From Isoetes taiwanensis (Eukaryota; Streptophyta; Lycopodiopsida; Isoetales; Isoetaceae), in contig JAJEKV010000046.1 of assembly GCA_021234155.1 (NCBI GenBank), positions 6,639,012-6,703,011 on the forward strand: a DNA stretch of 64,000 nucleotides, written 5' to 3'. The position numbers and the translations under genes are program-made. Shown in pieces: positions 1-64,000 of the stretch. The stretch's first letter is position 1. Every line of letters starts with the position of its first letter. Under the pieces are notes generated by a model. That model saw only the letters and a list, made by a program, of their open reading frames with translations, searched no databases and had not been told where the DNA came from.

Positions 1-184
1 AAGAAATCAATTCGCTACAAATGATAATATATACATTCATTAGGCCTCATCATATGGCTCACTACAATTCGCATAAGCTAAGAATATACCCCGCTCTTCT
101 TGACGAATTAGAGCTATTAAGGCCCCCAAATGTGATGCCACGATGTCCTTGGGAAGATACTGCGCAAACACATCAAAAAGTTCG

Positions 185-547
185 TTAATCCACATTATGC
201 TTCAAATAGTCCCATGAATATCGTAATTTCAGATGTACCTTGATTTGGCGATGAATTATTACAGGTGGAGAGCACAACATGGAGAGATATTCCGTAAGGA
301 TTCCAATAGAAATTGGCAAAAAATCAGAATTTGAGTCAAGAGAAAGATAGATGGCTAAATTCGTGGAAGAAATATACCCGCTTTTAAGTGACCATCGATG
401 AATCAGAGTTGTCCCATCTTTGAGATGGTGATTATAACTGCTATAGGCGAGCCCTCCCCATTCTCTAGACACTTGTTGAAGCTGGTAATCAAGCCCTATG
501 TTAAAATGTAACGATAAATCTCCAAGCCTATTTTTACTTGTTTGCAT
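185..547 (-). pseudogene. unidentified open segment downstream of the conserved exon (unit A1)
   Basis: A 120-codon minus-strand frame reading QTSKNRLGDLSLHFN at the start. In the other units this frame breaks or shifts (for example 7192-7521 in A3 with 109 codons, 3684-3980 in A2, 22858-23049 in A5). A further piece at about 6981-7150 in A3 and 45067-45236 in A8 reads SSQGHLWHHLTGDAIALIRQ. These look like successive exons of one gene transcribed leftward, but I recognise no domain. Confidence 0.3.
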
Positions 548-874
548 ATAGTTTTGCTAAAACCAGATACCAATCCTTCTGAAATAAATGATTTGCAACA
601 CTAGGCTGGTGAGGAATCTAGTAAACATCTTCAAGGCAAGCCTTTGACCTTGAGCAAAATACTAATTTACTTTATTATGAAATTCAGAAACACGCGCTCA
701 ATGTTTTATACATAAAAAAACCTTTTTAAATGCATGAAGATTTCCACCACAAGTCCCTTTCAGGCAAGGGACGCATTCAATGCCAACAGTTCTGTCCTCT
801 GGACAACACATAAAGGCCAACAATACTTCTAGTAACCTAGAACTTGAAGAGTCTATGGACACAAGTTAACTTAC

Positions 875-989
875 ATGAATAAAACGACGATTAACTACAT
901 GAAGCTTTCCATGGGTTTCAGCCAACTCCAACAGCCTTTTATGCATCACAATATTATGAGCCCTTTCTGGATCCACATCGAAGGCATAT
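875..989 (-). CDS. conserved 115-nt exon of an unidentified gene (unit A1)
   Basis: The minus strand shows a clean acceptor (TTTGCCTGCAG) and donor (CAT then GTAAGT) around a 115-nt open exon. It reads YAFDVDPERAHNIVMHKRL followed by LELAETHGKL. The DPERAH string resembles the N-terminal region of dihydroorotate dehydrogenases, but no other part of that enzyme is seen nearby, so I do not assign it. Other exon-like pieces lie downstream at about 720-860 and 230-540. This A1 copy differs from A2, A5 and A8 by a few residues near its end. Unknown function. Confidence 0.4.
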
Positions 990-1931
990 CTGCAGGCAAA
1001 GCCGATATTACAACTAAATAAGTGACGTGACTTTCTTAAACAAATTATTGTCAGCAAATACTACTTGGATGGCGTCTTACTCGGTCATTTAGAATGAGAA
1101 ACCTTCAAAAAGGACTCTATACATTGTCAACCTGTAAACTACTTATTTAATTTCAGGACATATGAAAAGAATGAGCCCAAAAGCTAATGGGTGCATTAGA
1201 GAGTAGTTCATCGTGCACATTTGCAGTCCTCTTCGCACTTATCTTCGCAAAGCATTAAAAAAAAAATGGTAAATGCAAGTCTTCATGCTTTTTTTTCCTT
1301 TTAGGAAAGAGCAACTAGCGTTCTCTGCAAGGAAAAGGGGATCGAATCATTATACAATCTTCCTTGTTTAAACAACAGAGAAGGATTATGTGCCATGCTA
1401 AGGAAGGAAGAGTGTTTCAGTCCCAGCAATTCGTGACAACTGCTAAAGTTGAGAGTGGGAAAGCTAGACCGAATTAACTAACCAATTAATGATGATACGT
1501 AAATTACAGTATTCCTAAAAAACGTTGTCAGTCAAGGTACCTAATAGGCAGCCGATGAAAATGGACCTGAAGTTCGTCTGCAGATACCATATCCGTCTCC
1601 TGTACACTACCTTCGTCAATAAGCTTCTGAAGAATTTCTTGAAAAACCATAAACTTTCTAGCCCCACAGATTTGAGATTGCCGGAGTAAAGCTTGTGGAT
1701 CCAGAGCTGGGCAGAGCTGCAGAAATCATGCTTGCATCCAAAGAGTTCAAAGAATGCGTACCAATGCAAGCTCCGAAATGAGAACGGCAAAGCTTTCCAT
1801 CATCAAGATCTAGGTCCTTTACGACTTCAATCAACCCTGCAGCAGATCAATTAATTACAGTTTAATACGCTATTCTAATTGTAGATTCTGAGCTTCACAG
1901 CTGCCATTTCTTGGCCTCTGGAGCACCTGCA

Positions 1932-2093
1932 TTAACAAATCCATACCCTGACTTGGAGCAGATTTCCAACTATGGGCATCGGATAAGGCCCTGGTGGCAA
2001 ACGCCATCGCCTCAGTTTCTTCTTGCTAAGGCTTAACAGTTGCAAGAAAAACACAGAAAACAAAGCTCCGGCATGGGTTGGTACTTCTTTTCC
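1932..2093 (-). pseudogene. cytochrome P450 N-terminal fragment (unit A1)
   Basis: This minus-strand frame of 53 codons plus stop reads ALFSVFFLQLLSLS (hydrophobic anchor), then KKKLRRWR (basic stop-transfer), then LPPGPYPMPIVGNLLQ (proline-rich hinge), the standard order of a microsomal P450 amino end. There is no in-frame ATG ahead of the anchor (an in-frame TGA lies just upstream), and the heme-binding domain is not found in the unit. The order of three features is unlikely by chance, but the fragment is only 54 codons and an overlapping frame starts at a good-context ATG (GAGGCGATGGCG), so the call is tentative. Confidence 0.45.
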
Positions 2094-2150
2094 TCAAACT
2101 TGGCGACCTCCTACATCAGCACCTGAGCTATGGCGGGACGCGGAGTTCGC

Positions 2151-2232
2151 AGAATGGGGCAGAGGAAGTGGAGAGCATTTGACGGTGTGAGAGCTGATCT
2201 CGCCGGAATGGGGCAGAGGAAGTGGAGAGCAG
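2151..2232. repeat. 54-bp-period internal duplication in unit A
   Basis: GAATGGGGCAGAGGAAGTGG occurs twice, 54 bp apart, in a GC-rich purine stretch just left of the CACTA target site. It is present in every unit A. On the minus strand it is CT-rich and could be a 5' leader; there is no support for coding in either direction. Confidence 0.7.
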
Positions 2233-4359
2233 AGAAGGAGATTCGACGGAGGAGATTGATTCAAAGCAGATAAGAACAAAAACGTGGCATCCCTATTTTT
2301 TTTTTCTTTTTTCTTCAATTTGAAAATGCAATGGGTGCATACGTGTCAGAGCCAGGGCTGCGCTCAGCCCAGAAAAATTACCTCCTATTTTTTAAGAACA
2401 GAAATGTTACTGCTTAGAAGAAATATCAACTAGAGGCCCTCCGTCATCAAAGTCAAGCAGAAGAAAATGTGAGCCAACAAAACGTGATCTCTCCCATTTA
2501 CACTATCCCCTCAAATGGTTCTACAAAGTAGAAGCTACCTCTTGTGACCCTAAATATCAGGTCAATTTTGCATATGAGGCCAACATCCAATCGTTGTATC
2601 AAGTCAAAGATTGTACGGTAGCCAATTGTTACTTGAACAACAATGGTAGAATAACTTATATAGAAAACAATGTACATGACCTTTCGCACATGCATTTACA
2701 TGAGTTTTCACACATAAATGCAGGCTTTGTGAGAAACAAAAAGTAAAAGTAAAGGCCATACAAAGAAGAAAATTACATAAAAAGAAAATTACATAAAAAG
2801 GACATTAAAACCAAAATGGTGAAGAGACCAAATATAGTTCAAGTGTTTCAACAATATCTCATTTATTTTATCGATTTTGCAACCTCAAATTGGAAAGCAT
2901 TTAACAACTTTTAAACATCATTTACAGCATAGCTTGTCTCTCTGCCAGCTTCTATCAAATACTGGCCAGTGAAAGCCCCAGGCCAGTGAAAACACCAGCC
3001 ACAGAAAGTTCAACTACAACGCTCACTTTCTAGCAAAAAAAATTCAAGTGCACCAAGCTGCCTCTTCATTTGGCTACAATCCAGGTTGATTATCCAATAC
3101 CATTTTCATCAATTTTTGGTTTGATAGGATAGAGAAAGAAACTGAAGTAGACTGCGGAATATGCTCGAAGCATAGGCCCAAACACCGATACCATCAATTA
3201 ATTTCTTGAGATGTTTTTTATCTAGATTTAAGCATAGCAATGGTCCAACCGTGATCTGCTTTAGGCAAGTTACTTGCATCAGTTGCTAATAACACGAAAC
3301 TAATTTTTTCTTGTAGTTGAACTGTAATGAGAAACATTTGAACCCTTTCCCATTTAACTAAGATCAGCACTCTGCATTAAACGAAGAGAAGAACGTGTCT
3401 TTTCACCCCTTTTCCCTTTCTTTCTTACATAAAAAAAGGCTTAACATTCCGTGATATTAAAGTGTGCCACGAGATGCAGAAATCAATTCGCTACAAATGA
3501 TAATATATACATTCATTAGGCCTCATCATATGGCTCACTACAATTCGCATAAGCTAAGAATATACCCCTGTTCTTCTTGACGAATTAGAGCTATTAAGGC
3601 CCCCAAATCAAAGTGATGCCACGATGTCCTTGGGAAGATATCACTGCAAACACATCAAAAAAGTTCGTTAACGACATTATGCTTCAAATAGTCCCATGAA
3701 TATCAGAATTTCTGTATGTACCTTGATTTGGCAGATGAATTATTACAGGGTGGAGAGCACAACATGGAGAGATATTCCGGTAAGGATTCCAATAGAAATT
3801 GGCAAAAATCAGAATTTGAGTCAAAGAGAAAGATAGATGGCTAAATTCGTGGAAGAAATATACCCAGCTTTTAAGTGACCATCGATGAATCGAGAGTTGT
3901 CCCATCTTTGAGATGGTGATTATAACTGCTATAGGCGAGCCCTCCCCATTCTCTAGACACTTGTTGAAGCTGGTAATCAAGCCCTATGTTAAAATGTAAC
4001 GATAAATCTCCAAGCCTATTTTTACTTGTTTGCATATAGTTTTGCTAAAACCAGATACCAATCCTTCAAATAAATGATTTGCAACACTAGGTCTGGTGAG
4101 GAATCTAGTAAACATCTTCAAGGCAAGCCTTTGACCTTGAGCAAAATACTAATTTACTTTATTATGAAATTCGTAAACACGCTACCAATGTTTTATACAT
4201 AAAAAACCTTTTAAATGCATGAAGATTTCCACCACAAGTCCCTTTTAGGCAAGGGACGCATTCAATGCCAACAGTTCTGTCCTCTGGACAACACATAAAG
4301 GCCAACAATACTTCTAGTAACCTAGAACTTGAAGAGTCTATGGACACAAGTTAACTTAC

Positions 4360-4474
4360 ATGAACAAAACGAAGATTAACTACAGGAAGCTTTCCATGGG
4401 TTTCAGCCAACTCCAACAGCCTTTTATGCATCACAATATTATGAGCCCTTTCTGGATCCACATCGAAGGCATAT
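4360..4474 (-). CDS. conserved 115-nt exon of an unidentified gene (unit A2)
   Basis: The same exon as in A1 with the same splice signals (CTGCAG acceptor, GTAAGT donor). The translation (38 codons, ending PVVNLRFVH) is identical to those of A5 and A8. A second exon-like frame at about 4210-4340 (SSSRLLEVLLAFMCCPED, then a cysteine-rich stretch) follows within about 20 bp, too short a gap for a normal intron, so the exon structure is unclear. Confidence 0.4.
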
Positions 4475-5421
4475 CTGCAGGCAAAGCCGATATTACAACT
4501 AAATAAGTGACGTGACTTTCTTAAACAAATTATTGTCAGCAAATACTACTTGATGGCGCCTTACTTGGCCATTTAGAATGAGAAACCTTCAAAAAGGACT
4601 CTATACATTGTCAACTCAGAAACTACTTATTTAATTTCAGGACATATGAAAAGAATGAGCCCAAAAGCTAATGGGTGCATTAGAGAGTAGTTCATCGTGC
4701 ACATTTGCAGTCCTCTTCGCACTTATCTTCGCAAAGCATTAAAAAAAAATGGTAAATGCAAGTCTTCATGCTTTTTTTTCCTTTTAGGAAAGAGCAACTA
4801 GCGTTCTCTGCAAGGAAAAGGGGATCGAATCATTATACAATCTTCCTTGTTTAAACAACAGAGAAGGATTATGTGCCATGCTAAGGAAGGAAGAGTGTTT
4901 CAAATCCCAAAGAATTGCGGACAACCGCTAAAGTTGAGAGTGGGAAAGCTAGACCGAATTAACTAACCAATTAATGATGATAATGAAATTACGAAGATTC
5001 CTAAAAAACGTTGTCGGGCCAAGGTACCTAATAGGCAAACCGATGAAAATGGACCTGAAGTTTGTCTGCAGATACCATATCCGTCTCCTGTACACTACCT
5101 TCGTCAATAAGCTTCTGAAGAATTTCTTGAAAAACCATAAACTTTCTAGCCCCACAGATTTGAGATTGCCGGAGTAAAGCTTGTGGATCCAGAGTCAAGG
5201 CAGTCAAGCAAAAATCATGCTTGCATCCAAAGAGTTCAAAGAATGCGTACCAATGCAAGTCTCCGAAATGAAAACGGCAAAGCTTTCCATCATCAAGATC
5301 TAGGTCCTTTACGACTTCAATCAACCCTGCAGCAGATCAATTAATTACAGTTTAATACGCTATTCTAATTGTAGATTCTGAGCTTCACAGCTGCCATTTC
5401 TTGGCCTCTGGAGCACCTGCA

Positions 5422-5584
5422 TTAACAAATCCATACCCTGACTTGGAGCAGATTCCCAACTATGGGCATCGGATAAGGCCCTGGTGGCAAACGCCATCGC
5501 CTCAGTTTCTTCTTGCTAAGGCTTAACAGTTGCAAGAAAAACACGTAAAAACAAAGCTCCCGGATGGGTTGGTACTTCTTTTCC
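5422..5584 (-). pseudogene. cytochrome P450 N-terminal fragment (unit A2)
   Basis: The same segment as in A1; the PPGP hinge is intact. The anchor part has one extra base, at a position where A1 has CAG (ACACAGAAAAC versus ACACGTAAAAAC), which shifts the frame. Confidence 0.4.
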
Positions 5585-8500
5585 TCAAACTTGGCGACCT
5601 CCTACATCAAAGACTGAGCTATGGCGGACGCTGAGTTCGCAGAATGGGGCGAGGGAAGTGGAGAGCATTTGACGGTGTGAGAGCTGATCTCGCCGGAATG
5701 GGGCAGAGGAAGTGGAGAGCAGAGAAGGAGATTCGACGGAGGAGATTGATTCAAAGCAGATAAGAACAAAAAACGGCATCCCTATTTTTTTTCTTTTTCT
5801 TCAATTTGAAAATGCAATGGGTGCATACGTGTCAGAGCCAGGGCTGCGCTCAGCCCAGAAAAATTACCTCCTATTTTTTAAGAACAGAAATGTTACTGCT
5901 TAGAAGAAATATCAACTAGAGGCCCTCCGTCATCAAAGTCAAGCGTAAGAAAAAATGTGAGCCAACAAAACGTGATCTCTCCCATTTACACTATCCCCAA
6001 AATGGTTCTACAAAGTAGAAGCTACCTCTTGTGACCCTAAATATCAGGTCAATTTTGCATATGAGGCCAACATCCAATCGTTGTATCAAGTCAAAGATTG
6101 TACGGTAGCCAATTGTTACTTGAACAACAATGGTAGAATAACTTATATAGAAAACAATGTACATGACCTTTCGCACATGCATTTACATGAGTTTTCACAC
6201 ATAAATGCAGGCTTTGTGAGAAACAAAAAGTAAAAGTAAAGGCCATACAAAGAAGAAAATTACATAAAAAGAAAATTACATAAAAAGGACATTAAAACCA
6301 AAATGGTGAAGAGACCAAATATAGTTCAAGTGTTTCAACAATATCTCATTTATTTTATCGATTTTGCAACCTCAAATTGGAAAGCATTTAACAACTTTTA
6401 AACATCATTTACAAAGATAGCTTGTCTCTCTCGCCAAATTCTATCAAATCGCTGCTGAAAAAGCCCGTGCCGATTGAAAACACCAGCCACAGAAAGTTCA
6501 ACTACAACGCTCACTTTCTAGCAAAAAAACTTCAAGTGCACCAAGCTGCCTCTTCATTTGGCTACAATCCAGGTTGATTATCCAATACCATTTTCATCAA
6601 TTTTTGGTTTGATAGGATAGAGAAAGAAACTGAAGTAGACTGCGGAATATGCTCGAAGCATAGGCCCAAACACCGATACCATCAATTAATTTCTTGAGAT
6701 GTTTTTTATCTAGATTTAAGCATAGCAATGGTCCAACCGTGATCTGCTTTAGGCAAGTTACTTGCATCAGTTGCTAATAACACGAAACTAATTTTTTCTT
6801 GTAGTTGAACTGTAATGAGAAACATTTGAACCCTTTCCCATTTAAATAAGATCAGCACTCTGCATTAAACGAAGAGAAGAACGTGTCTTTTCACCCCTTT
6901 TCCTTTCTTTTCTTACATAAAAAAGGCTTAACATTCCGTGATATTAAAAGTGTGCCACGAGATGCAAGAAATCAAATTCGCTACAAATGATAATATATAC
7001 ATTCATTAGGCCTCATCATATGGCTCACTACAATTCTGGCATAAGCTAAGAATATACCCTGTTCTTCTTGACGAATTAGAGCTATTGCGTCCCCAGTCAG
7101 GTGATGCCACAGATGTCCTTGGGAAGATACTGCTGCAAACACATCAAAAAAGTTCGTTAACGACATTATGCTTCAAATAGTCCCATGAATATCAGAATTT
7201 CTGTATGTACCTTGATTTGGCAGATGAATTATTACAGGGTGGAGAGCACAACATGGAGAGATATTCCTGTAAGGATTCCAATAGAAATTGGCAAAAATCA
7301 GAATTTGAGTCAGTAGAAAGATAGATGGCTAAATTCGTGGAAGAAATATACCCAGTTTTTAAGTGACCATCGATGAATCGAGTTGTCCCATCTTTGAGAT
7401 GGTGATTATAACTGCTATAGGCGAGCCCTTCCCATTCTCTAGACACTTGTTGAAGCTGGTAATCAAGCCCTATGTTAAAATGTAACGATAAATCTCCAAG
7501 CCTATTTTTACTTGTTTGCATATAGTTTTGCTAAAACCAGATACCAATCCTTCTGAAATAAATGATTTGCAACACTAGGCTGGTGAGGAATCTAGTAAAC
7601 ATCTTCAAGGCAAGCCTTTGACCTTGAGCAAAATACTAATTTACTTTATTATGAAATTCAAAACACGCTAGCCAATGTTTTATACATAAAAACCTTTTAA
7701 ATGCATGAAGATTTCACCACAAGTCCCTTTCAGGCAAGGGACGCATTCAATGCCAACAGTTCTGTCCTCTGGACAACACATAAAGGCCAACAATACTTCT
7801 AGTAACCTAGAACTTGAAGAGTCTATGGACACAAGTTAACTCACATGAACAAAACGAAGATTAACTACAGGAAGCTTTCCATGGGTTTCACCAACTCCAA
7901 ATGTTCCTTTTTATGCATCACAATATTATGAGCCCTTTCTCGATCCACATCGAAGGTATATCCAGCAAAGCCCGATATTACAACTAAATAAGTGACGGAC
8001 TTTCTTAAACAAATTATTGTCAAGAAATACTACTTGGGTGGCGCTCTTACTCTTGGCCATTTAGAATGAGAAACCTTCAAAAGGACTCTATACATTGTCA
8101 ACCTCAGAACTACTTATTTAATTTCGGGACATATGAAAAGAATGAGCCCAAAAGCTAATGGGTGCATTAGAGAGTAGTTCATCGTGCACATTTGCGCCCT
8201 CTTCGCACTTATCTTCGCAGCATTAAAAAAAATGGTAAGTGCAAGTCTTCATGCTTTTTTTTTTTCCTTTTAGGAAAGAGCAACTAGCGCTTCTCTGCAA
8301 GGAAAAAGGACCCGTACATAAGAAAATAAAACGACCTTTGGGCGTGATCGAATCATTATACAATCTTCCTTGTTTAAACAATGAGAAGGATTATGTGCCA
8401 TGCTAAGGAAGGAAGAGTGTTTCAGTCCCAAAGAATTGCGACAAACCGCTAAAGTTGAGAGTGGGAAAGCTAGACCGAATTAACTAACCAATTAATGATG

Positions 8501-9899
8501 ATACGTAAATTACAAAGATTCCTAAAAACGTTGTCGGGTCAAAGGTACCTAATAGGCGTACCATGAAAATGGACTCGGTTCGCCTCACAGATACCATATC
8601 CGTCTCCTCGCACACTACCTTCACAATAAGCTTCAAGAATTTCTTGAAAAACCATAAACTTTCTAGCCCCACAGATTTGAGATTGCCGGAGTAAAGTTTG
8701 TGGATCCAGAGTCGGGCAGAGCGGTGCAGAAATCATGCTTGCATCCAAAGAGTTCAAAGAATGCGCACCAATGCAAGCTCAAAATGAGAACGGCAAAAAG
8801 CTTTCCATCATCAAGATCTAGGTCCTTTACGACTTCAATCAACCCCGTAGCGGATCAATTAATTACGCTTTAATACGCTATTCTAATTGTAGATTCTCGA
8901 AGCTTCCACCGTGCCATTTCTTGGCCTCCGAGCACCCAGATTAACAAATCCATACCCGACTTCCCAACTATGGGCATCGGATAAGGCATCGCCTCAGTTT
9001 CTTCTTGCTAAGGCTTAACAGTTGCAAGAAAAACACAGAAAACAAAGCTCCGGCATGGGTTGGTACTTCTTTTCCTCAAACTTGGCGACCTCCTACATCA
9101 TTTTTGAGCTATGGCGGACGCGGAGTTCGCAGAATGGGCGGAGAAGTGGAGAGCATTTGACGGTGTGAGAGCCGATCTCACGGAATGGGGCGAGAGGAAG
9201 TGGAGAGCGAGAAGGAGATTCGACCGGAGGAGATTGATTCAAAGCAGATAAGAACAAAAACGTGGCATCCGTATTTTTTTTTCTTTCACTACAAGAGAAT
9301 GACGATTTTTTGTCAGAAAAAGCGTCAGATGGTCTTCACAAAAAAGTAACCGCCTGCACCCCACCGATCGACGAATTATTCTGCCGCTTATTATCCGACG
9401 ATTGTGTCAAAAAGCGCCGAAAAAAGCGCCGCTTCTTCCGGACGCTTTAAATGTCGAAAAAGCGCCGCTCTTCCGGACGATTAAGTGTCGAAAAAAAGAA
9501 AAGCGCCGAAAAAAACGCGTGAAACGCCGAAAAAAGTCACAAATTTTTTGTTAGCATTTTCGTCAAAGAATGCATCAAAAATATTTTTGCTAGCATTTTT
9601 GTCAGGTTATTAGTCACATATATTCTTTTGGATTTACTTGCACTCTTAATCGAATCTAGTTGCATTCGCAATTGCATTCTTAGGATATGACGATGCTTAA
9701 ATTTACATGAATATATTTTACAAATTCATAAACAAGAGTATGAAAAATTTGAGATCCTTTATTCAAGTAGTAACTGTTACATGTCAAAAGGGATTGCAAC
9801 AAGGACTCAAACATATAAGCCCAAGCTTGTACATAGGAATTCAAGCACCAATTACCTGCAACCAATATAATTAGTAAGTAGCCTATGGGAATTTGCTGA

Positions 9900-12360
9900 A
9901 TTCAAAAAATAAAAAGCAATCTCACCGTTTAGCATTGAAGGTAAAGAGGGAGTAAAGACGATTTCCACAGCTTTGATGAGCTAGCCCCTTTAAGACATCA
10001 CAAAAACACATTATACGCCTATGAAAATATATTTGAGAGAACGCAATGTCAAGATGGACAACGTGGAGGAGATTTAGAAGAAGTAAAATTTCATAATCAC
10101 TAAACAATATAGAGATTGAAGTAACAATAAAAGTGATTCTATTTTGTTTGATCCCTTCTTGAGCAGCTGTAAGAACAAATCAAGAGCTCCATCAATAAAT
10201 CCACGACGATATTATGCACAGGCAGAGAATTTCAAGAGACTACCTTAAACATTTTCGCACCCTTGAAACTTCCACAGTTCTAAGTACCCGTCATTTCCGT
10301 CAAGGATATATATGCTGTGTAATAAAGGTTAAAGTGTAATAACTATTATTATGGGATCCCAACTAAACATTTACAATATAAAGACCAATCAACAATAGGA
10401 GGATCTATTTCCATAGGCACAAAGTGAAACATATGCAACCTGTTAGCATTGGACATACAAGTTTCCATGTTCAAAATCAATACGTCATAGGAATTCATCA
10501 TACCTCATCTTGATTAAAGGGGTTCCATTGCAAAGAGGCAAGCTTCTCACAATGGACAAAAATCTGCAATAAGTATGAATCCCTACCTGCACAAATAACC
10601 AAGTCAGAGAATGTTTTAGAAATATACAATAAGTCTTTTGTTGGTGGCTTGGGCATCCCAACTTGCCTTTTTATTTGAGAATTTGATACATGAAATTGTA
10701 CCAGGAATGGATGATTGTAAATCATCAACACAAGGTCTCTTAGTCGTAGATTGAGCGTGTCTCGACATTGCTTACAGCAGCCAAATAAACTCCCTGGAAT
10801 ACAAAGAAAATGCCATTTAGTGTTTTTCAATAGATCTGTTCACCTCGATCATGCCACCACATGTTCATTTGCAATTTGAAATTCAAAATCTGAGGATAGA
10901 AATGTCTATGCTTTATACATATCTAAACGACCCAGAAAAATCCACATGTGTGAACGGATTTACCTCCAAAAGAGCCAGGGAAAAATCATATGCCGCTGCC
11001 ATTGTCCAAGAAAAACCATATGTGTAAAGCACAAACAGAGCTTCTGTAGGTAATGCTCATACTTTGTGCTTGAGTTTCTCATATCCAGCAAATCCAGTCT
11101 CAATCTGTTTATGCTCATGCTGGCCCTGTGTTAGTCAATAAAGATGCCCTATGTTATTTCTATTTAGAAATTAAATTAAATATGCCTTCGTGCTACCTCA
11201 CTTCAGTCTCAAACGAATAAGAAGAAACCTGGGGACTTAGCTTTCCAAATTGCTAAACATGTAGTTATGGCCATTAATTCTAGCAAATCCAGCTCAACAC
11301 TTAGCTTTCCAAATTGCTAAACATGTAGTTATGGCCATTAATTTTCGCAAATCCAACTCAACAGGAACTCGGTCTATCAGCATTTACCATTATGCATTTG
11401 GCACTTTAAGAAACCAGAAAAGCAGTATTTCTATTATCTTACATTCCATGGAATTCTATCATGATAATCAAAACCATTCATGTCTTAGAAGTATATTCAA
11501 ATTGGCATGAAACATTACCATGAAAGCTAAACATTTTTCAACCTGAATAGAAGCATGAAAGCTTGTTCTTGCCTCATATCCAAGGACATATGTATTTATT
11601 AGTTTAACTTAATAGAAATACTTGCAACCATAAAATTTTACATGGCCGGAACTAAACATTACCACAGGCTAACCTGAATATATGCGCTCCACAATAATTA
11701 TTAATATTGCTGCCATTAGAGTGTCCACACTGCAGAGAGTTGTAACAGAGGACTAAGTCCAGAAAAGCAAACTCCAATTTGCCACAGCTATGGAATCATT
11801 TTCGGATTTGGCAGGCCCATTTTTGGATATCTGTTCAGCCCATTTATGAGCATATAAGATCATTTTCAGAACATCTTTCAAAAACCTTATCTCTTTTTCC
11901 AATGAAGCACATAATCTTGCAAAGGCTTCACATTCTATATCATAAATTAATTCTCAAATTTAAAATTGTATAACCATAAGGACTGACCTGGTTTTTTTGC
12001 TCCAAGCTTCTAAATTTTGTCATGATCTGGCACAACCGAATAGAAGCCCAACAGCCAGCCGTTTTTGCAGAGGTCTCCATCACCTTGTTGCAAATGAACT
12101 TTTATCAAATACCTCTTATCAGATATCTTATCTGAGGCCCAAAGCAGGATTCGGGACCTGAATGCCATCAACGGATCTTTTTTAGGGCTATTAGCCTCAC
12201 AAATGTCATGAAGTGATATTCGAACTGCAAGATTAGGACTTAAAATTTCAGTTTCGGCCACATGAGCCATAATCGTCTTTCCACGACATCTGTTGTGGCC
12301 TTCTATCTGCCCAGACATGCTGTTGGCGCCAGAGCTCCTGTCCTCAAATCGTAGGGTTTA
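9900..12360 (-). pseudogene. captured host-gene fragment (possibly WD40) inside CACTA 1
   Basis: On the minus strand several exon-like pieces lie inside the transposon. A 102-codon frame at 12010-12318 includes AETEILSPNLAVRIS and WASDKISDKRYLIK. A segment near 10660-10710 can be read as GTISCIKFS, one at 10504-10560 as KLASLQWNPFNQDE (preceded by a TTTGTGCAG acceptor and followed by GTATGA), and one at 10246-10318 as ILDGNDGYLELWKF. The last three have the look of WD40 repeat strands (xLWxF, xSCIKFS, xLxWNP). The frame assignment between pieces is uncertain and there are stops, so this is a fragment, not a gene. The parent gene is not identified. Confidence 0.45.
11236..11363. repeat. 64-bp tandem duplication inside CACTA 1
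   Basis: The segment starting CTTAGCTTTCCAAATTGC occurs twice in a row with a 64-bp period. The same duplication is present in the other three CACTA copies (about 19000-19120, 33750-33880 and 41518-41645), so it predates their amplification. Confidence 0.85.
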
Positions 12361-15300
12361 CACGTTAATGCCCTAAGTCCAAATGCATTGACAAGGTCTA
12401 AAAATTTCCTTGAATCATAGTGGATTATAGTATCCCATTAGCATTGCTTGTACAAAGCCACAATTGGCCCTTTTCAACACACTCGGCACCACCAGCATAT
12501 AGCACATTTTATGGCTTTTTTCCGTTGCCGAAACTTGCTTTTTTGCAAACAAACTCGAATTCTCGAAGCATATAACGTGTCCAGAAACTTTTGCACATTG
12601 CAGAAACACTATTGAAAGGAAAGGAAAGGAAACCCCAAAATAAATTAATAGCATCATTAAATAATGTAAGAGCTTGTTTGTAGTAATATTCCCCTCTTCC
12701 AGACAAGTTTAAGCCATACGAAGTGACCTATACATGTAATTTTCGCTTAGTCCAAAGGATACCAAGTTATTTGCACAAAATCATAATAATTTCTAATATC
12801 ATTCTCAAATCTATAGATATTCACCAATTAGCCCCTTAAGCCTTTAGCTACTAACAAATATGGCTAGTGCCTTGCATTTTAGGCAATCTAAGAACATGGA
12901 TGCCACCATGGCACAGTGGCATAAATTGGCCTTGATTTGGAGCTCAGCGGGATTTCTGAGAGCTATGCAAAGAGTTCCAGAAAATATACAACTCTAGTAT
13001 CTTGAGCATGTGATATGGGAGTTCTAGACCTCTCATAACAGCATGAGCTTCACACGTGCTATATCTAGCCCTTGTGTCGCAGCTCAAACCTATAATACTA
13101 GCTAGAGATGGAAATTTATAGATTCAATTAAGGATCAACAAGTTTTAGGGGAAGATAGCTTTTCAAAACATCAAATTCCATCTAAAAAATACTCTTGGAT
13201 GAAATGTTATGATTAAAATTGTAATAGTGTTATCTTCTGACCAATGATCTGACGCACTTTCTGATGCTAAATCTGACACAAAATCTAACGAAACATCTGA
13301 CGCTTTTCCTGACGCTTTTTCTGATGCTCTTTCTGACGCTTATTCTGACGTATTTTCTGACGCTTTTTCTGACGTTACATTTCTGACGATTTATGTGATG
13401 CATAACCTGACGTATACTTTCTGACGCTTAATCAGACGAAATATCTGACGTAAAATCGCCGTCGAAAAAGCCGAAAAAAGTCGAAAAAAATCGCCGGTTT
13501 AGTCGTCAACAGAAACGCCGGTAAAAATCTCTCTAGACAGTCTGATGCTTTTTTTTACAATAAACAGTCATTCTCTTGTAGTGTTTTTTCTTCAATTTGA
13601 AAATGCAATGGGTGCATAATTATCCGAGCCGCTACGCCAAAATTTAAAAAATTACCTCCTATTTTTAAGAACGAAATGTTACCGCTTTTTAAGAAATATC
13701 AACTAGAGGCCCTCCGTCATCAAAGTCAAGGTAAGAAAATGTGAGCCAACAAAACGTGATCTCTCCCCATTTACACTATCCCTCAAATGGTTCTACAAAG
13801 TAGAAGCTACCTCTTGTGACCCTAAATATCAGGTCAATTTTGCATATGAGGCCAACATCCAATCGTTGTATCAAGTCAAAGATTGTACGGTAGCCAATTG
13901 TTACTTGAAAAACAATGGTAGAATAACTTATATAGAAAACAATGTACATGACCTTTCGCACATGCATTTACATGAGTTTTCACACATAAATGCAGGCTTT
14001 GTGAGAAACAAAAAGTAAAAGTAAAGGCCATACAAAGAAGAAAATTACATAAAAAGAAAATTACATAAAAAGGACATTAAAACCAAAATGGTGAAGAGAC
14101 CAAATATAGTTCAAGTGTTTCAACAATATCTCATTTATTTTATCGATTTTGCAACCTCAAATTGGAAAGCATTTAACAACTTTTAAACATCATTTACAGC
14201 ATAGCTTGTCTCTCTGCCAGCTTCTATCAAATACGCTGAAAGCCCCCGACCCAACACGTAAAGTTCAACTACAACGCCACTTTCTAGCAAAAAAATTCAA
14301 GTGCACCAAGTCAGCCTCTTCATTTGGCTACAATCCAAAGTGATTATCCAATACCATTTTCATCAATTTTTGGTTTGATAGGATAGAGAAAGAAACTGAA
14401 GTAGACTGCGGAATATGCTCGAAGCATAGGCCCAAACACCGATACCATCAATTAATTTCTTGAGATGTTTTTTATCTCGATTTAAGCATAGCAATGGTCC
14501 AACCGTGATCTGCTTTAGGCAAGTTACTTGCATCAGTTGCTAATAACACGAAACTAATTTTTTCTTGTAGTTGAACTGTAATGAGAAACATTTGAACCCT
14601 TTCCCATTTAAATAAGATCAGCACTTTGCATTAAACGAAGAGAAGAACGTGTCTTTTCACCCCTTTTCCCTTTCTTTCTTACATAAAAAAAGGCTTAACA
14701 TTCCAGATATTAAAGTGTGCCACGAGATGCAAGAATCAATTCGCTACAAATGATAATATATACATTCATTAGGCCTCATCATATGGCTCACTACAATTCT
14801 GGCATAAGCTAAGAATATACCCTGTTCTTCTTGACGAATTAGAGCTATTGCGTCCCCAGTCAGGTGATGCCACAGATGTCCTTGGGAAGATATTAGCCGC
14901 AAACACATCAAAAAGTTCGTTAATCCACATTATGCTTCAAATAGTCCCATGAATATCGAAATTTCGTATGTACCTTGATTTGGCAGATGAATTATTACAG
15001 GGTGGAGAGCACAACATGGAGAGATATTCCTGTAAGGATTCCAATAGAAATTGGCAAAAATCAGAATTTGAGTCAAGAGAAAGATAGATGGCTAAATTGC
15101 GGGAAGAAATATACCCAGCTTTTAAGTGACCATCGATGAATCGAGTTGTCCCATCTTTGAGATGGTGATTATAACGCTATAGGCGCAGCCCTTCCCATTC
15201 TCTAGACACTTGTTGAAGCCGGTAATCAAGCCCTATGTTAAAATGTAACGATAAATCTCCAAGCCTATTTTTACTTGTTTGCATATAGTTTTGCTAAAAC

Positions 15301-17049
15301 CGGATACCAATCCTTCAAATAAATGATTTGCAACACTAGGTGGTGAGGAATCTAGTAAACATCTTCAAGGCAAGCCTTTGACCTTGAGCAAAATACTAAT
15401 TTACTTTATTATGAAATTGTAAACACGCTACTCAATGTTTTATACATAAAAACCTTTTTAAATGCATGAAGATTTCACCACAAGTCCCTTTCGTGCAAGG
15501 GACGATTCAATGCCAATGAGCTTCGTCCTCCGACAACACATAAAGGCCAACAATACTTCTAGTAACCTAGAACTTGAAGAGTCTATGGACACAAGTTAAC
15601 TCACATGAACAAAACGAAGATTAACTACAGGAAGCTTTCCATGGGTTTCAGCCAACTCCAAATGACCTTTTTATGCATCACAATATTATGAGCCCTTTCG
15701 ATCCACATCAAGGCATATCTCAGTAAAGCCGATATTACAACTAAATAAGTGACGGACTTTCTTAAACAAATTATTGTCAAAAAATACTACTTGGGTGGCG
15801 CCTTACTACTGGCCATTTAGAATGAGAAACCTTCAAAAAGGACTCTATACATTGTCAACCTCAGAAACTACTTATTTAATTTCAGACATATGAAAAGAAT
15901 GAGCCCAAAAGCTAATGGGTGCATTAGAGAGTAGTTCATCGCACACATTTGCAGTCCTCTTCGCACTTATCTTCGCAAAGCATTAAAAAATGGTAAATGC
16001 AAGTCTTCATGCTTTTTTTTTTTTCCTTTTAGGAAAGAGCAACTAGCGTTCTCGCAAGGAAAAGGACCCCAGACATAAGAAAATAAAACGACCTTAAGCA
16101 GGATCGAATCATTATACAATCTTCCTTGTTTAAACAACAGAGAAGGATTATGTGCCATGCTAAGGAAGGAAGAGTGTTTCAGTCCCAAAGAATTGCGTGA
16201 CAACCGCTAAAGTTGAGAGTGGGAAAGCTAGACCTAATTAACTAACCAATTAATGATGATACGTAAAATTACAAGATTCCTAAAAACGTTGTCACCAAGG
16301 TACCTAATAGGCACCGATGAAAATGGACCTGAAGTTCGCCTCGCAGATACCATATCCGCCTCCCTCGTACACTACCTTCGTCAATAAGCTTCAAGAATTT
16401 CTTGAAAAACCATAAACTTTCTAGCCCCACGTGATTTGAGATTGCCTGGAGTAAAGTTTGTGGATCCAGAGCTGGGCAGTAGCTGCAAAATCATGCTTGC
16501 ATCCAAAGAGTTCAAAGAATGCGCACTCAATGCAAGCTCAAATGAGAACGGCAAAGCTTTCCATCATCAAGATCTAGGTCCTTTACGACTTCAATCAACC
16601 CCCGAGCGCATCAATTAATTACGCTTTAATACGCTTATTCTAATTGTAGATTCCGAGCTTCACAAACCGCCATTTCTTGGCCTCTGGAGCACCTGCATTA
16701 ACAAATCCATACCCTGACTTCCCAACTATGGGCATCGGATAAGGCATCGCCTCAGTTTCTTCTTGCTAAGGCTTAACAGTTGCAAGAAAAACACAGAAAA
16801 CAAAGCTCCGGCATGGGTTGGTACTTCTTTTCCTCAAACTTGGCGACCTCCTACATCAGCACCTGAGCTATGGCGGGACGCGGAGTTCGCAGAATGGGGC
16901 AGAGGAAGTGGAGAGCATTTGACGGTGTGAGAGAGCCGATCTCACGGAATGGGGCGAGGGAAGTGGAGAGCAGAGAAGGAGATTCGACGGAGGAGATTGA
17001 TTCAAAGCAGATAAGAACAAAAACGTGGCATCCGTATTTTTTTTTCTTT

Positions 17050-20000
17050 CACTACAAGAGAATGACGATTTTTTGTCAGAAAAAGCGTCAGATGGTCTTC
17101 ACAAAACAGTAACCGCCCGTACCCTCTACCGATCGATTTAATTATCGCCGCTTATTATCCGACGATTGTGTCAAAAAGCCGCCGTAAAGCGCCGCTTCTT
17201 CCGACGCTTAAGTGTCGAAAAGCTGCCCGTCGATTTCCGACGATTAAGTGTCGAAAAATCGCCGAAAAAGCGCCGAAAAACGCCGAAAACGCCGAAAAAA
17301 GTCGCAAATTTTTGTTAGCATTTTCACAAAGAATGCATCAAAAATATTTTTGCTAGCATTTTTGTCGTTATTAGTCACATATATTCTTTTGGATTTACTT
17401 GCACTCTTAATCGAATCTAGTTGCATTCGCAATTGCATTCTTAGGATATGACGATGCTTAAATTTACATGAATATATTTTACAAATTCATAAACAAGAGT
17501 ATGAAAAAATTTGAGATCCTTTATTCAAGTAGTAAATCATTACATGTCAAAAGGGATTGCAACAAGGACTCAAACATATAAGCCCAAGCTTGTACATAGG
17601 AATTCAAGCACCAATTACCACCGCAACCAATATAATTAGTAAGTAGCCTATGGGAATTTGTCAATTCAAAAAATAAAAAGCAATCTCACCGCTTAGCATT
17701 GAAGGTAAAGAGGGAGTAAAGACGATTTCCACAGCTTTGATGAGCTAGCCCCTTTAAGACATCACAAAAAACACATTATACGCCTATGAAAATATATTTG
17801 AGAGAATGCAATGTCAAGATGGACAACGGGAGGAGATTTAGAAGAAGTAAAATTTCATAATCACTAAACAATATAGAGATTGAAGTAACAATAAAAGTGA
17901 TTCTATTTTGTTTGATCCCTTCTTGAGCAAATCAAAGAACAAATCAAGAGCTCCATCAATAAATCCACGACGATATTATGCACAAAAGTGCAGAATTTCA
18001 AGAGACTACCTTAAACATTTTCGCACCCTTGAAACTTCCACAGTTCTAAGCACCCGCCATTTCCGCCAAGGATATATATGTTTGGTAATAAAGGTTAAAG
18101 TGTAATAACTATTATTATGGGATCCCAACTAAACATTTACAATATAAAGACCAATCAACAATAGGAGGATCTATTTCCATAGGCACAAAGTGAAACATAT
18201 GCAACCCGTTAGCATTGGACATACAAGTTTCCATGTTCAAAATCAATACGTCATAGGAATTCATCATACCTCATCTTGATTAAAGGGGTTCCATTGCAAA
18301 GAGGCAAGCTTCTCACAATGGACAAAAATCTGCAATAAGTATGAATCCCTACCGCACAAATAACCAAGTCGAGAATGTTTTAGAAATATACAATAAGTCT
18401 TTTGTTGGTGGCTTGGGCATCCCAACTTGCCTTTTTATTTGAGAATTTGATACATGAAATTGTACTGTGAATGGATGATTGTAAATCATCAACACAAGGT
18501 CTCTTAGTCATAGATTGAGCGTGTCTCGACATTGCTTACAAGAGCCAAATAAACTCCCCGAATACAAAGAAAATGCCATTTAGTGTTTTTCAATAGATCT
18601 GTTTCACCTCGATCATGCCACCACATGATCATTTGCAATTTGAAATTCAAAATCTGAGGATAGAAATGTCTATGCTTTATACATATATCTAAACGACCTT
18701 AAAAATCCACATGTGTGAACGGATTTACCTCCAAAAGAGCCGTGGAAAATCATATGTCACGCCATTGTCCAAGAAAAACCATATGTGTAAAGCACAAACA
18801 GAGCTTCAGAGGTAATGCTCATACTTTGTGCTTGAGTTTCTCATATCCAAAGAAATCCAGCCTCAATGCTTATGCTCATGTCCGCCCCCGTGTTAGTCAA
18901 TAAAGATGCCCTATGTTATTTCTATTTAGAAATTAAATTAAATATGCCTTCGTGCTACCTCACTTCACCTCAAACGAATAAGAAGAAACCTGGGGACTTA
19001 GCTTTCCAAATTGCTAAACATGTAGTTATGGCCATTAATTCTAGCAAATCCAAATCAACACTTAGCTTTCCAAATTGCTAAACATGTAGTTATGGCCATT
19101 AATTTTCGCAAATCCAACTCAACAGAACTCTCGGTCTATCAAAGATTTACCATTATGCATTTGGCACTTTAAGAAACCGTAAAAGCAAAGATTTCTATTA
19201 TCTTACATTCCATGGAATTCTATCATGATAATCAAAACCATTCATGTCTTAGAAGTATATTCAAATTGGCATGAAACATTACCATGAAAGCTAAACATTT
19301 TTCAACCTGAATAGAAGCATGAAAGCTTGTTCTTGCCTCATATCCAAGGACATATGTATTTATTAGTTTAACTTAATAGAAATACTTGCAACCATAAAAT
19401 TTTACATGGCCGGAACTAAACATTACCACAAAGCTAACCCGAATATATGCGCCCACAATAATTATTAATATTGTCGCCATTAGAGTGTCCACACCGCAGA
19501 GAGTTGTAACAGAGGACTAAGTCCGTAAAAGCAAACCCAATTTGCCACAAATTATGGAATCATTTTCGATTTGGCAGCCCATTTTGGATATCTGTTCTCA
19601 GCCCATTTATGAGCATATAAGATCATTTTCGTAACATCTTTCAAAAACCTTATCTCTTTTTCCAATGAAGCACATAATCTTGCAAAGGCTTCACATTCTA
19701 TATCATAAATTAATTCTCAAATTTAAAATTGTATAACCATAAGGATCGACCTGGTTTTTTGCTCCAAGCTTCTAAATTTTGTCATGATCCGCACAACCGA
19801 ATAGAAGCCCAACAAATACCCGCTTTTTGCAGAGGTCTCCATCACCTTGTTGCAAATGAACTTTTATCAAATACCTCTTATCGATATCTTATCTCGAGGC
19901 CCAAAGCAGATTCGGGACCTGAATGCCATCAACGGATCTTTTTAGGGCTATTAGCCTCACAAATGTCATGAAGTGATATTCGAACCGCAAGATTAGGACT

Positions 20001-21360
20001 TAAAATTTCAGTTTCGCCACATGAGCCATAATCGCCTTTCCACGACATCCGTTGTGGCCTTCTATCTGCCTGACATTATGTTGCTGGCATGCGAGCTCCC
20101 GCCCCTCAAATCGTAGGGTTTACACGCGCAATGCCCTAAGTCCAAATGCATTGATAAGGTCTAAAAATTTCCTTGAATCATAGTGGATTATAGTATCCCA
20201 TTAGCATTGCTTGTACAAAGCCACAATTGGCCCTTTTCAACACACTCGGCACCACCAAAGATATAGCACATTTTATGGCTTTTTTCCGTTCTTAAAACTT
20301 GCTTTTTGCAAACAAACTCGAATTCTCAAGCATATAACGTGTCCGTAAACTTTTGCACATTGCGTAAACACTATTGAAAGGAAAGGAAAGGAAACCCCCA
20401 AAATAAATTAATAGCATCATTAAATAATGTAAGAGCTTGTTTGTAGTAATATTCCCCTTCCGCACAAGTTTAAGCCATACGAAGTGACCTATACATGTAA
20501 TTTTCGCTTAGTCCAAAGGATACCAAGTTATTTGCACAAAATCATAATAATTTCTAATATCATTCTCAAATCTATAGATATTCACCAATTAGCCCCTTAA
20601 GCCTTTAGCTACTAACAAATATGGCTAGTGCCTTGCATTTTAGGCAATCTAAGAACATGGATGCCACCATGGCACAGTGGCATAAATTGGCCTTGATTTG
20701 GAGCTCAGCGGGATTTCTGAGAGCTATGCAAAGAGTTCCAGAAAATATACAACTCTAGTATCTTGAGCATGTGATATGGGAGTTCTAGACCTCTCATAAC
20801 AGCATGAGCTTCACACGCTATATCTAGCCCTTTGTGTCGCACCAAACCTATAATACTAGCTAGAGATGGAAATTTATAGATTCAATTAAGGATCAACAAG
20901 TTTTAGGGGAAGATAGCTTTTCAAAACATCAAATTCCATCTAAAAAATACTCTTGGATGAAATGTTATGATTAAAATTGTAATAGTGTTATCTTCTGACC
21001 AATGATCTGACGCACTTTCTGATGCTAAATCTGACACAAAATCTAACGAAACATCTGACGCTTTTCCTGACGCTTTTTCTGATGTAAAAATATACTTCCT
21101 TCCTTCCTTCTGACGCTTATTCTGACGTATTTTCTGACGCTTTTTCTGACGTTACATTTCTGACGATTTATGTGATGCATAACCTGACGTATACTTTCTG
21201 ACGCTTAATCAGACGAAATATCCGACGTGAAAATCGCCGTAAAAAGCGCCGTAAAAGCGCCGAAAAATAATCGCCGGGCTTAGTCGCCAGAGAACGCCGT
21301 GCAAAAATCTCTAGACAAATTGATGCTTTTTTTACAATAAACAAATATTCTCTTGTAGTG
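17050..21360. mobile_element. CACTA-type transposon 2 (in A4)
   Basis: Same ends, same insertion site and same interior as element 1. The 3' subterminal array has an extra A-rich plus (TTCC)n insertion at about 21085-21110, shared only with the element in A7. Much of the subterminal GTCAG motif reads as GCCG or GTCG here, part of the CAG/CTG discrepancy pattern. Confidence 0.92.
17690..20110 (-). pseudogene. captured host-gene fragment inside CACTA 2
   Basis: Same content as in CACTA 1, but with CAG/CTG-centred indels (for example 19790-19960) that break the 102-codon frame. Whether these are real mutations or consensus errors cannot be decided from the sequence. Confidence 0.4.
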
Positions 21361-23376
21361 TTTTTCTTCAATTTGAAAATGCAATGGGTGCATACGCAAT
21401 CGAGCCGCACGCTACCGGCCAAAAAAATTACCTCCTATTTTTTAAGAACAGAAATGTTACTGCTTAGAAGAAATATCAACTAGAGGCCCTCCGTCATCAA
21501 AGTCAAGCAGAAGAAAATGTGAGCCAACAAAACGTGATCTCTCCCATTTACACTATCCCCTCAAATGGTTCTACAAAGTAGAAGCTACCTCTTGTGACCC
21601 TAAATATCAGGTCAATTTTGCATATGAGGCCAACATCCAATCGTTGTATCAAGTCAAAGATTGTACGGTAGCCAATTGTTACTTGAACAACAATGGTAGA
21701 ATAACTTATATAGAAAACAATGTACATGACCTTTCGCACATGCATTTACATGAGTTTTCACACATAAATGCAGGCTTTGTGAGAAACAAAAAGTAAAAGT
21801 AAAGGCCATACAAAGAAGAAAATTACATAAAAAGAAAATTACATAAAAAGGACATTAAAACCAAAATGGTGAAGAGACCAAATATAGTTCAAGTGTTTCA
21901 ACAATATCTCATTTATTTTATCGATTTTGCAACCTCAAATTGGAAAGCATTTAACAACTTTTAAACATCATTTACAAAGATAGCTTGTCTCTCCGCCAAA
22001 TTTCTATCAAATCCGCCGCTGAAAGCCCCACCACGTAAAGTTCAACTACAACGCCACTTTCTAGCAAAAATTCAAGTGCACCAAGTCGCCTCTTCATTTG
22101 GCTACAATCCAAAGTTGATTATCCAATACCATTTTCATCAATTTTTGGTTTGATAGGATAGAGAAAGAAACCGGTAGATCATGGAATATGCTCAAGCATA
22201 GGCCCAAACACCGATACCATCAATTAATTTCTTGAGATGTTTTTATCTAGATTTAAGCATAGCAATGGTCCAACCGCGGATCCGCTTTAGGCAAGTTACT
22301 TGCATCGCTTGCTAATAACACGAAACTAATTTTTTCTTGTAGTTGAACCGTAATGAGAAACATTTGAACCCTTTCCCATTTAAATAAGATCAAGACTCGC
22401 ATTAAACGAAGAGAAGAACGTGTCTTTTCACCCCTTTTCCCTTTCTTTCTTACATAAAAAAGGCTTAACATTCCGTGATATTAAAGTGTGCCACGAGATG
22501 CAATGAATCAATTCGCTACAAATGATAATATATACATTCATTAGGCCTCATCATATGGCTCACTACAATTCGGCATAAGCTAAGAATATACCCCCGCTCT
22601 TCTTGACGAATTAGAGCTATTAAGGCCCCCAAATGTGATGCCACGATGTCCTTGGGAAGATATCACAAAACACATCAAAAAGTTCGTTAACGACATTATG
22701 CTTCAAATAGTCCCATGAATATCGAATTTCAGATGTACCTTGATTTGGCGTGATGAATTATTACAGGGTGGAGAGCACAACATGGAGAGATATTCCCGTA
22801 AGGATTCCGATAGAAATTGGCAAAAATCAGAATTTGAGTCAAGAGAAAGATAGATGGCTAAATTCGTGGAAGAAATATACCCGCTTTTAAGTGACCATCG
22901 ATGAATCGAGTTGTCCCATCTTTGAGATGGTGATTATAACTCGCTATAGGCCCTCCCTCCCATTCTCTAGACACTTGTTGAAGCTGGTAATCAAGCCCTA
23001 TGTTAAAATGTAACGATAAATCTCCAAGCCTATTTTTACTTGTTTGCATATAGTTTTGCTAAAACCAGATACCAATCCTTCTGAAATAAATGATTTGCAA
23101 CACTAGGCTGGTGAGGAATCTAGTAAACATCTTCAAGGCAAGCCTTTGACCTTGAGCAAAATACTAATTTACTTTATTATGAAATTCAGAAACACGCGCT
23201 CAATGTTTTATACATAAAAAAACCTTTTTAAATGCATGAAGATTTCCACCACAAGTCCCTTTCAGGCAAGGGACGCATTCAATGCCAACAGTTCTGTCCT
23301 CTGGACAACACATAAAGGCCAACAATACTTCTAGTAACCTAGAACTTGAAGAGTCTATGGACACAAGTTAACTCAC

Positions 23377-23491
23377 ATGAACAAAACGAAGATTAACTAC
23401 AGGAAGCTTTCCATGGGTTTCAGCCAACTCCAACAGCCTTTTATGCATCACAATATTATGAGCCCTTTCTGGATCCACATCGAAGGCATAT
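23377..23491 (-). CDS. conserved 115-nt exon of an unidentified gene (unit A5)
   Basis: Identical peptide to the A2 and A8 copies. The donor here is GTGAGT instead of GTAAGT, still canonical. Identity of the peptide across three units suggests recent duplication or constraint. Confidence 0.4.
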
Positions 23492-24466
23492 CTGCAGGCA
23501 AAGCCGATATTACAACTAAATAAGTGACGTGACTTTCTTAAACAAATTATTGTCAGCAAATACTACTTGGGTGGCGTCTTACTCGGTCATTTAGAATGAG
23601 AAACCTTCAAAAAGGACTCTATACATTGTCAACCTGTAAACTACTTATTTAATTTCAGGACATATGAAAAGAATGAGCCCAAAAGCTAATGGGTGCATTA
23701 GAGAGTAGTTCATCGTGCACATTTGCAGTCCTCTTCGCACTTATCTTCGCAAAGCATTAAAAAAAATGGTAAATGCAAGTCTTCATGCTTTTTTTTCCTT
23801 TTAGGAAAGAGCAACTAGCGTTCTCTGCAAGGAAAAGGACCCTGTACATAAGAAAATAAAACGACCTTGGGCAGGATCGAATCATTATACAATCTTCCTT
23901 GTTTAAACAACAGAGAAGGATTATGTGCCATGCTAAGGAAGGAAGAGTGTTTCAGTCCCAGCAATTCGTGACAACTGCTAAAGTTGAGAGTGGGAAAGCT
24001 AGACCGAATTAACTAACCAATTAATGATGATACGTAAATTACAAGATTCCTAAAAACGCTTGTCGGTCCAAGGTACCTAATAGGCGACGATGAAAATGGA
24101 CCTCAAGTTCGCTCTAAGCAGATACCATATCCGCCTCCCTCAGACACTACCTTCGCCAATAAGCTTCAAGAATTTCTTGAAAACCATAAACTTTCTAGCC
24201 CCACGATTTGAGATTGCCTGAGTAAAGCTTGTGGATCCGTGAGTCAAGCAGAGTCGCAGAAATCATGCTTGCATCCAAAGAGTTCAAAGAATGCGCACAA
24301 TGCAAGTTCAAATGAGAACCAAGAAAGCTTTCCATCATCAAGATCTAGGTCCTTTACGACTTCAATCAACCCCGCAGCGCATCAATTAATTACGCTTTAA
24401 TACGATATTCTAATTGTAGATTCTCGAGCTTCACAAATGCCATTTCTTGGCCTCCGAGCACCTGCA

Positions 24467-24631
24467 TTAACAAATCCATACCCCGACTTGGAGCAGATTT
24501 CCAACTATGGGCATCGGATAAGGCCCTGGTGGCAAACGCCATCGCCTCGCTTTCTTCTTGCTAAGGCTTAACAGCTTGCAAGAAAAACACGTAAAACAAA
24601 GTCTCCCAAGATGGGTTGGTACTTCTTTTCC
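24467..24631 (-). pseudogene. cytochrome P450 N-terminal fragment (unit A5)
   Basis: The same segment with the PPGP hinge, and with CAG-centred differences (CTTGCAAG for TTGCAAG, CACGTAAAAC for CACAGAAAAC). Confidence 0.4.
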
Positions 24632-25136
24632 TCAAACTTGGCGACCTCCTACATCAAAGACTGAAAGCTATGGCGGACGCCGGAGTTCGCAGAATGGGGC
24701 AGGGAAGTGGAGAGCATTTGATCTGGTGAGAGCCGATCTCACGGAATGGGGCAGAGGAAGTGGAGAGCAGAGAAGGAGATTCGACGGAGGAGATTGATTC
24801 AAAGCAGATAAGAACAAAAACGTGGCATCCCTATTTTTTTTCTTTTTTCTTTAATTTGAAAATGCAATGGGTGCATACGTATCGAGCCGTGCACGCAAGG
24901 CCCCCTTAAAAATTACCTCCTATTTTTTAAGAACAGAAATGTTACTGCTTTATATATTGTATGAAAGATATTTAACATAATAAAAATATAAAATCAAGTA
25001 TGAGTAATAAAAATCCCCGTCACTTTTAAAATTCCATCGGAAATTCCCTACTATTGTAAATTTAGATCATGCAATTTGCCAGATTTTTTTTGTTTGAACT
25101 AACTTCCGGAACATTCACACATCAACTGGAAAAAAT

Positions 25137-25430
25137 TTATGCTGCAAACTGAAATTTATGCTGCAAACCGGAAATTTAGGAGACTAACTCCGTGTTTTGC
25201 GAAGCCTAAGTGTGTGTGTGAGAACAAAGAAGAAGAAGAGATTTTAACGTATAGCGTGGCGTTGGCGTGAGCAAGCATGGACAAAGCGTGGCTTGCGTGG
25301 GCTGTGAGCGTGGCTCTGTTATGAGCGTGGCCCGTGGACCGTGGAAAGCACCGTGACCCTAGTGTGGGCCTGATCTGACGCGCCCGTGGACGCCCTGAGC
25401 GTGACCATAAAAGTGGCATACCTCAGCCAT
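25137..25430. repeat. short direct repeats and GCGTGGC-rich stretch (module B1)
   Basis: At 25137-25180 the phrase ATTTATGCTGCAAAC is repeated. From 25250 to 25400 there are about eight variants of AGCGTGGC. The corresponding stretch in B2 is 47695-47990. No gene is recognised; the GC content is clearly above the surroundings. Confidence 0.6.
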
Positions 25431-26255
25431 TGATCTTGGGCGGCTTCATCGTGGCCGTCGAACCAGAAATCCCTAAAATTTCTTTACTCTGTTCCAGCAG
25501 TGCGGCTTTGTGATCGAAAGTTGATCTGTAAAGAATCTGAAGCGGAATAGCATAGAAAAGTTGCTTTATTTGCCTGTGTCTGCAGGATGGGCGGCCGGAT
25601 TTGGTGCAACATAGACTAAGGTGGCCAGGAATCTTTAATGTTGCTAAATCTGAATGCCTGGGCCGGATATGGTGCTGGATTTAGGTCTGCCATAGATAGG
25701 AAGTGGCCAGGATGTGTTATAACGAAGTTATCTTGAAGAAACCGATGGCGGTGGGTGCATGGTGTTGCCCCTGCTTTAACTTTGCAGAATAGAGATCTAA
25801 TAGATAGAATAGCCCGTAATTTGATGCTGCACAAGACTGGACTGTGCTCCTCAAAGATTGCAGAGTTTTTTTTCTTAACCCATGAAGATATTTACTTGTT
25901 TTGCAGATGAGACGAACCAGAAAGCCGACCTGATGCTTGCTTGAAGACTTGGCTGCAGCCTGCTTCTCGTGAGCAAATGAATGGGGGCTAGCCACAATGC
26001 TGCTGGCCCTCTTAAAAATTTTCAAGAAGAATGCATACAGGCAGGAAGCAAACGTGTTTACAGATAGTGCAGGAATAACTCCAGGAACAAGCTGTGTGCT
26101 TGAGCAAGAAGCTGGTGTCGACTGCAAATAATAGCATGATGTTTCAAGGACTCTGTAATGCTGAAGGTGCTTGCTGCCTATTCGTGATATGCTTTGAGAA
26201 ACGATGCTTACTTGAATCGTTCTTGAACTGTGCTTTCTGGCAGGTGATGCAGATG

Positions 26256-26366
26256 AAGGGGTTAAACCCCCTTTAGAGCCCATTACGGCAAATAAATGGG
26301 CGAGCCCGGAGGGGCGAGCCCATTTATTTTTGCCGTAATGGGCGAGAAAGGGGGTTTGACCCCTTT
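26256..26366. repeat. 111-bp GC-rich hairpin (module B1)
   Basis: Two inverted arms of about 50 bp (AAGGGGTTAAACCCCC, then GCCCATTACGGCAAATAAATG and its complement) separated by a few bases around GGAG. It would fold into a long stem. No clear target duplication, so it is either a tiny foldback element or a transcribed hairpin. Followed at 26438-26480 by two direct copies of GATTTAAGCTCCAAGATCAG. Confidence 0.85.
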
Positions 26367-26885
26367 AACCGGCAGGGTCCGAGACTGCTTTAGCAGCTAC
26401 AAGGAAAATTTGCATCAGCGGAGCTCTGGTTTAAGCAGAGATTTAAGCTCCAAGATCAGCGATTTAAGCTCCAAGATCAGCGCAATCGTCATGGCGTTAG
26501 AACCTTGTTTTTGACAAAGTTTTTGCTACCATGACCAAACAAAATCAGGCGCAGCCATGGCCCAGCTGCACAAACAAATCCATTCAAAAGGCTGAACGGC
26601 ATAAAACAGGGTCTGAATGGAATACAGTACCCTAAACCCTTCAAAAGCATTCCGGTTCAGAGCTCGGCTTTAGTAGGTAGTAGATCGGTTTGGTCGAAAA
26701 TGGGCTACAGAGGAGAAATGCTAGGGTTTGGATGATCTGCGGGCGATTTTGGAGCTTGGCGGCAGCTGCGGCTATGGCAGCCTCTGCAACATGCTCTACC
26801 TTGATTTTGTTTTTGTCAAGATGCTTCAAGATGGCCGGCCAGAGCTCCGTCTTCGCTGAGATGCTGATATTTGATAGTTGAGATG

Positions 26886-27337
26886 GGCGTGGGATAGTTT
26901 TACCCTTGATTGGGGGATCCCGGAGGTGTGATCCCGGAGGACGGGATCCCCCACGACGTGTGATCCCGGAGGACGGAATCCCCCTTACTGCGCAGTAACT
27001 GCGCATTTTTTTTGGCCCTTGAAAGAAAAAATGGGGCAGATTTCGTGTGGGATTTTCTCCCTTGATCCGCAACCAAATCGAATGGGGTCAGTTCGAGGAT
27101 GGTCGGAATGGGCTGGATCAGAGGGGCAGGTAGGAGCAAAGGAGGAATCAAAGCGAGCGCCGCTGTAATCAGGAAGCTTCAATCCGGCCGAAAATCAGCC
27201 CTAAACTGCGCAGTAATCCATTAACTGCGCAGTTGACTGTGTGATCCCGGAGGACGGGATCTTTTCTGATGGTGATCCCGGAGAACGGGATCACCACCTC
27301 CGGGATCCCCCAATCAAGGGTAAAACTATCCCATGCC
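26886..27337. mobile_element. Mutator-like non-autonomous element (452 bp, module B1)
   Basis: The inverted ends start GGCGTGGGATAGTTTTACCC and match over about 43 bp with one mismatch. A perfect 9-bp direct repeat, GTTGAGATG, flanks it at 26877-26885 and 27338-27346; a 9-bp target duplication is the hallmark of Mutator-like (MULE) transposition. Inside both arms are repeated GATCCCGGAGGACGGGATC palindromes and the palindrome ACTGCGCAGT near each arm. No transposase is encoded. Confidence 0.88.
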
Positions 27338-28093
27338 GTTGAGATGCTTGGCAGGCGGTTTATCAAGATAAACAGCCAAGCAGATGGTTTATCAAAATAA
27401 ACAGGCCGAATATGAGCTGTTACGGCTAATAATTGATTTCAATCTAACGGCTAGGATCTAAAGTAGTCGAGGAACTGCCGGTTAAGAAAAAGGAACGAGT
27501 ATCATCCATGTAAATTTGAGACTTGAACGGACTCATAGGGGGCTAGTCAAGCTGCTGGCGCTCGATTAATAAAGAGCTCTAAATTTGAACAGCTCTGCAC
27601 GGTTTGGAGCTTACTCGTCAGGTACTACACAGATCACCACAGGGATTAAAAGGGGGCTAGCTGATTGCTGGCCCTCTAGAAATAATCGGAAGAAGAAATC
27701 GGCTAGTTTTCGGTTTACAGCCCCCCCTTGACGTGGCCAAATTGTCCACCGTGGCAGTTTTTTTTGATGGCGGACGAACGGGCGACGAAAATCTCTTCGC
27801 TAGCACAACGGTACAGTGAATTTAACGCAGTTCCTTTGTGTTTAATACACCTGAGGCTGTTCAAAAGAGCCGACGAACTGCTCCACCTGCTCATCCGATC
27901 ACTGCAAATCACTGCAATGGCTCCAGAAGAGGAGACTTTCGGTTTACATTCTTTGCTCTTGTTCTGTCTGGTTTTTCTGTTTTGCCCAGTTCATTGTTTC
28001 ATTGCATTTCTTCCTATCTCATTGCATTTCTTCCTCCATTCAATGGCATTGGACTTCAGCAATTCCAATGCCAATATCACTACCATGCAATAG

Positions 28094-28665
28094 TTGCTTG
28101 CAAGAACTGCTACCAAAGATCAGACAATTGCATTTTGCATCCACATTGGCATGCTGCCTGAACGAAGAGATTGTGAAAAATGTGGAAAAACAATGAAGCT
28201 AAGAGGAGACAACAGGGGAACGAAGGATTGGAATGAAATGGAAGTGCAAAGGAAAGAGATGCAACTTCCAATGTTCGCTTCATAGAGGTACCTGGTTCCA
28301 CAGGTAGTATATTATTTTCCATTATATTGCGCCAGGTAGTATTATCTACAGTGATTGTTGGGCTGGCTACGATTCAGAATGGTTGTCACAGTTGGAATAT
28401 CAACATTATACTGTGAATCACTCCCAACACTTTAAAGATCCAATCACGAGTGCATACTAATAGAATAGAATCAACATGGGGAGCAAGAAAGAAAAATCCT
28501 TGCCATGCTACTTCTGATCAAGTTAAGGCATTGTATGAATCATACTTCTTTGAGTACATGTGGAGAAAACGATTTGTTAAAGTGAAGAATGAGGCATTCA
28601 ATGTTTTATGTGATCATGTGAGAATGTATAACAGGGATGTTTTGAATGGCCCTGAGGAGGTCTAA
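28094..28665 (+). pseudogene. Merlin (IS1595/ISXO2-like) transposase, broken, B1
   Basis: In two frames one can follow a Merlin transposase. First, residues resembling the N-terminal zinc ribbon: LPERRDCEKCGKTMKL, then after a shift WKCKGKRCNFQCS and LHRGTWF. A stop codon follows, and then, after what must be an internal deletion removing the first catalytic aspartate, the C-terminal catalytic part. In this B1 copy the VNHSxxF...HTNRIESTWGA region (about 28405-28495) is interrupted by small indels at CAG sites, for example ATCACGAGTGC against ATCACAGGAGTGC in B2. It cannot encode an active enzyme. Confidence 0.82.
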
Positions 28666-28756
28666 GTCAAGAAAATCTGAATTTTCTGTATCTTATTCTG
28701 TGTCAATATCTGAATGTTCTGAATTTACAGTTTTTCTGTCATTGCTGTTTCTTGGG

Positions 28757-28835
28757 TTATCGGGTTGCCACAGAAATGGTGTTTTCGGGTTCTCGGGTTG
28801 CCACCGAAATGGTGTTTTTGGGTTCACGGGTAGCC
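28757..28835. repeat. ~35-bp direct duplication inside the Merlin remnant
   Basis: GGGTTGCCACAGAAATGGTG and GGGTTGCCACCGAAATGGTG occur in tandem with TTTTCGGGTT spacers; the B2 counterpart is at 51321-51397. Non-coding 3' part of the element. Confidence 0.7.
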
Positions 28836-29416
28836 GTTTTTGGTGTTCAATAAACAGTTCCACCTGATGTCGCGAAGCATATACACAGTTGAAAAGCGAA
28901 GCATATAAATGTCCACGGTGGACAATTTGGCCACGTCCGGGGCCAGAAACCGAAAGTCTCCCAAGAAATCTTCATAAAAATCTTGAAATACCCCTCAATA
29001 ATGTGCCGCATGAGTTCCATAATTACTTTTTTTTTCATCGTGCAAAGCACAAATTTTCTCGATAAATCAAGATAAAGCGTAAGAGAACAAAGAAACAATC
29101 ATGATTTTTCTGATAATATTTTCAGCAAAAAGAAGAGAGAAAAATGGGATCAAATACTTGATTTTCCTGATATTTTTGCAGAGAGGAGGCCGCATCACCA
29201 CTCCAAAACCGCGGATCGTTGTAAAACTATGCTTGCTTCAACATTAAAGACCGAAGTTTTGAAAACTATTTTTATAACAAGACTAATTGCTAACGAATTG
29301 ATTGACAAAGGGGCCTCCAACCCGACCATTTTAACAACCGGTTAATGAATAAAGGATTTTGAAGGGTTGAGAGTAATGTACAAGGAGTATTCAAAAACTG
29401 ATGAAGATAAGAGCAA

Positions 29417-29526
29417 CAAGGACAACAACAAAACAACAAGGCTCAAGAAAGTGATCACGATGGAACACGGCCAAGGACAACAACAAAAAAACAAGGCTCA
29501 AGAAAGTGATCACTAGGGAACACGGC
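29417..29526. repeat. ~55-bp tandem duplication, ACAACAACAAAACAACAAGG-type (module B1)
   Basis: Two consecutive copies of a segment ending in AAGGCTCAAGAAAGTGATCA. The B2 counterpart is at 51978-52087, where a 109-codon plus-strand frame (51928-52257) covers it; I do not consider it a gene. Confidence 0.65.
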
Positions 29527-29849
29527 ATAATGGCGCCACTGATAATTGTGAGTTCTTGGCATACACCAAATGCCAGCCTATGATCACGGATGCTACAAGG
29601 TCTGCCATGCTCATGATCACAAAACAAGAACAAGAAAAAAAATATGTACAAAGGGTGAAGGGAACGTGGCCAAATGAGGCTCTCCAAATTTGAGAAACAA
29701 CCTGAGTACATCTGAAGAGGCTCCAGTCTAATATAGTGTAGACCAGCAAATCTGAGCCCTGCATCTAGCTAAATCTAAGCCCTACACTTATGTTAACCTA
29801 ATCATGCCAAGTGTCGTCTGCCACCACTGACACCTAGCATGTGCACGAT

Positions 29850-29870
29850 GTTAACCACTAGGTGGTTAAC
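29850..29870. repeat. 21-bp palindrome GTTAACCACT-A-GGTGGTTAAC-like (module B1)
   Basis: A near-perfect dyad around CACTAGGTG, repeated in B2 at 52414-52434, directly upstream of the GGAAACCTCCCC cluster. Confidence 0.7.
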
Positions 29871-29906
29871 ATGGTTTTATTGGCACCCGATTTGGGTTGG
29901 ACTCCA

Positions 29907-30349
29907 ATGGAAACCTCCCCAACTTTCCATGGAAATCTCCCCACTTTTCCGTGGAAACCTCCCCAACTTTCCGTGGAAACCCCCCAGTCTTCCTAGAACC
30001 TCACCAACTTTCCATGGAAACCTCCTCCAATTGGAGAGACTTCCACTTTAGAAAATGGGGGTGGTTTCCATGGAAATCTCCCCAGCTTTCTCTGGAAACC
30101 TCCCCAATTTTCTTGGCACAACTTGGGGAGGTTTTCGAATAAGAAAACAGGGGAGGTTTCCACGAAAAATGGGGAGGTTTCCAGTTGAAAAAAACCATCC
30201 ATTTGCACGAAGACAAAGATTCATGCCCGTGCGCCTCGATCCATGAAAGTTATCCACCTCGATGGTTGCGTAAATTAATTACTCTTTCTTTTTGTAAATA
30301 TTCCATGGAAACTTCCCCAGCTTTCTAAAGAAACTAAGGGAACTTTCCA
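29907..30349. repeat. GGAAACCTCCCCAACTTTCC repeat cluster, both orientations (module B1)
   Basis: At least six direct copies of ATGGAAACCTCCCCAACTTT on the left, then several inverted copies (GGGGAGGTTTCCA) on the right, with further diverged copies to 30349. Each unit is about 23 bp. The orientation flips around 30115-30140, so the whole cluster is a palindrome-like array. Seen directly; function unknown. Confidence 0.8.
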
Positions 30350-31792
30350 TAAAATATCTATAAGAGCTGACATTTTATTGAGTTTATCATCATTTTGAGC
30401 TCTTCATCAAGTTCTTTATCAAATCAAGTATAATTCCAGCCAAGATTTCATCTTTGTTCCTTTGATACTGCTATTTTTCTCATGGATTTGGATCTCTATG
30501 GTCGAGCCCGTAGTGGAAACCCAAGTAGGTTCAACTACTTGGGTGGCGTCTTACTCGGTCATTTAGAATGAGAAACCTTCAAAAAGGACTCTATACATTG
30601 TCAACCTGTAAACTACTTATTTAATTTCAGGACATATGAAAAGAATGAGCCCAAAAGCTAATGGGTGCATTAGAGAGTAGTTCATCGTGCACATTTGCAG
30701 TCCTCTTCGCACTTATCTTCGCAAAGCATTAAAAAAAATGGTAAGTGCAAGTCTTCATGCTTTTTTTTCCTTTTAGGAAAGAGCAACTAGCGTTCTCTGC
30801 AAGGAAAAGGACCCTGTACATAAGAAAATAAAACGACCTTGGGCAGGATCGAATCATTATACAATCTTCCTTGTTTAAACAACAGAGAAGGATTATGTGC
30901 CATGCTAAGGAAGGAAGAGTGTTTCAGGTCCCCAAAGAATTGTGACAACCGCTAAAGTTGAGAGTGGGAAAGCTAGACCTAATTAACTAACCAATTAATG
31001 ATGATAATGTGAAATTACAAGATTCCTAAAAACGTTGTCACCAAGGTACCTAATAGGCGTACCGATGAAAATGGACTCAAGTTCGTCTGCAGATACCATA
31101 TCCGCCTCTCCCAGACACTACCTTCACAATAAGCTTCAAGAATTTCTTGAAAAACCATAAACTTTCTAGCCCCACAGATTTGAGATTGCCGGAGTAAAGT
31201 TTGTGGATCCAGAGTCAAGCAAGGCTAGCTGCAAAAAATCATGCTTGCATCCAAAGAGTTCAAAGAATGCGTACCAATGCAAGTCTCAAATGAGAACGCA
31301 AAGCTTTCCATCATCAAGATCTAGGTCCTTTACGACTTTCAATCAACCCCGAAAGCGCATCAATTAATTACGCTTTAATACGCTATTCTAATTGTAGATT
31401 CTCGAGCTTCCAAAAATTGCCATTTCTTGGCCTCTGGAGCACCTGCATTAACAAATCCATACCCTGACTTCCCAACTATGGGCATCGGATAAGGCATCGC
31501 CTCAGTTTCTTCTTGCTAAGGCTTAACAGTTGCAAGAAAAACACGTAAAACAAAGTCTCGGATGGGTTGGTACTTTTTTCCTCAAACTTGGCGACCTCCT
31601 ACATCGCCACTGAAGCTATGGCGGGGCGCTGAGTTCGCGAATGGGGCAGAGGAAGTGGAGAGCATTTGATCGGTGTGAGAGCCGATCTCGGCGGAATGGG
31701 GCGGAGGAAGTGGAGAGCGAGAAGGAGATTCGACGGAGGAGATTGATTCAAAGCAGATAAGAACAAAAACGTGGCATCCGTTTTTTTTCTTT

Positions 31793-34700
31793 CACTACAA
31801 GAGAATGACGATTTTTTGTCAGAAAAAGCGTCAGATGGTCTTCACAAAACAGTCAACTGCCCAGACCCTACTGACTGACGAATTATCTGTCGCTTATTAT
31901 CTGACGATTGTGTCAAAAAGCGCCGTGAAAAGCGCCGATTCTTCCGACGCTTAAATGTCGGAAAAAGCGTCGGGCTCTTCCGACGATTAAGTGTCGAAAA
32001 AGCGCCGAAAAAAGCGTCGGGGAAAAACGTCGAAACGCCGAGAAAAAAGTCGTCAAATTTTTTTGTTAGCATTTTTCGTCAAAGAATGCATCAAAAATAT
32101 TTTTGCTAGCATTTTTGTCGTTATTAGTCACATATATTCTTTTGGATTTACTTGCACTCTTAATCGAATCTAGTTGCATTCGCAAATTGCATTCTTAGGA
32201 TATGACGATGCTTAAATTTACATGAATATATTTTACAAATTCATAAACAAGAGTATGAAAAATTTGAGATCCTTTATTCAAGTAGTAACTGTTACATGTC
32301 AAAAGGGATTGCAACAAGGACTCAAACATATAAGCCCAAGCTTGTACATAGGAATTCAAGCACCAATTACACGCAAACCAATATAATTAGTAAGTAGCCT
32401 ATGGGAATTTGCTGAATTCAAAAATAAAAAGCAATCTCACCGTTTAGCATTGAAGGTAAAGAGGGAGTAAAGACGATTTCCACAAATTTTGATGAGCTAG
32501 CCCCTTTAAGACATCACAAAAACACATTATACGCCTATGAAAATATATTTGAGAGAACGCAATGTCAAGATGGACAACGTGGAGGAGATTTAGAAGAAGT
32601 AAAATTTCATAATCACTAAACAATATAGAGATTGAAGTAACAATAAAAGTGATTCTATTTTGTTTGATCCCTTCTTGAGCAGCTGTAAGAACAAATCAAG
32701 AGCTCCATCAATAAATCCACGACGATATTATGCACAGGCAGAGAATTTCAAGAGACTACCTTAAACATTTTCGCACCCTTGAAACTTCCACAGTTCTAAG
32801 TACCCGTCATTTCCGTCAAGGATATATATGCTGTGTAATAAAGGTTAAAGTGTAATAACTATTATTATGGGATCCCAACTAAACATTTACAATATAAAGA
32901 CCAATCAACAATAGGAGGATCTATTTCCATAGGCACAAAGTGAAACATATGCAACCTGTTAGCATTGGACATACAAGTTTCCATGTTCAAAATCAATATA
33001 TAGGAATTCATCATACCTCATCTTGATTAAAGGGGTTCCATTGCAAAGAGGCAAGCTTCTCACAATGGACAAAAATCTGCAATAAGTATGAATCCCTACC
33101 TGCACAAATAACCAAGTCAGAGAATGTTTTAGAAATATACAATAAGTCTTTTGTTGGTGGCTTGGGCATCCCAACTTGCCTTTTTATTTGAGAATTTGAT
33201 ACATGAAATTGTACCAGGAATGGATGATTGTAAATCATCAACACAAGGTCTCTTAGTCAGAGATTGAGCTGTGTCTCACATTGCTTACAGCAGCCAAATA
33301 AACTCCCTGGAATACAAAGAAAATGCCATTTAGTGTTTTTCAATAGATCTGTTCACCTCGATCATGCCACCACATGTTCATTTGCAATTTGAAATTCAAA
33401 ATCTGAGGATAGAAATGTCTATGCTTTATACATATCTAAACGACCCAGAAAAATCCACATGTGTGAACGGATTTACCTCCAAAAGAGCCAGGGAAAAATC
33501 ATATGCCGCTGCCATTGTCCAAGAAAAACCATATGTGTAAAGCACAAACAGAGCTTCTGTAGGTAATGCTCATACTTTGTGCTTGAGTTTCTCATATCCA
33601 GCAAATCCAGTCTCAATCTGTTTATGCTCATGCTGGCCCTGTGTTAGTCAACAAAGATGCCCTATGTTATTTCTATTTAGAAATTAAATTAAATATGCCT
33701 TCGTGCTACCTCACTTCAGTCTCAAACGAATAAGAAGAAACCTGGGGACTTAGCTTTCCAAATTGCTAAACATGTAGTTATGGCCATTAATTCTAGCAAA
33801 TCCAGCTCAACACTTAGCTTTCCAAATTGCTAAACATGTAGTTATGGCCATTAATTTTCGCAAATCCAACTCAACAGGAACTCGGTCTATCAGCATTTAC
33901 CATTATGCATTTGGCACTTTAAGAAACCAGAAAAGCAGTATTTCTATTATCTTACATTCCATGGAATTCTATCATGATAATCAAAACCATTCATGTCTTA
34001 GAAGTATATTCAAATTGGCATGAAACATTACCATGAAAGCTAAACATTTTTCAACCTGAATAGAAGCATGAAAGCTTGTTCTTGCCTCATATCCAAGGAC
34101 ATCTGTATTTATTAGTTTAACTTAATAGAAATACTAGCAACCATAAAATTTTACATGGCCGGAACTAAACATTACCACAGGCTAACCTGAATATATGCGC
34201 TCCACAATAATTATTAATATTGCTGCCATTAGAGTGTCCACACTGCAGAGAGTTGTAACAGAGGACTAAGTCCAGAAAAGCAAACTCCAATTTGCCACAG
34301 CTATGGAATCATTTTCGGATTTGGCAGGCCCATTTTTGGATATCTGTTCAGCCCATTTATGAGCATATAAGATCATTTTCAGAACATCTTTCAAAAACCT
34401 TATCTCTTTTTCCAATGAAGCACATAATCTTGCAAAGGCTTCACATTCTATATCATAAATTAATTCTCAAATGTAAAATTGTATAACCATAAGGACTGAC
34501 CTGGTTTTTTTGCTCCAAGCTTCTAAATTTTGTCATGATCTGGCACAGCCGAATAGAAGCCCAACAGCCAGCCGTTTTTGCAGAGGTCTCCATCACCTTG
34601 TTGCAAATGAACTTTTATCAAATACCTCTTATCAGATATCTTATCTGAGGCCCAAAGCAGGATTCGGGACCTGAATGCCATCAACGGATCTTTTTTAGGG

Positions 34701-36093
34701 CTATTAGCCTCACAAATGTCATGAACTGATATTCGAACTGCAAGATTAGGACTTAAAATTTCAGTTTCGGCCACATGAGCCATAATCGTCTTTCCACGAC
34801 ATCTGTTGTGGCCTTCTATCTGCCCAGACATGCTGTTGGCGCCAGAGCTCCTGTCCTCAAATCGTAGGGTTTACACGTTAATGCCCTAAGTCCAAATGCA
34901 TTGACAAGGTCTAAAAATTTCCTTGAATCATAGTGGATTATAGTATCCCATTAGCATTGCTTGTACAAAGCCACAATTGGCCCTTTTCAACACACTCGGC
35001 ACCACCAGCATATAGCACATTTTATGGCTTTTTTCCGTTGCCGAAACTTGCTTTTTGCAAACAAACTCGAATTCTCGAAGCATATAACGTGTCCAGAAAC
35101 TTTTGCACATTGCAGAAACACTATTGAAAGGAAAGGAAAGGAAACCCCAAAATAAATTAATAGCATCATTAAATAATGTAAGAGCTTGTTTGTAGTAATA
35201 TTCCCCTTCCGACAAGTTTAAGCCATACGAAGTGACCTATACATGTAATTTTCGCTTAGTCCAAAGGATACCAAGTTATTTGCACAAAATCATAATAATT
35301 TCTAATATCATTCTCAAATCTATAGATATTCACCAATTAGCCCCTTAAGCCTTTAGCTACTAACAAATATGGCTAGTGCCTTGCATTTTAGGCAATCTAA
35401 GAACATGGATGCCACCATGGCACAGTGGCATAAATTGGCCTTGATTTGGAGCTCAAATGATTTTTCGAGAGCTATGCAAAGAGTTCCGTAAAATATACAA
35501 CTCTAGTATCTTGAGCATGTGATATGGGAGTTCTAGACCTCTCATATCAAAGATGAGCTTCACACGTGCTATATCTAGCCCTTGTGTCGCAGCTCAAACC
35601 TATAATACTAGCTAGAGATGGAAATTTATAGATTCAATTAAGGATCAACAAGTTTTAGGGGAAGATAGCTTTTCAAAACATCAAATTCCATCTAAAAATA
35701 CTCTTGGATGAAATGTTATGATTAAAATTGTAATAGTGTTATCTTCCACCAATGATCCGACGCGACTTTCGATGCTAACCGACACAAAAATCTAACGAAA
35801 CATCCGACGCTTTTCCCCGACGCTTTTTCCGATGCTCTTCGACGCTTTATTCTCGACGTATTTTCCGACGCTTTTTTTCTCGACGTTACATTTCGACGAT
35901 TTATGTGATGCATAACCCGACGATACTTTTCTCGACGCTTTAATCGACGAAATATCCGACGAAAATCGCCGGAAAAAGCGCCGAAAAAGCGCCGAAAAAT
36001 AATCGCCGGGCTTAGTCGTCGGCAGAACGCCGCAAAATCTCTCTAGACAGTCTGATGCTTTTTTTTACAATAAACAGTCATTCTCTTGTAGTG
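31793..36093. mobile_element. CACTA-type transposon 3 (in A6)
   Basis: The counterpart of element 1 in duplication copy 2, with intact CACTA...TAGTG termini and TTT flanks. Its central part (32150-35440) is nearly base-for-base the same as 9640-12950. Its 3' subterminal array (35740-36040) is heavily altered at CTG sites (TCGACG instead of TCTGACG). Confidence 0.92.
32440..34860 (-). pseudogene. captured host-gene fragment inside CACTA 3
   Basis: Nearly identical to the copy in CACTA 1. The 102-codon frame is intact at 34523-34831 and differs by only a couple of residues. The QWNPFNQDE piece is at about 33011-33110. Confidence 0.45.
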
Positions 36094-39000
36094 TTTTTTC
36101 TTCAATTTGAAAATGCAATGGGTGCATACGTGTCGAGCCGTACGCTCGGCCTTAAAAATTACCTCCTATTTTTAAGAACGTAAATGTTACCGCTTAGAAG
36201 AAATATCAACTAGAGGCCCTCCGTCATCAAAGTCAAGCAGAAGAAAATGTGAGCCAACAAAACGTGATCTCTCCCATTTACACTATCCCCTCAAATGGTT
36301 CTACAAAGTAGAAGCTACCTCTTGTGACCCTAAATATCAGGTCAATTTTGCATATGAGGCCAACATCCAATCGTTGTATCAAGTCAAAGATTGTACCCAG
36401 TAGCCAATTGTTACTTGAAAAACAATGGTAGAATAACTTATATAGAAAACAATGTACATGACCTTTTCGCATGCATTTACATGAGTTTTCACACATAAAT
36501 GCAGGCTTTGTGAGAAACAAAAAGTAAAAAAGTAAAGGCCATACAAAGAAGAAAATTACATAAAAAGAAAATTACATAAAAGGACATTAAAACCAAAATG
36601 GTGAAGAGACCAAATATAGTTCAAGTGTTTCAACAATATCTCATTTATTTTATCGATTTTGCAACCTCAAATTGGAAAGCATTTAACAACTTTTAAACAT
36701 CATTTACAAAGATAGCTTGTCTCTCCTCGCAAATTTCTATCAAATAATCGCCGCTGAAAGCCCCAAACCACGAAAAGTTCAACTACAACGCCACTTTCTA
36801 GCAAAAAAATTCAAGTGCACCAAGTCAGCCTCTTCATTTGGCTACAATCCAAAGTTGATTATCCAATACCATTTTCATCAATTTTTGGTTTGATAGGATA
36901 GAGAAAGAAACCGGCGTAGATCGGAATATGCTCAAGCATAGGCCCAAACACCGATACCATCAATTAATTTCTTGAGATGTTTTTTATCTCGATTTAAGCA
37001 TAGCAATGGTCCAACCGCGATCCGCTTTTAGGCAAGTTACTTGCATCAGCTTGCTAATAACACGAAACTAATTTTTCTTGTAGTTGAACCGTAATGAGAA
37101 ACATTTGAACCCTTTCCCATTTAAATAAGATCAGCACTTTGCATTAAACTAAGAGAAGAACGTGTCTTTTTCACCCCTTTTCCTTTCTTTCTTACATAAA
37201 AAGGCTTAACATTCCGTGATATTAAAGTGTGCCACGAGATGCAAGAATCAATTCGCTACAAATGATAATATATACATTCATTAGGCCTCATCATATGGCT
37301 CACTACAATTCGCATAAGCTAAGAATATACCCCGCTCTTCTTGATTTAATTAGAGCTATTGCATCCCCACCGTGATGCCACGATGTCCTTGGGAAGATAC
37401 CACCGCAAACACATCAAAAAGTTCGCTAATCTACATTATGCTTCAAATAGTCCCATGAATATCGTAATTTCAGATGTACCTTGATTTGGCGTGATGAATT
37501 ATTACAGGTGGAGAGCACAACATGGAGAGATATTCCCGTAAGGATTCCAATAGAAATTGGCAAAAATCGTAATTTGAGTCAAGAGAAAGATAGATGGCTA
37601 AATTCGTGGAAGAAATATACCCAGCTTTTTAAGTGACCATCGATGAATCGAAGTTGTCCCATCTTTGAGATGGTGATTATAACTAGCTATAGGCGCCCCT
37701 TCCCATTCTCTAGACACTTGTTGAAGCCGGTAATCAAGCCCTATGTTAAAATGTAACGATAAATCTCCAAGCCTATTTTTACTTGTTTGCATATAGTTTT
37801 GCTAAAACCGGATACCAATCCTTTCCTAAATAAATGATTTGCAACACTAGGTCGGGTGAGGAATCTAGTAAACATCTTCAAGGCAAGCCTTTGACCTTGA
37901 GCAAAATACTAATTTACTTTATTATGAAATTCGAAACACGCTCAATGTTTTATACATAAAAAACCTTTTTTAAATGCATGAAGATTTCACCACAAGTCCC
38001 TTTCGTGCAAGGGACGATTCAATGCCAATGCTTACGTCCTCCTGACAACACATAAAGGCCAACAATACTTCTAGTAACCTAGAACTTGAAGAGTCTATGG
38101 ACACAAGTTAACTCACATGAACAAAACGAAGATTAACTACAGGAAGCTTTCCATGGGTTTCAAATTAACTCCAAATGTACCTTTTATGCATCACAATATT
38201 ATGAGCCCTTTCTCGATCCACATCGGGCATATCTGCTTGCAGCCGATATTACAACTAAATAAGTGACGGACTTTCTTAAAACAAATTATTGTCGCCAAAT
38301 ACTACTTGGGTGGCGCCTTTACTTGGTCATTTAGAATGAGAAACCTTCAAAAAGGACTCTATACATTGTCAACCTGTAAACTACTTATTTAATTTCAGGA
38401 CATATGAAAAGAATGAGCCCAAAAGCTAATGGGTGCATTAGAGAGTAGTTCATCGTGCACATTTGCAGTCCTCTTCGCACTTATCTTCGCAAAGCATTAA
38501 AAAAAAATGGTAAATGCAAGTCTTCATGCTTTTTTTTCCTTTTAGGAAAGAGCAACTAGCGTTCTCTGCAAGGAAAAGGACCCTGTACATAAGAAAATAA
38601 AACGACCTTGGGCAGGATCGAATCATTATACAATCTTCCTTGTTTAAACAACAGAGAAGGATTATGTGCCATGCTAAGGAAGGAAGAGTGTTTCAGTCCC
38701 AGCAATTCGTGACAACTGCTAAAGTTGAGAGTGGGAAAGCTAGACCGAATTAACTAACCAATTAATGATGATACGTAAATTACAGTATTCCTAAAAAACG
38801 TTGTCAGTCAAGGTACCTAATAGGCAGCCGATGAAAATGGACCTGAAGTTCGTCTGCAGATACCATATCCGTCTCCTGTACACTACCTTCGTCAATAAGC
38901 TTCTGAAGAATTTCTTGAAAAACCATAAACTTTCTAGCCCCACAGATTTGAGATTGCCGGAGTAAAGTTTGTGGATCCAGAGCTGGGCAGAGCTGCAGAA

Positions 39001-39558
39001 ATCATGCTTGCATCCAAAGAGTTCAAAGAATGCGTACCAATGCAAGCTCCGAAATGAGAACGGCAAAGCTTTCCATCATCAAGATCTAGGTCCTTTACGA
39101 CTTCAATCAACCCTGTAGCAGATCAATTAATTACAGTTTAATACGCTATTCTAATTGTAGATTCTGAGCTTCACAGCTGCCATTTCTTGGCCTCTGGAGC
39201 ACCTGCATTAACAAATCCATACCCTGACTTCCCAACTATGGGCATCGGATAAGGCATCGCCTCAGTTTCTTCTTGCTAAGGCTTAACAGTTGCAAGAAAA
39301 ACACAGAAAACAAAGCTCCGGCATGGGTTGGTACTTCTTTTCCTCAAACTTGGCGACCTCCTACATCAGCACCTGAGCTATGGCGGGACGCGGAGTTCGC
39401 AGAATGGGGCAGAGGAAGTGGAGAGCATTTGACGGTGTGAGAGCTGATCTCGCCGGAATGGGGCAGAGGAAGTGGAGAGCAGAGAAGGAGATTCGACGGA
39501 GGAGATTGATTCAAAGCAGATAAGAACAAAAACGTGGCATCCCTATTTTTTTTTCTTT

Positions 39559-39830
39559 CACTACAAGAGAATGACGATTTTTTGTCAGAAAAAGCGTCAG
39601 ATGGTCTTCACAAAACAGGCAACTGCCCAGACCCTACTGACTGACGAATTATCTGTCGCTTATTATCTGACGATTGTGTCAAAAAAAGCGTCAGAAAAAG
39701 CGTCAGTTCTTCTGACGCTTAAGTGTCAGAAAAAGCGTCAGTTCTTCTGACGATTAAGTGTCAGAAAAAACGTTAGAAAAAGCGTCAGGAAAAACGTCAG
39801 GAAACGTCAGAAAAAGTCGTCAAATTTTTT
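39559..39830. repeat. CACTA 5' subterminal repeat array (best-preserved copy)
   Basis: About a dozen copies of GCGTCAG or its complement CTGACGC, in both orientations, lie within about 270 bp of the terminus. Such arrays are where the DNA-binding (TnpA-like) protein of CACTA elements binds. The equivalent positions in the other three elements (9287-9550, 17050-17310, 31793-32060) carry the same array with CAG reduced to CG or C. Confidence 0.85.
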
Positions 39831-40199
39831 GTTAGCATTTTCGTCAAAGAATGCATCAAAAATATTTTTGCTAGCATTTTTGTCAGGTTATTAGTCACAT
39901 ATATTCTTTTGGATTTACTTGCACTCTTAATCGAATCTAGTTGCATTCGCAATTGCATTCTTAGGATATGACGATGCTTAAATTTACATGAATATATTTT
40001 ACAAATTCATAAACAAGAGTATGAAAAATTTGAGATCCTTTATTCAAGTAGTAACTGTTACATGTCAAAAGGGATTGCAACAAGGACTCAAACATATAAG
40101 CCCAAGCTTGTACATAGGAATTCAAGCACCAATTACCTGCAACCAATATAATTAGTAAGTAGCCTATGGGAATTTGCTGAATTCAAAAAATAAAAAGCA

Positions 40200-42640
40200 A
40201 TCTCACCGTTTAGCATTGAAGGTAAAGAGGGAGTAAAGACGATTTCCACAGCTTTGATGAGCTAGCCCCTTTAAGACATCACAAAAACACATTATACGCC
40301 TATGAAAATATATTTGAGAGAACGCAATGTCAAGATGGACAACGTGGAGGAGATTTAGAAGAAGTAAAATTTCATAATCACTAAACAATATAGAGATTGA
40401 AGTAACAATAAAAGTGATTCTATTTTGTTTGATCCCTTCTTGAGCAACTGTAAGAACAAATCAAGAGCTCCATCAATAAATCCACGACGATATTATGCAC
40501 AGGCAGAGAATTTCAAGAGACTACCTTAAACATTTTCGCACCCTTTGAAACTTCCACGCCCTAAGTACCCGTCATTTCCGTCAAGGATATATATCTTTGT
40601 GTAATAAAGGTTAAAGTGTAATAACTATTATTATGGGATCCCAACTAAACATTTACAATATAAAGACCAATCAACAATAGGAGGATCTATTTCCATAGGC
40701 ACAAAGTGAAACATATGCAACCTGTTAGCATTGGACATACAAGTTTCCATGTTCAAAATCAATACGTCATAGGAATTCATCATACCTCATCTTGATTAAA
40801 GGGGTTCCATTGCAAAGAGGCAAGCTTCTCACAATGGACAAAAATCTGCAATAAGTATGAATCCCTACCGCACAAATAACCAAGTCGAGAAATGTTTTAG
40901 AAATATACAATAAGTCTTTTGTTGGTGGCTTGGGCATCCCAACTTGCCTTTTTTTGAGAATTTGATACATGAAATTGTACCGTGAATGGATGATTGTAAA
41001 TCATCAACACAAGGTCTCTTAGTCATAGATTGAGCGTGTCTCGACATTGCTTACAAGCACCAAATAAACTCCCCGGAATACAAAGAAAATGCCATTTAGT
41101 GTTTTTCAATAGATCTGTTCACCTCGATCATGCCACCACATGATCATTTGCAATTTGAAATTCAAAATCTGAGGATAGAAATGTCTATGCTTTATACATA
41201 TCTAAATCCGACCGAGAAAAATCCACATGTGTGAACGGATTTACCTCCAAAAGAGCTGGGGAAAAATCATATGCGGTGCCATTGTCCAAGAAAAACCATA
41301 TGTGTAAAGCACAAACAGAGCTTACAGTAGGTAATGCTCATACTTTGTGCTTGAGTTTCTCATATCCAAAGAAATCCAGGTCTCAATCTGTTTATGCTCA
41401 TCTTTACCCGTGTTAGTCAATAAAGATGCCCTATGTTATTTCTATTTAGAAATTAAATTAAATATGCCTTCGTGCTACCTCACTTGAGTCTCAAACGAAT
41501 AAGAAGAAACCCGGGGACTTAGCTTTCCAAATTGCTAAACATGTAGTTATGGCCATTAATTCTAGCAAATCCAGCTCAACACTTAGCTTTCCAAATTGCT
41601 AAACATGTAGTTATGGCCATTAATTTTCGCAAATCCAACTCAACAGAACTTCGGTCTATCGGCATTTACCATTATGCATTTGGCACTTTAAGAAACCGAA
41701 AAGCGATTTTTCTATTATCTTACATTCCATGGAATTCTATCATGATAATCAAAACCATTCATGTCTTAGAAGTATATTCAAATTGGCATGAAACATTACC
41801 ATGAAAGCTAAACATTTTTCAACCTGAATAGAAGCATGAAAGCTTGTTCTTGCCTCATATCCAAGGACATATGTATTTATTAGTTTAACTTAATAGAAAT
41901 ACTTGCAACCATAAAATTTTTACATGGCCTTTAACTAAACATTACCACAAGGCTAACTTTGAATATATAAAAATCCACAATAATTATTAATATTGCCGCC
42001 ATTAGAGTGTCCACACCGCAGAGAGTTGTAACAGGGACTAAGTCCGGAAAAAGCAAACTCAATTTGCCCGCTTATGGAATCATTTTTCGGTTTGGCGGGC
42101 CCATTTTTGGATATCCGTTCGACCCATTTATGAGCATATAAGATCATTTTCGAACATCTTTCAAAAACCTTATCTCTTTTTCCAATGAAGCACATAATCT
42201 TGCAAAGGCTTCACATTCTATATCATAAATTAATTCTCAAATTTAAAATTGTATAACCATAAGGACTGACCTGGTTTTTTTGCTCCAAGCTTCTAAATTT
42301 TGTCATGATCCGCACAACCGAATAGAAGCCCAACAACCCGGCCCGTTTTTCGCGAGGTCTCCATCACCTTGTTGCAAATGAACTTTTATCAAATACCTCT
42401 TATCGGATATCTTATCCGAGGCCCAAAGCGAGATTCGGGACCGAATGCCATCAACGGATCTTTTTTAGGCTATTAGCCTCACAAATGTCATGAAGTGATA
42501 TTCGAACTGCAAGATTAGGACTTAAAATTTCAGTTTAGGCCACATGAGCCATAATCGTCTTTCCACGACATCCATTTGTGGCCTTCTATCTGCCCTCGCA
42601 TCTTTGTTGGCGCCCGAGCTCCCGTCCTCAAATCGTAGGG
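40200..42640 (-). pseudogene. captured host-gene fragment inside CACTA 4
   Basis: The fourth copy of the captured segment, disrupted by many small indels around 40850-42850. Another minus-strand frame, 43127-43369 (reading RARYSTCEAHAVMRGLEL), lies upstream and belongs to the same interior; its family is not recognised. Confidence 0.4.
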
Positions 42641-43519
42641 TTTACACGTTAATGCCCTAAGTCCAAATGCATTGACAAGGTCTAAAATTTCCTTGAATCA
42701 TAGTGGATTATAGTATCCCATTAGCATTGCTTGTACAAAGCCACAATTGGCCCTTTTTCAACACACTTTCGGCACCACCAAAGATATAGCACATTTTATG
42801 GCTTTTTCCGTTAGAAACTTGCTTTTTGCAAACAAACTCAATTCTCGAAGCATATAACGGTCCAAACTTTTGCACATTGCAGAAACACTATTGAAAGGAA
42901 AGGAAAGGAAACCCCAAAATAAATTAATAGCATCATTAAATAATGTAAGAGCTTGTTTGTAGTAATATTCCCCTCTTCCGGACAAGTTTAAGCCATACAT
43001 ACAAGTGACCTATACATGTAATTTTAAGCTTAGTCCAAAGGATACCAAGTTATTTGCACAAAATCATAATAATTTCTAATATCATTCTCAAATCTATAGA
43101 TATTCACCAATTAGCCCCTTAAGCCTTTAGCTACTAACAAATATGGCTAGTGCCTTGCATTTTAGGCAATCTAAGAACATGGATGCCACCATGGCACAGT
43201 GGCATAAATTGGCCTTGATTTGGAGCTCGGTAGGATTTAAAGAGCTATGCAAAGAGTTCCAGAAAATATACAACTCTAGTATCTTGAGCATGTGATATGG
43301 GAGTTCTAGACCTCTCATAACAGCATGAGCTTCACACGTGCTATATCTAGCCCTTGTGTCGCAGCTCAAACCTATAATACTAGCTAGAGATGGAAATTTA
43401 TAGATTCAATTAAGGATCAACAAGTTTTAGGGGAAGATAGCTTTTCAAAACATCAAATTCCATCTAAAAAATACTCTTGGATGAAATGTTATGATTAAAA
43501 TTGTAATAGTGTTATCTTC

Positions 43520-43897
43520 TGACCAATGATCTGACGCACTTTCTGATGCTAAATCTGACACAAAATCTAACGAAACATCTGACGCTTTTCCTGACGCTTT
43601 TTCTGATGTAAAAATATACTTCCTTCCTTCCTTCCTTCCTTCTGACGCTTATTCTGACGTATTTTCTGACGCTTTTTCTGACGTTACATTTCTGACGATT
43701 TATGTGATGCATAACCTGACGTATACTTTCTGACGCTTAATCAGACGAAATATCTGACGTAAAATCGTCAGAAAAAGCGTCAGAAAAAGCGTCAGAAAAA
43801 TAATCGTCAGTTTAGTCGTCAGCGTAAACGTCAGGCAAAAATCTCTCTAGACAGTCTGATGCTTTTTTTTACAATAAACAGTCATTCTCTTGTAGTG
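43520..43897. repeat. CACTA 3' subterminal repeat array (best-preserved copy)
   Basis: An array of TCTGACGC-type motifs ending in the inverted terminus CTCTTGTAGTG. Equivalents lie at 13237-13583, 20995-21360 and 35740-36093. The array has a (TTCC)n insertion at 43609-43641 and an AT-rich gap before the last 40 bp. Confidence 0.85.
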
Positions 43898-45936
43898 TTT
43901 TTTCTTCAATTTGAAAATGCAATGGGTGCATACGTGTCAGAGCCAGGGCTGCGCTCAGCCCAGAAAAATTACCTCCTATTTTTTAAGAACAGAAATGTTA
44001 CTGCTTAGAAGAAATATCAACTAGAGGCCCTCCGTCATCAAAGTCAAGCAGAAGAAAATGTGAGCCAACAAAACGTGATCTCTCCCATTTACACTATCCC
44101 CTCAAATGGTTCTACAAAGTAGAAGCTACCTCTTGTGACCCTAAATATCAGGTCAATTTTGCATATGAGGCCAACATCCAATCGTTGTATCAAGTCAAAG
44201 ATTGTACGGTAGCCAATTGTTACTTGAACAACAATGGTAGAATAACTTATATAGAAAACAATGTACATGACCTTTCGCACATGCATTTACATGAGTTTTC
44301 ACACATAAATGCAGGCTTTGTGAGAAACAAAAAGTAAAAGTAAAGGCCATACAAAGAAGAAAATTACATAAAAAGAAAATTACATAAAAAGGACATTAAA
44401 ACCAAAATGGTGAAGAGACCAAATATAGTTCAAGTGTTTCAACAATATCTCATTTATTTTATCGATTTTGCAACCTCAAATTGGAAAGCATTTAACAACT
44501 TTTAAACATCATTTACAGCATAGCTTGTCTCTCTGCCAGCTTCTATCAAATACTGGCCAGTGAAAGCCCCAGCCACAGAAAGTTCAACTACAACGCTCAC
44601 TTTCTAGCAAAAAAAATTCAAGTGCACCAAGCTGCCTCTTCATTTGGCTACAATCCAGGTTGATTATCCAATACCATTTTCATCAATTTTTGGTTTGATA
44701 GGATAGAGAAAGAAACTGAAGTAGACTGCGGAATATGCTCGAAGCATAGGCCCAAACACCGATACCATCAATTAATTTCTTGAGATGTTTTTTATCTAGA
44801 TTTAAGCATAGCAATGGTCCAACCGTGATCTGCTTTAGGCAAGTTACTTGCATCAGTTGCTAATAACACGAAACTAATTTTTTCTTGTAGTTGAACTGTA
44901 ATGAGAAACATTTGAACCCTTTCCCATTTAAATAAGATCAGCACTCTGCATTAAACGAAGAGAAGAACGTGTCTTTTCACCCCTTTTCCCTTTCTTTCTT
45001 ACATAAAAAAAGGCTTAACATTCCAGATATTAAAGTGTGCCACGAGATGCAGTAAATCTGAATTCGCTACAAATGATAATATATACATTCATTAGGCCTC
45101 ATCATATGGCTCACTACAATTCTGGCATAAGCTAAGAATATACCCTGTTCTTCTTGACGAATTAGAGCTATTGCGTCCCCAGTCAGGTGATGCCACAGAT
45201 GTCCTTGGGAAGATACTGCTGCAAACACATCAAAAAAGTTCGTTAACGACATTATGCTTCAAATAGTCCCATGAATATCAGAATTTCTGTATGTACCTTG
45301 ATTTGGCAGATGAATTATTACAGGGTGGAGAGCACAACATGGAGAGATATTCCTGTAAGGATTCCAATAGAAATTGGCAAAAATCAGAATTTGAGTCAGT
45401 AGAAAGATAGATGGCTAAATTCGTGGAAGAAATATACCCAGTTTTTAAGTGACCATCAGATGAATCAGAGTTGTCCCATCTTTGAGATGGTGATTATAAC
45501 TGCTATAGGCGAGCCCTTCCCATTCTCTAGACACTTGTTGAAGCTGGTAATCAAGCCCTATGTTAAAATGTAACGATAAATCTCCAAGCCTATTTTTACT
45601 TGTTTGCATATAGTTTTGCTAAAACCAGATACCAATCCTTCTGAAATAAATGATTTGCAACACTAGGCTGGTGAGGAATCTAGTAAACATCTTCAAGGCA
45701 AGCCTTTGACCTTGAGCAAAATACTAATTTACTTTATTATGAAATTCAGAAACACGCGCTCAATGTTTTATACATAAAAAAACCTTTTTAAATGCATGAA
45801 GATTTCCACCACAAGTCCCTTTCAGGCAAGGGACGCATTCAATGCCAACAGTTATGTCCTCTGGACAACACATAAAGGCCAACAATACTTCTAGTAACCT
45901 AGAACTTGAAGAGTCTATGGACACAATTTTACTTAC

Positions 45937-46051
45937 ATGAACAAAACGAAGATTAACTACAGGAAGCTTTCCATGGGTTTCAGCCAACTCCAACAGCCTT
46001 TTATGCATCACAATATTATGAGCCCTTTCTGGATCCACATCGAAGGCATAT
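45937..46051 (-). CDS. conserved 115-nt exon of an unidentified gene (unit A8)
   Basis: Same exon and acceptor. Downstream of the donor this copy differs from the others (ACAATTTTACTTAC on the plus strand), which removes an in-frame stop and lets the frame run on into the SSSRLLEVLLAFMCC segment, giving a 119-codon frame over 45760-46119. Whether the gene is functional is not decidable. Confidence 0.4.
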
Positions 46052-47025
46052 CTGCAGGCAAAGCCGATATTACAACTAAATAAGTGACGTGACTTTCTTA
46101 AACAAATTATTGTCAGCAAATACTACTTGGGTGGCGTCTTACTCGGTCATTTAGAATGAGAAACCTTCAAAAAGGACTCTATACATTGTCAACCTGTAAA
46201 CTACTTATTTAATTTCAGGACATATGAAAAGAATGAGCCCAAAAGCTAATGGGTGCATTAGAGAGTAGTTCATCGTGCACATTTGCAGTCCTCTTCGCAC
46301 TTATCTTCGCAAAGCATTAAAAAAAAATGGTAAATGCAAGTCTTCATGCTTTTTTTTCCTTTTAGGAAAGAGCAACTAGCGTTCTCTGCAAGGAAAAGGA
46401 CCCTGTACATAAGAAAATAAAACGACCTTGGGCAGGATCGAATCATTATACAATCTTCCTTGTTTAAACAACGAGAGAAGGATTATGTGCCATGCTAAGG
46501 AAGGAAGAGTGTTTGAGTCCGAAGAATTGCGTGACAAGCTGCTAAAGTTGAGAGTGGGAAAAGCTAGACCGAATTAACTAACCAATTAATGATGATACGT
46601 AAATTACGGTATTCCTAAAAAACGTTGTCGATCAAGGTACCTAATAGGCGGGGCGATGAAAATGGACCTGAAGTTAAATTAGATGGATACCATATCCGTC
46701 TCTCAGTACACTACCTTCGTCAATAAGCTTCAAGAATTTCTTGAAAAACCATAAACTTTCTAGCCCCACGATTTGAGATTGCCGAGTAAAGCTTGTGGAT
46801 CAGTTTGTCAAGGAGCCGAAAATCATGCTTGCATCCAAAGAGTTCAAAGAATGCGTACCAATGCAAGCTCAAAATGAGAACGGCAAAAGCTTTCCATCAT
46901 CAAGATCTAGGTCCTTTCGACTTCAATCAACCTACGGCGAATCAATTAATTCGGTTTAATACGATATTCTAATTGTAGATTCTCGAGCTTCACGGTACCC
47001 ATTTCTTGGCCTCTGGAGCACTGCA

Positions 47026-47187
47026 TTAACAAATCCATACCACGACTTGGAGCGATTTCCAACTATGGGCATCGGATAAGGCCACGGTGGCAAAGCGCCA
47101 TCGCCTCGATTTCTTCTTGCTAAGGCTTAACAGTTGCAAGAAAAACACAGAAAACAAAGCTCCGGCATGGGTTGGTACTTCTTTTCC
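47026..47187 (-). pseudogene. cytochrome P450 N-terminal fragment (unit A8)
   Basis: The same 162-bp segment; the anchor is as in A1 and the hinge region is slightly altered (GGCCACGGTGG for GGCCCTGGTGG). In A3, A4, A6 and A7 two short deletions (18 and 10 bp) remove most of the hinge, so only the CACTA-free units retain it. Confidence 0.4.
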
Positions 47188-48814
47188 TCAAACTTGGCGA
47201 CCTCCTACATCAGCACCTGAGCTATGGCGGGACGCGGAGTTCGCAGAATGGGGCAGAGGAAGTGGAGAGCATTTGACGGTGTGAGAGCTGATCTCGCCGG
47301 AATGGGGCAGAGGAAGTGGAGAGCAGAGAAGGAGATTCGACGGAGGAGATTGATTCAAAGCAGATAAGAACAAAAACGTGGCATCCCTATTTTTTTTCTT
47401 TTTTCTTTAATTTGAAAATGCAATGGGTGCATACGTGTCAGAGCCAGGGCTGCGCTCAGCCCAGAAAAATTACCTCCTATTTTTTAAGAACAGAAATGTT
47501 ACTGCTTTATATATTGTATGAAAGATATTTAACATAATAAAAATATAAAATCAAGTATGAGTAATAAAAATCCCCGTCACTTTTAAAATTCCATCGGAAA
47601 TTCCCTACTATTGTAAATTTAGATCATGCAATTTGCCAGATTTTTTTTGTTTGAACTAACTTCCGGAACATTCACACATCAACTGGAAAAAATTTATGCT
47701 GCAAACTGAAATTTATGCTGCAAACCGGAAATTTAGGAGACTAACTCCGTGTTTTGCGAAGCCTAAGTGTGTGTGTGAGAACAAAGAAGAAGAAGAGATT
47801 TTAACGTATAGCGTGGCGTTGGCGTGAGCAAGCATGGACAAAGCGTGGCTTCTTGCGTGGGCTGTGAGCGTGGCTCTGTTATGAGCGTGGCCCGTGGACC
47901 GTGGAAAGCACCGTGACCCTAGTGTGGGCCTGATCTGACGCGCCCGTGGACGCCCTGAGCGTGACCATAAAAGTGGCATACCTCAGCCATTGATCTTGGG
48001 CGGCTTCATCGTGGCCGTCGAACCAGAAATCCCTAAAATTTCTTTACTCTGTTCCAGCAGTGCGGCTTTGTGATCGAAAGTTGATCTGTAAAGAATCTGA
48101 AGCGGAATAGCATAGAAAAGTTGCTTTATTTGCCTGTGTCTGCAGGATGGGCGGCCGGATTTGGTGCAACATAGACTAAGGTGGCCAGGAATCTTTAATG
48201 TTGCTAAATCTGAATGCCTGGGCCGGATATGGTGCTGGATTTAGGTCTGCCATAGATAGGAAGTGGCCAGGATGTGTTATAACGAAGTTATCTTGAAGAA
48301 ACCGATGGCGGTGGGTGCATGGTGTTGCCCTGCTTTAACTTTGCAGAATAGAGATCTAATAGATAGAATAGCCCGTAATTTGATGCTGCACAAGACTGGA
48401 CTGTGCTCCTCAAAGATTGCAGAGTTTTTTTTCTTAACCCATGAAGATATTTACTTGTTTTGCAGATGAGACGAACCAGAAAGCCGACCTGATGCTTGCT
48501 TGAAGACTTGGCTGCAGCCTGCTTCTCGTGAGCAAATGAATGGGGGCTAGCCACAATGCTGCTGGCCCTCTTAAAAATTTTCAAGAAGAATGCATACAGG
48601 CAGGAAGCAAACGTGTTTACAGATAGTGCAGGAATAACTCCAGGAACAAGCTGTGTGCTTGAGCAAGAAGCTGGTGTCGACTGCAAATAATAGCATGATG
48701 TTTCAAGGACTCTGTAATGCTGAAGGTGCTTGCTGCCTATTCGTGATATGCTTTGAGAAACGATGCTTACTTGAATCGTTCTTGAACTGTGCTTTCTGGC
48801 AGGTGATGCAGATG

Positions 48815-48920
48815 AAGGGGTTAAACCCCCTTTAGAGCCCATTACGGCAAATAAATGGGCGAGCCCGGAGGGGCGAGCCCATTTATTTTGCCGTAATGGG
48901 CGAGAAAGGGGTTTGACCCT
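48815..48920. repeat. GC-rich hairpin (module B2)
   Basis: The counterpart of the hairpin at 26256; the right arm is a few bases shorter (GTTTGACCCT versus GTTTGACCCCTTT). Confidence 0.85.
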
Positions 48921-49441
48921 AACCCGGGGGGTCCGAGACTGCTTTAGCAGCTACAAGGAAAATTTGCATCAGCGGAGCTCTGGTTTAAGCAGAGATTTAA
49001 GCTCCAAGATCAGCGATTTAAGCTCCAAGATCAGCGCAATCGTCATGGCGTTAGAACCTTGTTTTTGACAAAGTTTTTGCTACCATGACCAAACAAAATC
49101 AGGCGCAGCCATGGCCCAGCTGCACAAACAAATCCATTCAAAAGGCTGAACGGCATAAAACAGGGTCTGAATGGAATACAGTACCCTAAACCCTTCAAAA
49201 GCATTCCGGTTCAGAGCTCGGCTTTAGTAGGTAGTAGATCGGTTTGGTCGAAAATGGGCTACAGAGGAGAAATGCTAGGGTTTGGATGATCTGCGGGCGA
49301 TTTTGGAGCTTGGCGGCAGCTGCGGCTATGGCAGCCTCTGCAACATGCTCTACCTTGATTTTGTTTTTTTGTCAAGATGCTTCAAGATGGCCGGCCAGAG
49401 CTCCGTCTTCGCTGAGATGCTGATATTTGATAGTTGAGATG

Positions 49442-49894
49442 GGCGTGGGATAGTTTTACCCTTGATTGGGGGATCCCGGAGGTGTGATCCCGGAGGACGG
49501 GATCCCCCACGACGTGTGATCCCGGAGGACGGAATCCCCCTTACTGCGCAGTAACTGCGCATTTTTTGGCCCTTGAAAGAAAAAATGGGGCAGATTTCGT
49601 GTGGGATTTTCTCCCTTGATCCGCAACCAAATCGAATGGGGTCAGTTCGAGGATGGTCGGAATGGGCTGGATCAGAGGGGCAGGTAGGAGCAAAGGAGGA
49701 ATCAAAGCGAGGCCCGCTGTAATCAGGAAGCTTCAATCCGGCCGAAAATCAGCCCTAAACTGCGCAGTAACCCATTAACTGCAAGTAGCTTGGATCGTGT
49801 GATCCCTGGAGGATCGGATCTTTTTCCCGATGGTGATCCCGAGAACGGATCACCACCTCCGGATCCCCAATCAAGGGTAAAACTATCCCATGCC
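49442..49894. mobile_element. Mutator-like non-autonomous element (module B2)
   Basis: The second copy, with the same 9-bp flanks (49433-49441 and 49895-49903). The right half (49790-49870) shows many small differences from B1, concentrated at CTG/CAG and CCGG-type sites. Confidence 0.88.
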
Positions 49895-50263
49895 GTTGAG
49901 ATGCTTGGCGGCGGTTTTATCAAGATAAACGACCAAGCGGATGGTTTATCAAAATAAACAGTAGAATATGAGCCAAGTACGGCTAATAATTGATTTCAAT
50001 CTAACGGCTAGGATCTAAAGTAGTCGAGGAACCGCCGGTTAAGAAAAAAGGAACGAGTATCATCCATGTAAATTTGAGACTTGAACGGACTCATAGGGGC
50101 TAGTCAAAGCCAAGGGCTTTCGATTAATAAAGAGCTCTAAATTTGAAATCGCAGCTCTGCACGGTTTTGGAGCTTACTCGTCAGGTACTACACAGATCAC
50201 CACAGGGATTAAAAGGGGGCTAGCTGATTGCTGGCCCTCTAGAAATAATCGGAAGAAGAAATC

Positions 50264-51524
50264 GGCTAGTTTTCGGTTTACAGCCCCCCCTTGACGTGGC
50301 CAAATTGTCCACCGTGGCAGTTTTTTTTGATGGCGGACGAACGGGCGACGAAAATCTCTTCGCTAGCACAACGGTACAGTGAATTTAACGCAGTTCCTTT
50401 GTGTTTAATACACACGAGGGTTGTTCAAAAGAGCCGGCGAATCCACTCCACTCATCCATCCGATCACGCGCAAATCACTGCAATGGCTCCAGAAGAGGAG
50501 ACTTTCGGTTTACATTCTTTGCTCTTGTTCTGTCTGGTTTTTCTGTTTTGCCCAGTTCATTGTTTCATTGCATTTCTTCCTATCTCATTGCATTTCTTCC
50601 TCCATTCAATGGCATTGGACTTCAGCAATTCCAATGCCAATATCACTACCATGCAATAGTTGCTTGCAAGAACTGCTACCAAAGATCAGACAATTGCATT
50701 TTGCATCCACATTGGCATGCTGCCTGAACGAAGAGATTGTGAAAAATGTGGAAAAACAATGAAGCTAAGAGGAGACAACAGGGGAACGAAGGATTGGAAT
50801 GAAATGGAAGTGCAAAGGAAAGAGATGCAACTTCCAATGTTCGCTTCATAGAGGTACCTGGTTCCACAGGTAGTATATTATTTTCCATTATATTGCGCCA
50901 GGTAGTATTATCTACAGTGATTGTTGGGCTGGCTACGATTCAGAATGGTTGTCACAGTTGGAATATCAACATTATACTGTGAATCACTCCCAACACTTTA
51001 AAGATCCAATCACAGGAGTGCATACTAATAGAATAGAATCAACATGGGGAGCAGTAAAGAAATCCTTGCCATGCTACGGTACTGTTAAGGCATTGTATGA
51101 ATCATACTTCTTTGAGTACATGTGGAGAAAACGATTTGTTAAAGTGAAGAATGAGGCATTCAATGTTTTATGTGATCATGTGAGAATGTATAACAGGGAT
51201 GTTTTGAATGGCCCTGAGGAGGTCTAAGTCAAGAAAATCTGAATTTTCTGTATCTTATTCTGTGTCAATATCTGAATGTTCTGAATTTACAGTTTTTCTG
51301 TCATTGCTGTTTCTTGGGTTATCGGGTTGCCACAGAAATGGTGTTTTCGGGTTCTCGGGTTGCCACCGAAATGGTGTTTTTGGGTTCACGGGTAGCCGTT
51401 TTTGGTGTTCAATAAACAGTTCCACCTGATGTCGCGAAGCATATACACAGTTGAAAAGCGAAGCATATAAATGTCCACGGTGGACAATTTGGCCACGTCC
51501 GGGGCTGTAAACCGAAAGTCTCCC
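50264..51524. mobile_element. Merlin-type DNA transposon remnant (module B2)
   Basis: The second copy with the same AAGAAATC flanks (50256-50263, 51525-51532). The right end here reads GGGGCTGTAAACCG, matching the left end better than B1 (GGGGCCAGAAACCG). Confidence 0.85.
50660..51227 (+). pseudogene. Merlin (IS1595/ISXO2-like) transposase, broken, B2
   Basis: The better preserved copy. The zinc ribbon (CEKCG ... CKGKRCNFQC) and GTWF are followed by a TAG stop and, in the same frame, IAPGSIIYSDCWAGY with the second catalytic aspartate, then YTVNHSQHF and GVHTNRIESTWGAVKKSLP with the last catalytic acidic residue, then a basic helix to the stop at 51227. The open part is 50949-51227, extending in frame upstream to about 50880. 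A normal Merlin transposase is roughly 270-330 residues; here roughly 100 residues between zinc ribbon and second aspartate are missing. Confidence 0.85.
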
Positions 51525-52470
51525 AAGAAATCTTCATAAAAATCTTGAAATACCCTGCTGAATGTGCTGCATGAGTTCCATAATTCTGTTTTTTTTACTG
51601 TGCAAAAGCACAAATTTTCTGATAAATCAAGATAAAGCAGAAGAGAACAAAGAAACAATCATGATTTTTCTGATAATATTTTCAGCAGAAAGAAGAGAGA
51701 AAAATGGGATCAAATACTTGATTTTCCTGATATTTTTGCAGAGAGGAGTGCTGTCACCACTCCAGAAATCCGTGACTGTTGTAAAACTATGCTTGCTTCA
51801 ACATTAAAGACCGAGTTTTGAAAACTATTTTTATAACAAGACTAATTGCTAACGAATTGATTGACAAAGGGGCCTCCAACCGGACCATTTTAACAACTGG
51901 TTGGGCTGAATAAAGGATTTTGAAGGGTTGAGAGTAATGTACAAGGAGTATTCAAAAACTGATGAAGATAAGAGCAGCAAGGACAACAACAAAACAACAA
52001 GGCTCAAGAAAGTGATCACGATGGAACACGGCCAAGGACAACAACAAAACAACAAGGCTCAAGAAAGTGATCACGAGGGAACACGGCATAATGGCGCCAC
52101 TGATAATTGTGAGTTCTTGGCATACACCCTGCAACAGCAGTCTATGACTGCCGGATGCTACAAGGCTGCCATGCTCATGATCACAAAACAAGAACAAGAA
52201 AAAAAATATGTACAAAGGGTGAAGGGAACGTGGCCAAATGAGGCTCTCCAAATTTGAGAAACAACCTGAGTACATCTGAAGAGGCTCCAGTCTAATATAG
52301 TGTAGACCAGCAAATCTGAGCCCTGCATCTAGCTAAATCTAAGCCCTACACTTATGTTAACCTAATCATGCCAAGTGTCGTCTGCCACCACTGACACCTA
52401 GCATGTGCACGATGTTAACCACTAGGTGGTTAACATGGTTTTATTGGCACCCGATTTGGGTTGGACTCCA

Positions 52471-52913
52471 ATGGAAACCTCCCCAACTTTCCATGGAAAT
52501 CTCCCCACTTTTCCGTGGAAACCTCCCCAACTTTCCGTGGAAACCCCCCAGTCTTCCTAGAACCTCACCAACTTTCCATGGAAACCTCCTCCAATTGGAG
52601 AGACTTCCACTTTAGAAAATGGGGGTGGTTTCCATGGAAATCTCCCCAGCTTTCTCTGGAAACCTCCCCAATTTTCTTGGCACAACTTGGGGAGGTTTTC
52701 GAATAAGAAAACAGGGGAGGTTTCCACGAAAAATGGGGGAGGTTTCCATTGAAAAAAAACCATCCATTTGCACGAAGACAAAGATTCATGCCCGTGCGCC
52801 TCGATCCATGAAAGTTATCCACCTCGATGGTTGCGTAAATTAATTACTCTTTCTTTTTGTAAATATTCCATGGAAACTTCCCCAGCTTTCTAAAGAAACT
52901 AAGGGAACTTTCC
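52471..52913. repeat. GGAAACCTCCCC repeat cluster (module B2)
   Basis: The same cluster as at 29907 with very few differences. Confidence 0.8.
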
Positions 52914-53026
52914 ATAAAATATCTATAAGAGCTGACATTTTATTGAGTTTATCATCATTTTGAGCTCTTCATCAAGTTCTTTATCAAATCAAGTATAATT
53001 CCAGCCAAGATTTCATCTTTGTTCCT

Positions 53027-53347
53027 TTGATACTGCTATTTTTCTCATGGATTTGGATCTCTATGGTCGAGCCCGTAGTGGAAACCCAAGTAGGTTCAAC
53101 AAAGACGCTTCGAGAAGTTACGCTGGCACTTGTGAGGGAGAAGCAAGATATACTTGAAAAGTGGGTCAGGATGACAGCTGCAGGACTTGCAAGGGTAGAA
53201 GTGGCAAATGAGGCGGAGCTCGAGCAAATCATCCAAGAAGTCCAACATGTGCATCGACAAAGCCACGTGAACATCACAACTATCCGAATCCCTCTAATAT
53301 GGCGCGTCCATATTACATCCTTGGGTGCTCCTCTAATCTGTATGTAA
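53027..53347 (+). CDS. unidentified small ORF across the B2/unique boundary
   Basis: A 106-codon frame with a hydrophobic start (LLFFSWIWISM) and a helical, charged middle (TLREVTLALVREKQDILEKW, then LEQIIQEVQHVH). In B1 the same frame is cut at the duplication junction after the residues QVGST. Its continuity across 53100 is the reason for treating the right side as the original context. No family recognised; it could be part of a larger gene or retroelement. A poly-T and AT-rich leader (52850-53020) precedes it. Confidence 0.3.
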   Translation: MILLFFSWIWISMVEPVVETQVGSTKTLREVTLALVREKQDILEKWVRMTAAGLARVEVANEAELEQIIQEVQHVHRQSHVNITTIRIPLIWRVHITSLGAPLICM

Positions 53348-55016
53348 AGCCTATACATCCTACATATTGATCGAGCACTAAGAACCTCTCATATACAATG
53401 CAATATGCCAATCCTCTCCATGCATAAGTTTCCCCATATTTTACTCCTTAATCCAAGTTTTAAATTCCCTCATTTTTTAGAGTGGTTTGAAATAGTAGAG
53501 TTTCCAACATAATCTTGCTCCAATTGGCTACTCGTCGTTGAGGTTTAGTGAACTTTAGCTTAGCAAAGAGGATACTATTCCTATTTCTATTTTCAGAAAA
53601 AAGACTAGACTATCTGTTGTAAGATTACATTTCCTCTTCCTTGACGTAAGTAGTAGAGGGTCACTAATTATGGACCATATAAAAATGGAATTAAATTTAC
53701 CAATAATGAATCAACATTTAAACTATTATCTCAATCTCAACCATTGAATGAGATAGATGAAAAAATGGGTGCAATTATAACAATCCAGTTGGTCTAAAAG
53801 CAGTAGTAGCAAATGCTTTACTAAACCAACATCATGATTGGGAAAAACCATTTGGCAAGTTCTTGTTTGTAATAAAAAAAAACATCATTTATCAAGTCGA
53901 ATCTCACTTACATGTACGATTCCTTGGTAAGTTTCTGAAGTTGATTCAAGCAACGGCATTGGAACCATTAGTTTCAACTAGTGCTTAGGCTATCAATTAA
54001 AAAAGCTTCCCAACCAATGCTTGAGTACCCTCCCACAATACAAAGATGATTGTGCAAACTTTATTGAAAGAATTACTAGCACCAAGGAGCAATTTGGTGC
54101 TTATAGTATATAGCTCTTTCTTAGAAACCACATGATTGGATTAACACACATTATACAATAATGCAAACAATATATGAATATAAATATTGTCGTTGATGGT
54201 CGTATTTATATGTGACACCTATGGCCTCACACACAATTGTATGAAAATAGATGGTCCAGGCTATGACACACGATTGAGGTCGAAACGCTAATGCAACTCT
54301 AGAATTTGTTTATCAAAGTTTGTACTATATGATGGATAGTGGGTGGTCAATTAGACAAATGATATTCATATTAGGGCCTGAGCAATCAATCTTGCATTGA
54401 AGGTCCGTATATACATATAACTCCTAGTTATGCGCAACAACTCCTACTGATGCATTGCAAAGGCTAAAGCCTTGAGGTTAGAATGAGATGCATATTTACA
54501 TATTTAGAGTTCCATCATGAACTAAAGTACGTCAATGAACCAGGACAAAATTTTGGGTTCTGCATTCTATTTTTTGTTGATGTATACTTCTAAGGGTGAC
54601 ATTTTGAGCATAAGTTTTGGATCTGTTTTTCCAATTTTTTTGTCTTTGGAGTAATTTAATTGCCTCCCCCCCCCCTCCCCCCCCTCCGGCAAACCCACCG
54701 CCCCAATAAAGCATTGTTTCCTCTACTAAAATCTTTAAACGCAAAGTTAATACATTAATGATACTGTCATTAAGCAATTTCAATAACAAAAATAATTACA
54801 AAAGCAAGCAATGTCCATTTTTGCAAATATCAAGACGCAAGACGTGTTGTTGACGGAAGTTCATACATAGACGTTGAAGGCCAAGTAAAAATATATGTTA
54901 GGACAGTAGTCTGGCAACGCCGGGTACACGTTTACTAGTTTATATTAAAAAGGAGAAGGATTACACCAAAATTTGGGTGTAGCCCTTACTTAATCGCAAG
55001 GGCCTCACCCTATATA
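53348..55016. other. unique intergenic DNA, no gene seen
   Basis: AT-rich single-copy sequence without convincing coding frames. It contains a C-rich homopolymer tract at 54664-54688 (CCCCCCCCCC-T-CCCCCCCC). Minus-strand frames across it (54532-54789) only reflect the glycine codons of that tract. Confidence 0.7.
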
Positions 55017-55403
55017 CACACAAACCATTATATCCAACACTTTAAAATTAAATCCCCCTTGAAACCCCCTTTGGTTTGGGTGCATATTCACACGGGGGGT
55101 GACTCCGGGCATCGAGAGCTGTTGGATAGGCATATTCACCCGTTATTCCTTAATCTACACCGTACGTAAAGTTCCTCGTTTGTGGGGTATGCATGTACAA
55201 AATTTGCTATACTGTATAACAAGTTTTACAAAATACTATAAGATTTGTGGTAATATACTACATGGTGTTGATTTTGTACATGCGAAACATAATTTTAGGG
55301 GCTCTCGCTGCCCTACGTCACCCCCCATGTGAATATGCACCCAAACCAAAGGGGGTTTCAAGGGGGATTTAATTTTAAAGTGTTGGATATAATGGTTTGT
55401 GTG
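55017..55403. mobile_element. foldback element with 87-bp inverted arms
   Basis: Bases 55017-55103 and 55317-55403 are inverted copies starting CACACAAACCATTATATCC and containing CCCCTTTGGTTTGGGTGCAT. The 213-bp interior contains no gene. Just outside, both sides contain an ACCAAAATTT-like motif (54964 and 55413-55421), so the true ends may lie further out; I cannot define a target duplication. MITE-like. Confidence 0.85.
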
Positions 55404-55559
55404 TTAACCCAAAAAAATTTTGGTCCCTTTGGGGCCTTAAGAATTGACGAACGAACTAGAAAAAATTCGTAATGATATTAAATGTGTTCATATGTGTTAT
55501 TATTATATGTTATTATATCTAAACTATATAATTGCTATAGGCAAGATTCTTAGAGAATA

Positions 55560-55840
55560 TGCTCAAAGGATACCTGTTTGTTTTGTGGACACATAACCTT
55601 ATCCATTTGTAACACTTTTAAAGCCATTTTTTGACACGTGTCCAAAGGCTCATTTATTTATTTATGCTCAAAGGATACCTGTTTGTTTTGTGGACACAAC
55701 CTTATCCGTTTGTAACACTTTTAAAGCCATTTTTTGACACGTGTTCAAAGGCTCATTTATTTCTTTTGGATAATATAGTTTAGCCATTTTTTGACACGTG
55801 TCCAAAGGCTCATTTATTTCTTTTGGATAATGTAGTTTAG
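55560..55840. repeat. ~105-bp tandem repeat plus 60-bp partial copies
   Basis: Two copies of a unit starting GCTCAAAGGATACCTGTTTG (55561 and 55666), then shorter repeats of GCCATTTTTTGACACGTGT ending CTTTTGGATAATRTAGTTTAG. An ACACGTGT box (contains the CACGTG E-box/G-box core) is repeated in each unit. Confidence 0.85.
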
Positions 55841-56206
55841 ATAACGTTTTTAACACTCTTAAGGCTTTTTTTTTTACACATGTCCTAAGGCATATTTAGT
55901 ATTAATGACTTCTTTCTAAAAATTGACACGTCAACATTTTGTTATTTAACATTCTATTCAAAAACCTTGAGATGTGTGCGAACTTTTTGAGTAGGTTAAG
56001 GAAGGTGCCAAGAAGTGGCACTATAATTAATGCGAAAAGGTTGAGTAATCTCCTCTTTTATGGCTCTGCTTTAAACAACCATATCCCACAATGGTTGAGT
56101 CAGATCAAGGAGGCCCCATGCCATTAGATTCCTCTCGTCAAGAACTTTCCAATAACTGGTGATTTGCCATTGTTTCAATGCCATCATATCCAATATAATT
56201 GAAATG

Positions 56207-56740
56207 GAGAATCTTCATGCCTGAGGGAATCTAAGAGAATCTTGAGGGAATCTAAGAGAATCTTCATGCCTGAGGGAATCTAAGAGAATCTTCATGCCTG
56301 AGAGAATCTAAGAGAATCTAAGAGAACCTGAGGGAATCTAAGAGAATCTTGAGAGAATTTTTAAGAATCTAGACAAATCTTAAGAGAATCTAAAAGAATC
56401 CTTATAGAATCTTACGGAATCGTAGAGAAGCTTCATAGAATCTTTGAGAATCTAGGGGAACTTTTATATAGTACGGGGGAATCTTCATGGTATTTAAGAA
56501 AATCTAGAGGAAAGTTAGAGCATCTAGGAGGATCTTGATGGCATCTTAGAGAATCTAGAGGAATTTTCATAGAATATCAGAAAATGCATCAGAATCTTAA
56601 GAGAATTTGTGGTAATCTTTATAGAATCTTCGGTAACCTAATAAAATCATAAGAGAATGTTCTAGAACCTAGAGGAATCATACGAGAACCATGAAGAATC
56701 CCTATGGAACCTAAGGGAATCTTCGTAGAATCTAGGGCAA
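56207..56740. repeat. degenerate GAGAATCT minisatellite
   Basis: More than 30 variants of a 10-11 bp motif around AGAGAATCTT, with a higher-order phrase AATCTTCATGCCTGAGGG repeated at the left end and growing divergence toward the right. Typical slippage-born minisatellite; no coding. Confidence 0.85.
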
Positions 56741-57229
56741 ACAGAGTTCTAATTAGTAAATGAGCCAGTAGAAAGAAGTCATTTCCCTAATACATGAATG
56801 ATAGAGAGAAATGTTCGCGGCGGCCTTGGCCGCCACGATAAATTTCTTGTATAGGATAAATGTGATGAGGATAGAAAAGAAAAGCCTGTCATAATGGATA
56901 TAATATGGATCCAACCATCAATGTAGACCAAGACAAGATAAAATATCATCCTTGTCATTGGAGCTGGGAGAATCTTAGAATCTCTTTAAAGACCTATTCA
57001 AAAATCCATCTGGCAAAAAGCCATAATAATTTATATTCAAACTCTAACCAGAACCACAAAACAGGCATCATACCATGCTTATAGCCCAAGGAACACTGGA
57101 ACACTAGATTCTCGTTATTAGAATATACATTAAGAATAATGAGTGGTGGACGTATAGTTTATTAAAACAAATAGCTTTGAAAGTGCCCCGTAGGATTTGA
57201 ACCTAGGCATGGCCACCAAGAAAAAAGAA
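56741..57229. other. intergenic, small perfect palindrome
   Basis: No gene seen. GGCGGCCTTGGCCGCC at about 56819-56834 is a perfect 16-bp GC-rich palindrome in an AT-rich setting. Confidence 0.6.
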
Positions 57230-57235
57230 AATAAC

Positions 57236-58437
<1,202 letters not shown>

Positions 58438-59626
58438 TTACAGTAGCAAAAGGGGGCTTCCGTTATGAGCCCTTGATCTCGAACTAAAGGGTTGATCTAC
58501 ACCATTAAAATTACAGGGGAAAATTAGACGACACAAAAACTATATAAATATGAGGCTAAACCATTGCAAAAGTGGAATTAAGGCATAAAATATAGTGCGC
58601 ACTCTAGATATATGCATTAGTACGTTTTTTGAAATACGCCCATGAAATCATATGAAAACCATGCCAAAAAGCGTATAAAATCACAAAAAAAACCCCCTGT
58701 TATAATGCTACATATTACAAAATCCTACTCTAAAAATTCTGGCTACTCCGGGTTCGGAGCAGCGCAGGCATGCAGGATCACATAACCCTGTTCAGGGTCA
58801 TAGCGGAGGTGCAGAATGACGTCCTGGTAATTGGACATCGGATCTAGGTTAACAGCTGACCCAGACAACCAACCATTCATTTGGATGCCACGGTTCTTCA
58901 TCTTCCATAGGTCGAGATCATTCATACATGTTATCCATTCGAGACAATTCTTGGGCACGATATTTATCATTTCCATCGCTGCAAATTGTGAGTTCTTGCT
59001 TCGCTCCTTGTTCGCCTTATATAGTCCTACCACTTGAGGGCTGCCACGGTGGCCCAATCAAATTTCTGCTGACGTGTCTCCATGCAAGGTACATTCCAAT
59101 TCGAGATTCATATATCTTGCCGCAAATCTAGTCGCGGTACTGTCTCTCTAGACTGCTGTTTCTGCCACCACATTTCTTTAAAGTGTTCGGACTCTCGAGT
59201 TGCCCCTCTTAATTACGTCCATTTAACTCCACGCCAGTGTCAAATCATTATTCGTACATCACCACGAAGTCCCATGGAACCGTGCATTCCAGTTCATGCT
59301 AAGGTGCATTTAAATTGCAACGTCTGAACAATTTATGTAAAATTTGTTTGCCCATTACAACTTAACTGTTCAAGCTTGATTGCTTTGCCATCTGAGGAGA
59401 ACGTGTGATTGATTGCTTTGCCATCTAAGATAGGGTTGGCACAATACCTTCATTATCTGCAAGAGGTCTCACGGTAGTTTTGTAGGTTCTTGCTGGAAGC
59501 ATTGATGATAACCCTAAACAGGAGGAAAAAAGATGGACCTTAGCAGACTTTAATATTCTGTATGATAATGGAAAAATCACATCATATTATGGTAGTAATG
59601 CATTATTTCCCTTTATGTGGCCACAG
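58438..59626. other. intergenic with one unassigned minus-strand frame
   Basis: A 104-codon minus-strand frame at 58743-59057 (reading WLSGSAVNLDPMSNYQDVIL near its end and DPEQGYVILHACA) has plausible protein composition but matches nothing I know. Elsewhere no signal. CAAGCTTGATTGCTTTGCCA-like phrases at 59371 and 59411 are a short direct repeat. Confidence 0.4.
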
Positions 59627-59978
59627 AGCAAGTATGTTGTAGCATTAAAGGTGCTTTTCAAGAACCAACTCCAACAATCTCAAGTTGAGCATCAGCTTCG
59701 TCGCGAAATTGAAATACAAAGCCATCTTAGGCATACAAACATTCTTAAATTGTACGGTTATTTCTACGACCAGATATATTATTGCATTCTGCTATTAAAC
59801 AATCTAAACAGTCCACACTATCTGCAGATTTGATCTGTATGATCTAAAGTTTTTTTCTCTGTTGATGCATCTGCAACATCCAGAATAGGGTTTACTTGAT
59901 ATTAGAGTATGCTGCTAGAGGAGAACTCTACAAGGAACTTCACGTTGCAAGACCTTTGGAGAAAAGCGGGCAGCAACT
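59627..59978 (+). pseudogene. Aurora kinase fragment, two exons
   Basis: Exon 1 (59627-59773) encodes the kinase N-lobe: [20 protein letters not shown] with the ATP-binding lysine of the ALK motif, and [20 protein letters not shown] with the alpha-C glutamate region. Exon 2 (59884-59978) continues after a CAG acceptor with NRVYLILEYAARGELYKEL, and then, after loss of one base, CKTFGEKRAAT and a GTGAGT donor. This is the plant Aurora kinase signature. The donor of exon 1 is AT rather than GT, and the frameshift sits at CTTCACGTTGC where CTTCAGCGTTGC would be expected. The glycine-rich loop, HRD, DFG and activation loop are not found nearby, so it is a fragment. Confidence 0.9.
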
Positions 59979-61330
59979 GTGAGTCAATATCTTCATAAAT
60001 AATTATTTATGCTTAATATGAAACCTCTTGCAATCTAGCAAGAAAGTAAGCAGATCACTCCTATCGATTATGTTCTTTTTGGGCAAAACAATGGTGCTTT
60101 TGACCATATACTAATCTTAAATATACAAATCTATTTGATGCTTTCGTTGATCCAACAGTCATTCTGATATGACATATTAATAGGCCAAACAGGATGCCCA
60201 CGGAAAAGCAACTATGGAGAAACAGACGCTTCAATTCAGAATGCTATAACATATAACTCTAATCTTGTAAAGTATATTTTGAGCAGCAAAGGCATGCCAA
60301 GTAAGACTGGCACTGTCATAAATACTAGATAAGAAGTCAGGGCTTAGTTCTCAATAGTCTTAGGGACTGTTTAGTATGAATCAAACAGTTATTTACTCTT
60401 TAGATCTACATGTGCTACTCTGAAGGATATTGATGTTTCTTCCTCAAATGGAACCCTAATGTTAATAAGGATGTCTTGGAGAATGCCTTGAATTGGGCTT
60501 TAATGACCGCATTCAGCGCCGACCGGAAACTTATTTATTCACGGGACAACACTAGTTTCTTGCCTCTGTTTCTCATGCTTCTTATTCGTTTAACAGTTAT
60601 TTTCAAGGAAGCAAGCAAGATACTGAAAGCTGTGACTTTCAGGGATATGATCATGTTGTTAACACATATCCCCATAAGTATTAGACTAGGGTCATACTTT
60701 TTTTCCATGTTGCATCTTTTTGTTTGCTAATGCAAAATCTTGGTTTTTCATTTTCTCTGATAAGGGATAGCAGGTAAGATCGTCTTTATATCCTTTTTTT
60801 TTTCTTGCATGTTGTGAGATTAATGCCTTCACAGTTGGATAATATAAATGGAATCTGACCAAAGACATTGAATTTCTTGCATCACACTCAGCTCAGATGC
60901 CAATGCCAGCAGTGCTAATATTTCTATCAGTAGAACGCAAGTCCATTCTCTCTCTGTGCCATTGGCTTTATGACTTTGGCAACCCTTTTATGCCTCTTAA
61001 GTATTTGAACACGAATTTGATGGTTTTGAAAAGGCTTTTGTATTGTACCAATATTGTGCATAGAGAAGAGGGAGTTAAACAAAAAAAAAAGAGACAGCGC
61101 CTTCCAAGATGAGGGTTTTGGATCCTATAGCATCCATTTTTTGTCACAAAGGAAAGCAGATTATGTATTTAAAATGCAAGACCCTGCCATTTTTGAGGTA
61201 TAATGCTGATTGCATGGAGTAAAATATGATTTGATGATTCTTCTAGCTTTACTCATTGCTGATCTTTTCATTTCCATGTCTACCTCTATTTAACATTACA
61301 AATACTAGAGGTGGAATTACCCCAAAGTTT
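59979..61330. other. AT-rich intergenic, no gene seen
   Basis: I searched this stretch for the remaining Aurora kinase exons (VIHRDIKPEN, DFGW, GTLDYLPPE) and did not find them in either strand. Short plus-strand frames at 60476-60730 and 60897-61112 have no recognisable domain. Confidence 0.6.
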
Positions 61331-61334
61331 CAAC

Positions 61335-61515
61335 CCCACTAAATTGGTCTAAGTCAACATTCAAAATTCACCCAATTGCAAAAACAACTCTAATATTAAT
61401 GGCCACAACAATTATCTAACAAAGGTAGTCTCACCCCCACTAAATTGGTCTAAGTCAACATTCAAAATTCACCCAATTGCAAAAACAACTCTAATATTAA
61501 TGGCCACAACAATTT
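61335..61515. repeat. ~101-bp tandem duplication
   Basis: The segment from CCCACTAAATTGGTCTAAG to TTAATGGCCACAACAATT occurs twice (61335-61414 and 61436-61514) with a 22-bp spacer, almost without change. Confidence 0.9.
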
Positions 61516-63922
61516 AAGATGATTACAAATTAGAAGTAAAAACATTTAAGAGCCACAAATTGTTAGAAAAGCCAAAATGATTACAGATGACTATTTCATT
61601 TGCATTCTATAACTGAATTTCATATTTTGCCTAATCATAGTCAACTTACTAAAACATTTATAAATCAACATTTCATTTGCCTAACTACAAATGCATATTC
61701 TATTTGGCTACCATATTGATGCTATTTGTTTGAGACAAGCTCCCGCTGACACGTGGTATAATAATAAATCGCTAGTTGGCCCACGATTCAAGCGTGTCAG
61801 CCCGCTTAGGAACAAAATTCTCGTCGACCGATTCTTCTTGCAAATAGCCAAGCAAGGGGAAATCCAAGCAAGGGGTCCGTTTTTAGGACTTCGATTTGAG
61901 GAGAGCCAAAAGGGCGAACTGGTGGAGCTGAACAAATAAAAGAACTGTAGGTTGAAGCAAGATGGGTTCTTGCAAACTAACCCCAATCAGCTCCAAATTT
62001 AACCCATAGGTCTTTGGGAGTCGAATTCAATGACTGTGGTTTCATTATGCAGTTTTGAGCAAGCAAAGTTGCATCCAAAGAAGCCAGGATTGGAATGGGG
62101 ACCCGAAATTGATATGGATAAATATTTGTGGCAGTTGGAGTTCTTAGTTGGGAGCATCGATTGAATAGATCCGGCGCATGGAACACCCAAGAGATCTATG
62201 AAATCCAGAACTATAAGTCCTACCAATAAAAAGTTCGATCTTGAAAAGAACCAGCAGATTTGGAGTGCATGCATCGTATTGGGTTCCACTTGTTCCAGAT
62301 TAGAGGTGCTCATCTGATAATTTGAGCAGATAGACAAGATGTCCCGCATGAAAACATGCAAATAGGCTCGATCTTCCTCGAAAATCGAACCCATAAAGGA
62401 GGCATTGAGGGCTTGCAATTCGAGGCTACTGGCTCCTACGCCAACGCGATAGTTAGAGTTCTAAAGCAAATTGATAGATCGCCCAAACCAAAGAAGTTCT
62501 TTGAGATAACTAGACTTCTGAGACTCCGGATAATCAAAATGATTTTTGGCCAAGAACACTAAGAATATGGTTAAAGCAAGCCTTAGACAGGAGGCAACAA
62601 CTCTATATGTAGTTCTTAGAAATAGTGAGAAATTGTCATCCCTAACCCATCGTAAACATCAATCCAAACCTATCCGCTTGGCACGAGAAATTGTGACATT
62701 TAAGACCATTGTATGCTTCCAATCCCAAGCAGCTTTTAATTGTGTGTCGTCAATTTATTCGTGAAAAAATGACACAGAGTTGTGCTATGAAAGAGGGCTA
62801 GAAATCTTGGCATCTTGTTTCAACCTTTAAAGTCCCGTGACACTATAGCTAGGTCTAAGACCGTGATTTTGAAGCTGCAGATCTCTCGCCAAGGCATCTA
62901 GTAGAATTTTTTAGACAGAAGGTTGTGGCAACACAGAGTGGCGATAATCTCGCAAGTATTACGTAACCCCGATTTATGTAGATTGGAGTGGCGATACTGT
63001 GGTTGTTACGTAATCTATGGCCATCACCGCTCTTTCCCTGCACCGAATTTTTCAAGTGAAAGAAGCCAAAAGCTTGGGGTTTCGTGGATTTCAAAGCATA
63101 GATCATGGAAAAATAATCTGAAGAACTAAAGTTAGATGAATCTGACCCCTCACTGCATCAATCTCGCCCAGAGTCACCTTAATCCACCGATTTGGATCAA
63201 CGGATGCACCCATGACGTTGCCAAAAACAGAACAACAGAACAACAGTTCCCTTACACAGAAAAAAATTGAAGCTTTCACAAAATGACTGCAAAAAACAAG
63301 ACTTATACATGTAATGTAGCACAAGAACAAGATAATGACAAAAGTTTGAATCTAATTCTTCCGCAAGTGAGCTTGCTAGACAGCAGTGCACAAAAAGGAT
63401 TCATCTCCTGATTGTAGTAAACGGCAGTTGAAGCAAGTGAAACAACAAGAGATAACCTTGACTCTCAACATATACAAAACGATTCATTCTCCGGGTGCTT
63501 TTAAAAGAGCCGCCTTTGATGGCTCTAAGAGTGAATCCATTGAAGAACTAAGAGACGATGTCCATCCCGCCGGGTTCAAGCAAGAATTTTGCAAATGATG
63601 AATGCCAACATTGGTGGAACTGAAGCTCACCAAGAAATATCATTTGATAACAATACGCTTATCGAACAATGATGATCCAAGTCTTCAAAAATGTCCGTTA
63701 AAAAGCAGCCTAACCAATGCGTAAACCTCACATGCATGTGGATATATGTAGTTATATATTTTAGTGCTTTGTAACTTTATGCCTTTGCCCCGATCCTTGA
63801 AGAAACAAAGGCACATGAATCATATGGGCACATGAACACAAGGCAAGAGCGCTGTTCAAATCCTGTGTTCGTGGTCCAAAACAATGATGTAGACATTTAG
63901 CGTAGATCCCGGCTTCCCCGTA
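61516..63922. other. intergenic, no gene recognised
   Basis: Several 60-140 codon frames exist in both strands (for example 61999-62418 minus and 62356-62562 plus), but they overlap one another and show no known motif. A 75-codon minus-strand frame near 63103-63330 reads NVMGASVDPNRWIKVTLGEI and could be a fragment of something real; family unknown. Confidence 0.4.
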
Positions 63923-64000
63923 CGATCGTAGTAATATAATCGACTCAATGATTTGGTTACAGATGAGATGGATCGTAGTAATATAATCGACTCAATGATT
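63923..64000. repeat. direct repeat at the window end
   Basis: GATCGTAGTAATATAATCGA followed by CTCAATGATT occurs at about 63923 and again at 63971, period about 48 bp. The second copy runs to the window end, so the array may continue beyond it. Confidence 0.85.

Follow-up and report, generated by a model that had tools for sequence, protein, structure and literature searches.

Among the closest described systems, the Dcm motif CCWGG accounted for ~70% of the consensus errors in K. pneumoniae with the nanopore models then current (Wick et al. 2019, PMC6591954). In Listeria, errors were reported at GCAGC and GCTGG, both of which contain a CWG, and whole-genome amplification significantly improved quality (PMC10687267). 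A further study considers it likely that basecalling becomes less accurate when methylation differs, and names plant methylation in this context (PMC9749173). Here we describe near-identical repeat copies in a plant assembly that differ from one another mainly at CAG/CTG (CWG), and we consider it likely, with a probability of about 0.85, that these differences arose when a nanopore-type basecaller miscalled cytosines methylated in CHG context, the errors persisting at places to which short reads could not be assigned. Both the methylation and the sequencing platform are things we infer, from the context specificity of the changes and from the published precedent.

The window, a stretch of 64,000 nt, comes from Isoetes taiwanensis (GCA_021234155.1, contig JAJEKV010000046.1, positions 6,639,012-6,703,011 of the forward strand). 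A tandem repeat spans positions 1-53100, and all copies given below lie on the plus strand. A 22.5-kb tandem duplication has its first copy at 8029-30535 and its second at 30534-53100; the two align at 95.2% across 22.8 kb (22,817 alignment columns), with further copies nested inside. Six copies of one unit, a (2307-4821), b (5794-8306), c (13584-16065), d (21361-23838), e (36094-38579) and f (43898-46399), retained 55, 51, 32, 29, 19 and 66 of 74 CWG clusters, respectively, e thus being the most and f the least altered; any two of the six differ in between 74 and 244 columns of the alignment per 2.5 kb. Four copies of a CACTA-like element with terminal inverted repeats CACTACAAGAGAATGAC, g (9287-13583), h (17050-21360; the most altered), i (31793-36093) and j (39559-43897), retained 103, 51, 89 and 76 of 131 clusters. 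The right end of copy i (~35800-36090) was altered, and that of copy j (43637-43897) was nearly unaltered, with 1 of 18 CWG sites deviating from the majority of dispersed copies. The window has 28 stop-to-stop frames of at least 110 aa, 10 of which were scanned against Pfam; a papain-family exon at 57442-57786, outside the duplication, was the single match. An Rfam search of the window yielded no match.

A preliminary description of this DNA had claimed that copies differ mainly at CAG/CTG sites, and both of its examples were found in the sequence: ACACAGAAAAC near 2050 versus ACACGTAAAAAC near 5542, and TCTGACG units at 43640-43720 versus TCCGACG, TCGACG and TCTCGACG in 35790-35920. The check proposed there, in which the repeat copies are aligned and their discrepancies tabulated by trinucleotide, revealed clear CWG enrichment. 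With each copy taken in turn as the reference, the results pooled, and 300 circular shifts of the discrepancy track used as the null, CAG/CTG differed in 50/378 instances in the two-copy alignment (null mean 6.3%, maximum 9.5%), 267/319 with four copies (null 21.9%, maximum 30.1%), 234/252 with six (null 23.8%, maximum 31.3%) and 187/196 with eight (null 39.3%, maximum 48.5%). Among the 32 strand-collapsed triplets, CAG/CTG ranked first in the six-copy set (references a and f) and in the four-copy set, and third in the two-copy set, after CGC/GCG and CCG/CGG. Discrepancy clusters contained a CWG in 54/102 cases with six copies (null 8%), 101/157 with four (null 11%) and 37/64 with two (null 19%), the others being of homopolymer-length, CG or unclassed type. 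CCG/CGG was likewise enriched (142/178 with four copies), partly because the errors themselves create CG words. The word "mainly" thus stands, and exclusivity to CAG/CTG does not. The scoring assumes a polarity, any site being counted as CWG if at least one copy showed it; in the six-copy set, CWG was present in a single copy at 10 of 74 clusters, some of which may be error-made.

Within altered patches, CAG/CTG was changed in 278 of 325 cells, CCG/CGG in 22/56 (39%), other CG triplets in 81/223 (36%), and the remaining C/G triplets and A/T-only triplets in 274/3557 and 98/1505, respectively (7-8% pooled); these counts, like those by CCWGG and by flank class below, leave out non-CWG triplets up to four columns from a CWG and any cell whose flanking states were mixed. 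CCWGG was altered in 10/12 cells and other CWG in 268/313. CMT3-type methylation acts on CHG and prefers CWG over CCG, and the excess of CWG over CCG/CGG follows that order, albeit indirectly, as it is read from errors. Cytosines in CG outside CHG were altered about as often as those in CCG, an observation that speaks against the methylation reading in that a CpG-trained basecaller should read CG better. A plain weakness of the basecaller or assembler at CAG/CTG in these data, independent of methylation, would be in keeping with the generally poor consensus indicated by the homopolymer errors that altered patches also hold. However, CAG/CTG was altered in all 16 flank classes, at 72-100% in each, whereas CAA, CAC, CAT and CCA were altered at just 3-8% in the same patches. 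Alteration of one motif whatever its flanks is a hallmark of modification-induced nanopore errors, and a preference for C-W-G, then CCG and CG, regardless of flanks is a methylation context that would be unexpected from a k-mer fault. Together with the Listeria precedent, where modification was blamed for errors at CWG-containing motifs and quality rose significantly upon amplification (PMC10687267), this renders an error independent of methylation unlikely.

The CG words standing in place of CAG were CGA, CGT or CG, and those in place of CTG were CCG or TCG. CG was gained in 332 cells, lost in 13 and unchanged in 193 (n = 538), the gain exceeding that of shuffled words (mean 235, maximum 263); the gain of AA (132) was slightly above its shuffle maximum of 129, a minor point against the proposed explanation. 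Sites with a block of more than 19 columns between conserved columns were dropped from these counts and shuffles. Recurrence of wrong words was assessed at isolated CWG sites only (316 cells at 147 sites kept). Of 303 same-site pairs, 122 were identical. Such recurrence of one wrong word at a given site, in places independent of each other, observed as well in 41 of 73 5S rDNA copies (below), is a second hallmark of modification-induced nanopore errors. It was weaker across sites, the same change recurring in 37/610 (CAG) and 37/430 (CTG) pairs of different sites sharing a 6-mer, compared to 302/12433 and 551/11055 pairs with different 6-mers. A fixed dictionary of wrong words per 6-mer was rejected given the weakness of this effect; local sequence has but a loose influence on which wrong word appears, and this tells against the proposed explanation.

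The same damage was found in conserved rRNA arrays, where it falls on the same triplets as in the window repeats. Among 73 copies of 5S rDNA, the true sequence of which is conserved, 41 carried CATCGAACT in place of CATCAGAACT, and 22 carried CATCAGAACT. Nine of the 72 copies retained for analysis were intact, one of the 73 having been dropped at <55% identity. In the ITS/5.8S region, located with a 5.8S rRNA query, one locus (L015) reads TTGCGTAAC where four others (L010, L011, L013 and L014) read TTGCAGAAC. In plants, CHG methylation is present in silenced repeats and absent from expressed gene bodies. The 16 full-length histone H4 genes, out of 43 H4-like matches, were intact, with 139 CWG, without internal stop and with 99-100% identity to the query. 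Repeats and rDNA are thus damaged and H4 genes undamaged, a pattern that polishing alone would yield identically.

The 20 dispersed ends of the CACTA-like element that were fetched, selected from 34 scored non-window places ranked with an unaltered query, kept the motif and held one damaged-type word in total (L037); the four window copies of this end held 7, 1, 1 and 0. Two identical-looking dispersed copies on one contig (C1027; L042 and L043) were both clean, which tells against the proposed explanation. An altered query retrieved largely the same places and some others, including a short contig, C467, whose element end was damaged. Among the 40 candidates scored per search, no clean near-identical partner of C467 was found, the best whole-query matches reaching 88% and 84% and shorter pieces 97-99%; damage in the absence of such a partner among the scored candidates speaks against the proposed explanation. 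The plastid was considered as an unmethylated, unpolished control and set aside. Two long Photo_RC matches were obtained, on the 34.6-kb contig C840 and on C1068, and no near-identical copy of the 5 kb around the C840 match was present among the scored candidates.

As the preliminary description had also claimed, alterations come in patches and fall on both members of a duplicate pair at different places. Adjacent sites shared their state in 405/520 pairs with four copies (shuffle maximum 324), 306/438 with six (shuffle maximum 287) and 224/336 with eight (shuffle maximum 222, barely exceeded). In the two-copy region, altered runs occupied 28993-29347 of the first copy (28993-29080 and 29191-29347) and 49827-50470 of the second (49827-49940, 49973-50115 and 50414-50470), the CWG sites being retained in the partner each time. 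Such patchy states, differing between copies, might be taken to mean that the miscalls are delimited by real methylation borders, altered sites being methylated and unaltered ones unmethylated, a reading that overlaps with ours except in the origin of the patches. Yet errors in homopolymer length, which methylation gives no reason to expect, track the same patches. In the six- and four-copy sets pooled, to which the test was confined, A/T runs were off their modal length in 16/45 cells of altered patches versus 5/75 of unaltered ones (Fisher p = 1e-4). The effect was strong with six copies (10/20 versus 1/36) and weaker with four (6/25 versus 4/39); counts in the two-copy set, which like the eight-copy set was excluded from the pooled test, were 1/2 versus 2/35. 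Altered patches thus appear to be unpolished raw consensus. Furthermore, alteration was rarer with two copies (44/422 CWG cells) than with four (205/524), six (192/444) or eight (150/344), although this comparison is confounded by the two-copy region being GC-richer and possibly genic. Real methylation borders are therefore a very unlikely origin of the patches. The copy-number trend itself is a step from two to four copies followed by a near-flat course (10, 39, 43 and 44%) rather than a steady rise, which counts somewhat against the proposed explanation.

Methylated cytosine does mutate, and C>T/G>A alone accounted for 52 of the 76 altered CWG cells at the 20 dispersed ends (374 cells in all); real mutation of methylated CWG in this transposon-rich duplicated array, be it hypermutation or deamination, is nonetheless extremely improbable. 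In the window, where changes had been described as complex rather than simple C-to-T and proved to be so, C>T/G>A alone made up 64 of 620 changes against 158 length changes and 96 CTG>CCG or CAG>CGG. The observed/expected ratio of CpG was higher in the altered copy e (0.79) than in copy f (0.45) instead of lower, leaving the deamination signature of transitions with CpG/CHG loss unseen, and a single wrong word was common to the 41 5S copies. The differences are thus very probably sequencing-consensus errors and not genomic variation.

The earlier reading of modified-cytosine miscalls left unpolished is supported, C467 excepted, by the CWG enrichment, the rRNA damage, the clean H4 genes and 20 dispersed ends, and the homopolymer errors. 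Mechanistically, the cytosines at altered CWG sites would be 5-methylcytosines in CHG context, of the CMT3 type known from silenced plant repeats. If the basecaller's training DNA held 5mC almost only before G, a modified CWG signal would be read as a CG word. Short-read polishing would have cleared errors wherever reads could be placed, and among near-identical copies reads may go to the least damaged draft copy, such that one copy would end up clean and its sisters raw, patch by patch. This last step is a proposal, a site altered in every copy being invisible to the comparison. As patch borders appear to be set by polishing, an altered site suggests modification and an unaltered one is uninformative, which suggests a one-sided methylation record. 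The notion that the sequence itself records where CHG methylation lies accordingly holds to the extent that an altered site hints at modification, and fails as a simple record because the patch borders seem to be those of polishing. The warning that apparent frameshifts here are suspect was justified.

Errors of this kind would mislead duplication dating, pseudogene calls, 5S/ITS variant counts and CpG studies in this assembly. Conversely, checking near-identical copies for CWG depletion and CpG gain offers an inexpensive way to spot methylated DNA that escaped polishing in other plant assemblies; where methylation data are lacking, the pattern also hints, in one direction only, at CHG methylation. 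There is an even chance that this extends to nanopore-built plant assemblies in general, in which methylated CAG/CTG in unpolished repeats would be written as a CG word, the basecaller having met 5mC only before G, leaving CWG depleted, CpG inflated and frames and rRNA copies broken, in a one-sided record from which, by inversion, methylation could be estimated with no need of raw reads.

Compared to the Dcm errors of Enterobacteriaceae (PMC6591954), the proposed errors are alike in that models not trained on 5mC misread it within a C-W-G core, and in that the misreadings persist in the consensus and make up a large share of errors, and unlike in that the bacterial motif is CCWGG, whereas here CWG is affected generally, in apparently unpolished copies of a large, repeat-rich, plant-like genome. 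With the Listeria errors (PMC10687267) they share a systematic nature, a centring on CAG/CTG words and persistence after polishing; those errors, however, are reported from motif-specific bacterial systems as mainly mismatches with a mechanism said to be unclear, whereas the window errors are CHG-wide and consist of complex words, often with a change in length. A plant precedent (PMC9749173) likewise ties lower nanopore accuracy in plants to methylation that the model has not learned; its main text does not contain the terms CHG, CAG, k-mer or trinucleotide, and it does not appear to describe the context or the wrong words.

The window (C1052:6639012-6703011 of G000, an assembly of 1.66 Gb in 1110 contigs, probably from a plant) harbors a 22.5-kb tandem duplication (8029-30535 and 30534-53100, 95.2% identity) inside which shorter units are nested. 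Each block carries two elements with terminal inverted repeats CACTACAAGAGAATGAC and subterminal repeats TCTGACGC, which we take to be CACTA-like (9287-13583, 17050-21360, 31793-36093 and 39559-43897); alteration extends to one right-hand terminal inverted repeat (21343-21360), which reads AATATTT where the other three have AATGACT. A papain-family cysteine protease exon (PF00112; 57442-57786, minus strand, E 2.9e-26) lies beyond the duplication, and an irregular array of GAATCTAAGA-type units occupies 56207-56454. Four sets were aligned: two copies (24846-30534 and 47402-53100), the four CACTA-like elements, six copies of a 2.5-kb unit and eight copies of a 0.95-kb unit.

With CWG (CAG/CTG) status given to any site showing CWG in at least one copy, pooled discrepant CAG/CTG sites numbered 50/378, 267/319, 234/252 and 187/196 in the sets of two, four, six and eight copies, respectively. 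The preliminary description had placed the copy differences mainly at CAG/CTG, in patches, and both points were borne out: the counts exceeded the maximum of 300 circular shifts in all four sets, CAG/CTG being the top-ranked variable triplet in the six- and four-copy sets and third in the two-copy set, and altered runs of at least three sites covered 26-742 columns. Only 6 of the 74 CWG clusters of the six-copy unit were retained by all six copies, copy f retaining 66 and copy e 19.

Altered patches were defined by the flanking CWG sites, the site itself being excluded. Within them, changes affected CAG/CTG (278/325), CCG/CGG (22/56), other CG (81/223), other C/G triplets (274/3557) and A/T-only triplets (98/1505), compared to 26/817, 0/190, 3/616, 29/11739 and 18/4100, respectively, in unaltered patches. 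CAG was changed at 72-100% in each of 16 flank classes, and CAA, CAC, CAT and CCA at 3-8%; the highest triplet lacking CG or CHG was GAA/TTC (38/210). CAG was most often miswritten as CGA, CG, CGT, CAA, CGC or CGG, and CTG as CCG or TCG. Of 538 altered cells (one site in one copy), 332 acquired a CG, 13 lost one and 193 showed no change in CG, the gains outnumbering those of shuffled words (mean 235, maximum 263); AA gain was likewise slightly above its shuffles. Altered copies are thus poorer in CWG and richer in CpG. As had also been proposed, the changes are complex rather than simple C-to-T, only 64 of 620 consisting solely of C>T/G>A.

The copy differences in the window are not real variation, and the same damage is found in rDNA. 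The 5S rRNA sequence is conserved and its true form therefore known, the intact copies being the best-scoring Rfam matches. In 5S arrays with a unit of ~350 bp (loci L007, L008 [C13:282000-301999] and L009 [C907:40700000-40709999]), CATCAGAACT was intact in 22/73 copies and replaced by CATCGAACT in 41/73, while GAATAGTACTGGGATG was intact in 15/73 and replaced by AATCTTGGG or AATCTTTGGG in 34/73. Damage lay mostly at or beside CAG, CTG, CCG and CG-rich words, leaving TGGGTGACCT almost untouched. As 63 of 72 retained copies were not intact, any tally of 5S variants or pseudogenes based on this assembly would be wrong. One ITS/5.8S copy on C964 reads TTGCGTAAC where the other four aligned copies have TTGCAGAAC; these four also differ from one another, in part by C/T changes. 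On the same contig, an 18S rRNA match (L014, C964:510475-512942) spans 2.47 kb for a 1831-position model, reflecting either damage or an insertion.

The 16 full-length genes among 43 H4-like matches have 139 CWG sites, all frames open and 99-100% identity. In 20 ends of the CACTA-like element taken from 34 places scored outside the window, TCTGACG units were retained throughout (3-11 apiece), with one damaged-type word in all, compared to 7, 1, 1 and 0 in the four window copies. CWG was changed in 76/374 cells there, 52 of the 76 by C>T/G>A only; genuine decay thus differs in form from the window changes. An exact damaged-type 21-mer occurs at three sites genome-wide (one on C467, two on C663), none in the window, and its intact form at 51. 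The short contig C467 bears similar damaged words (e.g., CGCCGGGCTTAG replacing CGTCAGTTTAG), CAG/CTG again being high upon comparison with related copies, and is apparently unpolished; several 500-base stretches at 33000-39000 of this 104-kb contig (L052) are low in CWG and raised in CpG. The 34.6-kb contig C840 (L054) has a 360-aa open frame matching the photosynthetic reaction centre family (Photo_RC, PF00124; C840:13288-14169); the 5 kb around it had no long match above 87% elsewhere among scored candidates, and the contig may be organellar or foreign DNA. In this analysis the artefact was confined to copies of near-identical sequence, to rDNA arrays and to at least one short contig.

A/T runs away from CWG were off their modal length in 16/45 cells of altered vs 5/75 of unaltered patches (six-copy set, 10/20 vs 1/36; four-copy set, 6/25 vs 4/39; pooled Fisher p 1e-4, the cells not being fully independent). 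Such errors are predicted by missing polish, not by methylation. The altered share of CWG cells (10%, 39%, 43% and 44% with two, four, six and eight copies) rises in a single step from two to four copies and is flat beyond; with a two-copy region that is GC-richer and perhaps differently methylated, the trend is no more than suggestive. By way of illustration, Pilon polishing of the maize A188 assembly used --minmq 40 (PMC8188678), a value at which ambiguously placed reads are discarded.

Behind the context, form, recurrence and patchiness of the CWG changes and the controls, all directly observed, CWG cytosines would carry 5mC in the CHG context, and a nanopore-type basecaller behind the consensus would write modified CWG as CG owing to a training prior. 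CG outside CHG was altered about as often as CCG, which counts against the training prior, as it is unpredicted unless further assumptions are added; so does, against the mechanism, the weak determination of the wrong word by the surrounding 6-mer. Two seemingly identical dispersed copies on C1027, both clean, and the damaged copy on C467, for which no near-identical partner was found among scored candidates, also count against the proposed explanation. The preliminary interpretation holds in substance; the methylation map that it proposed is one-sided.

The copy differences in the window are a sequencing artefact of an already known general kind. No account of a plant assembly in which miscalls affect CHG sites at large and take the form of CG was found in the open literature as far as accessible, nor is the phenomenon mentioned in the available portions of PMC8514461, PMC11971355 and PMC10095996; as far as this search reached, the CHG-wide, CG-creating form is new. 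How methylation affects accuracy in plants is described in general terms in the parts available (PMC9749173, PMC7501810). Judging from similarly partial texts, precedents for the CWG errors of the window are provided by errors at Dcm CCWGG sites in bacteria (PMC6591954) and at CWG-containing motifs in Listeria, where quality was significantly better after whole-genome amplification (PMC10687267).
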